A stretch of 64,000 bases of DNA from Cephalotus follicularis (Eukaryota > Streptophyta > Magnoliopsida > Oxalidales > Cephalotaceae), in assembly GCA_001972305.1 (NCBI GenBank), contig BDDD01002930.1, forward strand, positions 1 through 64,000. The letters are read 5' to 3'. Positions 1 to 64,000 of this stretch are shown here, piece by piece. How positions within the stretch are numbered: the stretch's first letter is position 1; each line of letters opens with the position of its first letter. The notes beneath the pieces are model-generated. The model did not search any database, was not told the DNA's origin, and worked only from the letters and a program-made list of their open reading frames with translations. Position numbers and translations under genes: made by a program.

Positions 1-19
1 TCCCTCTCTCTCTGTGTGG

Positions 20-74
20 CGCAGGCGCACAGAGCGCCTGCGTTTTCTATTGCACGGGCGCACACGCGCCCGTG
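20..74 (-). other. Two consecutive GC-rich hairpins near the expected transcript start of E
   Basis: Hairpin 1 has perfect 9-bp arms at 20-28 and 34-42 (CGCAGGCGC / GCGCCTGCG) and a 5-nt loop. Hairpin 2 has perfect 9-bp arms at 53-61 and 66-74 (CACGGGCGC / GCGCCCGTG) and a 4-nt loop. They stand out in AT-rich surroundings. F1 and F2 carry a comparable pair at the same end of their LTRs. Confidence 0.75.
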
Positions 75-90
75 TCTCTCCTCCCCCTTC

Positions 91-98
91 CTTTATAA
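91..98 (-). promoter_or_regulatory. TATA box of LTR E
   Basis: The minus strand reads TTATAAAG here, about 355 bp from the LTR 5' end. The two hairpins at 20-74 lie immediately downstream, so they should sit at or near the 5' end of the transcript. Confidence 0.5.
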
Positions 99-458
99 CA
101 TTTCTGCTTCTACTTTAGTATTTACGGACAAAATACTAAAGCCTGGGTCCCGATTATTCCGCAAATTGCGACCAAAATAATCCAAACGACAGCCAAAATA
201 ATCGTAATGATAATGCGAACATAGGGCCTTACTGTCGCGCATTAAAATAGACTTTATTAGTCGTTTCGAGCATCATAATTGCGACATTAAATGCGCAATG
301 CCTTAGAACATTTCTTTATCATTCCTCTTTCAAAACTCAACCCCATAAAATGGAAAACATCATCAATTTCAAGAATTTCACTATTCTCAATAATTCCATA
401 ATAAGATTACATTAAAATCGTAATCTTACACTTTACGAAAAACTCGGGTGTTACAGCA

Positions 459-1470
459 ACAATGTAGCTTTCATTTGTAATATCGAACCCAAAAATATTT
501 TTGATGCTTTAAAAGATGATTTTTGGATTGTGGCCATGCAAGATGAACTAAACCAATTTGAAAAGAGTAATGTTTGGTCCTTAGTTTCTAGGCCTAAAAA
601 TCAATCCACCATTGGAACAAAATGGATTATTCGAAACAAAATGGATTAAAATGGGTTGGTTATTAGAAATAAAGCTAGATTAGTTGCACAATGTTATGGT
701 CAAGAAAAAGGTGTTGACTATGATGAGACCTTTGCTCCCTAGCTAGATTAGAAGCAATTAGATTATTAATGGCCTTTCCCTGCTTTAAAGTTTTAAATTG
801 CATCAAATGGATGTTAAAAGTGATTTTTTAAATGGCCTTATAAATGAGGAAGTTTATGTTGAACAACCTCCGGGTTTTGAAAACGTGCACTTCCCTAATC
901 ATGTTTTTAAATTGTCAAAAGCTCTTTATGGCCTAAAACAAGCACCAAGAGCTTGGTATGAAAGACTTTCCAAATTTCTCTTGGAAAATGATTTTACAAG
1001 AGGTTTAGTTGACAAAACTCTTTTTGTAAAAACCAAGCTTGATGACATTTTAATTGTGCAAATCTATGTTGACGATATTATTTTTGGTTCTACAAATGAT
1101 TCTCTTTGCGTTGAGTTTTCTACCAATATGCAGGGTGAATTCGATATGAGTATGATGGGTGAACTCAAGTACTTCCTTGGATTTCGAATTTCTCAAGGAA
1201 ATGAAGGCACCTTCATCAATCAATCCAAGCACATAAAAGATCTACTCAAACATTTTGGAATGGAGAACTCAAAACCTTGCAAGACTCCGATGAGTACTAC
1301 CACCAAACTCGACAAAGATGAGAATGGTAAAGAGGTAGATCAAAAACTTTATAGAAACATGATAGGATCTCTTCTTTATCTTACCGCAAGTAGACCGGAC
1401 ATAATGTTTAGTGTGTGGCTTTGTGCTAGATTTCAATCTTCTCCTAAAGAAACTCACTTGATTGCGGTTA
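459..1470 (+). pseudogene. S1 Ty1/copia reverse transcriptase, broken
   Basis: This is the RT domain of a copia polyprotein, which copies element RNA into cDNA in the virus-like particle. It begins at NNVAFICNIEPKN just right of E. A stop replaces a sense codon in KMD*NG near 646, and a frameshift follows FAP near 740. From about 798 the frame is open: QMDVKSDFLNG, the palm motif YGLKQAPRAWYERL, and the intact catalytic YVDDIIFG near 1065-1090. The connection region contains MIGSLLYLTASRPDIMFS. The catalytic motif is intact, but the polyprotein is not translatable as one frame. Sirevirus assignment rests on similarity to S2 and on the downstream ORF2. Confidence 0.9.
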
Positions 1471-1985
1471 AGCAAATTTTTAGATATCTTGCATATACTC
1501 CTCTACTTTGTATAATTTATTCGAAAGATTCCTTGTTTAACTTGCATGGTTTTTCCAATGCCGATGATGGTGGTTGTAGATTAGATAGAAAGAGCACAAG
1601 TGGCACCTGCTAATTTCTTGGTAATTCTTTAGTGTCTTGGTTTTCAAAGAAACAAAATAGTGTTTCTCCTTCCACCACCGAAGCCGAATATGTAGCGACA
1701 GGTAGTTGTTGTGCAAAAGTATTATGCTTAAAAGAAAAACTTCATGATTTTTGCATTTTCATTGATAATGTGTGCATAAAATGTGATAATACTAGTGCCA
1801 TTAATTTAAGTAAAAATCCTTTTCAACACTCTAAGACAAAACATATTGAAATTCGTCATCACTTCCTTAGAGATCATGGTGAAAAAGGTGACATTTTTCT
1901 TGAATATATCGACACTTTGAATCAAGTTGCAGACATTTTTACCAAGCCATTGGACAATGAAATGTTCTGCACTTTGCGAAGGTAG
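1471..1985 (+). pseudogene. S1 Ty1/copia RNase H, broken
   Basis: This is the C-terminal RNase H of the same polyprotein, which degrades the RNA strand of the RNA:DNA hybrid. DRKSTSGTC is followed at once by a stop near 1611, and the frame reopens as FLGNSLVSWFSKKQNS, STTEAEYVA, CDNTSAINLS, KHIEIRHHFLRD and QVADIFTKPLD. The first catalytic position, normally D in SDAD, reads SNAD here, so activity would probably be lost even without the stop. It ends with a stop at about 1983, as expected for the end of copia pol. Confidence 0.88.
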
Positions 1986-2225
1986 TTAGGTATGCAAAAT
2001 CCCTCTTAATCTCATTACGTGCACTTTTGCGATGTTTAAATGATAATTATGTGCTTTGATGAGTAAAATGCTTTTCAAACTTATGTCATGCATCCAACTT
2101 TGAGTATTTAACTCAATTACATCAAATTGCTTGATACCTAAGTCACTATTAGTCTATAATAGCTGATTATGGGTTTTCAAATCAAAGGGAAGCCTATTTT
2201 CTGCATTTTCAAAATTCTGCAGAAT

Positions 2226-2299
2226 CCAGCCGACTAGACTCACAATCCAGTTGAGTGCCTAAACATCCGCCGATTGGCCATAAATGCCCAGTCGACTGG
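2226..2299. repeat. Palindromic-word cluster in the S1 pol-ORF2 spacer
   Basis: Four spaced copies of the word occur (CAGCCGACTAG, CAGTTGAGTG, CGCCGATTGG, CCAGTCGACTGG), in the same spelling as the S1 LTR cluster at 4320-4705. The spacer from 1986 to 2414 contains no other feature I can support. Confidence 0.7.
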
Positions 2300-2414
2300 T
2301 GGTGTGGGAATCAGGTTTTATAAACCTGATTTTTTCCCTCTTTCTTTCTATCTATACCCTCTAAACCTACCAAAACCCTAAACCCTCTCCGCAAACTTGC
2401 TCTAACCGATTTCT

Positions 2415-3526
2415 ATGCCATCCAAGAGAAGAAAGAGCATTGGAACCAAGAATTTGTGACCATCTCAACCAGTGAATCACTATGACGACGAACTATTTCT
2501 CTCCAAAGAGAAGGAGACTAGGTATCACTCCGTTCTCAATTCTGTAAAATTACACAATGAAACATGGATTGATAGAGATATTTTGGTCAGTAATATTGCT
2601 ACTATTAGTTCTTGGCTTGAACAAATGGGATGTTTTGATTATTTGTGCTCATCACACACTATATACCCTAGGTTAGTCAAGCTTTTTTATGCAAACTTAG
2701 AAAATTCTACCACCTGTGTTGCAAAATCATTTATTCATGGCAATCCTATCTCTATTACACCCGAACTTATTGCCGAAACCATAGGAATTCCTTGTTCCAG
2801 CATTACACACAACAATGAAATCGAGAAATCGAAGGCCTTAGGAATTTGCCTAGAACGCCCCGATTTTAATCTGGCCATGACCGTCACTAGTTGTCACCTC
2901 CCTATTTCCACCCACATTCTTCTATTAATTATCACCAACACATTATTTCCTAGAGAAGGGCATACCTTACCTTCTGAGCGAGACCTTAAACTTTTAGCTT
3001 GTATAAAAAATTGCACACTTGTGAACCTCCCATATCTCATTGTTAACCATTTGCTGTAAAGACCGAACCATATTCCCTACCCTATGCTTATTAGTAGGGT
3101 CTTAGCGTCCCTAATTCTTGACATTTCTGATGATGAGCACAAGGTCAAACCCAATCCCAAGCAACTAATAAACAAAGTCAGACTTAAGAGTTGCAATATT
3201 AAGCTTGAAGATTGTTATGGGTAAACTAACAAGCTGGTGTAAGAGCACCTGTGAGTGAACCGGGTATGAGAGTTGGAGGAGATGGTGATGAAGATGAAGA
3301 TGATGATGATGACGGTCAGCATTTTGAAATGAGACCGAATGTTGGAGGGAGTAGCAGCAGTGGTAGTAGACCCACTTTGGAGTCTCTTCAGGCTCGGATG
3401 GACTTAGCTCAAACTGACATTGAATACGTTACAGGAAGAGTGGATCAAATTTATGATAGTCAAGCCACTCTCATCCAAATGTTCCAAAATGCCTTTCCGC
3501 AGAACCCTCATACCGGATCCTCATGA
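2415..3526 (+). pseudogene. S1 ORF2, Sirevirus extra ORF ('envelope-like' by position), broken
   Basis: An ATG at 2415 opens with a lysine/arginine-rich start (MPSKRRKSIGTK) and hits a stop after about 14 codons. A shifted frame then runs from about 2472 to 3059 (195 codons). Its core includes IYPRLVKLFYANL, FIHGNPISITPELIAETIGIP, and HILLLIITNTLFP. I recognise this as the plant-transposon type domain seen in ORF2 of Sireviruses. A third block (3251-3526) has an Asp-rich run, a Ser/Gly linker, and a predicted coiled coil (SLQARMDLAQTDIEYVTGRV). I see no signal peptide or convincing membrane anchor, so 'envelope' is a positional name only. The same order occurs in S2 ORF2 (31600-30273). Confidence 0.75.
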
Positions 3527-4155
3527 CCTACATTTCGTGCCTTGCATGTTTTTCCTGTATTTTGTAATGACCTGTAGTTGAAGTTTTAAGTTTAATGGAT
3601 TTGATGTTGATTTTGAAATTGTAATGAATCTTTAGTGATTATGAAATGTACTTGCTACTTTCAGGTTGATGAAAGTGTGTTTTTATTTAGCTTATTTCTC
3701 TCTTCATAGTTTGCTCAAATACCATTTACATATATGTGTTAATGTTTTCTTTTTTTTCCTAAGATGGAAAACTCCTTATACTTGTGCTAAACAATTGATT
3801 TTCCTTTCTCTTTGATCTCTACATTTTATATCTATTTGAAGTATGCAACTGTTAAGGTGGAGTTTTTGAACCACATGCTTTGGTTGAGGGGGAGCTCAAT
3901 TTCTTTTTGTTGTTTGACAAAAAGGGGGAGAAATGTTTAAGTTGTGCATTTTGTGCAAATGAAATTCGTTGAGAAAAAGTATGAAATTTTGTGAATTTTT
4001 GTGTTGTGCAAGTGTATTTTGTTGTGCTCTAGGCCTTGAAATGCTGTGCTTATGCCAGATTTGATTATATTGGACCTTGGTTAATAAAAGTGTTATGTGT
4101 GTCAAAAATTATGCAAAATTTTGTATGTTTTGTCAATCATAAAAAATGGGGAGAT
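3527..4155 (+). other. S1 3' untranslated region with three polypurine tracts; no gene
   Basis: Three purine tracts point in the element's direction: GAGGGGGAGCT at about 3884-3894, CAAAAAGGGGGAGAAA at about 3918-3933, and AAAAAATGGGGAGAT at 4141-4155, which abuts the LTR and should be the functional plus-strand primer. S2 has an equivalent set of three. Multiple polypurine tracts are a known Sirevirus trait. No coding sequence is apparent. Confidence 0.75.
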
Positions 4156-4319
4156 TGTTGGCCTTCGCCACCCCGTTAATTGCTCTAACGAATGTTATTT
4201 CGATGATTAACAAAGATGTAATACTTGTATGCATATTTTTCTAGCTTACAAATTCATATTCATACTTGATTTTATGTCCAAACTTGTGCAAAGTGTAAAA
4301 CTGCGTATACAGGCAAAAA

Positions 4320-4705
4320 CAGCCGACTACCCAGGTTGGACAACCGACTGTTTCAGTTGAGTAGTCGACTGTTTAGGTTAAAAAGCCGACTGGAATTAGC
4401 AGGAATCCCAACAACTGGAACTGCACTCCATCCAGCCGACTGTATCAGGGGTCCAAACGACTGCCACGTCAAAACAGTCCACTGCCAAAGATCTCCAGCC
4501 GATTGTCAATAAGTGTCACAAAATGGCCGTAGCTTTTTGGAATTCCATTCCACCTCTACCAGCTGACTAGAACAGAGCACCAGCCGACTGCCAAGGCAAA
4601 CCAGCCGCCTGTCAACATTTCCAGCCGAATGCCTGCACCAACGACTATAATTTGAAATACGGGCCATCGACTCCAGCTGACTGTCTAGGAAATCCGGCCG
4701 GCTGG
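4320..4705. repeat. Palindromic-word cluster (AGYCGACTG) in the S1 LTR
   Basis: By eye there are about 15 copies at 15-35 bp spacing, most often CAGCCGACTG or AGTCGACTG, with the symmetric AGTCGACT as the clean form. The cluster stops just before the TATA-like site. At 4356-4374 the 19 bases GTTGAGTAGTCGACTGTTT are identical to a string in the Tekay LTR at 15951-15969. Confidence 0.85.
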
Positions 4706-4717
4706 ATTATGCCTGAC

Positions 4718-4729
4718 TTTAAAAAATAG
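4718..4729 (+). promoter_or_regulatory. Probable TATA box of the S1 LTR
   Basis: TTTAAAAAATAG lies about 560 bp into the LTR, directly downstream of the palindromic cluster. It is a weak TATA match; position and parallels with S2 and S3 support it. Confidence 0.35.
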
Positions 4730-5741
4730 ATCCGTTGGAGCACATCTTCATAAGCCAAAGTGAGGTATCTTTCTCTCTGATCAAGCAAGAGAGCATAAAA
4801 ATCATTCAAGGCAACTCAAGCTACATACTCAACACTCACAATACCAAAAGAGATCATATTCAAGCTATTTCATACATTAAAAAGCATTTATTTTTACAAT
4901 CTCTATCACAAGAAGCTTTGTTCACATTAAGTTTAATTCTAAACATATTCATTATGAATTTGTAATCCATCAAACACTATCAATTTCTTGTAAACAAGAG
5001 AGGTTGTCTCTTGTATAGCTCGGAGGGAGCAATCTTGTATTAGCTTGGTTGGAGCGAAAGTCGTTGAAGCTTGGTTGGAGTTTCAAGCCCGGATTGGGGC
5101 ATACTAGTGAAATACTCAAGGGGAGGCCTTGGCGAGTGGACGTATGCGGTTTGCCGAACCACTATATATTTGTTTGCAACTCTCTTAACCCTGCACTCTT
5201 TAATTTCTGAATTTGAGTGATTGTTTTTGGATTGTTTCTAGGATATTTGCTAGTTTAATTTTTATAAGTCTATTCACCCCCCCTCTAGACTTCCTACACA
5301 ATGCAATGGGTCAGCAACCACTGGTTGTGTAGGAACTATTACCCATGCGTGTGTGAAGTGCATATGCAACAAGCATAAGCATGCATGCAATGAGAGATGC
5401 AATTACATAACTAACCATACGGTACAAGCATTCATGACATTCGCATAACCATTAATAATCATTTATATATATATATCCTTCCTCGATATCCTCTACTTAG
5501 GGAGGAGCAAAATACGTACTCCGAAAGTTAAAGGTATAGGAGCCAAGATGGGAAAACATCACATTATTAGGTAGACATGGTTCCTCGGACTCCTCGGTTT
5601 GGGGAAGAGCAATGTACACGCTCTAAGCATGATAGTCAGAGGAGTGGAACATACACATTTACATTACTTTTGGTCAGACCTCGGCAGTCATAACATTTAT
5701 ACCTTAACCTTACACAACACAAAAACATTCATTCACATTGT

Positions 5742-5890
5742 GGCTCATATCGATTGGTGATCCTTTTGGCTCATCCCAATCGGTGATCCACTGGGTTATC
5801 TCGGTGACCCTCCTGGTTCATCTCAATTGGTGACCCATTGGTTCATCTCGAGAATAGCCTTACTGGTTCAACTCAGTGGTGACCCAGTAC
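5742..5890. repeat. Degenerate ~25-bp tandem array in B
   Basis: Six units start near 5742, 5768, 5794, 5815, 5840 and 5865. Each reads roughly GGTTCATCTCRATTGGTGAYCC. Nearby, 5480-5640 has looser repeats of CCTCG and GGAGAGC-type words. No coding sequence. Confidence 0.7.
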
Positions 5891-7217
5891 ATTACAATAC
5901 ATTACACAACTCATTATTACTTTAACATTTCATTAACACTACATTCTATTTCTCTGCGAGGTCTGCCTTCATTTCATTACATTATACTACATTACATTCA
6001 CTTATCCTTTTACAGTTTACATTTTCATTTTTTCGGTCATGCCAGTATTAATACCCCGTTCGTTCACGTGCATATTTCGGATTCTAAATTTGATTTATTG
6101 GTTGTGTTGACATATTTTGTGGTGGTATAACGTGTTCTTTGGATTATGTGAATTTTAAACTTAGGGCTTCTCATATTTATTAGAATATGATTGTTGGAAA
6201 AGCAAAAGTTTAATGTTTTGTTATTATATTGGTTGGACTATGTACATGAATAAGTAAAATTAATTGAATTATATTTCGTATAAATATTAAATTGGTTTTT
6301 ATTATTAACGTGGTGAAATTGTTTTAATTGGAAAACAAATCCTTTTATTTTGGGCTTTATAATACCAATTATGTTGCCTTTTGGATAAATGATAAAATGT
6401 AATTATAAATAAGTAATAAATGTTGTTGGTATTTTAAAGTGATCAAAATTGGTTTTTAATACAAAAGGATTTTAAAAAGGGAATAAATATTGTATTTTGG
6501 CAAATAAAAGACTTTCTTTCTATTTCTTCCCTCCATTCCCGTTTTTCTTCCTTCTCCCTCACAGAAACAGATTTCTTTCCCTCAATTCTCACCCTCAATC
6601 CCGAAATTTTGCTCATTTTCCTTATTATAATAGATTTTGACGTCCTCTTTGGCTTAGCATGACCTGAATTGCCTTTTGTAAGTGATATATATATGCTATA
6701 CTTCCTTGTTGTGCCTCCATTGTGTGCCTCTCTCTTGGTAGCCGAATTTGCAAGGATTAGAACCTGTTATTGTCTTCTTTGCTTCACTGAATCATGTTGG
6801 TTTTCCTATGTTAATATAGCATAATAGTGAGTTTTGTTTTATATCATCAAGTTGCATGTTTATGTTGGTTGCTAGTATGTTTTGCTTCACTCCCTGCCAT
6901 GCAAGATTTGTTCATGTTTATGAGATTATTAGGAAGTCAGGAGGTGTCTTGTAATGATACAAACAGGTTTCGAATATGTTAATTGATGTTTGACAGATAT
7001 TTAGTAATGGAATTATGCATATAAAGTTTGGAACTTGCTCCTCTTAAGAGCATGATCACCAATTGCCTGAAAATTCTTGTTTCTGGATGTTTAAATGCAA
7101 CTAATAAGTCACATAAGACCTATATAAGTATTCGGAATCAACTGGTATTGTGATAATGGAGTTTTAACAGAAAATTGGAGTTGAATTGCTGTGTTTTTGC
7201 TGTTCTGTCGCCCAGAA

Positions 7218-7382
7218 CAGTCGAGTGCCTCTCAAAGCAGCCGACTGTTTTGCCTTCAACAGTCGACTGGACCCCTGTCATAGTCGACTGGATTCATACC
7301 CAGGTTGAGTAGTCGACTGTCTATGCGACGCAGTCGACTGCCACCTTTGAGTAGGCGATTGGATCTTGATGCAGTCAACTGG
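7218..7382. repeat. Palindromic-word cluster (AGTCGACTG) in B
   Basis: About nine words occur, including CAGTCGACTGG, TAGTCGACTGG, CAGCCGACTG and CAGTCAACTGG. At 7304-7320 it carries GTTGAGTAGTCGACTGT, shared with the S1 and Tekay LTRs. It lies about 210 bp before the TAAGGTACG landmark also found in B'. There the corresponding cluster is spelled differently. Confidence 0.85.
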
Positions 7383-9311
7383 ATTTACCCAAAAAATTTT
7401 CTGGTTTCAAGTTTCTTCATCCGTTTGGTTTTGTAATGAATTGGAGCATGTTTTAAGCATTGTTAAATTACTGTTTGATGTTTGAAAGTGAATTTTGAAC
7501 CTTATATGAATGGTATTGTATCTTTTAGATCATTGTGCTTCGAGGGACTTTTCAATTGTTGATCAATTCGTAAAGTTATTTTTGTGATCGCTTAAGGTAC
7601 GAATCTTCGTTTCTTGATACCCTCCTACCGGTTTTACTGTAGTAAATAAAAATATAGTTTTACTTTATGAATAACATACGGATCATTCTTTCTTTGGAGC
7701 TCCTATTGATTTTACTGTAATAAATAAAAGATATTTTATGTTAAGAAAAATGTACGGATTTCCTGCTCTTTGGCTATCCAATTTTATTGAAACTATCATG
7801 TTTTACTTTATTGAATAACGTACGGATTCCTATCATTACTTGGCTATCTGATTATCAAACTAAAATCAGTTTTAATCTATGATCTCGTTTTATAAACTTT
7901 GTTATGTTTTACGATGCAATGATCATCTCCTTATAGTGGAAAAATAAGTGAGTTGATGTTACGTAATGACTTTGCTATGTCCAGAAAATGTTTAGAAAAT
8001 GGGTTTTCATTTTTAAATTGTTTTTAGAAATAAAAAAATGTTTTGAAATAAGGATACACACAGAGATATTTCCTACCTATGGAGGTACCATAGGCACATC
8101 GTGGGCCTGGCACGGGGAGGTGACATTTCCGTAGCAATGTGATGCGACTACGGCGTCTCTCTTTGTTTTGAATAAATTCCATGAGGTGGATTTATGGATC
8201 CGATTTTGTGATAGAGGCGTATGGGTATACTCTAGTTTTTGATATGTTTTGGATTCGGATTCTGGAGATTGATTGTGTAGTGCCGTACACGGCTTTCTGT
8301 TTGGCACTTGGGCCTCATGAACCCCTAGCACGTTCGCATATGTGTATGCGCTTTGGATCTCGGTAATGAGATATCGGAATCGGATAAGTCTCTGTGATAT
8401 GTTTGGATCTCTATGATGAGATTACGGAATCGGATAAGTTTTTATTTTGAAATCTTTAACTTGATTGACGTTAAAGTAATTTGAACGTTTAATTTGGATA
8501 CGGTTTATTTATCGTTTTGAATATGTTTTGGATACTGTTTGAACTTGGATTATGTTTTGAAATTGAATAACGCTTTTAAAATTAGATATTCGTTTTGAAT
8601 TGATTGTATAACTACTTACCTTCGCATTTGAAAATAACGTTAAACTATTTTATGTATAAAGTATATGATATTTGAAAATTCAGGTATTGTTCTATCTTTT
8701 AAATTATCGTTTCATGTTTTATGATTCTATATCCGTACTGAGGTTTGCTCAGCCGCGTTTTTGTTTCCATGCGGCAGGTATTCTGGGACAGCATCCGGGC
8801 AATGTGTGATGAGCGAGATGTCACCTATGTTTAAGGATCACTTAGGAGATGGACTCGTTTTTGCTTAATTATTTTATGGTCATGTTAGAACCATTATTTG
8901 AACTATGTTATGCCTTCCAGTTTATGACTTAGAATTATGTTTAAGTTTTTGGTTTATGTTTAACCTTCCAGATTATGTCGAGTTTTCATATTATGAATAA
9001 AGTCTTAGACAATATTTTAGATTTTGAATATTAAGTTTTAGACCATCACGCAATTCGAATAATAGATAAGTTAATATTTTGATAGTAAGAATAAAGGCGA
9101 ACCTTGATTTATAATTAAATTGGAATATATGCTAAGTTAATAAATTGATAAAAAGAACTAAAATTGAGCCATGATATAAGATAGGTTATGTTTAGTCTCG
9201 GATTAGGAACCGTAACGACTCCCTCCGAATCGGGGGTGTTACACCAGTCCTAAGGTTAGGCAGAATTAGATATACATACACTAGAGCGCTCAGCCACATG
9301 GCATGCTCAAG

Positions 9312-9420
9312 GAGCATTACATGCTGGGCGCCGCTCAGGCGTATTACAATCTAGGTGCTGCTCGGGCACAATACATGCTAGGCGCTGCTCAGGCACGTAA
9401 CATTGCATGCTCGAACGCTT
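9312..9420. repeat. Short ~28-bp tandem repeat in A
   Basis: Roughly three units each contain ATTACATGCTGGGCGCCGCT-like sequence (starts near 9313, 9340 and 9369) and grade into the 82-bp array. It generates spurious overlapping ORFs on both strands. Confidence 0.65.
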
Positions 9421-9460
9421 GTTATAGAGCTCGGGTACAACGTGTACCACGGTTGGGACG

Positions 9461-9685
9461 CATGCTGGAGTGAGCTTGGGACAAGGTGTTTTCAGGTGTA
9501 TGCAATGGCATGCTCGACGCACCGCAGAGCCTACTCGAGAGGCATGCTGGAGTGAGCTTGGCACAAGGCGTGCTTGGGTGCATGCAATGGAATGGTTGGT
9601 GCTCCGCGGAGCATACTCGGGACCCATACTGGAGTGAGCTCGGCACAAGGCGTGCTCAGGTGCACGCAATGGTATGCTCGGCTAA
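9461..9685. repeat. 82-bp tandem repeat, about 2.7 units, in A
   Basis: Units start at 9461, 9543 and 9625, each opening CATGCTGGAGTGAGCTTGG or a close variant and continuing CACAAGGCGTGCTCAGGTGC. The period is exactly 82 bp both times. Confidence 0.85.
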
Positions 9686-10242
9686 AGTATAAGCACTGGC
9701 AAAACATTGCGACCCATAACACAGTATCCATTGAAATCCAAAGGACGGTCATACACATTTAACTTTACAGTTATTCATTCATTTAGTAGACTCAATCTAG
9801 GCAATAACAATAAAAATACAATCATTCAAGACATTCACACAGAGGTGCGAGTAGGTAGAAGAACCTACCCCAATTATGCCGAAACCCAATCCCTTCGACT
9901 TATAGCATTCCACAGTCTTTCTCTCCACTTCCTTCTTGCTGCTAACAAGAGCAATGGCTCTTATGACTTTACTCCAGGCTTCTTCCGTCTTTGCTTCTCC
10001 TTCCACTTCCAAGTTACTTGCTCCACATCGTTTTCAAGGGTGAAAGTGAGGGATTTAAATGAGAGTGGATGTGACAACCGTAAATTCGATTAAGGTATAT
10101 TGATTTCCATGTTTAAAATAAGTATACATTTTTAATCGAATTATCTACCCAATTATCATAATTTAATGATTGGTAATTACTTGGGATGAATGGAGATGCA
10201 ATTGGTAAAAATCAAACTCAAGGAACCCTAAAACAGCCTTGG

Positions 10243-10333
10243 ACAGTCGACTGTCACAGGGGAACAACCGACTGCCTAGTGCGTATTGTGGACAGTCGAC
10301 TGGCCCATGCATCCAGTCGACTGGAAATTCGAC
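10243..10333. repeat. Palindromic-word cluster 1 of the solo LTR
   Basis: Words include ACAGTCGACTGTCA, CAACCGACTGCC, ACAGTCGACTGG and CCAGTCGACTGG. The fragment TCACAGGGGAACA matches a linker unit of the G1 and G2 arrays. Confidence 0.8.
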
Positions 10334-11368
10334 AGAACATGTGTCTGTGCAGGTGTCAAACTGAGCTTAGGCGTGGCAAGTAAAGGGACAAGTGTAATGG
10401 GCAAGCACCAGCTGCCATAACATGCAGAGATAACCCTTGCATGTGCTCTGCAATGACAGACCTGCACCTGCAACATTGAGAAGAGAAAAGAGTAAGAAAC
10501 ATGTGCATGTGAGAGAGAGGGAAATGTGGGAAATGTGGGAAATGTTAGAGCAAATGATCTCTGGCGAATTCGTGGCTTATATCAATTGTTGAGAGGTGTG
10601 AAGGAGTGTTAGAAACACTGAACATTGAAGAGAATTGCTGGGAGTTTGTTGGAACTTGCTTTGAAATGCATGTGATGGTGTAGAGCTCAAAGAAGGAAAA
10701 GGGAAGCTTGAACATCTCCTGGTAAGTTCCATTCGAATTCTCCGTGTAGTAGTAATCTGATAGTAGGGTATCTAGGAATGCTTAACCTTCTGTTACATGG
10801 ATATGATTAGCATTTCTAGGATCGAATGGTATGGAAATCAAAATGGAATGTAACTTGGCTCAAGTAAATGGAAGTTAATCTCTAAATTGATTGAAGGATG
10901 TTGTTAAGTATCATAAGCTACTGATTTACTTATGAATATACCTACACATCTACTGTTCATTAAGAGACTATGAATTGAGATAGTTGGACATGCATGAGAA
11001 TATGGGAACGGGAGCTAGATTAAGCTTAATGAACTAATGACCAAATCTACTATTGATTGGAGTGTCATAAGGATGTTGAACATTCTGTAACTGATGGATG
11101 TATCCATAACCTGAATGCATAGATTGAACTGCTGTGATTGAAAGAATTGATTGGTGAAAACTTGGAAAAAGACTTTGGAAGCTTTAAAGAGAAAGATCAC
11201 ACAATTGATCTTGGGATAGCAAATTGAGGTAGGGGCAGTGAATGTTATGGAAGATATAGTATGCATATAGTGTATGTCTACTTTCTGCATTAATTACATG
11301 TGTTTAAATTGATTGGAACTGAAATTGCATTGCATATACACTGTTCTGCCTGCATTTCTGGGCAAAAA

Positions 11369-11482
11369 CAGTCGACTGTCATTGAAAACAGTCGACTGCA
11401 TAGTTGATCCAGTCGACTGTAAAACCCCACAAGTCGACTACATAACCCAGAAGCCGACTGGTTCTTGAGAACAGCCGACTGT
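11369..11482. repeat. Palindromic-word cluster 2 of the solo LTR
   Basis: Six words in about 115 bp (AGTCGACTG three times, AGTCGACTA, and AGCCGACTG twice), ending TTCTTGAGAACAGCCGACTG. Position, number and closing linker match cluster 2 of G1 and G2. Confidence 0.8.
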
Positions 11483-13094
11483 ACTGGGGAAATTTTATGG
11501 TATAAGTACGTTAAGGCCTCCAATTGAAATGTAATTAGCTTGGCCTTCACATGGATGATTAGAACAATCAATCCTGGCCTTATATACAGTTACATTCTAA
11601 TATTGAACAACATACGCACTTAATTGTGCAAATAACATATGAATGACTATGAGATATTGATCCGTTGTGATTCTTTGAATTACTTCTGACATTTGTTAAT
11701 GTTGCTGTTGAAATGTTACTACTGTATATGCTACCATTAGTCTAGTATATACTGTTTTGGTGTCACTAACACCACCACCACTTGTATTTCAACAATTGAA
11801 ACCAATATGGGCTATGTACCCAAATTATGATATGCATTTTCATTCACAAATGAAAACCTATTGATTTTCCTCCTATGAGAGGTACTATCTGTTTTGTTCT
11901 CCAAAAGAGGACCATTATTGAATAGAGATCGTTTTCCTCCGAAGAGATGTACGATAAATGACTGGTTATATGTTTCTAAAGAAAACACTTCTATATTGCA
12001 TATTGCTGATATATGTAATATTATTATTGAATTAATTGAACTGTTTGTCTATGTTACCGCCGTAGTTAGTGATGGAGAATATCACTGATTACGGATGTGA
12101 TCCTGGGTGCCAGGAGTTGGCCAGAGTATCACACAACGTATCTGCCTTGCAGATTTTGTTTGTTACACTACCCGCCAACGCCGGTAGTAAATGTTACCTA
12201 CCTATCATCCTCGGAGTGAGGGTGATAGTTAGGTGGTGAACCATTGGTGCTAGGAGGTAGCGATCGGTGACACCCAAACCATAGTTGAATTGATTGTACC
12301 CTTGTGCGGTATTCTTGCATATGGATTGTTTATGGCCACTGGGCATGATTGCTTATATATATTGGTACACTGAAATGATATTTTGTATAAACTGTCATAC
12401 ATACTGCATTTATATATTCCTTAGCATGCATTATCTTCCTACTTAGCCAAGTGAGGACAACGGCTAACCCCCCTACAGTTTCAGATTAGTGAAGACTGGG
12501 AGCTGCGGCAGAAGCTTGGAGAGCTTCTACTTTTGTCGCTTTAAGGTTGTTATTTCTTTGATGTATTGTAATGTAATGAACGCATCATACCTCGTTTATG
12601 TTCTTTTCCTTATGTTAATGATAACGTTGAATTGTACCCGTACGTAGTATGGGATGCGTGCGGATGGCTTGTAATTTTTATATTCTGGCTTATTGACTGC
12701 TTCCGCATATTGTTATTTTTACTTAATGAATTGCTGGAATGTACGTTTAATACTGATATCACCATATATGTTGTCTTATGGTAAGTGACCGAAAAATGGG
12801 GTGTGACAGTGGAGGAGGAAGACAGGAACTCTCCAGACACTGCCCTTCCTTTGTCTCTTTCTCTCAATTCCAGCAACAGCCGTCTGCACACTCGTCACTT
12901 CCTCTTTTTATAAACAGAATGGAAAGCTCTAAAATCCACTACACATTTCGAGCCGCCTCACTAAACATGGTCTAAATATTGGAGTTGGTCCAACCATACA
13001 CTTTTCATTCTCAACCCAATTCGGCCCAACAACAATAATAAACATTTCAAGAACAATTGCCACACCTTCCATTATAAAATTTCGGGTGTTACAG

Positions 13095-13994
13095 GTTTGG
13101 ATTAATGTCACCCCGAGATAAAACCACAATAACTATAATTCTATGAACGCATTGAGACTATGGGAGATATCCCTAGAAACCTCTTGTTCACAATCTCCTA
13201 GTGCCCGGCCAGGACATTAAGTCTTCAATGGTCACAGATGTTATAGAACCTATAACCCTCAACACGGGTGTGATGATCTCATCTTGTGCACTCGCCCATA
13301 CATCTCAATGCAACTCCCACAAGGGCCAAAGACAACCCATTTTCCAGCACGTGACTGCTACCGGGAAAGGCGAAAATCAAAGCCAAGCAGTTACTACACA
13401 ACGCATGCCAACCCCTCAGGTCTAAGGACACAACTTGAATAACATATGATCTACTAGTCATCTTTGACTAAATACTACCGTGAGAATACGAACTCTATTG
13501 ACAGAGGTGTTGACTCTCCAAATAGATATCCTATTGTGGGTCAGTTCAGTGTCATGCCTCTACATGAACCCTGCATTAGCTTTAGGGTAAAAACCCAAAT
13601 GGAAATGAGATGATCCACCCCCCACACTCAAGAGGGAAATCTTAATACGGAAAGTCTTTGCGGTTCATCAATTTCCCTTAGAAAGTGAACCTGTGACTTG
13701 GAACTTTTGTCAGAAGGGAGTAAGGGTCGCATTCTTATATCCTCCCAGGCATAAGATCCAACCCCTCGAGCGACAGGGCCCTATATGTGTATTCAGTTGA
13801 CTTGGTGATAAACTGATCCGTAGATACGGTTTGGGATTCTACATATAGACAGATTCCAATATTTACCGAATATGCACAATAGAATACGAATGGAACTAAG
13901 AATGTAAGATTCAAGAGTGTGCCATATGTAAATTACATATGTCTGCAGCCTCCTCGTGGCTTGCAGGGACACCTTAATCTAACAGGTCATCCTT
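13095..13994 (-). mobile_element. C' : 5' end of a C-family copia LTR, minus strand
   Basis: This is homologous, in reverse, to the C LTR (compare 43009-43880). By eye it matches over blocks such as GGGTGTGATGATCTC, CATACATCTCAATGCA and GAACCTRTGACTTGGAAC. It ends CTTAATCTAACA at 13994, the reverse of the C LTR start TGTTAGATTA. The remainder of C' lies beyond A, outside the window. Clearly older than C's own LTRs. Confidence 0.8.
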
Positions 13995-14383
13995 AGACCA
14001 GAGCGGCCATATGATGTCCTGTGTATAATCCATTATGCATTGATGAAACTTAAATATGACTCCTAACCACAGGGTGTATATAGGTGTCTATTGGGTATGG
14101 TCGCGTATACATGGAGACATATGAGTAGGCAACAAGGAATCTATCAGTCCTTGTTTAAGGGATTGCATGCTCTATGACATCGTAATTATAATAGCTTAAA
14201 CTCCTTGTAAGGCTCTAAGCATGTTCGGAAGAGTTTCTGATATGAGAGTAAAGCTATTTAGATAGGTTGCGAGATGCATAGAATTGAATTGTTAGGGTTT
14301 GACAAAATTCATGCCCTATATTTAATCAGAGCATAGAATGGTAGAAGGATTATATGTGCATGGAAACTACAATAAATAGTTTA

Positions 14384-14430
14384 ATGGATTTAATAAATGT
14401 AATATTTGATATCATAAATATTAAATCCAT
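14384..14430. repeat. Inverted repeat in the D LTR
   Basis: Perfect 12-bp arms ATGGATTTAATA (14384-14395) and TATTAAATCCAT (14419-14430) enclose an AT-rich, nearly symmetric centre. It could form a long hairpin. Function unknown. Confidence 0.7.
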
Positions 14431-15915
14431 CGTATCCGGGATTAGTCTTAACATGCGATGTTAACCTTTATCCGTAAATATGAGATATTTACTTTTATCC
14501 ATAGGAACCCATAAACGTAATGAACTCTCCTATAGAGATTGATTCTCGTGTATAAGGGATAATTTGAATGTGTTTCGATTAGCAAATTAGTTAGAAGAGT
14601 TCTAACTCGATTGGAGATGTCACACCCCGCCTTTCCAATACCGTTAAAGACAAGCATATATGGTGATATCAGAAATGAAAAAATATTCCAGCATTCCATT
14701 CAACAATTCACATATAAGCGGAAGCATTCAATAAGCCGGAATATAAAATAAAGTCATCCGCACGCGGCCCATACTACATGCGTATACAATCCATCAAATT
14801 ACCCTTTTACATGAGAGTAGTACAACAATAACACGGAGTGTGAACCGTTCAATACAAATACAGTACATCATCATAAAAATAACAACCGTAAGATAGAAAT
14901 AGCAACTCTCCAGAAGCTCCAACAGCACCTCCCGTATGTCTTTGTTTAATCTGAAATTGTAGGGGTTAGCCGTTGTCCTCACTTGGCTAAGTAGGAAGAT
15001 AATGCATGTTAAGGAATATACGAATGCAACAAGTATGACATTTTATATTGAAAATATATTTAATAAGTATTCCAATATATAAGCAATCATGCCAAGTGGC
15101 CATAGGCAATACAATGCAAGAATAACGCACAAGGGTACAATCAATTCATACTGTGGTTTGGGTATCACATGTCGCTACCTCCTAGCACAAACTGCGCACC
15201 ACCTATCTATCCCCTTCACTATGAAGATGATAGATAAGGTAACATTTACTGCCGGCGTTGTCGGGCAGTTTAACACATTGATCTGGAAGGCGGATAGGTT
15301 TGGTGGATACTCTAGCAAACTCCTGGCACATAGGATCACCTCCGTAGTCAGTGACCTCTACCATCACTCGACTAGCGGCATTAAGCATAGACAATCCATT
15401 CAGTAGAATATTACATATATGAATAGTATGCAATATAAAGGTTGTTTTCTTTAGAACATTTAACAATTCAGTAATCGTACATCTCGTAGGAGGAAAACGA
15501 TATTCTGTTCAATAATAGTGCCTCTCATTGGAGGAAAATCAGTTATCATTTGACAATATACATTTCCATTTTGAAAACCGTAAGGGATTCGTATTTGTGC
15601 TTAAAGCACTAGTTGGTTCAATCATTTGAAAATAAGCGACAGTAGTGTTAATGAACACCGTAGACAGTATATACTAATTATGACAGTAGCATATATAGCA
15701 AACAGTAAGCACAGCAATAATCCAAGGTTCAATAAGGTCATTGTATACTCTAGTTACTCTTGTAAAATCTCACAAGGAGTATAGACATTGTTTAATTTCT
15801 GGAATTTAATTATATAAGGCCAGGAGTGACTATCATAGTCATCCCATACGTAGGCCAGGTTAATTACATTCAATTGAAGGCCCAATCAGGGCCTGTATCA
15901 CAATTCTGACCCAGA

Positions 15916-16029
15916 ACAGTCGGCTGTTTCCAAGAACAGTCGGTTGTTGGGTTGAGTAGTCGACTGTTTGTTCTTAACAGTCGACTGGTTCCTTTGAGTT
16001 GTTGACTTTCATGAACAACAGTCGACTGC
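15916..16029. repeat. Palindromic-word cluster 2, G1 3' LTR
   Basis: Six words, e.g. CAGTCGGCTG, TAGTCGACTG and CAGTCGACTGG, one decayed to TTGTTGACTTT. Contains the 19-base string GTTGAGTAGTCGACTGTTT (15951-15969) shared with the S1 LTR. Confidence 0.85.
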
Positions 16030-17080
16030 TTTGCCAAAAAAGGGCAGGCAGTTGCAGGTTATGCATTTTAATGTCGAAATACTAACCCAATAACACATGC
16101 AATCAAACATAAAATTAAGCATACATGATATGCACAATATATCTTCCAAAATATGTCATTACCCCTACCTTAAACGCTATCCCAAAATTAATTTTGATTG
16201 ATTTCTCTCTTTGAGTTTCCAAGGCTCTTTCACCAACTTAGCCTTCCAATCTCAGCAGAAATGATCTATACAATGCATGCTCGAAGGTTCAGTCATGTAA
16301 TCAATAAGTTAACTAATTCTAGTTACAATTACTACTCCAATAGTAGCTCATCAATAATTCATTAAGCTTCAAGATTACCCCTTTTACAATTGCTCCTTGA
16401 ACTCTTTGTCAAATATATTTCAATTGCAGATTCTATGATCTTAACGTGTTGATAGAAGATGTATATATATACATAAGGGATCAGTATACATCTACCTGGA
16501 CAACTAACAACTATAATTCAAATTAGAGCTTACAACCTCAACTCTTCTTGAACCATTTACCAATTCCATTTCAATTCCAGAAATTGCTAACCTTAATCAT
16601 GTTAACAGAAGGCATTCTAACATACTCCTAGTTACATTATTAACAAATCACTACATCAGTGGTGAGCTCTGATTTGGGAACTTACCAGGAAAAATCTAAA
16701 GCTTCCAAGTCTCTTGAACACCCCAAATCCTCCAAATGCAACTCCTACAATCCTCCAGCAAGTCTCCCTCTATCCTGAGTGTTTTCTAACTCTTAAAACA
16801 CTCAGGCAGTGTCTGTTTATAAGGGAGATGTATCCTGAATCCCGTTTTTAGTCATTAATTCTTCATTCACTTCCTCCTTCTCTCTCTCTCACATGTTCCC
16901 TTCTTTCTCACCTTTCTCTCTTCCCATTTCTGTTTGCAAGATGCAGGTCTGCAGAGCATATGCAAAGCATTCCTTTTTTACATGTTCTGGTAGCTGCTGT
17001 CTCACATGACACCTGCCCATCATGCACTCCCTTTGGATCTATCACACAGGCATGCACAGACACATGTTCTGTACCATTCC

Positions 17081-17185
17081 AGTCGACTGTCCATTCCTAG
17101 CATCAAACAGTCGACTGTTCCCCTGTGACAGTCGGCTGTTCCCCCATGAACTAGGAAGTCGACTGTTACCCTGTAACAGTTGGCT
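17081..17185. repeat. Palindromic-word cluster 1, G1 3' LTR
   Basis: Five words separated by recognisable linkers. Compared with the other Tekay LTRs it keeps the TTCCTAGCATCAAA linker unit but lacks the TATTCACTTGG unit. Confidence 0.85.
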
Positions 17186-17368
17186 TTTTTGCCCAATTTT
17201 GGTTGCTTAAGTTTATTACCCCAAGTTTGATTTATCAATTTGCGTTTCAACCAACCCAAGCGTTCACAATCACAGCTATTATGATAATTGGACACACGAT
17301 ATCAATTAAAATGTATGTTTTATTTAAAATTGGAGCAATATACATTAATTGAAATTGCGGTTATTACA

Positions 17369-17382
17369 TTCCCCCCTCCTTA
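17369..17382 (-). other. G1 polypurine tract
   Basis: The minus strand reads AAGGAGGGGGGAA immediately before the 3' LTR. This is the expected primer for plus-strand DNA synthesis. Confidence 0.85.
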
Positions 17383-17409
17383 AAGAAAATTCGTCCTCGA
17401 ATTTAGCCC

Positions 17410-18720
17410 TTACATTCCGAACAAGTGGGGAAACGTCTCCAGCATTTCATCCTCACGTTCCCACGTAGGTTCCTCTGCTCCATGAAAATGCCACAGTACT
17501 TTTACCATAGGAATGGTCTTGTTCCTTAGCCCCTTCTCCATTCGATCCACTATCCTTGTCGGCCTTTCTTCATAAGACAATCTAGGACTGATGAATCCAG
17601 GGTTGTAGCTCAATACATGAGATGTGTCAGGTACGTATTTTCGTAACATGGATACATGAAATATGTTATGCACATCCGACAAACTAGGCGGTAGTGAAAT
17701 CTGATATGCTACATCCCCCACTCTTTCCAGTATCTCATAAGTTCAACTATACCTCGGTGCCAACTTCCCTTTGAGGCCAAAACGGTGTATCCCTTTCGAA
17801 GGTGAGATCTTCAAGAAAACATGATCCCCCTTCTCGAATTCTAGCTTCCTCCTCTTTCTATCGGCGTAACTCTTCTGCCAACTTTGTGCACCTAGCAGTC
17901 TTTTCTTGATTATTTACACCTTGTCAGTCGTCTCTTGTACCAAGTCTGGTCCCAACACTTGTCTCTCACCTACCTCGTCCCAGTAAATAGGTGATCTGCA
18001 CCTCCTTCCATACAATGCTTCATAGGGAGCCATTCCAATGTTGGTGTGGAAACTATTGTTGTAGGAGAACTCAATCAATGCCAGATGATCCTCCCAACTC
18101 TCAGCAAAATCAATCATGCAAGCTCGTAGCATATCCTCCAGAGTCTGAATAGTACGCTCGGACTGTCCGTCAGTCTGTGGGTGGAATGCAGTGCTAAAGT
18201 TCAAGGTTGTTCCCATCGCTGTTTGGAACTTTTTCCAGAACCTTGCTGTAAATCTAGCATCTCGGTCACAGACAATACTGACCGGCACCCCATGCAATCT
18301 CACTGTCTCCCGGATATACAATCGAGCAAGCTTCTCGATAGAATACGTCATGTTCATCGGAATAAAGTGAGCAGACTTAGTAAGTCTGTCCACTACTACC
18401 CACATAGCCTCATGCTGATTCCGTGACCTCGGTAATCCTGACACGAAGTCCATGGTCACATGCTCCCATTTGCATTCAACTACTGGCAGCGATTGTAACA
18501 GTCCCGCATGACTCTGATGTTCAGCCTTCACTCGTTGACAGGTCAAACATCTTGCTACATATTCAGCAATCTCTCTTTTCATACCACTCCACCAGTAGTT
18601 CTTTTTCAGGTCGTGCAACATCTTGGAACTTCATGGGTGAACACTGTATTTTGACTCGTGAGCTTGTTGCAGTAGCTCATTCTTGATGCTCTCGTCATTC
18701 AGAACGCATATCCTTCCTCG
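17410..18720 (-). pseudogene. G1 integrase and chromodomain, broken
   Basis: Integrase inserts the cDNA; the chromodomain is thought to steer chromoviruses to modified histones. The HHCC zinc region includes [12 protein letters not shown] and CLTCQRVK, and is interrupted by a stop after YSVHP near 18629. The catalytic core shows MDFVSGLPRS, VVVDRLTKSAHFIP, VCDRDARFT and HPQTDGQSERT, so the three acidic residues appear intact. Stops follow at TDKV* (about 17915) and in the GPY/F region, PRYS*TYEI (about 17724). The chromodomain (RPTRIVDRMEKG..VKVLWHFHG..EEPTWERE) fills the last ~60 codons and ends at 17410. Confidence 0.93.
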
Positions 18721-20121
18721 GAACCTCAAGACGCCATCAATATGAATGGCGAACTCAGAATCAGGGTCTAGGTTCTCACGATTACCCCATAACTCAGAAT
18801 CACTACACTGAGTAGTCAGAATACGCTCCAGAAGTTCCAGTTGTGCTCTCAGACTTGCCACTATAACTCCATGGGAAACCATGAACGGATTCCATCTCTG
18901 AAATTCCTTCAATAGCTTCCACTGTGAAACCATTGATCCAACAATCATTGTCTTATGACTTAGCGCATCAGCCACTACATTCGCCTTCCCTGGGTGGTAT
19001 TGAATGTTACAATTGTAATCATTAAAGAATTCCACCCATCGTCTCTGTCTCATGTTGAGATCCTTCTGGGAAAATAAATACTTCAAACTTTTGTGGTCAG
19101 TAAAGATCTCAAATTGGGCACCATAGAGGTAGTGCCTCCATTTCTGCAAAGCAAACATTATGGCTGCCAACTCAAGATCGTGTACGAGATAATTTTCCTC
19201 GTATGGCTTTAACTTCCATGACGCATAAACAATCACCTTGCCATGTTGCATAAGTACGCATCCCAAACCCTTCCCAGATGCATCAGTGTAGATAGTGAAA
19301 CCCTCATTACCCTCCGGTAATGCCAACACTGGAGCCAAAATCAACCGACTCTTCAACTCTTGGAAACTTTCCTCACAGGCATCATCCCATACAAAACTTG
19401 ACTTCTTCTGAGTCAACTGTGTCAAAGGTGCAGCAAGCTTCCAGAACCCTTTGATGAATCTTCGGTAGTAGCCAGCCAATCCAAAGAAACTACGAACCTC
19501 CGTAACGTTCCTCGGTTGGGGCCAATCAACGATACTCTTTATCTTCGAAGGATCCACTGACAATCCTTCACTCGACACAATGTGACCTAGGAAAGTCACA
19601 TGATCCAGCCAAAATTCGCACTTGCTGAATTTGGCGTATAACTGTTCCTTCCATAGCTTCTGTAATACAATTCTCAAGTGCTGCATGTGTTCCTCGATGC
19701 TCTTCGAATAGATCAGGATGTCATCTAGGAATATATCGACAAACTGATCAAGATAAGGTTGGAACACTTTGTTCATCAGACACATGAAGGCTGCAGGAGC
19801 ATTTGTCAAACCAAACGGCAGTATCAGAAATTCGTAATGCCCATATCTGGTTCAAAATGCGGTTTTCTCCACATCACCCTCTCTGATCCTCAACTGATGA
19901 TAGCCTGTTCTTAGGTCAAGTTTTGAGAATACAGTTGAGCCTTGCAATTGGTCGAACAACTCCTCAATATGTGACAGAGGATACTTGTTCTTCACCGTTA
20001 CTTGATTTAGTAGTCTGTAGTCGATGCATAGCCGCATCGATCCATCCTTCTTTTTCATAAACAGAACCGCTGCTCCCCACGGTGATACACTCGGTCTGAC
20101 AAATCCCTTATCAAGGTAATC
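18721..20121 (-). pseudogene. G1 reverse transcriptase and RNase H, broken
   Basis: RT begins DYLDKGF, preceded by a stop where G2 has Gln (CAG to TAG, about 20122). [17 protein letters not shown] and [12 protein letters not shown] follow, then a stop after EKTAF near 19851. The open block 19809-18631 has LPFG-type sequence, the catalytic [10 protein letters not shown], and KCEFW..VTFLGH. RNase H has [37 protein letters not shown] and [13 protein letters not shown]. Catalytic residues appear intact. Closely similar to G2 at 48720-49930. Confidence 0.94.
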
Positions 20122-20859
20122 CTATAATTGAATCTTGAACTCCTTCAGTTCAGCAGGAGCCATTCGTTTCGGGGCTTTGGATATAGGAGCTGTTCCAGGC
20201 AGTAGCTCAATACTGAACTCTATATCCCTCTCCGGTGGCAACGAAGTGAGTTCATCTGGAAATACATCAGGAAATCCACACACAACAGGCACTTGTTCAA
20301 TACTAGGCGTACCTTTCGTATGATCAATCACATTCGCCAAATAGCCTTCGCATCCTTGCTTGAGATACTTTTGTGCTCGAGTATATGAAATGATCAGAGT
20401 AGAAACATTCTTCTCCCCGATAAACTTGCACTCAGTCCCATCCTGAAGGTAAAATGTCATCATCTTGTTGTAGCAATCAACACAAGCATGATGAGCATAT
20501 AGCCAGTCCATCCCCAAGATTACATCAAAATCCTGGATAGGTAACACTATCAAGTCAGCAGATAACTGAATCCCAGCTATCACGATCTCACAATCTCTCA
20601 TGATAGTATCGGATAGAAGACAAGTAACCGCAGGAGTACTCACCTCCAATACATAAGGTAGTCTAGAAGTAATACAAAATTTAGATGCAATGAATGAATG
20701 TGTCGCACCAGAGTCAATCAATACATGAGCTAGTATGCAAGATATATAGATAGTACCTCCCACAGCAGTAGTAGATTCTGTCACATCATCTTTAGATAAG
20801 GTATAGACCCTACCTTTCACAATCCCTTTCCCGGTATCCTTCCGCAGTTGAGCAGCCAC
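20122..20859 (-). pseudogene. G1 aspartic protease region
   Basis: This is the retropepsin of a Ty3 polyprotein, which cleaves Gag-Pol. The active-site motif is VLIDSGATHSFIA, followed by the flap-like VILGMDWLYAHHACVDC. The C-terminal part carries the link to RT (PVVCGFPDVFPDELTSLPPERD). Its frame differs from the upstream gag block, so a frameshift lies near 20860. It ends at the stop shared with the start of RT. Confidence 0.9.
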
Positions 20860-20861
20860 AA

Positions 20862-21983
20862 CACTACCACTTGCACCCGCACTTCCTATTGGCTGCGTGC
20901 TTGATCCTTAATCATTGGGCAATTATTCAGCATGTGATCTTGTGAACCACCCCTCAAGCACTTTCCCATCTTCTTCCAGCATTCAGTCTCATCATGATTC
21001 TAACGACCACAAAAAGTACATCCACCTGGATTCTGTTGACCGCTTCGGTTAGGAGTTCTTGATCGTGAATTTCTGCGTCGAGAACCTCCTTGACCTCTGT
21101 TGTAAGACTTTGTTGACTTAGCATGATTATTGCTCTCCTGTCCATATGACTGTGTGTCCCTCGGTTGATTAGTACGAGACCGCTCTGCTCTCCTTTCATT
21201 AGCATCTGCTTCCAGAATCATCGCCCTCTCAGCAACATCAACAAAAGAGGTTAGCTGCAACATCAATAGTTTAGACATGATGTCAGGTCGAAGGCCTTTT
21301 AGAAACCTTCGGATCATCCGTGATTCAACCTCCACAAGATAAGGTGTATGTCTTGCTAGCTCCACAAATCTGGTTTGGTACTGAGCTACCGTCATGTCTC
21401 CTTGACGTAACTCCATCAGTTCTGTCTCCCATCGGTCACGCTCTATCTGTGGCACATAAGCCTCAAGAAACTCAGACTGAAATCTGTCCCAAGTCCTGTC
21501 AAGTCCACGAGATTCCCATTTTGCTTCAGTCCTTTCCCACCAGTAAGTAGCCTCACCCCATAAGCGGTATACAGCAAAGTTGAGTTTCTGTTCATCGGTA
21601 CATTCCAGGGCAGCAAATATTTTCTCCAAATCTCTAATCCATTGCTCGGCCACAGTAGCATTCAGCTCACCCTTGAAATTCGGAGGATTCTGTCTCATGA
21701 ACCGCTCCAGATCTTGGCCAAATCCACCAGTATGACAAGCTTCGGGAGCCTGATGATAGGCCCGGTTAGCCTCGTACATTTGCCAAATCTGTTCCATGTT
21801 TGCCGTATTAGCCTTCATCTGTTGTTGAAAGAGGTCAGCCAGGCAGTCAAAGTTACTTCTCTCATCATACGCTGGAGGAGCATTCACCCCATCATTTGCT
21901 GTCGGATCATTTCCATGCACTGGCGGTGCATTGCCTACTTCGTCGGCTCTACGCCTTCCCCTTCTTCCTCTTCATAGGTCCAT
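20862..21983 (-). pseudogene. G1 Gag, broken
   Basis: Gag is the capsid and nucleocapsid protein. The likely start is ATG at 21983-21981, followed almost at once by a TGA where G2 has CGT. From 21920 to 21000 there are 306 open codons with the plant retrotransposon Gag core (WIRDLEKIFAALECTDEQKL, RLWGEATYWWERTE). An Arg/Ser-rich tail follows. The CCHC zinc knuckle CTFCGR*NHDETEC is cut by a stop at about 20998; a second knuckle-like CLRGGSQDHMLNNC follows. Confidence 0.9.
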
Positions 21984-22071
21984 TCAGTTTCCTATATGGA
22001 ATGACATAATCATTAGGAAACAATTCTCCAAATTTTTGAGAAACTTATCCCAACTAGCATATATGGAATAT

Positions 22072-22083
22072 GCTCTAATACAA
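22072..22083 (-). other. G1 primer-binding site, decayed
   Basis: The minus strand has TTGTATTAGAGC just inside the 5' LTR. In G2 the same position reads TGGTATCAGAGC, complementary to plant initiator tRNA-Met. Two or three substitutions have accumulated in G1. Confidence 0.75.
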
Positions 22084-23369
22084 TGCTTGTCACACCCCGC
22101 CTTTCCAATATCGTTAAAGACAAGCATATGTGGTGATATCAGAAATGAAACAATATTCTAGCATTCCATTCAACAATTCATATATAAGCGGAAGCATTCA
22201 ATAAGCCGGAATATAAAATAAAGTCATCCGCACGCAGCCCATACTACATGCGTATACAATCCATCAAATTACCCTTTTACATAAGGGTAGTACAACAATA
22301 ACACGGAGTCTGAACCGTTTAATACAAATATAGTACATCATCATAAAAATAACAACCTTAAGATAGAAATAGCAACTCTCCAAAAGCTCCAACAGCACCT
22401 CCCATACGTCTTTGCTTAATCTGAAATTGTAGGGGTTAGCCGTTGTCCTCACTTGGCAAAGGAGGAAGATAATGCATGTTAAGGAATATATGAATGCAAC
22501 ATGTATGACATTTTATATTGAAAATATATTTAATAAGTATTCCAATATATAAGCAATCATGCCAAGTGGACATAGATAATACAATGCAAGAATACCGCAC
22601 AAGGGTAAAATCAATTCATACTGTGGTTTGGGTGTCACATGTCGGTACCTCCTATCACAAACTGCGCATCAGCGATCTATCACCCTACACTCCGAAGATG
22701 ATAGGCTGGCAGTTTAACACATAAGATCTGCAAGGCAGATAGGTTTGGTGGATACTCTAGCCAACTCCTGGAACATAGGATCACCTCCGTAGTCAGTGAC
22801 CTCTGCCATCACTCGACTAACGGCATTAAGCATAGACAATCAATTCAATCAATTCAGTAGAATATTACATATATCAATAGTATGCAATATAAAGGTTGCT
22901 TTCTTTAGAACATTGAACAATTCAGTAATCGTACATCTCGTAGGAGGAAAACGATATCCAGTTCAATAATAGTGCCACTCATTGGAGGAAAATCAGTAAT
23001 CATTTGACAATATACATTTCCATTTTGAAAACCGTAAGGGATTCATATTTGTGCTTAAAGCACTAGTTGGTTCAATCATTTGAAAATAAAGGACAGTAGT
23101 GTTAATGAACACCCTAGACAGTATAAACTAATTATGACAGTAGCATATACAGCAAACAGTAAGCACAACAATAATCCAAGGTTCAATAAAGTCATTGTAT
23201 ACTCTAGTTACTCTTGTAAATTCTCACAAGGAGTATAGACATTGTTTAATTTCTGGAATGTAATTATATAAGTCCAAGAGTGACTATCACAGTCATCCCA
23301 TATGGAGGCCAGGTTAATTACATTCAATTGAAGGCCCAATCAGGACCTGTATCAAAATTCTGACCCAGA

Positions 23370-23484
23370 ACAGTCGGCTGTTTCCAAGAACAGTCGGTTA
23401 TTGGGTTGAGTAGTCGACTGTTTGTTCTTAACAGTCGACTGGTTCCTTTGAGTAGTCGACTGTCATGAAGAACAGTCGACTGCT
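23370..23484. repeat. Palindromic-word cluster 2, G1 5' LTR
   Basis: Six words, same order and linkers as the 3' LTR copy. The fifth word, decayed in the 3' LTR, is intact here (TAGTCGACTGTC). Confidence 0.85.
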
Positions 23485-24539
23485 TTGCCAAAAAACGGCA
23501 GGCAGTTGCCGGTTATGCATTTTAATGTCCAAATACTAACCCAATAACACATGCAATCAAACATAAAATTAAGCATACATGATATGCATAATATATCTTC
23601 CAAAATATGTCATTACCCCAACCTTAAACGCTATCCCGAAATCAATTTGGATTGATTTCTCTCTTTGAGTTTCCAAGGCTCTTTCACCAACTTAGCCTTC
23701 CAATCTCAGCAGAAATGATCTATACAATGCATGCTCGAAGGCTCAGCCATGTAATCAGTAAGTTAACTAATTATGGTTACAATTACTACTCCAACAGTAG
23801 CTCATCAATAATTCATTAAGCTTCAAAATTACCCCTTTTACAATTTCTCCTTGAACTCTTTGTCAAATATATTTGAATTGCAGATTCTATGATCTTAACG
23901 TGTTGACAGAAGATGTATATATATATACATAAGGGATCAGTATACATATACCTGGACAACTAACAACAACTATAATTCAAATTAGAGCTTACAATCTCAA
24001 CTATTCTTGAACCATTTACCAATTCCATTTCAATTCCACAAATTGCTAACCTTAATCATGTTAATAGAAGGCTTTCTAACATACTCCTAGTTACATTATT
24101 AACAAATCACTACATCAGTGGTGAGCTCAGATTTGGGAACTTACTAGGAAAAATCCAAAGCTTCCAAGTCTCTTGAACATCCCAAATCCTCCAAATGCAA
24201 CTGCTACAATCCTCCAGGAAGTCTCCCTCTATCCTCAGTGTTTTCTAATTCTCAAAACACTCAGGCAGTGTCTGTTTATAAGGGAGATGTATCCTCAATC
24301 CCGTTTTCAGTCATTAATTCTTCATTCCCTTCCTCCTTCTCTCTCTCTCACATGTTCCCTTATTTCTCACCTTTCTCTCTTCCCATTTCTTTTTGCAGGT
24401 TGCAGGTCTGCAGAGCACATGCAAAGCATTCCTTTCTTGCATATTCTTGTAGCTGCTGTCTAGCATGACACCTGCCCATCATGCACTCCCTTTGGTTCTG
24501 TCACACAGGAATGCAAATACAACTGTTCTGTACCATTCC

Positions 24540-24640
24540 AGTCAACTGTATTCACTTGGCAGTCGATTGTTCCGCTGTGATAGTCGGTTGCTCCGCCATG
24601 AACTAGGTAGTCGACTGTTACCCTGTTACAGTCGGCTGTT
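24540..24640. repeat. Palindromic-word cluster 1, G1 5' LTR
   Basis: Five words. It keeps the TATTCACTTGG linker unit but lacks the TTCCTAGCATCAAA unit, the opposite of the 3' LTR of the same element. Confidence 0.85.
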
Positions 24641-24820
24641 TTGCCTTATTTTGCTTGCTTAAGTTTATTACCCCAAGTTTGATTTATCGATTTGCGTTTC
24701 AACCAACCCAAGCATTCACAATCACAGTTATTATGATAATTGGACACATGATATCAATTAAAATGTATGTTTTACTTAAAATTGGAGCAATATACATTAA
24801 TAGAAATTGCGGTTATTACA

Positions 24821-25508
24821 GAAGTTCAAACGGTAATCATAAATTTATGATTTTGCCCCTACATCCGGTATACCGCATGAACTATCAAAGTCACACACTA
24901 TAGGTTTTGTGACCACATCATTTCTATAAGAGTCTTAATTGAAGGGTAATTCATATAATTAAGTGAGGGCTAGATTAAATATGAAAATTCAGTAAGTTAG
25001 ACTTACGAGAAATTCTCCTGATATTAAGTTACTAATGGTTAGTATAAAAGGCACTTTGGATTTGACCACAAATACTAGAACTCTTTCCTAAGCTCTCCTA
25101 GTGTTTTCTCTAAACCGAAAAAGAGAGCTCCCTTTCCCCCTACAATGGCCTCCATGGCCAAAACTTTCATGGTGGAGAGGAGGATTTCAAAGATAGCCAC
25201 TCTCTTGGATGGTGTTGGAAACCATGCTTGGTGTGGAATACTAGAAGGCCATGCATCACTCTGTGTCAAGAGAAGGATTCTTCCTTGGCACCCATGTGAG
25301 TGATTCTATTCCTCCTTTTATGACGTTCCAAGTGTTGGTTTTGGCTAGAGATCAAGGCAACCATAAGTTAGAGATCTTGGAATTGGTTTAGGGTCAATTT
25401 TTTGCATGTTTGATGCCATGATTGTGTGTGTTTTTTTTGCTACAGTTTCTAGTTTGTGTGTGCATGATTAAGTGTTAATTTTATGTTTAGATTGACAATA
25501 AACCAACA
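24821..25508 (+). repeat. D LTR, 3' part
   Basis: Continuation of the D LTR after G1. Ends AAACCAACA at 25508, just before a primer site. Downstream of the TATA box there is a pyrimidine-rich CTCTCCTAG..TTTCTCT leader. No convincing gene. Confidence 0.65.
25043..25050 (+). promoter_or_regulatory. TATA box of D
   Basis: TATAAAAG, about 465 bp before the LTR end. Confidence 0.55.
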
Positions 25509-25510
25509 AA

Positions 25511-25523
25511 TGGTATCTGAGTG
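25511..25523 (+). other. D primer-binding site
   Basis: TGGTATCTGAGTG two bases after the LTR end; resembles the initiator tRNA-Met complement TGGTATCAGAGC. Confidence 0.6.
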
Positions 25524-27783
25524 AAATAATCTAGCCTGCCTTGTCAATTGTGATTGAAGCTAGCATGATTTTTGTATTTATTTGCATTCGGTTTTGGTAT
25601 TTTGAGTTGCTAGTTTTCCCAACAACGTTTTTGTTCGGTTCGAGCTACCATGTGATGCTTCAAATTTCTTTTCTATAGATTGACTAGTTGGCTTTTGATT
25701 CTAGTTTAATTTGATACCATAAACATTGTCATTTGGACAATTAAAGGGCAAGTTAGCATTTTGATGAGAGTTCATCTTGTTCTTGCATTTTCTTCTCTTT
25801 GATCTTTTTTTTTTACATTGAAGGATATGGAAAAGATATTAAAGGAGGTCAAAAGTTAACCTTAGATTAATCAAATGCTAATGGGGTTACCAAATGATTA
25901 AACTATCTTAAACATAAGCTAAAACCTTAGCAAAGTCTCTTATTTTGGTCGGCCACGCATTTTGAATTTGTGAGATTGCTTTTCTCTCACTCAAGGCCAT
26001 GTGCGTGTAGGAGCTTGTGTAAGAAAGCCATACCTACTATAAGAAGGCATGTGGTTGTAAGAGCTTGCTTCTAACCCTGGTTAAAACCAAAAATGCTAAA
26101 AGCCAAAGGTGTAGGCATTTGATGTCTAAAGTTGTCTTGCATGCATAAGACGACCATTTATGAGATGACGCGGACTCAGAGGAAGAGGTGAGACCTCGCT
26201 GCTCAAATGCAGACCTCAGAGGAAGAGGCCAGACCTCACTGTTTATATGCAGACCTCAGTGCTTGAGGTCAAACCTCGCTCCTTGAAGGTCGGACCTTGA
26301 GGTCAGACCTCGCTCCTTGAAGTTAGACCTCAGTGCTTGAGGTCAGACCTTGCTCCTTGAAGGTCAGACCTCACTCCTTAGAGGCAGACCTCGGTGTTTG
26401 AGCTTAGACCTCGGTGCTTGAGGTCAGACCTCGATGCTTGAGGTAAGACGTCGCTCCTTGAAGGTCAGACCTCGCTGCTGGAAGTGACACTTCGGTATTT
26501 CAAGGCAGACCTTAGAGGAAGATGTCAAAGCTGAAACCTCGAAGTGAGACCTCGGTGGAATAGGGAAGACCTCAGTGGAAAATGGCAGACCTCGCTGCTT
26601 AAGGGCAGACCTCAAAGGAAAAGCTCGAAGTCAGACTTTGATGCAGGATGGCAGACCTCAAAGATAGAGGTCTGATAAAAAAAACCTGAAGTGAGACTTT
26701 GGCGTTCGAAGGTGATGCCCTGATAATTGTTTAACGTTGATCAAGGGTCAATCAATGGATTAATATTCATCAACAGTTCATGGAATATTACTCAGGTAAC
26801 GAATCGTTGATTGAGGGCCGAAAAGTGAATAGTGTCAAGTATTGAACTAGGCCCGGTAATTGAATAGTGCAAAAGGTTACCTGAACCCAAATGTGAATAG
26901 TCTCAAGTGTTGATTTTGTCCCTCATTCACATCGGTTCAAGCCATAATCGATCTGATATCCGCAAAGTCGATTTTTTACCTAAATTCAAAAATTCGTGTT
27001 GATATGCAAAAAAAAAATAAAATCGTTCACATAAATTTTTTTAAAATTCATGCTAAATTAGTTTTATGCATAACTAATTAAAATCACAAGTTTGAGATTG
27101 AATGTTTTATATGCATGATGGAGATTATGGACTTAGACCTGGTTTTATTGGTTTTATTTTTTTTTTAATTAGATGTATGGTGTTTTATTGCTTCAAGGGG
27201 AGTGATTGTAATATTCTTTTAATTCGAGGCTTGCATGCCTTCCTTCTCTCTCTATTCTTCTTTGTATATTTCTATCTCCCTCTATGTACATCCCCTCGAT
27301 TGAAAAATTGAGGTTTCTTTCATAGTAGATAGTTTTTGTTTTACAAGAGTGTTCACCAGAAGATTGTTGGAAAGCATCAAGTGCCTTCGAAGATATGCTT
27401 GTATGGGATACAAAGCTGTGTAATAAAACACACAGGATAAGACCAAGCGATTTGCTTTGCTCGAGCAAATCACATTAGTAAAGTCCATAATCATCCATGT
27501 AGTTAATATATGTGATATATTTGCTAGGTTGCATGAGATGGGTTTAATGCTTATTATGAGATAATATGTTAGGATGCATAAGATGTGTTTGTCATTTTTT
27601 CATTATTTTCGAATAATGAATTACCATGTATGTGATACAATAATTAGAGCCATATTATTGGTTGTCAAACGAACTAATAATGGGATGGCCTAATTATGTT
27701 AACCCCTCTATTATAATAAATATCAAGAAATGGTGAAATGAACACAATATAGTGTTTGTTCACTGCCTTCCTCCATTGCTATT
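25524..27783 (+). other. D leader: untranslated, with a GAGGTC/AGACCTC word cluster; no gene
   Basis: About 2.2 kb between the primer site and the S3 insertion. I find no gag. Apart from the word cluster at 26182-26700 it is AT-rich sequence. From about 27100 on it resembles the leader of C, including a GGATGCAT(A/G)AGATG segment near 27570 and 38238. Confidence 0.55.
26182..26700. repeat. AGACCTC / GAGGTC word cluster in the D leader
   Basis: I count 16 exact AGACCTC in about 500 bp, alternating with GAGGTC or GGAAGAGG. Several pairs form GAGGTC-A-GACCTC inverted repeats (for example near 26299 and 26420). Linkers such as GCTCCTTGAA and GTGCTTGAGG recur. The architecture matches the GTCGAC clusters elsewhere, but with a different word. 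Confidence 0.85.
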
Positions 27784-28743
27784 TGTTAGCTTTTATGTTA
27801 CAAACTTAGTTTTGATGATAACAAAAAACCTAACTTGTTTGGTGATGTGAAGGAATGTTTAGAAGAAACAAACAAGTAAAGTTGCATGTCAAAAATAAGC
27901 AAAATGTGCAGATCAGTCATATTGGCGTCAATGCCAATATCATTGGGGTCAACATGATGGGTTTACATGTGTGTTCTGGGCTTTGCAATATGTGTTAGAT
28001 TAGGGGTGTTCCTACATGCCACGTTGTGTGGTGCTTGTATTTATACACTCATGATTTATACAGTTCTGTATTTCGTTTATGTTCTATGTGCAAATTTATT
28101 TATATTGGCATGATTATATGGCTTATCCCAACCAAGCAAAAGGAACAGAATAATTAATTTTAATTAATTGTATGCCATATATAGCCCTATCACATCAAAG
28201 GGTTGTGAATAAACTACAAGGGGAGGGGGGGGGGGGGGAATTGTAGTTTCAAAAAATAATCTAATCTTTTCGCAATGAACAATAATAAAGAACAATATCA
28301 ATATGAACAATAATGTAAAGAGATAGAGTTAGGGAGATTTGCAAACACTAGTTTAGAGTGGTTCGACCAAACTCTTGCCTACGTCCACTTTTCCCAAGGA
28401 TCTCCTTGAGTTTCCACTAGTTCTCCGAATACAATTGCGGGTGCTATTCGGTACACCTTTGTGATTGACCTCAATCACTTGCAACTCTCTTTGGGTTCAC
28501 TCCCCAAATTCACTATGGTTCACTCCCCTATTACAATCGTAGTATAAAATGTAGTGTTTGTAGCTAAACCTCTCACAGGTTGGATATTACAAGATATAAT
28601 TGCTCAATTCAGTGAGAACAAGAAAATAGCTTAAAGTGTGAAGAGAAAGCTCTTTGAATTTTGATTTGATTTTTGTAAGTTTGTTTTGCTTGATCTTTGT
28701 ATGTTTGATATTCTTCACCCTTCATTTCTGTTCTCTGAGTTTT

Positions 28744-28753
28744 CCTTTTATAG
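28744..28753 (-). promoter_or_regulatory. TATA box of the S2 3' LTR
   Basis: Minus-strand CTATAAAAGG, about 850 bp into the LTR and about 95 bp downstream of the word cluster. Conserved in the other LTR at 34693-34702. Confidence 0.65.
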
Positions 28754-28848
28754 CCATAAAAGGTTTGTAGCCGTTGCATGATTTGTGGAAGCTTTTGATT
28801 AATAAATGTATAGTTGCAATCTTTGAACTTTGTCTCTGCTGGTATAAA

Positions 28849-29490
28849 GACGTCGACTTCTTTCAAAACGCGTCGATGTCTTTTTAGCTGGTAGCCGTTG
28901 TAGCGCTTGAACTAGCCGTTCCAGGTTTCCCGGATCTTGTTTATTTAAAAAGACGTCGACTTCTTTCCCAAAGGCGTCGATGTCTTTTCTGGGAAATCTC
29001 CAGGTATTGGCACTTTGAACATCTCGTCGACATCTTCTGTGAGAGTCGATGTGTTTTCTGGGAAATCCAGGTTGCTCTAGAAAGGCGTCGATGTCCATGG
29101 AAAGGCGTCGATGTCTTTCGTATGGACGTCGATGTCTTTACTGATAAGCATCGATGTCATTGCATGAAAATGTCCTGTAACTTTGGCATCAAAAGACGTC
29201 AATGTCTTCTTGGAAGTAGTCGATGTCTATCGGTATGGACGTCGATGTCATTACTGGAAGGACGATGTCTTCATTGTATTTTGATCTTGCACTAAAGACG
29301 TCGATGTCATTTCTTTGAGAGTCGATGTCTTTCTGTACGGACGTCTATGTCTTTGCCTTTAGAAGTCGATGTCTTCATGTGAAATTGTCCTGTATCTTCA
29401 GGCATGAAAAGGAGTCGATGTCTTTTAGAAAGGGGTCGAGTTCTTTCGTACGGACATCGATGTTTATTCGTTGAAAGTTGATGTCTTCTT
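28849..29490. repeat. GTCGAYG word cluster, S2 3' LTR
   Basis: More than 20 copies of GACGTCGACTTCTTT or GGCGTCGATGTCTTT-like words in 640 bp, with short variable linkers. Many contain the palindromes GACGTC, GTCGAC or ATCGAT. Confidence 0.9.
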
Positions 29491-29605
29491 CTGCATATGG
29501 TATTTTTGCTTTGGTATTGATCTTGTAATTTCATGCACATCAAGTAAACTTGTTAAATGCAAATATGTTATCATCAAAACAAGGATTGAGACTAAATCGT
29601 CAACA

Positions 29606-29945
29606 ATCTCCCCCTTTTTGATGATGACAAAAATTTGCTCAAAAAGGCATAAATTTAGGTAATACCAATTTAAAAGACATAAGAAAAAACAGATAGATAT
29701 ATCTTTTGCATAGATGATATTGAGTATGCAATATTCAAATAACTCATTAGAATTGCTTCCTTGAACATTTTCTCCAATATATAAGCCTTTTCTCCAAGTT
29801 AACATTAACTTGAGAGTTTAAGCGCTAAACTTCACTTTTGTTCTCCTTCTTTGACACTAAAATATATTTTGAGCTTATTCTCCCCCTTTTTTGTAAAGCA
29901 TCAAAAAGTACAACAAAAAGGCAGAAAACATTAGCTCCCCCTTAA
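29606..29945 (-). other. S2 polypurine tracts (three)
   Basis: Minus-strand purine tracts: CAAAAAGGGGGAGAT at 29606-29620 (abuts the LTR), AAAAAAGGGGGAGAAT near 29878-29893, and AAGGGGGAGCT near 29933-29943. Order and sequence parallel S1. Confidence 0.8.
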
Positions 29946-30272
29946 TATAAGCAAGGTTAAAGAGAGTGAACATAGGCATTTTGCATAAAACTATCAAAGT
30001 ATCGGCAATGAATAATTATCGGCAATAATTTTAAGAAAACACATTTATGCAACACATTATATTATAAACTCATTCATTCAACACAATTTATATCATAAAT
30101 TAATTCACAACATCATTTCAAAAACACAAATCCTTGAACACATAAACATTTCATTAATATCATAAAAGCATTGACAACATTGTCTTTTACAAACAAGAAT
30201 TTCATAAAGGAAATACAAATGAACATCAAGGTTCATTATAAAAACATCAAAAATAGCAGCAATCAATCAAGA

Positions 30273-31600
30273 TCATTCAGCAGCAGCAGGGGTATCGGAA
30301 TCGGTGGATTCATCGCCTTCATCGCCCGAAGTCTCTTCGCAATGATCGATAGTCTTTGAGTCGACAAGCTTACGTTCCATTCTTTTAAGACGCCTCTTAA
30401 GAACTCTTAGATCATAGAAGACGCTGTCATCAACATGTTCGTATTCGGCATGAAGTATTTTATGATCCGCCTCCAATCTACCGAGCCGTGTGTTGACTTC
30501 CTTAAACGACGCTTGCATGGCAGCAAATTGAGATTGCATGAACTCCATCATCCTGTCATAATCAGTGGTGGATGAGGAGCTTTGAGCAGGAGCTTGAGGC
30601 TGAGCAGGGGCAGCTTGTTCTTGAGCTTCCCAAGGAGGGTTGTCCTCTTGCTCTTCCCTTGCAATCCTTGGTGCTTGATCCACTTTGGGGCAATATGTCT
30701 AGATTCCTTCCTGTTTCTTCCACCCCATCCGATTCAACGTACTCTTATTGTACGTGTCTTCTTTCTTTAACTTTGTGGCAACCTCTCCTTCAAGTCGAAT
30801 GTGAAAGTGTTGGAAAACTTTGGTAAGGATAGAGCCAAAAGGGAGTACGGATTTCTTTTGTGAAAAAGCTCTAACCATAGTCTTAAGCATAAGGTGAGGG
30901 AAACACAACTCAATTTTTGAAACAATGCACCACATAAGAAAGACTTGCATTCTAGACAACTTAGCATGCCCTCAACCAGTGGGTAAGATTTGATGAACAA
31001 TGAGATGGTGGAGAAGTCTATGATCTACTGATAAACGATTTGTGGTCAGTGCCATATTCGGATGTACGGTTGGATCATTAGGGTACAAAACTGACAAATT
31101 TGGTTAGGGTGAAAACCCTCAACCTCCAGCCATTTCTTGTGTTCAAAGACATATAGACCGGTGTGTGGAATATGTAAAATGGAAGCTAGAATCCTAGCAT
31201 TTAGATATATTCTTTCTCCTTTAACAGAAGAAGAGAGGGCAAATTCCTCATTTTGGTTAGAAGCCATCCTAAGGTTGGAATAAAATTCCTTGACCAATTT
31301 GATATAGAAAGAGTCAGAAATTTGAACAAGGGGAATGAGATTGAGGTCCTCTAACCAAGACACAAAAGAGAATTCAGAAGAACAGAAGTTTAAGTCTATG
31401 TTTCTTCCTCCCATAACCCTTTTGTCAACAAAACCTACACTTCTCAAAGGAATGGGGGCTTGCTCTTCGGATTCGGAATCCGATTGAAGAGCAGGGTCAG
31501 GAGAAAGTTCTCTAATCTCAAGCCTCTGCTTTTTAGCAAATTTTGGAGGCTGAGATGAAGAAGCACCTTTCTTTTTGCCAACCCGTTTTGATCTGACCAT
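30273..31600 (-). pseudogene. S2 ORF2, Sirevirus extra ORF, broken
   Basis: The likely start is the ATG at 31600, opening with a basic, Ser-rich tail (MVRSKRVGKKKGASSSQPP) that could be a nuclear signal. The first open block reaches 31046 and contains FVSWLEDLNLIPLVQ, FYIKLVKEFYSNLR and YLNARILASILHIPHTGLYV, equivalent to the S1 ORF2 core (KLFYANL..PELIAETIGIP). The middle (about 31045-30690) is split over two frames. The last block (30683-30273) is an acidic and proline/glutamine-rich linker, a heptad-like coiled coil (MQSQFAAMQASFKEVNTRLG), and an acidic tail. No signal peptide or membrane helix is evident. Function unknown. Confidence 0.75.
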
Positions 31601-31636
31601 TTTCTCGAACAGATGGAATGCACAACAGAAATGCAC

Positions 31637-32187
31637 AGAGAATGATAAAAACGGATGATTTGGACGACATGAAAACAGTTCTTGAAGATATAGAAGTAGT
31701 TAGGGAGTGATTTACGACCTAATAGAGTGATTTTTTAAGAAAAACGGAGAGAGACAAAAAATTTTAAAATCTCAGAAATGGAGGTAAAGTGAGGAAATGA
31801 ATATGAGATCGACTTTTTATGAAGAAGTCGATTTCTGAGAAAAAGACGTCGACGTGATTCAAAAAGAGGTCGACGCGTTCTTTAAAATAGAGCTGCAAAA
31901 ACGGTGTGTTTTGAAAAGCATCGATGCGATTGAAAAGTAGTCGACGTGTTTCAGTGAAACACAAAGGGATCGACGTTTTTCAAACAAGATCGACGTGATT
32001 TTCATAAGTCAGAATTTTTTCCAGAGAAGAAGTCGACGCTTTTTAGTAAAGCTTAAAAATTTCCAGAAAAGAAGTCGACTCTTTTGTAAAACATAGCAGA
32101 AAAATCAAGCAAAAATAGAACATAACGAAAATAATCATCATTTCAAATATGCATTCACTCACACATATCATTCAAACATCATAAACA
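31637..32187 (-). other. S2 pol-ORF2 spacer; no gene
   Basis: About 550 bp between RNase H and ORF2. Its only notable content is the word cluster at 31806-32085. Confidence 0.7.
31806..32085. repeat. GTCGACG word cluster in the S2 pol-ORF2 spacer
   Basis: About ten words: GAAGTCGATTTC, GACGTCGACGTG, AGGTCGACGCG, GCATCGATGCG, TAGTCGACGTG, GGATCGACG, AGATCGACGTG, GAAGTCGACGC, GAAGTCGACTC. The spelling agrees with the S2 LTR cluster, not with the S1 spelling. Confidence 0.85.
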
Positions 32188-32850
32188 TCATTCAATCTCA
32201 CGTAAACCTAATTCTCCTCTAAACTTTGAAAAAGTGTTCTCATCTAAGGGTTTTGTGAAAATGTCCGCGACCTGTTCTTCGGTCGGGACAAAAACTAATT
32301 CTATATCACCCTTTTCAATATGGTCTTTAATGAAGTGATATCTAATGTCTATGTGCTTGGTTCTTGAGTGATGAACGGTATTTTTCCCTAAACAAATAGC
32401 ACTAGTGTTATCACACCTAATTGGTACTTTTTTAAAAGTAAACCCATAATCAAGGAGTTGTTGCTTCATCCACATTACTTGTGCGTAACAACTGCCTGCG
32501 GCAATGTATTCAGCTTCAGTAGTTGAAAGAGCTACTGAATTTTGTTTCTTGCTAAACCAAGAAATGAGCATATTGCCTAAGAATCGACAAGTACCACTTG
32601 TGCTCTTTCTATCCACTTTATATCCTCTGAAATCGGCATCGGAGTAAGTGTGTAGGTCAAATGATGATTGCCTAAGGTCGGTGTATATGCTAAAAATTTG
32701 AAAATACGTTTTACCGCATGCAAATGTGATTCTTTTGGACATGCTTGAAATCTAGCACACAAACAAACACTAAACAATATATCCGGCCTACTTGCCGTTA
32801 AATAGAGCAAAGATCCTATCATACTCCTATATAGTTTTTGATCGATTGAC
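32188..32850 (-). pseudogene. S2 RT C-terminus and RNase H
   Basis: The reading starts abruptly at DQKLYRS (about 32850), then MIGSLLYLTASRPDILFSVCLCARF, the end of a copia RT. A frameshift near 32690 leads into RNase H: YSDADFRGYKVDRKSTSGTC, FSKKQNSVALSTTEAEYIAA, CDNTSAICLGKN, KHIDIRYHFIKDH and VADIFTKPLDE. RNase H residues look intact, unlike S1. Everything from the integrase to the RT active site is missing, joined directly to the protease block upstream. Ends at 32188. Confidence 0.9.
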
Positions 32851-33013
32851 TTACAACACCTTTGATTTTTCCTTTTGCATTGTCTCCGAAAGTTACTTCT
32901 CCTCCTTCCTTTGATTCATACTTGACGAAGAGACTGTTGTCACCCGTCATATGCTTGGAGCATCCACTATCCAAGTACCATTGTGTCTTCTTGGATAATG
33001 CCTTCAAGCACAC
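32851..33013 (-). pseudogene. S2 aspartic protease fragment
   Basis: This is the copia protease start, QWYLDSGCSKHMTGDNSLF, with the DSG catalytic motif, then GGEVTFGDNAKGKIKGV. It should continue for about another 60 residues and into integrase, but the frame runs straight into RT-derived sequence at about 32850, so a deletion joint lies there. Confidence 0.85.
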
Positions 33014-33027
33014 CTACAACACAAATT

Positions 33028-34390
33028 TCAAATATTTGTTTGAGGTACCCAACAAATCTTGGGTCCTTTAGGGTTAGTCAAAATAGTTCCTTTCGGAACC
33101 CAACTTCCTTTTGCCTTTGAGAAATTTAATTTATTCAAGACATTTTGTCTATGAAAACATGATGAAGAAGCATGACCATACTTACCACAATGTGTACACA
33201 TAATATTTTTCTTAATCATGGCATTTCTCCTATGATAACATTGTGAGTGTGTGTGTCCATGTTTACCACAAAAATTGCATGAACTAATTACATTCTTTCT
33301 AAACATGGCATTCTTTTTGTGAAAGCAAGTAAAGGATATGTGTCCTATTTTACCACAATAATCACACAACATTTTCTTTTTAATCTTGGCCTTTTCAACC
33401 TTTTCCTTTTCAATTTTCTCTTTCCGATCAAAGAATGTTTGATAAAGCTTGACATTATTCATTTCTTCAAATCCTAGTCCCGCTTTATCAAATACGCATC
33501 TTTGCATCCCAAGAAGTTTTTCAAGCTTCTCACTACTATTAGAGAATTTTGAAAAGGTTTTCTTTAAGGCCTCTAGCTCTTCCTTGAGATTTTGGTTTTC
33601 CTTAACAAGGTAAGCTATTTCATTTTCAAGGAGGTCTACCTCAATTTCATTTGAGGTTTCTTCCTTATCCAATTTTATTTCATCATTTTCATATGTTAAT
33701 GACTTAACCTTTTTCTTCAAAGAAGCAATCATAGAACTATATTTTTCTACTAATAAGACAAGTTCATCATAAGTTACCTCATCATTTTCTTCTTCTTCTT
33801 GATCCTCCAAAGCCATCAATGCTATTTGTGCTACCTCTTCATTTGTGTCTTCATCCGAGCTGGATTCATCACTATCATCCCACGTTGCAATCACGCCTTC
33901 TTCTTCTGCTTTAAAATGTCCTTCTTCTTGAGGTGAGGGCAATCACTTTTGTAGTGCCCCGGTTTATTGCATTCGTAGCATATAATTTCTTCAAGTTTGC
34001 TTGCCTCTCCCTTTTTGTGGAATTTCTTATTTGGCCTCCCACCAAATTTCTTCTTACTAGCAAGGAATTTTTTGAACCTCCGAGTAATGAATGCTAGTTC
34101 CTCATCATCGTCATCATCATCATCCTCATCCTCGGAGTCTTTGGTTTGCGATGACTTTAATGCTACAATCTTTTTCTTCTTCTTCTCTTTTTCTTCATTG
34201 TCATCCTTCTTTTGCATTGATAGTTCATGAGTCATCAATGACCCAAGGAGAACTTCCAATGCAAGAACTTTGAGGTTCTTTGCTTCCTCAATAGCGGTGA
34301 CCTTTGGCATCCATGATCTTGGCAACCACCTAAGAATTTTCCTCACCATTTCACTATTAGAATATGTCTTATCTAAAGCTTGTAAAGCAT
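33028..34390 (-). pseudogene. S2 Gag with four zinc knuckles, 5'-truncated and frameshifted
   Basis: The N-terminal part is gone; the frame begins directly at the joint with LTR sequence (LQALDKTYSNSEMVRKILRWLP), the end of a copia Gag core. A Lys/Asp-rich region precedes the first CCHC knuckle (CYECNKPGHYKSDC). A one-base shift near 33915 in an AAGAAG run moves to the second block, which has an acidic stretch, a long coiled coil (about residues 60-160), and three more CCHC knuckles spaced about 25 residues apart (CDYCGKIGHISFTC, CNFCGKHGHTHSQC, CTHCGKYGHASSSC). Knuckles bind RNA in the nucleocapsid. Confidence 0.88.
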
Positions 34391-34692
34391 TGCTATTCGG
34401 TACAGCTTTGTGATTGACCTCAATCACTCACAACTCTCATTGGGTTCACTCCCCAAATTCAGTAGGGTTCACTCCCCTATTACAATCGAAGTATAAAATG
34501 TAGTGTTTGTAGCTAAACCTCTCAGAGGTTGGATATTACAAGATATAATTGCTCAATTCAGTGAGAACAAGAAAATAGCTTAAAGTGTGAAGAGAAAGCT
34601 CTTTGAATTTTGATTTGATTTTTGTAAGTTCGTTTTGCTTGATCTTTGTATGTTTGATATTCTTCACCCTTCATTTCTGTTCTCTGAGTCTT

Positions 34693-34702
34693 CCTTTTAT
34701 AG
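34693..34702 (-). promoter_or_regulatory. TATA box of the S2 5' LTR
   Basis: Minus-strand CTATAAAAGG, same place as in the 3' LTR. Confidence 0.65.
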
Positions 34703-34798
34703 CCATAAAAGGTTTGTAGCCGTTGCATGATTTGTGGAAGCTTTTGATTAATAAATGTATAGTTGCAATCTTTGAACTTTGTCTCTGCTGGTATAAAG

Positions 34799-35440
34799 AC
34801 GTCGACTTCTTTCAAAAAGCGTCGATGTCTTTTTAGCTGGTAGCCGTTGTAGAAATTGAACTAGCCGTTCCAGGTTTCCCGGATCTTATTTATTTAAAAA
34901 GACGTCGACTTCTTTCCCAAAGGCGTCGATGTCTTTTCTGGGAAATATCCAGGTATTGGCACTTTGAACATCTCGTCGACATCTTCTGTGAGAGTCGATG
35001 TGTTTTCTGGGAAATCCAGGTTGCTCTAGAAAGGCGTCGATGTCCATGTAAAGGCGTCGATGTCTTTCGTACGGACGTCGATGTCTTTGCTGATAAGCGT
35101 CGATGTCATTGCATGAAAATGTCCTGTAACTTTGGCATCAAAAGACGTCAATGTCTTCTTGAAAGTAGTCGATGTCTTTCGGTACGGACGTCGATGTCAT
35201 TCCTGGAAGGACGATGTCTTCATTGTATTTTGATCTTGCACTAAAGACGTCGATGTCATTTCTTTGAGAGTCGATGTCTTTCTGTACGGACGTCGATGTC
35301 TTTGCCTTTAGAAGTCGATGTTTTCATGTGAAATTGTCCTGTAACTTCAGGCATGAAAAGGAGTCGATGTCTTTTAGAAAGGGGTCGACCTCTTTCGTAC
35401 AGGCATCGATGTTTATTCCTTGAAAGTCTATGTCTTCTTC
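34799..35440. repeat. GTCGAYG word cluster, S2 5' LTR
   Basis: Same words, order and spacing as 28849-29490; only point changes by eye. Confidence 0.9.
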
Positions 35441-35559
35441 TGCAGATGGTATTTTTGCTTTGGTATTGATCTTTTAATTTCATGCACATCAAGTAAACTT
35501 GTTAAATGCAAATATGTTATCATCAAAACAAGGATTGAGACTAAATCATCAACAGGTTG

Positions 35560-37625
35560 GATCTCTTGCCATGGAGGCCAGGAGAATCAGATCCTTATTC
35601 CCTATGACTAAATTGTTCCAAGACATAGGTTCACTTTCTTTGGGCCATTGTTGAACCGTGATAAAGACTTGCCACATTATGCTTGCTTCCAGGGAGGGAG
35701 GATGGATCTTCTCATGGACCATTCGGTATTATCCTAAAGCTAATGTGGGGTTCGTGCGCGGATGCATGATGCTGAACTGACCCATCGATATGATCCCTAT
35801 TTTGATAGTCAATACCCATGTCAATAGGGATTCCTATGGTCTCGGTAGTGTATAGTCTATGGTGACTAGTAGGTCCACACCTGCATTGTCTCTTTTGACC
35901 TGAGCTGCTAGCATGAATTTTGTGGAGACTACTTGACTTTGGCTTCTACCTTCCCCAACACTATCCATGTGCTAGCAAAAGGGTTATCTTTGGGTTTTGT
36001 TGAAGCTGCGTTCAGATGTATGAGCGAGTGTGCAACAACGGATCATCACACCCAGACTGAGGGTGACCAGCTCTATTTATCTATGTACGTTGTAGACTTA
36101 AACTCCTGATCAGGTTATAGATGGACCAGAGAAGGGGTAGTTTCCATGGGAGGTCTATCATAGTCTCAGTGTGATCATAGATATTTAGTATCACAGATAA
36201 ATCTAGGGGTGACATTCATCCAAACCATAGACCGTTGATTGAAACTAAGTATGACAAGGGAAACATGACACATATGCCGATGATCAGGTAAAGCGACTGG
36301 CTATTTTGTCCCTTATTAATAGACGTGGTAATACACGGATCCGGGGGGTGACTGGAGATCACACCGAGGCTATTTTAATAGTCGGTGACTATTAGAATAG
36401 TCGTACCAGAAAAACGGGATGATCTGGGAATTTATCATCATACTAGAGATCGACAAGCTTTCGGGTTCTGCCTGACTTTGAATTGGTTGACGTGTAGAGA
36501 AACATGTCATTTAGTAAAAGGTTGACCATGTTACTTTGCTAGTGAATATTTTATTTGCTGGATTCGGGTCCATGTAGTAGCACGATAAAATATTCCAAGT
36601 AAAGGGTTGATATGAATTTACATTAACTGCTTTGGGAACTTATTGTAAAGAGAGAGCATTGGGCTATCTTTTGGGCTTGGGATTAATTCCCATGTTATAT
36701 TCGATTTTGGGCTATAGGGAATGGACGATCTTGGCTTGTTTTTGGGCTCAATATTGTATAATATTGGGAGGTCCAAAATCATGCCCAAATTAATTGCCCA
36801 CATTAGTTGACTTTGTCAACTTATTCCTCCATATGGCATCACACGGCATTACACTTTGTGGGAAAGTGAATGGCTGGCCATGTGGTTTAAATGAAGATAT
36901 TTTGAGATGAAATAAACATGTGAGAAATTTACTTCGTGGAGAATTGATGAGTCATGTTGCATTTAATGCTAAAAGTCAAAACTAATAAGTAAAGCTTAAC
37001 TTACTCATCAAGTTATGTTTTTCACCTTTATTAAGAGAATGACTCACAGAAATTGGTGACTCTCTCTTGCAATCTCTCCCTCTCACATAAGTGCTATCTC
37101 TCCCATCTCACTTTTGGTGGCCATGATTCTCCTTTACAAAAGGGAAACGGTGCAATTTGTCTCCAAACAAAGAGAATTACATATCAATAAACCTTTTGCA
37201 CTTCCTTAGTCAATTAGGTGGAGATTACTTTGTATATTACATTGGATATTTATCTATATTGATGTAGTCTATGTTAAACACAAAACTTCTCCATCTTCTC
37301 CTCCTTGCCGTGGTAAAAGGAATGTCTTGGAGCTTTTGGTTTTGGATAAAAGAGTAGAGGGAGCTTGACTTGAAGGAAGGAGTTCTTCACTTTGGTAATA
37401 TTTTCTTCTCCTTCTTTTGTCTTCATAATGCTTGGCGATGGATTTAGTTTTGGTTGTATGTTTAATTAGTGATCTTGGACATTATTTGGGACTATTTGAA
37501 ATGAAGTTTTAGGTAATTCCATTTCTTGGGAATTAACTATTCAGTTGGAATTAAAGTTAATCGCCCTAATGCTGAAAATTCAAATTGAGTGCTTCCGCTG
37601 TGCTATGAGCCATAGGTTCCCAAAA
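35560..37625 (+). repeat. C 5' LTR, part after S2
   Basis: Continues from 28205. Aligns with the 3' LTR from 43218 onward. Ends GGTTCCCAAAA just before a primer site. Non-coding. Confidence 0.9.
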
Positions 37626-37627
37626 AG

Positions 37628-37640
37628 TGGTATAAGAGAG
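37628..37640 (+). other. C primer-binding site
   Basis: TGGTATAAGAGAG two bases after the LTR end; a decayed version of the initiator tRNA-Met complement TGGTATCAGAGC. Confidence 0.7.
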
Positions 37641-39021
37641 ACCTAATTAGCATCAATCAAACCTTAATTTGATGTCTAATGGCTTTGTGGTTGGTTTCCC
37701 TTCATTGGTCGATTTTATTGTAATCCTAAATTCAGTGGGAGTTGCAATTTCTTCAGCTTTTGGTGAAATCGACGAGCCATTGAACATTAAATGTTTATGT
37801 GTTAATTCAATTATATACATGGATATATTTTTTAATTTCTTATGCATACTGGTAGTCTTAGGACTAGACCTGGTTTTATGGTTTCTCTTGTGGATGATTT
37901 AAATTCTTTACTACATTTAATGGAATTCATTCGGTCTGCAATATGGCTGCCTGCGCGCTCCATTTATTTTCTGGTCCTTTATTTTATAGGGAATAGAATT
38001 CCCTTCTCCCTTAATTGTATTTCTTTTCTTTTATTGTACAATGGATGTAAATGGAAGAAAGGAGACCAATCAAGCTCGAAGAGGGGATCAAGAAGAATTC
38101 AAGACCAATTGAATACCATGTATGCGTGATAGCTAAGTGTAATAGAGTTAATTAAATTAGTACACCTAGGAGACCAAGCGGTCACGTTGGCTCATGTGAT
38201 CACTCATAGTTTTAAGTCCCAAGTTAGGCCACTTTTAGGATGCATGAGATGGATGTTTTTCCTTTTACAAACAATCCAAACACGTCCGAGCATGTTCAGC
38301 CGTTCCAAAGGGATTGGAAGATAATTAAATTATCTAATTATGGCCTTGGTATTTTAATAAAATTGATAAGTCCAAATTCCTCTAAATCATATAAATAATA
38401 AGTCTATAAGCGGTGGGGCATACGGCTGCCCTATCGTTGGACTTCCATTATCATCGTTGAATGGTGTGGACATATTGGGGATGGCACAAGCTAAAACTGA
38501 GGTCCCCCGTATGACCATTTCTATTCAATTTCAGTGTGAGGTACACTGGAAGGAAATGACTTTGTTTTGGTATCAGGACATGGACACGTGTGGGTGTTTC
38601 AAAACAAGTCAATTTCTTTGAGGATTGTGGTTTATGACTTATACCGGGATCATATGGTTTGCACAGCTAAAGCTGGGACCATATGGGCCGAGAGGCCGAA
38701 TGTTTTGCATCAGATCTTACATTTCGAGGGGAGAGCCCAAGAATGTAAATTGGTACTCGTACCTACCTATTTAGATATTATGGTTTGCACAACTAAAGCT
38801 GAGACTATGATATTCTGGATAGATTTCGATCCCTACTAGGAAGCGAGAGACTTCCCGAATTGCACATGGGGTGTGGGATACGATTAGAATAGTGGAAAGA
38901 GTCGTAATTACAAAAGACCAAGGATTATGGTAATAACATTAAATGGAATTTTCTACTAATAATTATCTCTTTTATGTTTCCTCTTTTATAGGGTGCGAGA
39001 AATATACAGACTCTGCTTAAA
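37641..39021 (+). other. C leader, no gene
   Basis: About 1.4 kb of untranslated leader before gag. Related in part to the D leader. Contains a loosely repeated block: ATGGTTTGCACAGCTAAAGCTGGGACC near 38656 recurs imperfectly near 38779 and 38478. Confidence 0.6.
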
Positions 39022-39900
39022 ATGCCAGTTGGTACAACACTTTCACGTGTATTGGAAACTAACAAGCTTAGGGGTCTGAGCTTTATGGATTGGCAGCGCA
39101 ATCTGCGCTTAGCACTCACGAGCTTGAACCTTGCTCATGTCATCACTAAGAGCCCCCTATATTGGGAGCTACTTCGATAGAAGAGCAAAAGGCCAAGAGG
39201 GCCAAATGGATAGACGAGGATGAGCAAGCTCGCTGCCTAGAGATTTCGGGTATGGTCCCGGAATTGCAAAGATAGCACAAGAAACTTGAAACTCTTGGAG
39301 ACATACTTATTCGTCTTCAGGAATTGTATGGATCCAGGAATAGAATCGAGAGGTTTAACTTGTCCCGTCAGCTCTTTTCTGTGAAGATGACCGAAGGAAC
39401 TTCAGTCCACACACATGGGCTGAAGATGATAGATCTCATTGAGCAGTTGCAACAGTTAGATCTCACCATGGACAATTATTTTTACATTGACCTGGTGCTT
39501 TGCTCTCTTCCACAGTCATATTCCCAATTCATAACAAATTTCCACATGAACAAGGTGCACATGAATCTACCCAGGCTTGTGGAAATGCTTTGTACGACCG
39601 AAGTAGACATGGACCATGGAAAGTCCAAGTCTAATGTGATGCTTCTACCTTCTACTTCTTCCCAGACAGCTCCAAATAGGGGCAGATCGAGAGGATCTAA
39701 GTCCAAGGGCAAGGCGTCCATGATTCCTAAAGGGAAGACGAAGAAGAAGAAAGGAAGACAACCATCTAGGTCGGTCGGGCCAGTGGTTGGGGGAGCCATC
39801 CTAGACACGATCTGACAGCTTCAGGATGACGACTATTGCTTCTATTGTGGAAAGCAAGGACATTAGAGATCTCGGTGCCGAGAGTTCCAACAGTCCAAAT
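39022..39900 (+). pseudogene. C Gag, broken
   Basis: ATG at 39022 opens MPVGTTLSRVLETNKLRG and SFMDWQRNLRLAL, a typical copia Gag N-terminus. A frameshift near 39160 and a stop near 39272 follow. The open block 39324-39815 includes FNLSRQLFSVKMTEGTSVH, IDLIEQLQQLDLTMDN and LPQSYSQFITNFHMNK. Then comes a basic tail. The CCHC knuckle CFYCGKQGH*RSRC (about 39838-39880) has lost its continuity to a stop right after the His. Confidence 0.85.
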
Positions 39901-39929
39901 CAAGAGGTGCCTTAGGGTCAGGTACTTTC

Positions 39930-40475
39930 ATGATTGATCCTTTTCTAGATGAAAATGTGAGTTCAACTTGGGTTTTGGATTCAGGTTGTGGAACTAATAT
40001 TTGTAACTCTTTGCAGGGGCTAAGAGGAGCTAGAAAGCTTGATGCTAGGGAAGCACTGGACTTACGCCTTGGTGATGGATCGAGGATTCAAACCACGTTT
40101 GTAGGCGTTTTTGAATCGTCTTTGTTGAATGGGCATGTATTAAAACTTGATCCTTGTTTTTATGTTGGAAACCTTGTGAGGAACGTTATTTCTGTTTCCT
40201 ATTTATATAATATGGGCATGGAGCTCAGTTTTTCTGCAAATGGCTGTAGAATTATACATAACAAAGTTTTTATATGTGATGGACACATAGACAATGGGAT
40301 TTATGTTTTAAATACAAATCAACAAATGGCTTTGACAATTCAAAGAGGAACTAGCACTAAAAGACCACGAGAGATTAGCGATGTAAATCCTTCTTATATA
40401 TGGAATTGTAGATTAGGTCATCCTAGTGATGCTAGATTGACACGTTTGGCTAAGGATGGACTTCTAGACATCTAG
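39930..40475 (+). pseudogene. C protease and GAG-pre-integrase region
   Basis: The protease core begins STWVLDSGCGTNICNSLQGL with the DSG catalytic triad element, followed by LRLGDGSRIQ and GHVLKLDPCFYVGNLVRNVI. The last third is the pre-integrase zinc region (YIWNCRLGHPSDARLTRLAKDG), ending in a stop near 40473. Open for 181 codons, but joined to gag and integrase only across stops. Confidence 0.87.
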
Positions 40476-41174
40476 GACGTGGAGTCCTTTCCTACGTGTG
40501 AGCCATGTCTTATTGGCAAGACGACCAAATCGCCCTTCTCCAAGGTAGGGGAAAGGGCAGTGTACATACTATAGCTTGTCCACACTGACGTCTGCGGACC
40601 TATGTTGGTCAACGCTTATGGAGGTCATCCCTACTTCATTACCTTCACCGATGACTTGTCACGGTATGGGTATGTGTTTCTAATGAAACACAAGTCTATA
40701 GCATTTGAGAGGTTCAAAGAATTCAGACTAGCAGTAGAAAAGCAAATGGGTAAGCCCATAAAGATCCTCCGCTCAGATCGAGGGGGTGAATACCTATCTG
40801 CTGAATTCCTAGGTTATCTTAGGGATAGTGGAATTCGCTCTCAATGGACACCTCCTGGAACACCACAGCATAATGGTGTGTCTGAGCGAAGGAATAGAAC
40901 CTCGATGAATATGGTCTGATCCATGATGTCTTTTGTAGATCTGCTTATTTCATTTCGGGGTTATGCATTGTAAGTGGCAGCGTACATCCTAAACCATATG
41001 CCTTCTAAATCCGTCCCTTCCACTCCTTACAAGGTATTTATATGGAGGAAACCCAACTTAAACCAACTGAGGGTTTGGGGCTGTCCAGCTTATATGAAGA
41101 GGCAAGAGGCTTCTAAGCTAGATGCAGGAGCGTATCGTTGTCAATTTTTGTTTCACGAACTTCTAAATTCCTAG
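40476..41174 (+). pseudogene. C integrase, broken
   Basis: This is the copia-type integrase, placed before RT. CEPCLIGKTTKSPF completes the HHCC zinc site, followed by a stop near 40572. The core shows HTDVCGPM, FITFTDDLSRYGYVFLM, LRSDRGGEYLS and TPQHNGVSERRNRT, so the DDE residues are present. Stops occur near 40917 and 40971. The last block is YILNHMPSKSVPSTPY and WGCPAYMKR. From 41175 to 41460 the sequence decays with no clear frame. Confidence 0.87.
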
Positions 41175-41460
41175 AGAGGGAATACCTGCTCGCAGGGAGC
41201 AGCAGGAGTAAGGTGGAACTGCGAGAGTTATCACTTGGTGAAAGCCCACATGATGAATAGGAATTAGAGGTTGAACCTTCTAGAGACATAATTGGGTAAG
41301 GACCCCAACCTGAGAAAGGATCTCAGGAAGGCACTTCGCTTGCAAGGAGATCAAGCCGAGTTTCAACAGCGCATGAGAGATATGGTTTTCTCATTGAGGG
41401 CACTGATGAACTCAACGACATCGATGATGACGAGCCTGTCAGCTACGAGGAAGCAGTGAA

Positions 41461-42400
41461 GAGCACTGAATCTGGGGCATGCATTGAAGCCATGAAATAC
41501 TAGATGGACTCCATGTACACCAACCTAGTATGGAACTTTGTACATGCACCTGAGGGTGTTAACCCTATTGGATGAAAACGGATCTTCAAGAGGAAGATTG
41601 GCGTTTATGGTAAGATAGAGACTTATAAAGTGCGATTGGTCGTGAAAGGGTATAGCAAAGATACGATGTCAACTATACCAAAACTTTCTCACCAGTCGCT
41701 ATGCTTAAATCCATCTGGATACTGCTTGCTATTGCTGCTCATTATGATTATGAGATATGGCAGATGGATGTCAAGACGGCCTTCTTGAATGGCTATCGTG
41801 AAGAGGAAATTTATATGTCCCAACCTGAGGGGTTTACATCCAGGGAGAATCCACAGAGAGTGTGCAAGCTCCAAAGGTCTATGTATGGCCTTAAGCAAGC
41901 ATCCGGTAGCTGGAATATCCTTTTTGAAGATACCGTTAAGACTTTCGGTTTCATCAAAAATGTTGATGAGCCTTGTGCCCAAACATCACTGTCTTGGTAC
42001 TATAGGTGGACGACATACTAATCATAGGGAATGATGTGGGTATGTTACAGTCCGTTAAAGTATGGTTATCCAAGAACTTCTCCATGAAGGATTTGGGAGA
42101 GGCTTCCTATATATTGGGTATAAAGATCTGTAGAGACAGATCTAATAGGTTTCTAGGGCTCTCTCAAAGCCAGTACATAAGAAAGGTGTTGAAAAGAAAT
42201 GGCCTTGAGAATTCCAAGCGTGGCCTACTATCAATTGGTCAGGGAATTCACCTCTCCAAGATGGTGTCTCCATAGACAGATGAGGAGAGGGCACACATCA
42301 GTAGGTAGCCATATGCTTTAGCTGTTGGCTCCATCATTTATGCCATGCTGTGTACTAGGCCTGATGTCGCTTATGCCTTGGGTATGGCCAGTCGATTTCA
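41461..42400 (+). pseudogene. C reverse transcriptase, broken
   Basis: Recognisable RT begins at about 41500 (MDSMYTNLVWNFVHAPEGV) with a stop in VNPIG*KR. A frameshift follows the YSKDTM region near 41665. The block 41701-42000 has IWQMDVKTAFLNGY, YMSQPEGFTS and SMYGLKQASGSWN. A shift just before the active site separates it from VDDILIIGND at 42004, which is intact. Then comes DLGEASYILGIKI. Two more stops occur near 42275 and 42307. Ends in MLCTRPDVAYALG. Confidence 0.88.
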
Positions 42401-43016
42401 GTCTAACCCTGGTAAGAAACACTTGGAAATAGTCAAAGGGGTTCTCAAATACCTGAGAAGGACTCAGGATACCTTATTGACTTATGGAGGAGATAGTGAA
42501 TTGAAATTAGAGGGTTATACCAACTCTAGTTTCAACAGTGATCCGGATGATCACAAGTTCATTTCACGATTCGTTTTGTTCCTGAATGGTGGTGCTATGA
42601 GCTGGAGGAGTTCAAAGCAGGAAACTACTGCAGACTCCATAACAGAATCGGGGTATGTTGCAGTCTCCAATGAAGCTAAGGAAGCTTTTTGGATGCGAAA
42701 GTTCATTGCTGAACTTGCTGTGGTTCCTACCATTGTCCGTCCGATTGTGGTATACTGTGACAACGATGGGGTTGTTACACAAGCGAAAGAGCCATATTCT
42801 CATCATCACTCCAAACACATATTGCGACGGTATCATATGATCCGGGAGATCATAGACAGAAGAGACATCACCTTAGAGAGAGTTACCACGGAGGCAAACT
42901 TAGCAGACCCACTTACCAAGGCTTTGAGCAGCACTGTACTTGAGAGACACAGAAGTGCAATGGGGTTGGGCTATTGGACATTGTGGCTTGAAGGACCAAG
43001 TGGGAGATTGTTATAA
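42401..43016 (+). pseudogene. C RNase H
   Basis: Open in one frame to the natural end. It shows YTNSSFNSDPDDHKF (the first catalytic Asp, normally YTDSSF, is Asn), AMSWRSSKQETTADS, TESGYVAVS, YCDNDGVV, HSKHILRRYHMIREI and NLADPLTKALS. Loss of the Asp suggests inactivity. The polypurine tract CCAAGTGGGAGAT (42996-43008) overlaps the last codons and abuts the 3' LTR. Confidence 0.88.
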
Positions 43017-45116
43017 TTTGGCTGTCCCTGCATGCAATGTGGTGTGCCACTTGTATTTATACACTCTTGAATTATACAGTTCTATATTCCGTTTATGTTC
43101 TACGTGCAAATTTATTTATATTGGCATGATTATATGGCTTATCCCAACAAACCAAAAGGAACAGAATAATTAATTTTAATTAACTGTATGCCATATATTG
43201 CCCTGTCACATCAAATGGTTGGATCTCTTGCCATGGAGGCCATGAGAATCAGATCCTTATTCCCTGTGACTAAACTGTTCCAAGTCATAGGTTCACTTTC
43301 TTTGGGCCATTGTTGAACCATGATAAAGACTTGCCACATTACGCTTGCTTCCAGGGAGGGAGGATGGATCTTCTCATGGAACATTCGGTATTATGCTAAA
43401 GCTAATGTGGGGTGCGTGCACCGATGCATGATGTTGAACTGACCCAACAATATGAACCCTATTTGGATAGTCAATCCCCATGTCAATAGGGATTCCTATG
43501 GTCTCGATAGTGTATAGTCTACGGTGACTAGCAGGTCCACATCTGCGTTGTCTCCTTTGACATGAGCGACTACCATGCATTGTGTGGTGACTACTTGACT
43601 TTGATTTCTACCTTCCCCAGCACTAGCCATGTGCTAGCAAAAGGGTTGTCTTTGGGTCTTATGGAAGCTGCATTGAGATGTATGAGTGAGTGTGCAACAA
43701 GAGATCATCACACCCGGGCTGTGGGTGACCAGCTCTATTTATATATGTACGTTGTAGACTAAAAATCCTGATCAGGTTATAGATGGACCGGAGATGGGGT
43801 AGTTTCCATAGGAGGTCTATCATAGTCTCAGTACGATCATAGATATTTAGTATCACGACTAAATCTAGGGGTGACATTCATCCAAACCCTAGACCGTTGA
43901 TCAGAGCTAAGTGTGATGAGGGAAACATGACACATATGCTCATGACTGGATTAAGTGACTGGCTATTTGGTCCCTGATTTATAGACATGGTAATACACAG
44001 ATCCAGGGGGTGACTAGAGATTACACCAAGGCTAGTTTAATAGTCGGTGACTATTAAAATAGTCGTACCAGACAAACGGGATGATCTGGGAATTTATCAT
44101 CATACTGGAGATCGACAGGGTTTCAGGTCCTGCCTGACTTTGAACTGGTTGACGTGTAGAGAAACATGTCATTTAGTAAAAGGTTGACATCAAGGAGATG
44201 TGACTTTGCTAGTAAATATTTTATTTGCTGGATTCGAGTCCATGCAGTACCATGATAAAATATTCCAAGCAAAGGGTTGATATGAATTTACATTAAGTGC
44301 TTTGGGAACTTATTGTAAAGACAGTGCATTGGGCAATCTTTGGGCTTGGGATTAATTCCCATGTCATGGCTGATTTTGGGCTATAGGGAATGGACCATCT
44401 TGGCTTGTTTTTGGGCTCAACATTGTATAATATTGAGAGGCCCAAAATCATGCCCAAATTAATTGCCCACATTAGTTGACTTTGTCAACCTATTCCTCCA
44501 TATGGCATCACACGGCATTACACTTTTTGGGAAAGTGAATGGCCCGCCATGTGGTTTAAATGAAGATATTTTAAGATGAAATAAATATGTGAGAATTGTT
44601 TCGTGGAGAATTGATGAGTAATGTTGCATTTAATGATAAAAGACAAAACTAATAAGTAAAGCTTAACTTACTTATCAAGTTTTGTTTTTCTCCTTTATTA
44701 AGAGAATGACTCATGGCAATTGGTGACTCTCTCTTGCAATATCTCCCTCTCACATAAGTGCTCTCTCCCATCTCTCTTGTGGTTTCCATGATTCTCCTTT
44801 ACATAAGGGAAAATGTTACATTTGTCTCCAAACAAAGAGAATTACATATCAATAAACCTTTTGCACTTCCTCAGTCAATTTAGGTGTTCATTACTTTGTA
44901 TATTACATTGGATCTTTATCTATATTGATGTAGTCTAGGTTAAACACAAAACTTCTCCATCTTCTCCTCCTTTCCGTGGTAAAAGGAAGGTCTTGGAGCT
45001 TTTGGTTTTGGATAAAAGAGTAGAGGGAGCTTGACTTGAAGGAAGGACTTCTTCACTTTGGTAATATTTTCTTCTCTTCTTTTGTCTTCATAATGCTTGG
45101 TGATATCTTTAGTTTT
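43009..45116 (+). repeat. C 3' LTR, part before G2
   Basis: Starts TGTTATAATTTGG after the polypurine tract. Interrupted at 45116 by G2 and resumes at 54043-54217. Confidence 0.92.
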
Positions 45117-45263
45117 TGTAATAACCGCATATTCAATCTGTGTATATTGTACTCTTGATGAATAAAATATGCACTTACTTTAATTTTAATTTCTAATTGT
45201 TATATGAATTGTGGTTGTGAATTCAATTGAGAAAATAAGCTTGAGCAACCAAAGTCAGGCAAA

Positions 45264-45392
45264 ACCGCCGACTGTTACAGGGTAACAGTCGACTGCCTGG
45301 TTCATAGGGGAAACAGCCGACTGTCACAGGGGAACAGTCGACTGTTTCATGGTAGGAATGGACAGTCGACTGCCAAGTGAATACAGTCGACT
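45264..45392. repeat. Palindromic-word cluster 1, G2 5' LTR (fullest copy)
   Basis: Six words with linkers, in order: GTTACAGGGTAACA, CCTGGTTCATAGGGGAAACA, TCACAGGGGAACA, TTTCATGGTAGGAATGGACA, CCAAGTGAATACA. This is the reference for counting units in the other Tekay LTRs. Confidence 0.88.
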
Positions 45393-46280
45393 AGAATGGT
45401 ACAGAACAGGTGTCTGTGCATGGGTGAAACAGAGTAGGGTAAGTGGTGACAAGTGTCGAACCGTGGCATGCATGAGGGATGCGTGTCACCAGCTACCTTA
45501 ACAGGGAAGGGAGGTGCCTTGCATGACCTCTACCCCTCTTGCAACCTGCAAACAGAAGATTGAAAAGAGAGAAAGTGAGAAAGAAGTGAACATGTGAGAG
45601 AGAGTAGGAGGACATATTGAAGGGAAGTAATGACACGAACTAAGCCTTATATCAGCTGCACATGAGCTGACTGAGTGTTAGAAAACACTGAAGAAGAGGA
45701 GAATTGCTAGAGAATTGTGAAAGCTTGCATTTGAGGATTGGAGGGTTCAAAGAGACTTGAAGATTTTGGAGCTCCCTAGTAAGTTCTCAATCCAAAGTCT
45801 CTGCTGATGTTGATAATGTAACTAGGAGGATGTTAGATATCTTCTGTTAACATGACTAAGGTTAGCAATTCCTAGAATTGAAATGGAATTGGTAAAAGGT
45901 TCAAGAAAAGTGGAGAGATATTGTTAATGTAAAAATGGAGACTTAATGGATTATTAAGAATTTTTGCTTGAACTTGTAATTGTAATGAGAGGATTATTGA
46001 TACTTACTGATATTAATGCATGTGTCCGTAAACATACATGTTATAGATTAAATTCTGCAAATTGGAAGATTGGTTGGTGAAAAGGACTTGGAAACTCAAA
46101 GAGAGAGATCAATCACAATTGATCTCGGGATAGCAATTGAGGTAGGGGTAATGACATATTTTGGAAGATATGAGTATGCATAACATGTATGGTTATTTTC
46201 TGCTTGATTGCATGCACTGATTGGTTTTGTATTTGGCATTGAAATATACAACCTGCTACTGCCGGCATTTTCTGGGCAAA

Positions 46281-46394
46281 GCAGTCGACTGTTCTACATG
46301 ATAGTCGACTACTCAACCTATCCAGTCGACTGTTAAGAGAAACCAGTCGACTACCCAATCAAAACAGTCGACTGTTCTTGAGAACAACCGACTG
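46281..46394. repeat. Palindromic-word cluster 2, G2 5' LTR
   Basis: Six words, e.g. CAGTCGACTG, TAGTCGACTA, CCAGTCGACTG, closing TTCTTGAGAACAACCGACTG. Confidence 0.86.
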
Positions 46395-47718
46395 TCCTGG
46401 GTTAAAATTCTGATATAGGCCCTGTTTTGACCTTAATTTTAATGTAATTAACTTGGCCTTCATATGGATGATTAGAACAATCAATCATGGCCTTATATAC
46501 AGTTACATTTCAGAAGCTAAACAAGTATGCAACCCTTGTGTGAGTTGCACATGAATGACTATGATATGTTAATTACCTCATTGAATGTCTTGAATTGCTA
46601 TTGTGCTTCACTGTTTACTGTATATACTACTGTCATAATTTGTATATACTATCTAAGTGTTCTTCAACACTATTACCACTTATTTTCAATGATCAAACCA
46701 AACTAAGTGCTATAAGCACGGATGTGGGTTTTACTAATGGATTTCAAAATGAAAACTTATGGCCAATGATTTACTACTCCTCCTATGAGAGGTACCTACT
46801 GTTTTGTTCTCCAACTAGGAACCACTATTGTATTGACATCGTTTTCCTCCCATGAGATGTACGATCAATGAATTGTTAAATGTTCTAAAGAAACAACTTT
46901 TATATTGCATACTATAGATATATGTAATATTTCTACTGAATTGTTGAATGGTTTGTCTATGCTTAATGTCGTTACTGGAGTGATGGCAGAGGTCACAGAC
47001 TACGGTGGGGATCCTAGGTGCAAGGAGTTGGCTAGAGTATCACCCAAACTTATCTGCCTTGCAGATCTTATTTGTTAAACTGCCCGCTAACGCCGCCAGT
47101 AAATGTTACCTGATCTATCATCTTCGGTGTGTAGGGTGATAGATAGGTGGTGCGCAGTCAGTGCTAGGAGGTAGCGACATGTGACACCCAACCAAAGTAT
47201 GAATATATTGTACCCATGTGCGGTATTCTTGCATTTGTATAGTCTATGGACACTTGGCATGGTTTCTTATATATTGGAATACTTAAATGTTATTTTAATA
47301 TAAAATGTAATACATGTTGCATTCATATATTCCTTAACATGCATTATCTTCCTACTTAGCCAAGTGAGGGCAACGGCTAACCCCTAGATTAAGCGAAGAC
47401 GTTGGAGGGTGCTGCTGAAGCTTTTGGAGAGCTTCTTTCTATCTTATGGTTGTTATTTTATTATGATGTACTGTATTTGTAATGAACGGTTCATACCCCG
47501 TGATGTTGTTGTACTTCCTTATGTATAAGGATATTGTTGGATTGTGCCTGCACGTAGTATGGGCTGTGTGCGGATGACTTGTATTTTATATTCTGGCTTA
47601 CTGAATGCTTCCGCTTATATATGAATTGTTGAATTGAATTCTGGAATATTATATTTATTTCTGATATCACCATATGTGCTTGTGCCTAATGGAATCGAGG
47701 GGCGGGGTGTGACAGGCA

Positions 47719-47730
47719 TGGTATCAGAGC
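47719..47730 (+). other. G2 primer-binding site
   Basis: TGGTATCAGAGC, four bases after the LTR; exact complement of the 3' end of plant initiator tRNA-Met. Confidence 0.92.
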
Positions 47731-47819
47731 ATATTCCATATATGCTAGCTGGGATAAGTTTCTCGAAAATTAAGTGAAATTGTCTCCTAATGATTATGTC
47801 ATTCCATATAGGAAACCGA

Positions 47820-48434
47820 ATGGACCTACGTAGAGGAATAAGAGGAAGGCGTAGAGCCGATGAAGGAGTCAATGCACCGCCAGTGCACAAACATGATCTG
47901 CCAGCGAATGTAGGAGTGAATGTTTCTCCAGCGCACGATGAGAGGAGTAATTTTGACCGCTTGGCTGACCTTTTCCAATAGCAGATTCAAGCCAATGAGT
48001 CGAATGTGGAAAGGATAACCGATTTCATCCGACAACAGATGACTGCTAGTGCAACTCACATGGAGGAAATGCAAAGATTATTCGTTCAAGTACAACTGAT
48101 TAAACAACCTTCTGGACGGTATAGGCGAGCTTCCAAACAGCCCCGACAGACTGCTACTCAAGATACTTCTCGTTCAAGGACCCCCATTCGAAGCGGTCAC
48201 CCGAATATTGGAGGATGTAATTTTTGTGGTCTTCCAAATCATGAAGAAACTAAGTGCTGGAAGAAGGCAGGGAAGTGCCTGAGATGTGGTTCATCTAACC
48301 ATCGCGTGAATGAGTGTCCCATTGTGAAAGCTGAACCGAGTAGTGATGGAGCTGGTGGAAGTGGTGCGGCTGCTCAACCGCGAGGAAATAGGGGAAAAAG
48401 AATCATGGAAGGTAAGGTTATACTTATCCAATAA
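47820..48434 (+). pseudogene. G2 Gag, internally deleted
   Basis: The start is ATG at 47820 (MDLRRGIRGRRRADE). Codons match G1 through DERSNFDRLADLFQ, then CAG has become TAG (about 47980). The reading continues ITDFIRQQMTASATHMEEM and jumps to the zinc-knuckle region: CNFCGLPNHEETKC, then CLRCGSSNHRVNEC. The whole capsid core (the WIRDLEKIF region of G1) is absent. The frame ends at 48432. Both knuckles are intact here, unlike G1. Confidence 0.88.
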
Positions 48435-48687
48435 GATATAACTGATATGAGGTATAAATGCTAGTGTATTAGTTGGCCTTAGGGTCACATGCTCATTCAT
48501 TGCATCATGATTCTGTATGACTTGCATTGCATTATAGTTTGTTTACATATGCAATTGGAGGCGAATACCCTAACTAGTGATTGCTTGCTGACTGATGTGA
48601 TATTAGATAATAGTGCGATCCCGATAGTGGGAGTTCAACATCGAACAATGATCTGGAACTGCTCCTATATCAAAAGTTCCATACCGA
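48435..48687 (+). other. G2 protease remnant
   Basis: Between gag and RT only about 250 bp remain, where G1 has about 740 bp of protease. Fragments such as TSDCLLTDVI can be lined up loosely with G1 (VTCLLSDTI), but the DSGATH motif is gone. Confidence 0.5.
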
Positions 48688-49935
48688 ATGGCTCTTACCA
48701 AACTGAAGGAGTTGAAGATTCAATTGCAGGATTACCTTGATAAGGGCTTTATCAAACTGAGTGTATCACCATGGGGAGCACCGGTTCTGTTTGTAAAAAA
48801 GAAGGATGGATTGATGCGACTATGCATCGACTACAGGCTGCTAAATCAAGTAACGGTGAAGAACAAGTATCCTCTGCCACATATTGAGGAGTTGTTCGAC
48901 CAATTTCAGGGCTCAACTGTATTCTCCAAACTTGACCTAAGAACAGGTTATCATCAGTTGAGGATCAGAGAGGGTGATGTGGAGAAGACCGCATTTCAAA
49001 CAAGATATGGGCATTACGAATTTCTGATACTGCCGTTTGGTTTGACCAATGCTCCTGCAGCCTTTATGTGTCTGATGAACAAAGTGTACCAACCCTATCT
49101 TGACCAGTTTGTCGTTATATTCCTCGATGACATCCTGATTTATTCAAAGAGCATTGAGGAACACATGCATCACTTGAGGATTGTATTGCAGACACTGCGG
49201 AAAGAACAGCTATACGCCAAATTCAGCAAGTGTGAATTTTGGCTGGATCATGTGACTTTCCTAGGTCACAATGTGTCAAGTGAAGGATTGTCGGTGGATC
49301 CTTCAAAGATTGAAAGTATTGTTGATTGGCCCCAACCGAAGAACGTTACGGAGGTTCGTAGTTTCTTGGGATTGGCTGGCTACTACTGAAGGTTCATCAA
49401 AGGGTTTTCAAAGCTTGCTGCACCTTTGACATAGTTGACTCAGAAGAAGTCAAGTTTTGTGTGGGATGATTCCTATGAGGAAAGTTTCCAAGAGTTGAAA
49501 AGTCGGTTGATTTCGGCTCCAGTATTGGCATTACCGGAGGCCAATGAGGGTTTTACTGTCTACACTGATGCTTCTGTGAAGGGATTGGTATGCGTTCTTA
49601 TGCAACATGGTAGAGTGATTGCATATGCATCAAGGAAGTTAAAACCATACGAGGAAAATTATACCGTACACGATCTTGAGTTGGCAGCCATACTGTTTGC
49701 TTTGCAGAATGGAGGCACTACCTCTATGGTGCTCAGTTTGAGATCTTTACTGACCATAAGAGTTTGAAGTATTTGTTTTCCCAGAAGGAGCACAACATGC
49801 GACAGAGACGATGGGTGGAATTCTTTAATGACTACAACTGCAATATTCAATACCACCCGGGGAAGACGAATGTAGTGGCAGATGCGCTGAGTCAGAAGGA
49901 AATGATTGCTGGAGCAATGGTTTCATAGTGGAAGC
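48688..49935 (+). pseudogene. G2 reverse transcriptase and RNase H, broken
   Basis: RT is open from 48688 to 49389: [44 protein letters not shown] and catalytic [10 protein letters not shown]. Stops follow at YY*RFIKGF (CGA-type to TGA, 49387) and just before LTQKK (CAG to TAG, about 49433). RNase H begins with [14 protein letters not shown] one-base loss at LQ/NGG (about 49707) shifts the frame through [11 protein letters not shown] to [14 protein letters not shown]. Another CAG-to-TAG stop lies at VS*WKLL (49927). Confidence 0.93.
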
Positions 49936-49937
49936 TA

Positions 49938-51252
49938 TTGGAGGAATTTCAGAGATGGAATCCGTTCATGGTTTCCCGAGGAGTTATTGTGCGAAGTCTG
50001 AGAGCACAACCAGAACTTCTGGAGCTTATTCTGACTGCTCAGTATAGTGATTCTGAATTGTGGAGTATTCGTGAGAACCTAGACACTGATTTTGAGTTCT
50101 CCATTCATACTGATGGCATATTGAGGTTCCGAAGAAGGATATGTGTTCCAGATGACGAGAGCATCAAGAATGAACTACTGCAACAAGCTCACAAGTCAAA
50201 ATACAGTGTTCACCCTGGAAGTTCCAAGATGTGGCACGACCTAAAAAAGAACTACTGGTGGAGTGGTATGAAACGAGATATTGTTGAATATGTAGCAAGA
50301 TGTTTGACCTGCCAGAGAGTGAAGGCTGAACATCAGAAACCTGCGGGACTGCTACAATCGTTACCAATGGTTGAATGGAAATGGGAGCATGTGACCACGG
50401 ACTTCGTGTCAGGAACACCGAGGTCACAGAATCAGCATGAGGCAGTGTGGGTAGTAGTGGACAGACTTACTAACTCTGCTCACTTCCTTCCGATGAACGT
50501 GACGTATTCTATCGAGAAGCTTGCTCGATTGTATATCCGGGAGATAGTGAGATTGCATGGGGTGCCAGTCAGTATTGTTTGTGACCGATATGCTAGATTT
50601 ACTTCAAGGTTCTGGAAGAAGTGCCAAACGGCGATGGGAACAACCTTGAACTTTAGCACTGCATTCCACCCACAGACTAACGAACAGTCCGAGCGCACTA
50701 TTCAGACTATGGAGGATATGTTATGGGCTTGCATGATTGATTTTTCTGGGAGTTGGGAGGATCATCTGGCACTGATTGAGTTCTCCTAGAACAACAGTTT
50801 TCACACCAGCATTGGAATGGCTCCCTATGAAGATTTGTATGGAAGAATGTGCAGATCACCTATTTGCTGGGACGAAGTAGGTGAGAGACAAGTGCTGGGA
50901 CCGGACTTGGTACAAGAGACCACTGATAAAGTGGAAATAATCAAGAAGAGACAACTAGCTGCACAAAGTCGGCAGAAGAGTTACGCCGATAGCAAGAGAA
51001 GGAAGCTAGAATTCGAGAAGGGGGATCATGTTTTCCTGAAGATCTCGCATTCAAAAGGAATACACCGTTTTGGCCTCAAAGGGAAGTTGGCTCCAAGGTA
51101 TATTGGACCTTACGAGATACTGGAGAGAGTGGGGGAGGTAGCATATCAAATTGCACTGCCGCCTAGTTTGTCGGATGTGCATCACGTATTTCATGTTTCA
51201 ATGTTACAGGAATACGTACCCGACCCATCTCACATTTTGAGCTACGACCCTG
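49938..51252 (+). pseudogene. G2 integrase, broken
   Basis: A near-complete integrase: the HHCC zinc site ([28 protein letters not shown]), core motifs [36 protein letters not shown] and [12 protein letters not shown] stop lies at EFS*NNSFH (about 50788). The block 50817-51252 covers MAPYEDLYGRMCRSP, the basic linker, the GPY motif (APRYIGPYEILERVG), and HHVFHVSMLQEYVPD. The one differing residue in CDRYARF is not the catalytic Asp. Confidence 0.92.
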
Positions 51253-51440
51253 GATTCATTAGCCTTGATTGACTTATGAGGAAAGACCGACGAAGATAGT
51301 GGATCGAATGGAAAAGGTACTACGGAACAAGACCATTCCTATGGTAAAAGCGCTGTGTCGTTTTCATGGAGCGGAGGATGCTACGTGGGAGCGTGAGGGC
51401 GAAATGATGGAGACATTTGCCCACTTGTTCAGAATGTAAG
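51253..51440 (+). pseudogene. G2 chromodomain, frameshifted
   Basis: After PGFISLD a frameshift (about 51268) moves the frame. The chromodomain is then readable as ERPTKIVDRMEKVL..RNKTIPMVKALC..FHGAEDATWEREGE, ending FAHLFRM before the stop at about 51438. Compared with G1, the aromatic W in KVLW is replaced by C. Binding of methylated histone tails would probably be impaired. Confidence 0.85.
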
Positions 51441-51467
51441 GGCTAAATTCGAGGACGAATTTTCTTT

Positions 51468-51480
51468 AAGGAGGGGGGAA
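51468..51480 (+). other. G2 polypurine tract
   Basis: AAGGAGGGGGGAA directly before the 3' LTR. Confidence 0.88.
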
Positions 51481-51628
51481 TGTAATAACCGCAAATTCAA
51501 TCTGTGTATATTGTACTCTTGATGAATAAAATATGCACTTACTTGAATTTTAATGTCTAATTGTTATATGAATTGTGGTGGTGAATTCAATTGAGAAAAT
51601 AAACTTGAGCAACCAAAGTCAGGTAAAA

Positions 51629-51708
51629 CAGCCGACTGTTACAGGGTAACAATCGACTGCCTGGTTCATAGGGGAAACAACCGACTGCCAAGTGAATACA
51701 GTCGACTG
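51629..51708. repeat. Palindromic-word cluster 1, G2 3' LTR (contracted)
   Basis: Four words. Relative to the 5' LTR, 49 bp are missing, exactly from one CGACTG to another. Confidence 0.88.
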
Positions 51709-52596
51709 GAATGATACAGAACAGGTGTCTGTGCATGCGTGAAATAGAGCAGGGACAGTGGTGACAAGTGTCTAACCGTGGCATGCATGAGGGATGCGTG
51801 TCACAAGCTGCCTTAACAGGCAAGAGAGGTGCCTTGCATGACCTCTATCCCTTCTGCAACCTGCAAACATAAGATTGAAAAGATAGAAAGTGAGAAAGAA
51901 GTGAACATGTGAGAGAGAGAAAGAGGAAATGTTGAAGGGAAGTAATGACATGAACTGAGCCTTATATCAGCTGCACATGAGCTGACTGAGTGTTAGAAAA
52001 CACTGAAGAAGAGGAGAATTGCTGGAGAATTGTGAAAGCTTGCATTTGAGGACTGGAGAGTTCAAAGAGACTTGAAGATTTTGGAGTTCCCTAGTAAGTT
52101 CTCAATCCAAACTCTCTGCTGATGTTGATAATGTAACTAGGAGGATGTTAGATATCTTCTGTTAACATGACTAAGGTTAGCAATTCCTAGAATTGAAATG
52201 GAATTGGTAAGTGGTTCAAGAAAAGTGGAGAGATATTGTTAATGTAAAAATGGAGACTGAATGGATTATTAAGAATTTCTGCTGGAACTTGTAATTGTAA
52301 TGAGAGGATTATTGATACTTACTGATATTAATGCATGTGTCAGTAAACATACATGTTATAGATTAAATTCTACAAATTGGAAGATTGGCTGGTGAAAAGG
52401 CCTTGGAAACTCAAACAGAGAGATCAATCACAATTGATCTCGGGATAGCCATTGAGGTAGGGGTAATGACATATTTTGGAAGATATGAGTATGCATATCA
52501 TGTATGGTTATTTTCTGCTTGATTGCATAAACTTATTGGTTTTGTATTTGGCATTGAAATATACAACCTGCTAATGCCTGCATTTTCTGGGCAAAG

Positions 52597-52710
52597 CAGT
52601 CGACTATTCTTCATGACAGTCGACTACTCAACCTATCCAGTCGACTGTTAAGAGAAACCAGTCGACTACCCAATCAAAATAGTCGACTGTTCTTGAGAAC
52701 ATCCAACTGT
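52597..52710. repeat. Palindromic-word cluster 2, G2 3' LTR
   Basis: Six words as in the 5' LTR, with point changes only (the last has become CATCCAACTG). Confidence 0.86.
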
Positions 52711-54042
52711 CCTGGGTTAAAATTCTGATATAGGCCCTGTTTTGGCCTTAATTTTAATGTAATTAACTTGGCCTAAATATGGATGATTAGAACAATCAAT
52801 CCTGGCGTTATATACAATTACATTTTAGAAACTAAACAAGTATGCAACCCTTGTGTGATTTGCACATGAATGACTATGGTATGCTAATTACCTCATTGAA
52901 TGTCTTGAATTGCTATTGTGCTTCACTGTTTGTTGTATATACTACTGTCATAATTCGTATATACTGTCTAAGTGTTCTTCAATGCTATTACCACTTCTTT
53001 TCAATGATTAAACCAAACTAAGTGCTATAAGCACGGATGTGAGTTTTACTAATGGATTTCAAAATGAAAACTTATTGCCAATGATTTACTACTCCTCCTA
53101 TGAGAGGTACCTACTGTTTTGTTCTCCAGCTGGGAACCACTATGGTATTGACATCGTTTTCCTCCCATGAGATGTACGATCAATGAATTTTTAAATGTTC
53201 TAAAGAAACAACTTTTATATTGCATACTATAGATATATGTAATATTTCTACTGAATTGTTGAATTGTTTGTCTATGCTTAATGCCGTTAGTCGAGTGATG
53301 GCAGAGGTCACTGACTACGGTGGGCATCCTATGTGCCAGGAGTTGGCTAGAGTATCACCCAAACTTATCTGCCTTCCAGATCTTATTTGTTGAACTGCCC
53401 GCTAACGCCGGCAGTAAATGTTACCTAATCTATCATCTTCGGAGTGTAGGGTGATAGATAGGTGGTGCGCAGTCGATTCTAGGAGGTAGCGACATGTGAT
53501 ACCCAACCAAAGTATGAATTGATTATACCCTTGTGCGGTATTCTTGCATTTGTATTGTCTATGGCCACTTGGCATGGTTGCATATACATTGGAATACTTA
53601 AATGTTATTTTAATATAAAATGTCATACATGTTGCATTCATATATTCCTTAACATGCGTTATCTTCCTACTTAGCCAAGTGAGGACAACGGCTAACCCCT
53701 ACAATTTCAGATTAAGCGAAGACATTGGAGGGTGATGCTGAAGCTTTTGGAGAGCTTCTTTCTATCTTAAGTTTGTTATTTTATTATGATGTACTGTATT
53801 TGTAATGAACGGTTCATACCCCGTGATGTTGTTGTACTTCCTTATATATAAGGATATTGTTGGATTGTGCCTGCACGTAGTATGGGTTGCGTGCGGATGA
53901 CTTGTATTTTATATTCTGGCTTACTGAATGCTTCCGCTTATATATGAATTATTGAATTGAATGCTGGAATATTATATTTATTTCTGATATCACCATGTAT
54001 GCTTGTGCCTAACGGAATCGAGGGGCAGGGTGTGACAGATTT

Positions 54043-54217
54043 GGTTGTATGTTTAATTTGTGATCTTGGACATTATTTGGGACTCTTTGAAAATAGGTTT
54101 TAGGGTAATTCTATTTCTTGGGACTTAACTATTTGGTTGGAATTAAAGTTAATGACCCTAATGTTGATAATTCAGATTGAGTGCTTCCGCTGCCATATGA
54201 GCCATAGGTTCCCAAAA
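54043..54217 (+). repeat. C 3' LTR, part after G2
   Basis: Matches 37451-37625 of the 5' LTR and ends GGTTCCCAAAA, followed by the ATATG duplication. Confidence 0.9.
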
Positions 54218-54226
54218 ATATGATCT

Positions 54227-54625
54227 TCGTCAACACCTTGATTATCCTCGTCGATGTGTTGGGAATTGCCATATTGCTGTCAATGCCATACGGACGACGT
54301 CAATGCCAAAAGGTGCAAAATTAATTCATTGATTTAGACGTTGATGTGAAGACATATTGGAGTCAACACCTATGAGGAAGACGTCAACACCATCTTGAGA
54401 CGTCAACGCAAAAGAATGCAAAAATCTGATAGTGACTTAGATGTTAACGTAGAAGGAGAAAGGAGTCAACACAAATGATATTGGCGTCAATGCTATGCGT
54501 ACACGTCAACGCCAATAAAGCAAAAATCAGACAGCAGTTATTGGAGTCAACGTGAAGAACTGAAGGAGCTAACGCATAAGGAGATAGACGTCAATGTCGT
54601 GCGTAAACGTCGACACCCAAGACAG
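54227..54625. repeat. CGTCAACGCC word cluster in S3
   Basis: About 17 words: GACGTCAACACC, GGCGTCAATGC, GGAGTCAACGTG, CGTCGATGTG, AACGTCGACACC and others. The first two copies lie before C, at 27934-27953. The cluster sits upstream of the TATA box, as in S1 and S2. Confidence 0.85.
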
Positions 54626-54735
54626 CCAGACACAAAAATCTGCGACATTTGAAGGTGTTGAAATGCGGAAAACTTTCCTTACTTGATTCCAACGGCGCTT
54701 TGATGATTACAACTGCTATATGATTACAAGAATCC

Positions 54736-54744
54736 TATAAATAG
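54736..54744 (+). promoter_or_regulatory. TATA box of the S3 LTR
   Basis: TATAAATAG in CCTATAAATAGAGG, an excellent plant TATA context, about 110 bp after the word cluster. Confidence 0.75.
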
Positions 54745-55439
54745 AGGTTTGAATCAATGGTGAAGAATATAACAACAACAACAAGAAATCTGGCACACCC
54801 GTTCTCGACAACAACCGACATCCTACCGAGAACGGATATGACATTCCACATGACAATTTAAAAACAACGTCATCAAAGGTAAGTTAAGCTTTCTAAAAAC
54901 TTGAAATTTTTTCTAACTCTTAAATTTTTACGAAAATCGGGCATGTAGTATCTGTATATCGGACTATGCCCCATGTAAATAAAAACACAATTTATATCCA
55001 CACTCCCGAAGGAGGAATCAGCTGATTTTAAATGGGCTCAGCCCTCAAAAATCCACAATTTGAAACAATAAACATGGGTTGGGCTTAGCCTCAACCATAT
55101 AATCAAAGTAAGAAGCATAAATATATAGGGCAAGGCCTTTTAAAAGCAAAACCATAAAAGAAAAACCGTTTATATAAAAACATAAGTAAATGCATAAATT
55201 AAATGTTGATGTAGTTATGTTATGCATGTGTTGAAAACCTGGGAGCATGCCCCACCCTCATGGTCCATCATTCACTGAATAGATCTAACAATCATCTTGC
55301 CTCTATCTGGAAGGGGGAAAGAAAAGGAGGGGGTTAGTCCAAATGACTAAGTGAGTAGAAACAATAAATACATCTCCCATAACTATATACTGAATAAAAG
55401 GAGAAATAAAATAAGCTCAAAGTCGAATGTAAAGTAAAT

Positions 55440-56110
55440 CCACGGTAAGAAATGAAATCAATGATCACAAAAGAAATCAAGATCCAAAAGGATAATCAAA
55501 ATCAACAGAAGATATCAAGATCCATAACAAATCATGACCCACAAGGAATATCGAGATCACAAAGGGTTATCGAGATCTCGATGTGTAAACGAAATCCAAA
55601 ATATAAATGAAGTCCACAATGTAAATAAGAATCACAAGTATAGAAGAAATCTGGGAAAGAGATCTCGATACATAAAAGAAATGCTTGAACTCAACAATAC
55701 AATTAACATATGAATCCATAGAACAATCTCAATGATCAAGTCAATACTCTGACAATCATTTCCACAATTATGAACATGGACATTAACAAGGCTCCATAAA
55801 AGAAACTCAACAGCCAACAATAAATATTCTGTTGAACAAACTCAAATCTCAAGACTCACAAGCACAGTAAAATCAGAGTACATAAAATATCAAGAATCAC
55901 GGATATGATCAATAATCATGAAAAGCACAATGGCAAGACTCCAATGAAATAACCAGTGACTCGACAAGGAAGTCCACTGAACAAATATCGCACAATAGGC
56001 AATAATCAAATATATGAGAGCCGCAACAATATCAAGTATCTGGATAACAAAGCTCAAAGATATGATCATAACTCAAATGACAATATCAATATCAAGAATG
56101 TAATATGTGC
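55440..56110. repeat. Degenerate ATCAAGATCCA array in F1
   Basis: A-rich sequence in which ATCAAGATCC, ATCGAGATC, GAAATCCA and TCACAA recur at roughly 18-22 bp spacing. No coding sequence. F2 has the equivalent at 57480-58130. Confidence 0.55.
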
Positions 56111-57093
56111 CCAAAGAATCATAAACATATAAGAGGATTCCAAGAAAACCATTTTGGAATCATCATATAACAAGCTATATCACATGATAGAATCAAACAA
56201 CGAAGACTATGAATAAGTATGGGAATGAATTTCAAATTTGGTTATCAACGAATCAAATGATTTTTAAGGATCACAATAAAGGCAATATCCATCATCAAGG
56301 AATATCAATAACAAATAAGATAAAGTAAGGAAGGAGATGTTCTACTCACAATACCAATGCCGATTACTACCACGGACTAACTCCTTTAAGCTTTGAATCA
56401 ACAATCGGATCTCCATCTACAATGCCATCGCATAATGTCTCATTAATCCTGACTCTTATGCTTATACACATGAGATGCAAGAAATGCACCTATGAGCCGT
56501 TATATGCATTGAGGAGCCATATGTACCTGATCCTCTACAAATCTTAACAGTTATAACATATAACTCAATCCATCACCCACATTATAACATAATTACCCCC
56601 CTTAGATACATTCAATTTACTTATAGACACTCTTTACTCATTTCAAGGCATCCACTATTACTATCACTACTCCACTTGCATGCACATACAAGAGCTGATT
56701 AGTTCCACTAACTTAGTTTCACTCCTAATTCCCAACACATTAGTTATTACAAACATATTAATACACATCTTACTTCCATCATTCATGCTACTCACAATTC
56801 ATTACCAATAGCTTAATAAACAATTTTGCACAGAAAAAAGAAAGTGAATTGCGACTTACCGAAAAATTGTGGGTCGCCATTGTTTGGAAATCCTCCCTAT
56901 CCTTTGTCATTTTCTTCACACTGCATATACAACACGTATCGTTATGACGTACTCATAGGAAACATAATTTGTCATAATCAGAACTCCGGCCAACTTGCCG
57001 AAGTTTCGGCGACACCCAAAATCGAGCCCCCATAACCGTTGATCAACACATTACTGCTCGAAACTCACTGTGACTCTCCTGGGAACGGGCAGC
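56111..57093. other. F1 remainder before F2; no gene
   Basis: AT-rich to 56900, then a more GC-rich stretch (CCGGCCAACTTGCCGAAGTT) that parallels 60400-60480 of F2. Nothing coding. Confidence 0.6.
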
Positions 57094-57479
57094 TGTCACA
57101 CCCGTTTCCTACCGAGACGGATGCAACAATCACGTGGCAAGCCTCCTTTCGGTGACCACAGCGTGATATCTTAAAACATGAAGTCCGTTTGAATTTATGT
57201 AATCAAATTTGAAAATCCTAAGGTTAAAGTTTCCAAAACTTTGAAAATCCTGGTAGTTATGCTATGCATGTGTTGAAATCCTTGTAGCATGCCCTACCTC
57301 CGTGGTCAAATATCTACAGCAACAACTAGCAATCATCTTGCCTCTATTTGGAAGGGAAGGAAAAGGAGGGGGTTAGTCCAAATGACTAAGTGAGTAGAAA
57401 CAATAAATACATCTCCCATAACTATATAGCGAATAAAAAGAGATATGATATAAGTTCAAAATAGAATGCAAAGTAAATC

Positions 57480-58130
57480 GACAGCAATATGAAATCAAGA
57501 TCCAAAAAGATAGTCAAAATCAATAGAAGATATCAAGATCCATAACAAATCATGATCCATGAAGGGTATCAAGACCTCAAAGGGATATCAAGGCTCATAA
57601 ATACAACCGAAATCCACAAACATAAACAAGATACACAAGTGTAAACAAAAATAAAAGAAAGGAATCTCAATACTCAACAAATAGCTCCACAATATAAATA
57701 TAAGTCAGGAATGAGAACAAGATCTACAAAAGAAATCAAGATCATCTCAAAGCTCAAGACTCACGAGTACAATAAAATCAGAGTACATAAAATATCAAGA
57801 ATCAAGGATGTGATCAAGAATATAAACTCATGCTGGTATAATCAATAAATGAAAGAGATAAAAGACCATTATGGCTCCATAAAAGAACGTTCAAACTCAT
57901 CAAATGCAATAGCGTAAAAATCCATGAAACAATCTCAATGATCAAGTCAATACTTTACAATACGATGGACTCACAATGAATTAACCAAGGACTCAACAAG
58001 GAAGATCAAAATCAAGGCAGAAATCAAATACATGAGAGTCACAATAAATCAAATTATATGAATATCAAAACTCCAAGATACGATCATAATCAAATATCAA
58101 ACATCAAGAATGTAATATGTGCCCAAAGAA
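57480..58130. repeat. Degenerate ATCAAGATCCA array in F2
   Basis: Counterpart of 55440-56110, with words such as ATCAAGATCCATAACAAATC and GAAATCCACAAACAT. Confidence 0.55.
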
Positions 58131-61120
58131 TCATGAACAACAAAATGTAAGGGGATGCTGGTACCAATCCTGTCACTGTCTCATATCTCCGCCGAATCAC
58201 ATGGCGTCATATCATAACCGCTGCAGCAATAATATCAGGCCAATAGGCTACAGGATGTGATCATCATCCATCATACACCGGTGCAGAGTACCTATGGTAA
58301 GCATAACATCCAAACCTCGCACGAGGGGCCAGAATATACCGAACGGACCCTAGCCCTTGCCGAGAAAACCCACACGCACACTCACCCTCATCCGAGGGAC
58401 CCGCATGCAATATATATATCAACAACCAAACACAGTCCAATAGGAGGGTAATGGAGTAGCTCTGCTGCACTCACACTCAGCATACCATCATAGACAATAG
58501 TGTGCCACAAATCCATGTATGGAACCCGGGGGCAGTTTCCACATAACACCCCATCATAGACCAATGGGCCTGCTAAGTAGAGTTGAGCGTAAAACATATA
58601 CCACTCCTTGGACCGATAATACATATACATAATCCTGGTACCCAGCATCAGAATATAAATAGTATAACAATATAACAAGTCACAAAGTCACAAGTGTGAG
58701 AAGGTGACCAAGTCACCCAGAGCGTCGAGCATATAACCGCTCGGAATCACATCACAATCATGAATACGTTAACAGAAGACAACCGGGATACAAATCCCAA
58801 CCAAGATCACATATCACAAGAAATCAGGCACATATGCAAACAACTTGACTCTCAAATAAAGAATTGCTCAATGGCCTCAACAACAAAGCTCAAGTATAAG
58901 AATGCGGAAATCAATACAAATCAACAAATCCGATAACTATGAGCCATCTCAAAGCAGAACCACAAAAGGGCACAAACATCATCAAGAATAACAAGCTCAA
59001 GGAAAGTCAAAGAAGGGAAATGTCCATTAACAACAAGGTTGTGCAAAGGCACATGGCCACATGACAACCATTTCTTACAAAAGATAGGAATTTCTCAACA
59101 GTACCAACAACGAAGCCGAATTATAACAATACGGGAATAGAATGAGTATAGAAATAGCGAAGAAGCAAATATCTATCCGCGGAAGCCAAGCGGATATAAT
59201 AGTAGAGTCATATGAATGTACAACTTATAACGTCTCATACCAATCAGAAAGTTCGATGAAAATACCAATAAAGGATCCGAAGTAAACGATTATGGACTCA
59301 ATTACATATCGGACAATTAACAAGTCATGTTACGGTTCAGTCGAGAATGTCAATAAAGGATTCCAAGAAACAATAATGGAATCATCATATAACAAGTCAT
59401 ATCACATGGACGAATCACACAAAAAGGGCTATCAACAAGTCAGATGAATCACAAACGTAAGAATAACAATAAGGATACATATCCATCATCAAGAATAACA
59501 TGAATAGTAAGATAAGGGAAGGAGATTTTCTACTCACTGATTTACGGAAGGTGGCTCCGGATCGAATACAGGAGTCCAAGACTACAACGTTATTACATAA
59601 CAATATCCATAAGCATACTTTCCATGCTTATATAATGAGAGATGTATAAAATGTACATATAGGCTATATGATAGCTATATTCCCCATTTTATACTCACTA
59701 GAATCCCTAACATCCATGAACCTCAAATATTCATTGGCAAACCATTCACATGTACTCTCTTAGCAACTTATAAGACAATTTCAACGTATTCACATAATCT
59801 CCTTATCGCTTATAAATGCACTGTACCACTTACATAACCTTACCATCTCATTTTTTACACTTTCCACTAATAGTTTTCATGTTTCATTTATATATGCACA
59901 TATGCAAGTTATATTCATATATCCATTCAATTTCTACTCTTAATACTCAATAATTCCAACATTAACATACTCATACAAATATCGTTCATTAAACCCTTAA
60001 ACACTTTCAATTCTATGCCTGCACATGAACATATGTTCTCAATTATTCATTATCTAAACTAGAACCTCTACACAATATGTAAACATGCCTATATCAACTA
60101 ATTAACAAGTAACATGAAGAAAACTCACAATTCACTATCATTAGCTTATAATCACTTCTTTACCTGTTCCAATACAGCCATAATTATTTACTACACATAT
60201 CAATGTAATAGATGCAAATAACGAAATTACTATAGGAGAGGAAATTCACCTCCCAAGACGTTGAAATCTAGATCGGCTATCGGATTCCCTGTCATGGATC
60301 GAAAACTCCCCCATCATCGATCAAATCCTTCACTCTACATGGAATATCTCAATCGAATTATATTATATACATATACATCAAACATCACGCGTCACCGGAG
60401 CTGCGGACAGATTCTGGCCAACCCTCCGGAGTCCCGGTCACGATACCAACAACGCCTACATTGATTGAGCTACGTATTACGGCTAAGGAGCCGCCGTGAC
60501 TTGGAGCAAAAATGCTCGATCACAGCCGGCAGTGAGTTTGACTCACTAAGTCGACTCGCCGGTCATCCAAGAATTTAGGTCGCTTCATAAATAAGTCACA
60601 GAATAACGTGGTCTACACGTCTCTGCCCCAGACTCGCCGAGAATCGGCGGATACCGCCGCGCCAGATCTCCGGCTGAGACGCCATTGCTCCGGTCTTGCC
60701 ACCACTAGCCTCCATAGCTCCCAAGCTATTCGTTGGTGGCCGAGACTCACCAAGAATCGTCATAGAACATGGCGTCCTAAGGCGACAGTGATTCAAAACG
60801 TCGGGTTGACTCAAACGGCAAAAATCCGGCCGATTTCGGCCGACTAATGCCTCAACTGGCATCAAGATGGGAATAGGTGGTCTTCGAGACCACAACCGTA
60901 CCCATCTGCGATGCTAAAGGTCACTGACGGCGGTGGCAGAGGCCAAGATAAAGGGGAAGAAAAAAAAAAGAAAAGAGAAGAAGGAAGGAGGAGGAGGGAG
61001 TTAACGGGGATGGAGCAGCCGCAGGGATGCTAGCCGCCTCCTCCCGGTCGCCGGCCCGACGTCTCTCTGGTCGTCTCTCCCCCAATCTCTCTGCGCCTCT
61101 CTCTGTCTCTTTGTTCTCTC
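58131..61120. other. F2 body; no gene
   Basis: Mostly A-rich LTR sequence. From 60460 to 61000 it becomes GC-rich with repeated CTCGCC(G)AGAATCGGCGG and GTGAGTTTGACTCACT words; homologous sequence lies in F1 at 61305-61640. Short ORFs there show no protein-like features. Confidence 0.65.
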
Positions 61121-61183
61121 ACACGGGCGCATAGCGCCCGTGTCCCTCTGTTTTGTTAAAATAGAAGGCGCACCTAACGCCTT
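61121..61183 (-). other. GC-rich hairpin pair in F2
   Basis: Hairpin 1 has perfect 10-bp arms at 61121-61130 and 61134-61143 (ACACGGGCGC / GCGCCCGTGT), loop 3 nt. Hairpin 2 has 6-bp arms at 61165-61170 and 61178-61183 (AAGGCG / CGCCTT), loop 7 nt. On the sense strand they lie 115-180 bp from the LTR 5' end, next to a purine-rich GAGAGAACAAAGAGAC tract. Confidence 0.75.
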
Positions 61184-61896
61184 ATGGATTTTTTTAACAT
61201 ATAATATTAATATAATAATGATAATAATAGCAACAAAAAATAATAATATGCTCATGTCTTATGCAAATCAACCTCGTAAATGTGACACAGGGTGTCACAG
61301 CAGCCCCCACCGGTAGTGAGTTTGACTCACTGAGTCAACTCACCGGTCAACAAACAATTATGGCCACTTCACAAAAAGGGGTCCAGGAGGTCCGTACTAC
61401 GCGTCTACGCCCGTAACTCACCGAGAACCGGCGGCTGTCGCCGTGCTGGACCTCCGGCGGAGACGCCATTGCTCCAGTCTCACCACCACTAGCCTCCACA
61501 ACCTTCAGGCTACTCATTGGTGAGCGAGACTCGCTGGAAATTGGGGCCAAACATGTCGTCACAGCCGGCAGCGAGCCAAGGTGACTGAGTTGACTCAGCG
61601 CCTAGAATCTGGTCCATTTTGGAAAAATGATGCCACAGCCACCGTCAAAATGGGTGTAGGTGATACCCACGATGAAGACCAGCCCCACCCGCAATGATAT
61701 CAGTGGTTGGATAGCTGCGGCAGTCACCGCAGGGTGAAACAAAACAGAAAGAAAGGAGAAGAAAGAGGAAGAAGGAGGATACCTGGCAGTGGAAGTAACG
61801 TCGTCGCCATCTTTCCCGTCCTCCGGCGCCTGGCCCGACGTCTCTCTCCCATTCTCTGCATCTCTCTCTTGTCACTCTGTTCTTTCTTTCTTTCAT

Positions 61897-61960
61897 ACGG
61901 GCGCATGATGCGCCCGTCTCTTTCTCTTGTGTTTTAAAAATGCCTGGCGCGTCTAGCGCC
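61897..61960 (-). other. GC-rich hairpin pair in F1
   Basis: Hairpin 1 has perfect 10-bp arms at 61897-61906 and 61908-61917 (ACGGGCGCAT / ATGCGCCCGT), one base between. Hairpin 2 has 5-bp arms at 61946-61950 and 61956-61960 (GGCGC / GCGCC). The arms and loops differ from F2, but pairing is kept. Confidence 0.75.
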
Positions 61961-62300
61961 TTTTAGACGTGCCCGACTCCCTCTCTCTCTCTTTTTTTTA
62001 ATAAAAGGATAATAACAATATATATTTATAATAACCATATTAATAATACGCTCACATATTTTGTACGTCGACCTCGTAAAAGTGACACCGGGTGTCACAA
62101 TATCTACGTTACTTTTCCATTGTTAAAGCTTTATTGTGTTATTCTTTCATTGAGCTTTTATTGTGAGCCTTTGTGATATCCCGTTCCTATGCTTACATGT
62201 TCTATGTTGGATTTATACCTTTTGATGTAGGCTATGGTATGTGAATGCTTTGGTTTTTGGTTTGAATTTCTTTTTTTATTTTGTTTTCTGGGCACAAAGC

Positions 62301-62434
62301 GCCGACACTCTTATTAGAATCGACGACGCTTTGTCTACTGTGTGAGACACGTCGACGCCTAAACGTGTGACATCGACCCGTTTTGTGTTGGAGTGTTTAA
62401 CAGTCGACGCTTTAAGTAAACAGTTGACGCTTTA
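62301..62434. repeat. GTCGACGC word cluster 1 in B'
   Basis: Seven words: GCCGACAC, ATCGACGACGCTTT, CGTCGACGCC, CATCGACCC, CAGTCGACGCTTTA, CAGTTGACGCTTTA and the like, immediately upstream of a TATA box. Confidence 0.82.
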
Positions 62435-62465
62435 GTCGGCTTTCCATATCAGTTTGGACGGTGGG

Positions 62466-62475
62466 CTATTTAAGG
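62466..62475 (+). promoter_or_regulatory. TATA-like box of B'
   Basis: CTATTTAAGG, about 30 bp after word cluster 1. Confidence 0.5.
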
Positions 62476-63193
62476 AAAGGGAATTTTGCCATTTATGTTA
62501 ATCCGATTTTTCCTTCTTTGTTAAAGCCGAATCTGCAAGAAAGGAAAACTCATTAGATGCACGATTTACATTAATTTTCACTCGTTTTTGCTGATTTTAA
62601 AAGACTAAGAATTTATTTGAAAGAAAACTAGCTGCACTTTTTTTTACAAAACTCGTTTGGACGCATTTTCTACACTGATTTCGACGTTTTCTGGAGGTAT
62701 TTTCTAAACAAAAGTTGTAGATTACACTATGTAGTTTATGTATCATCTTTTATTTTGTAGTAAAACCGATTATAACTCGTATTCAAGCATGATTTTGGAA
62801 GCCTGTTGAAACAAAAATTTTGCTGTTATTTTTATATGATTATTCATGGGTTTTATTCATAACTGGTAATGTTGATGCTTAAAAATAAAGAAATCATGCA
62901 ATTGACGTATGTAGATATATATATATGTCACTGATATTATGATTTATACAGAAAATTTCGGATTATGGTGCATGATTTACAAACTGTTGTAAACCAGAAA
63001 TTTTAATTCAAGATTTTCATACCTTTGTTTTACTTTTGGTCATGCACTAAGATATATATAAAGGTATTTTTGAATTGGTATAACATATCACAGAACCTGC
63101 ATATCATTGTTTGTGCTCATTGATTTTTAAAAACGGATTTACTCATGTTTTGCCGGCAATTTTCTGCAATTGGTATTCTGGGTCTGGCGCAAA

Positions 63194-63325
63194 CCGTCGA
63201 CGCTTTCGTTCTGAGCGTCGCCACTTTGTATCGTTTTATCCTTTGGTCTGTCGACTCTTGGCTCGACGCTTTGTCCTTTTGTACAACTAAACCGTCGACG
63301 CCTAAGAACAAACTGTCGACGCTTT
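63194..63325. repeat. GTCGACGC word cluster 2 in B'
   Basis: Seven words, e.g. CCGTCGACGCTTT, GCGTCGCCAC, CTGTCGACTC, CCGTCGACGCC and CTGTCGACGCTTT. Same spelling as cluster 1; located about 720 bp after the TATA box and 145 bp before the TAAGGTACG landmark shared with B. Confidence 0.85.
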
Positions 63326-64000
63326 ATGGCAATTTTAGTGTTTTGTCCTTTTTATGTTATGTGATGTTTTCACTCATACGATTAGGTGTTGATATCATCA
63401 TTGGTGGAGTTTAGGATACTTATAGAGTGCTTTTGTTCGGTATTCTAATTGTTTAGATTTTCGACCTGCTAAGGTACGGATTTTTCGTTCCTTGACACAC
63501 ACTTACTATTTTAATTCTGTTCTGAGATTAAATATAGATTCTGGTTTTGTTATCATTCGGTTTTACGAGTATGTTCCTTTTTGGTTTACGAATTCCGTAT
63601 ATTTGGATTTTGAAAATAAAGTTGTTTGATATTTTATGAGGTAAATATTCTGACTTTATGAAATCAGTTGTGATGTATTTACGAAATGATATGCAATCAT
63701 CTCTTTATTGTGATATTAAATGAGTTGATTTTTGATTATGAAAGCATACGTTATATCGTTTGAGAACAATCTATGATTATGTTTTGGAAAAACCTTCTAT
63801 GTGTTTTAAATGATTTGATGAAATCATAATTTTAAAATGGTGATATACTGAGCTTTTATATCCACCTATGGAGGTACCATAGGCATGCTGTGGGCTTGGC
63901 ACGGGGGCATGACACTTTTCGTAACGGTGTGATTTGTTTATAGCGTCTCTTTGTGATATCCTTGGATAGGATTTGTGATAGGGACGTATGGATCGATCCT

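Follow-up and report, generated by a model that had tools for sequence, protein, structure and literature searches.

The window analysed here, a stretch of 64,000 nucleotides from the 1.58 Gb genome of Cephalotus follicularis, raises the question of why short self-complementary words stand in dense clusters in the cis regions of unrelated retroelements, and what might read them. The main word classes are TCGA-centred dyads, AGTCGACT and CRTCGAYG, and AGTCGACT exceeds its expected count more than any other 8-mer of the window (41 seen, 0.46 expected). Judging from the sequence, we consider it probable that the clusters are cis-regulatory, cooperative binding arrays for a dimeric protein that acts on the promoters of the elements. 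The dense clusters that an earlier note on this DNA had described at S1, S2, B, B', both Ty3 LTR pairs, the solo LTR and D were all present (Table 1), with 19 words in the S2 5' LTR and 9-12 in each of the five Ty3-type LTRs. Its statement that nearly every element carries such a cluster was too wide, as a search of two E3-family Copia LTRs found no array in either. An assignment of E1 and E4 to the Sireviruses was rejected, both being of Ty3 type.

Table 1. Positions of word arrays, LTRs and accessory reading frames in the window.
Feature	Positions	Strand	Words and remarks
S1 internal array	2228-2297	+	AGCCGACT, decayed words, AGTCGACT
S1 accessory ORF, PF20167 subfamily A	2415-3523	+	degenerate, in-frame stop
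S1 array, probable 3' LTR	4320-4672	+	AGCCGACT/AGTCGACT, several 21-bp steps
B array	7219-7382	.	AGTCGACT; TCGA steps 42, 21, 29, 21
Solo Ty3-type LTR (about 10055-12808), array 1	10243-10325	+	
Solo Ty3-type LTR, array 2	11370-11480	+	steps 20, 21, 21
E1 (Ty3 type) 3' LTR	14618-17368	-	arrays 15917-16028, 17080-17165
E1 (Ty3 type) 5' LTR	22088-24820	-	arrays 23371-23482, 24560-24690
D array	26175-26660	.	GAGGTC-A-GACCTC type word; 20-bp steps
S2 3' LTR array	28851-29462	-	CATCGACG / CGTCGATG; LTR 28442-29605
S2 accessory ORF, PF20167 subfamily B	30282-31600	-	frameshifted
S2 internal array	31807-32080	-	mixed spellings, upstream of PF20167 ORF
S2 5' LTR array	34800-35411	-	LTR 34391-35554; CTATAAAA ~100 bp downstream
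E3 Copia LTRs	35547-37454 and 43209-45119	first copy +	array-free negative case
E4 (Ty3 type) 5' LTR	45117-47715	+	arrays 45265-45393, 46283-46396
E4 (Ty3 type) 3' LTR	51481-54038	+	arrays 51628-51707, 52598-52700
S3 array	54228-54615	+	RTCAAYR words, similar steps; CTATAA ~120 bp downstream
B' array 1	62066-62430	.	GTCGACGCTTT half-sites
B' array 2	63195-63325	.	

The spacing of the words is quantised. Steps fall at 19-22 bp with a peak at 20-21, a minor class lies near 29-31 bp with a weak peak near 29, and lesser peaks are seen near 42, 50, 63, 71 and 92; the spacing is more regular than the loose range of 15-35 bp given in the earlier note. When an array was called as at least four TCGA with gaps of at most 75 bp and at least two steps of 19-22 bp, 28 arrays were found, eight of them in the window and the remaining 20 in 25 further loci, which comprise 208 kb of non-N sequence; 40 dinucleotide shuffles of the same DNA gave 0.075 on average and never more than one. 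Chance is thereby excluded, and the equal density in shuffled sequence that would have spoken against the clusters was not observed. Under the same test the other 15 palindromic 4-mers yielded 0-7 arrays across the loci and 0-2 within the window, and in a scan of other step windows TCGA formed 16 arrays at 17-20 bp, 15 at 20-23, six at 41-44 and 0-2 elsewhere.

The same rule holds on the scale of the genome. AGTCGACTG occurs 249,142 times on the forward and 248,663 times on the reverse strand, as against 3,430 for the reversed control, and exact AGTCGACT pairs separated by 0-30 bp number 131,686 against 414; 108,824 of these pairs have a step of 19-22 bp, which covers only four of the 31 possible gaps. 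Pairs of the S2 word (15,420 forward, control 88), the B' word (4,697, control 17) and the D word (1,740, control 4) are likewise in excess. Among the pairs listed for each, steps of 19-22 bp accounted for 96 of 100 with the S2 word, 77 of 99 with the B' word (12 more at 29-32) and 79 of 100 with the D word, including 68 at exactly 20 bp.

With the words masked, the 28 arrays and their 100-bp flanks fell into 16 families without detected homology outside the words; members of a family do not count as independent cases, and two of the 16 families may come from a single element. When the masked regions of S1 and B were used as queries, they matched only themselves at E 0.05, although masking strips so much of a dense array that the masked query of Ty3 array 2 missed even itself. 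AGTCGACT arrays were found in Sirevirus-like Copia elements, in Ty3 LTRs and in others, and single arrays, such as the S2 internal array and that of a further locus, L001, mix several spellings. It follows that the spellings are not private to elements, as had been supposed. A TCGA core is common to the main classes but not to all: D has the core GAGGTC-A-GACCTC, yet keeps the 20-bp step, and S3 is an array of RTCRAYR (TCAA) variants with steps of 21, 29, 20, 63, 21, 19 and so on, in which the word first given for it, CGTCAACGCC, occurs once. The idea that spellings diversified as elements escaped recognition was not demonstrated; a word common to unrelated elements and arrays of mixed spelling lean the opposite way, in keeping with a fixed TCGA centre around which variation is tolerated.

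The words are also better preserved than the DNA between them. In comparisons of diverged Ty3 LTRs, with words defined in a third sequence and spacers taken from the same cluster, word identity was 39/40, 39/40 and 45/48 (94-98%) and spacer identity 42/70, 27/50 and 47/62 (54-76%). Among 21 S2-type internal arrays, the non-CpG letters of the core varied in 8 of 445 cells and the spacers in 242 of 3503. In one Ty3 array region represented by 22 copies, all six majority CpGs lay inside words. CpG transitions, taken as a proxy for methylation loss, affected 4/46 sites in words and 26/92 elsewhere in LTR pairs, and 27/366 and 27/202, respectively, in S2-type arrays; CpGs inside words do still decay (17/132).

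Like the LTRs, the accessory gene PF20167 of the Sirevirus-like elements is associated with arrays. In S1 the last word of the internal array is followed after 21 bp by a TATAAA (2319) and after 117 bp by the ATG (2415) of the PF20167 ORF, and L001, a gag-bearing element without recognised pol that has retained PF20167, carries its array upstream of the gene, as do S1 and S2. Of 20 sampled subfamily A copies, 19 had at least one exact AGYCGACT word upstream, 18 at least two and 16 a 19-22 bp step between exact words, and in 11 the last word ended 116-121 bp before the ATG; in subfamily B a phased array lay upstream in all 20 copies sampled. A canonical promoter motif is less constant. TATAWA was found in one of 20 subfamily A copies in the stretch equivalent to that of S1 (a TTTAAAA-like run in eight, neither in 11) and after the array in two of 20 subfamily B pieces. 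In the S1 3' LTR a CTATAA sits among the words, and in the Ty3 LTRs a conserved CTTATAT, at most a candidate promoter motif, lies about 105-125 bp beyond array 2. The placing of clusters directly upstream of a TATA box applies to the S1 internal array; the distance is about 100 bp in the S2 LTR and about 120 bp in S3, and for B' the arrangement was not established.

We propose that each word is a symmetric site, with a TCGA centre and a dyad of 8-18 bp, for one protein dimer; in the C class, dyad information reaches about 7 bp beyond the core in both directions. Adjacent dimers would lie about two helical turns apart, sometimes about three, and would bind cooperatively. Steps of 28-29 and 49-50 bp, present in Ty3, B and C-class arrays, do not correspond to whole numbers of helical turns, and the same-face argument is therefore incomplete. 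Bound dimers might then act on the nearby LTR promoter and, in Sirevirus-like elements, also on a putative internal promoter of PF20167, with an effect on transcription or against silencing. That unrelated Copia and Ty3 elements acquired or retained one and the same word may reflect the presence in trans, in this plant, of a common reader or of closely related paralogues. Of the two roles that the earlier note had suggested for the word, that of a dimeric-factor site draws support from the symmetry of the word, its strand-neutral counts, the quantised steps, its conservation and its location in LTRs and ahead of the accessory gene, all of which make the words candidate sites; a role in packaging or replication found no support. 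A host transcription factor family is the likeliest reader, with PF20167 itself as the main alternative.

Strong RNA folding of the AGTCGACT arrays relative to shuffles (z of -6.5 for Ty3 array 2, -3.8 for Ty3 array 1 and -6.8 for B; also -2.7 for S2 internal and -3.2 for D) keeps a role at the transcript level in consideration, in which neighbouring words would pair into hairpins that give rise to small RNAs, the 21-bp step reflecting siRNA length or hairpin geometry. Maize palindromes are reported as small-RNA hot spots (PMC10760457, PMC5311732), and the internal sites mostly have no canonical TATA box. Nevertheless, the arrays of S1 (z -0.7) and the S2 LTR (z -1.75) obey the word and the step rule with little extra structure, close to the E3 controls (-0.45, -1.1), and mixed-spelling arrays retain TCGA and step though neighbouring words are not fully complementary. 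Hairpin and dyad complementarity, compared directly, favoured neither model, and we regard the RNA explanation as improbable. Still far less credible is that the arrays are old, functionless minisatellites with a unit of about 20 bp. Longer tandem duplications are real in D, the S2 LTR and S3, but the spacers of AGTCGACT arrays look unrelated while the words are identical, words resist change more than spacers do, the same combination of word and step is found in 16 array families, and other palindromic 4-mers behave differently. A packaging, dimerisation or replication signal of element RNA or cDNA is equally hard to credit. Self-complementary RNA words might initiate kissing contacts between genomes, but the arrays lie in the LTR body and before the accessory gene, at several sites per element, and are common to Copia and Ty3 elements despite their different gag proteins.

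That the elements encode their own reader is somewhat doubtful, though it would account for several observations. PF20167 would bind the words, as VANC does on VANDAL transposons, and the Ty3 LTRs would use it in trans. Of 40 sampled copies of the gene, 38 lie behind an array, and the two subfamilies differ in word class (AGYCGACT in A; mixtures of CGTCGATC, CGTCGACT and CGTCGACG in B, with CATCGACG in the S2 LTR); the gene has persisted in L001; and its product has a basic N-terminus and a predicted C-terminal helix or coiled coil. On the other hand, both AlphaFold models have a mean pLDDT below 45 with no evident DNA-binding fold, common descent alone predicts a match of word and protein, many array families lack a demonstrated PF20167, and 2/20 subfamily A copies have fewer than two exact words. 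Among 25 of the 38 families listed for 40 PF20167 proteins, at E up to 10, neither DUF1985 (the VANC domain) nor PMD was found; a genome search for DUF1985 gave no match, and the control genomes likewise gave none. As a tentative extension, the PF20167 proteins of Cephalotus Sireviruses may be dimeric, sequence-specific regulators that recognise TCGA dyads, arranged in two-turn arrays both at the LTR and at the promoter of the PF20167 gene, in an autoregulated activating or anti-silencing loop, and high-copy Ty3 elements without the gene would have acquired the array and live off the regulator. PF20167 is in any case brought forward as a candidate accessory gene of Sirevirus-like elements. One short fixed-step dyad in more than 200,000 copies, in Copia and Ty3 alike, would mean that a trans-acting reader has shaped much of this plant's transposon load, and core, step and number offer a simple, testable grammar of LTR control.

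A regular site array bound by a single zinc-finger protein, Su(Hw), is also present in gypsy, a Ty3-type element of Drosophila; that array has a known host reader, an insulator function and non-palindromic sites. In VANDAL elements, which are DNA transposons, sequence-specific anti-silencing by a proven reader, VANC, which carries DUF1985, involves short motif arrays in non-coding DNA whose spelling diverges between relatives (PMC5735166, PMC10398659). Such diverging arrays in non-coding element DNA are shared with the present system, and if the reader here is element-encoded, it would represent VANC-like control in retrotransposons, with one element class exploiting the regulator of another. 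The palindrome-rich cis region of maize Sirevirus LTRs was described as a small-RNA hot spot (Bousios et al. 2016, as cited in PMC10760457, PMC5311732) and interpreted through RNA secondary structure, whereas two of the present arrays obey the rule although they have little structure; the same palindrome is reported in maize Helitrons (PMC10760457 / PMC5311732), a precedent for sharing across classes. The closest parallel is with the repeated-motif (RM) boxes of Sireviruses (Bousios et al. 2010, PMC2829016), where numerous copies of an element-specific palindrome precede a TATA box within the LTR and recur ahead of the accessory (env) gene. The hallmark of these elements, AGGGGGAG followed by ATTG, with several tracts, is present in S2; in L001 the purine tract ends at the LTR start, and S1 has two AGGGGGAG tracts (3887 and 3923) upstream of its 3' LTR array but a different junction. 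Both systems have a repeated dyad-symmetric motif in at least eight copies per element, with extra copies upstream of an accessory gene, PF20167 here and env there, which are not equated. RM was called Sirevirus-specific relative to other Copia elements and has a CGG-CCG core, although the Vitis CGGTCGACCG and Tnd-1 ACAATCGATTGT boxes are also TCGA-centred (PMC2829016). In Cephalotus the CGG-CCG core is absent and the main classes are centred on TCGA, Ty3 LTRs carry the word, different families share it and the steps are quantised, while the available portion of Bousios et al. 2010 (PMC2829016) discusses no step. Palindrome boxes in Sireviruses were already known, and the Ty3 arrays, the common core and the step rule appear to be new.

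The word AGTCGACT occurred 41 times in the window, against 0.46 expected from trinucleotides, and across the genome of Cephalotus follicularis (9,746 contigs, 1,577,397,061 bases) AGTCGACTG was found 249,142 times in the forward and 248,663 times in the reverse orientation, with 3,430 and 3,352 occurrences for the reversed control. In 25 loci sampled outside the window (208 kb without Ns; one locus had only 93 bases and one was all N), the commonest palindromic 8-mers, after three composed of A and T only, were AGTCGACT (33), CGTCGACG (33) and CATCGATG (27), all three with TCGA at their centre; the median over all 256 palindromic 8-mers was 2. TCGA was the sole palindromic 4-mer of 16 with a strong pile-up of close pairs at 19-22 bp, CGCG pairs showing a small excess at 20-21 bp. 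With an array defined as four or more TCGA, two or more of the steps (start-to-start distances) between them being 19-22, there were 8 arrays in the window and 20 in the 25 loci, while 40 dinucleotide shuffles of window and loci together gave a mean of 0.075 arrays and a maximum of 1; the next best 4-mer, ATAT, formed 7 arrays in the loci and none in the window. The earlier note had described dense clusters of the words, and the 28 arrays against a shuffle mean of 0.075 bear this out. That the pattern is real and unusually regular is strongly supported.

Genome-wide, 131,686 pairs of the exact word AGTCGACT were separated by 0-30 bases (control, 414), and 108,824 of them had a gap of 11-14, equal to a step of 19-22. 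The word of the Copia element S2, GTCGATGTC, gave 15,420 and 15,826 pairs (control, 88 and 66), with a step of 19-22 in 96 of 100 among the matches listed. For two further arrays of the window, B' and D, the pairs were 4,697 and 4,746 (GTCGACGCTTT; control, 17 and 14) and 1,740 and 1,823 (CAGACCTC; control, 4 and 5); among the matches listed, 77 of the 99 counted for B' fell at 19-22 and 12 at 29-32, and 79 of 100 for D fell at 19-22, including 68 at exactly 20. RTCRAYR words of the window element S3 followed one another at steps of 21, 29, 20, 63, 21, 19, 63, 21, 19, 41, 44 and 19. Steps near 20-21 and 31 correspond to two and three helical turns; steps near 28-29 and 49-50, which recur in several families, are not whole turns, so the case for strict same-face phasing is incomplete. 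The reversed control TCAGCTGA is itself a palindrome with 341 of its 414 close pairs at 19-22 steps, and may perhaps be a rarer minor word with the same grammar.

The claim that each element has its own spelling was only partly right, since single arrays mix spellings: one run in L001, a locus outside the window, combines AGTCGACT, AGTCGACC and CATCGACG, and the S2-type internal array combines CGTCGATC, CATCGATC, CGTCGACT, CGTCGACG and AATCGACT. Octamer counts over 163 phased sites from beyond the window were CATCGACG (28), CGTCGATG (28), AGTCGACT (24), CGTCGACG (23) and CATCGATG (15), followed by a tail, and the extended classes read about AAAGACRTCGAYGTCTTT (C class) and CAGTCGACTG (A class).

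Elements of the window, called from repeat detection and Pfam hits, and AACGGCTA sites in the S2 LTRs
Feature	Positions	Strand	Description
S1	789-1613		Copia RT
Solo LTR	about 10055-12808		Ty3-type LTR akin to E1/E4
E1	LTRs 14618-17368, 22088-24820	minus	gag-PR-RT-RNaseH-INT order, Ty3 type
S2	LTRs 28442-29605, 34391-35554	minus	Copia gag
AACGGCTA in S2 LTRs	28768, 28892, 28913, 34717, 34841, 34862	minus	
E3	LTRs 35547-37454, 43209-45119	plus	Copia
E4	LTRs 45117-47715, 51481-54038	plus	Ty3 type, related to E1

E1 and E4 are about 80-85% identical; Pfam scans of the window reported no chromodomain, the names Tekay and chromovirus being those of the earlier note. Carriers of AGTCGACT arrays are Sirevirus-like elements (S1, L001), the B region and Ty3 sequences (E1, E4, the solo LTR); the E3 LTRs have no array. 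When the words were masked, 100-bp flanks kept and E below 1e-3 required, the 28 arrays fell into 16 families, with E1, E4 and the solo LTR together, B with the locus L002, and L001 and L017 separate; one element can account for two of the 16, as S2 does with its LTR and internal arrays. The S1 arrays, mostly AGCCGACT, lie outside the set of 28, and masked S1 and B regions matched only themselves at E 0.05. Unmasked, B aligned with the Ty3 regions at about 72%; a masked query of Ty3 array 2 without flanks did not even match itself, hence that comparison has no power. An 82-bp tandem repeat of 2.7 copies was also seen at 9457-9680 of the window, and L017:5966-7730 is a self-similar, satellite-like block with repeats offset by ~400 bp.

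The words are better kept than their spacers. When E1, E4 or the solo LTR served to define the words and the remaining two were compared, word identity was 39/40, 39/40 and 45/48, and that of spacers in the same clusters 42/70, 27/50 and 47/62. In the Ty3 array 2 region (22 copies) all 6 majority CpGs lay inside words. Across 21 S2-type internal arrays, non-CpG core letters were off the majority in 8 of 445 cells, array spacers in 242 of 3503 and sequence outside the array in 1531 of 10672; the four letters beside the core deviated in 54 of 601, no less than the spacers. Between the LTR pairs of E1, S2 and E4, CpGs inside words survived at 42 of 48 positions and CpGs elsewhere at 66 of 111; the E3 LTRs, which lack words and stand outside this comparison, kept 14 of 43. 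CpG-to-TG/CA changes affected 4/46 word and 26/92 other sites in LTR pairs (Fisher 0.009) and 27/366 and 27/202 in S2-type arrays (Fisher 0.025). As a proxy for hypomethylation these figures are no more than suggestive, since decay outside the words may be inflated by newly arisen CpGs and by subfamily differences of older date. In Ty3 copies, 17 of 132 word CpGs had decayed.

The internal array of S1 closes with a word whose end lies 21 bp upstream of a TATAAA and 117 bp upstream of the ATG of the ORF for PF20167, the accessory gene of S1 and S2. Homologues of this ORF were Cephalotus follicularis proteins in all 120 listed of 309. Two subfamilies, 19-24% identical when aligned, are present: A (P0123), with 12,780 first-look candidates, and B (P0220), with 14,874. 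Twenty upstream regions were taken per subfamily, out of 111 (A) and 109 (B) listed. At least one exact AGYCGACT was present in 19 of the 20 A regions (L067 had none) and at least two in 18, the step between exact words being 19-22 in 16 regions and 41-42, equal to a lost middle word, in others; the last word ended 116-121 bp before the ATG in 11. At the site of S1's TATAAA, TATAWA was present in 1 of 20 A copies and a TTTAAAA-like run in 8, the other 11 lacking both, and the spot often lay within a small inverted repeat (GGTTTTAAAACC-like). The B regions had a phased array in 20 of 20, followed by TATAWA in 2 of 20 pieces. The association of array and PF20167 gene is therefore firm, and an internal promoter there putative; the sampled copies are kin and represent few independent events, and L081 and L079 are arranged otherwise. 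Most A copies (L066-L085, about 540-565 as oriented) carry a small inverted repeat around TTTTAAAA between array and ATG, which may stand in for a TATA box or be a further dyad. L007 was discarded as an upstream example, its PF20167 copy being interrupted by another LTR-like-looking sequence.

In L001:4376-10000 (G000:C1), Copia gag and PF20167 are present along with a weak match to a zinc knuckle; none of three Copia pol queries taken from the window matched it, and three of its ORFs showed no pol domain. Judged by this coding content, it is a probable non-autonomous element that retains the accessory gene. S2 retains an RT/RNase H remnant. AACGGCTA, a sequence resembling MYB3R/MSA sites, is present in three copies per S2 LTR, close to its word array and its TATA box, and 11 times in the window overall.

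The arrays are most likely cis-regulatory, and the best explanation, which we hold to be reasonably probable, is that they are cooperative binding arrays of a dimeric protein acting on the element promoters. In a rival reading the words would pair in the transcript, with a small-RNA role. The RNA folds of AGTCGACT arrays exceeded shuffles in stability by a wide margin (z -6.5 for Ty3 array 2, -3.8 for Ty3 array 1 and -6.8 for B), with -2.7 for the S2 internal array and -3.2 for D; the S1 array, however, reached only -0.7 and the S2 LTR array -1.75, two E3 pieces giving -0.45 and -1.1. A comparison of hairpin with dyad complementarity gave no preference between these models. The DNA level accounts better than the RNA level for a rule common to all arrays, and we regard the hairpin reading as quite improbable.

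The protein that recognises the words may be a host factor or encoded by the elements; that PF20167 itself binds them seems unlikely, if less so than pairing in the transcript. AlphaFold on PF20167 (54- and 40-sequence inputs) gave mean pLDDT of 42.1 and 44.5, with a predicted coiled-coil-like C-terminal helix and a core without a usable model, and its profile had 10 weak matches to solved structures (E 0.03-0.83) with coiled-coil-like names. Kinship to DUF1985 or PMD, suspected from motif resemblance, was unsupported among 25 of the 38 families listed for 40 proteins at E up to 10. The N-terminus of one subfamily B protein (P0201), MPRTKQTAKKK, resembles the histone H3 tail; its relatives P0200, P0202 and P0204 deviate, and it may merely be a basic nuclear signal.

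The arrays can be set beside known systems. In PMC2829016, Sirevirus LTRs are described as having palindromic, element-specific repeated motifs before the TATA box and before env, with a core of CGG-CCG, and these motifs are called Sirevirus-specific; S2, which carries the purine tract and junction described there, and L001 match this architecture but differ in core, and the Ty3 LTRs here fall outside the Sirevirus definition. For the maize Sirevirus palindromes a hairpin view is in print (PMC10760457, PMC5311732), and that palindrome is also reported in Helitrons, a precedent for sharing across classes. The nearest mechanism is that of VANC arrays (PMC5735166); the protein that defines it was not found here among the families listed. 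In the literature searched, most subscription papers being outside its reach, we recognised no description of arrays in Ty3 LTRs, of a single word used by different superfamilies within a plant, or of a quantised step, so that all three may possibly be new.
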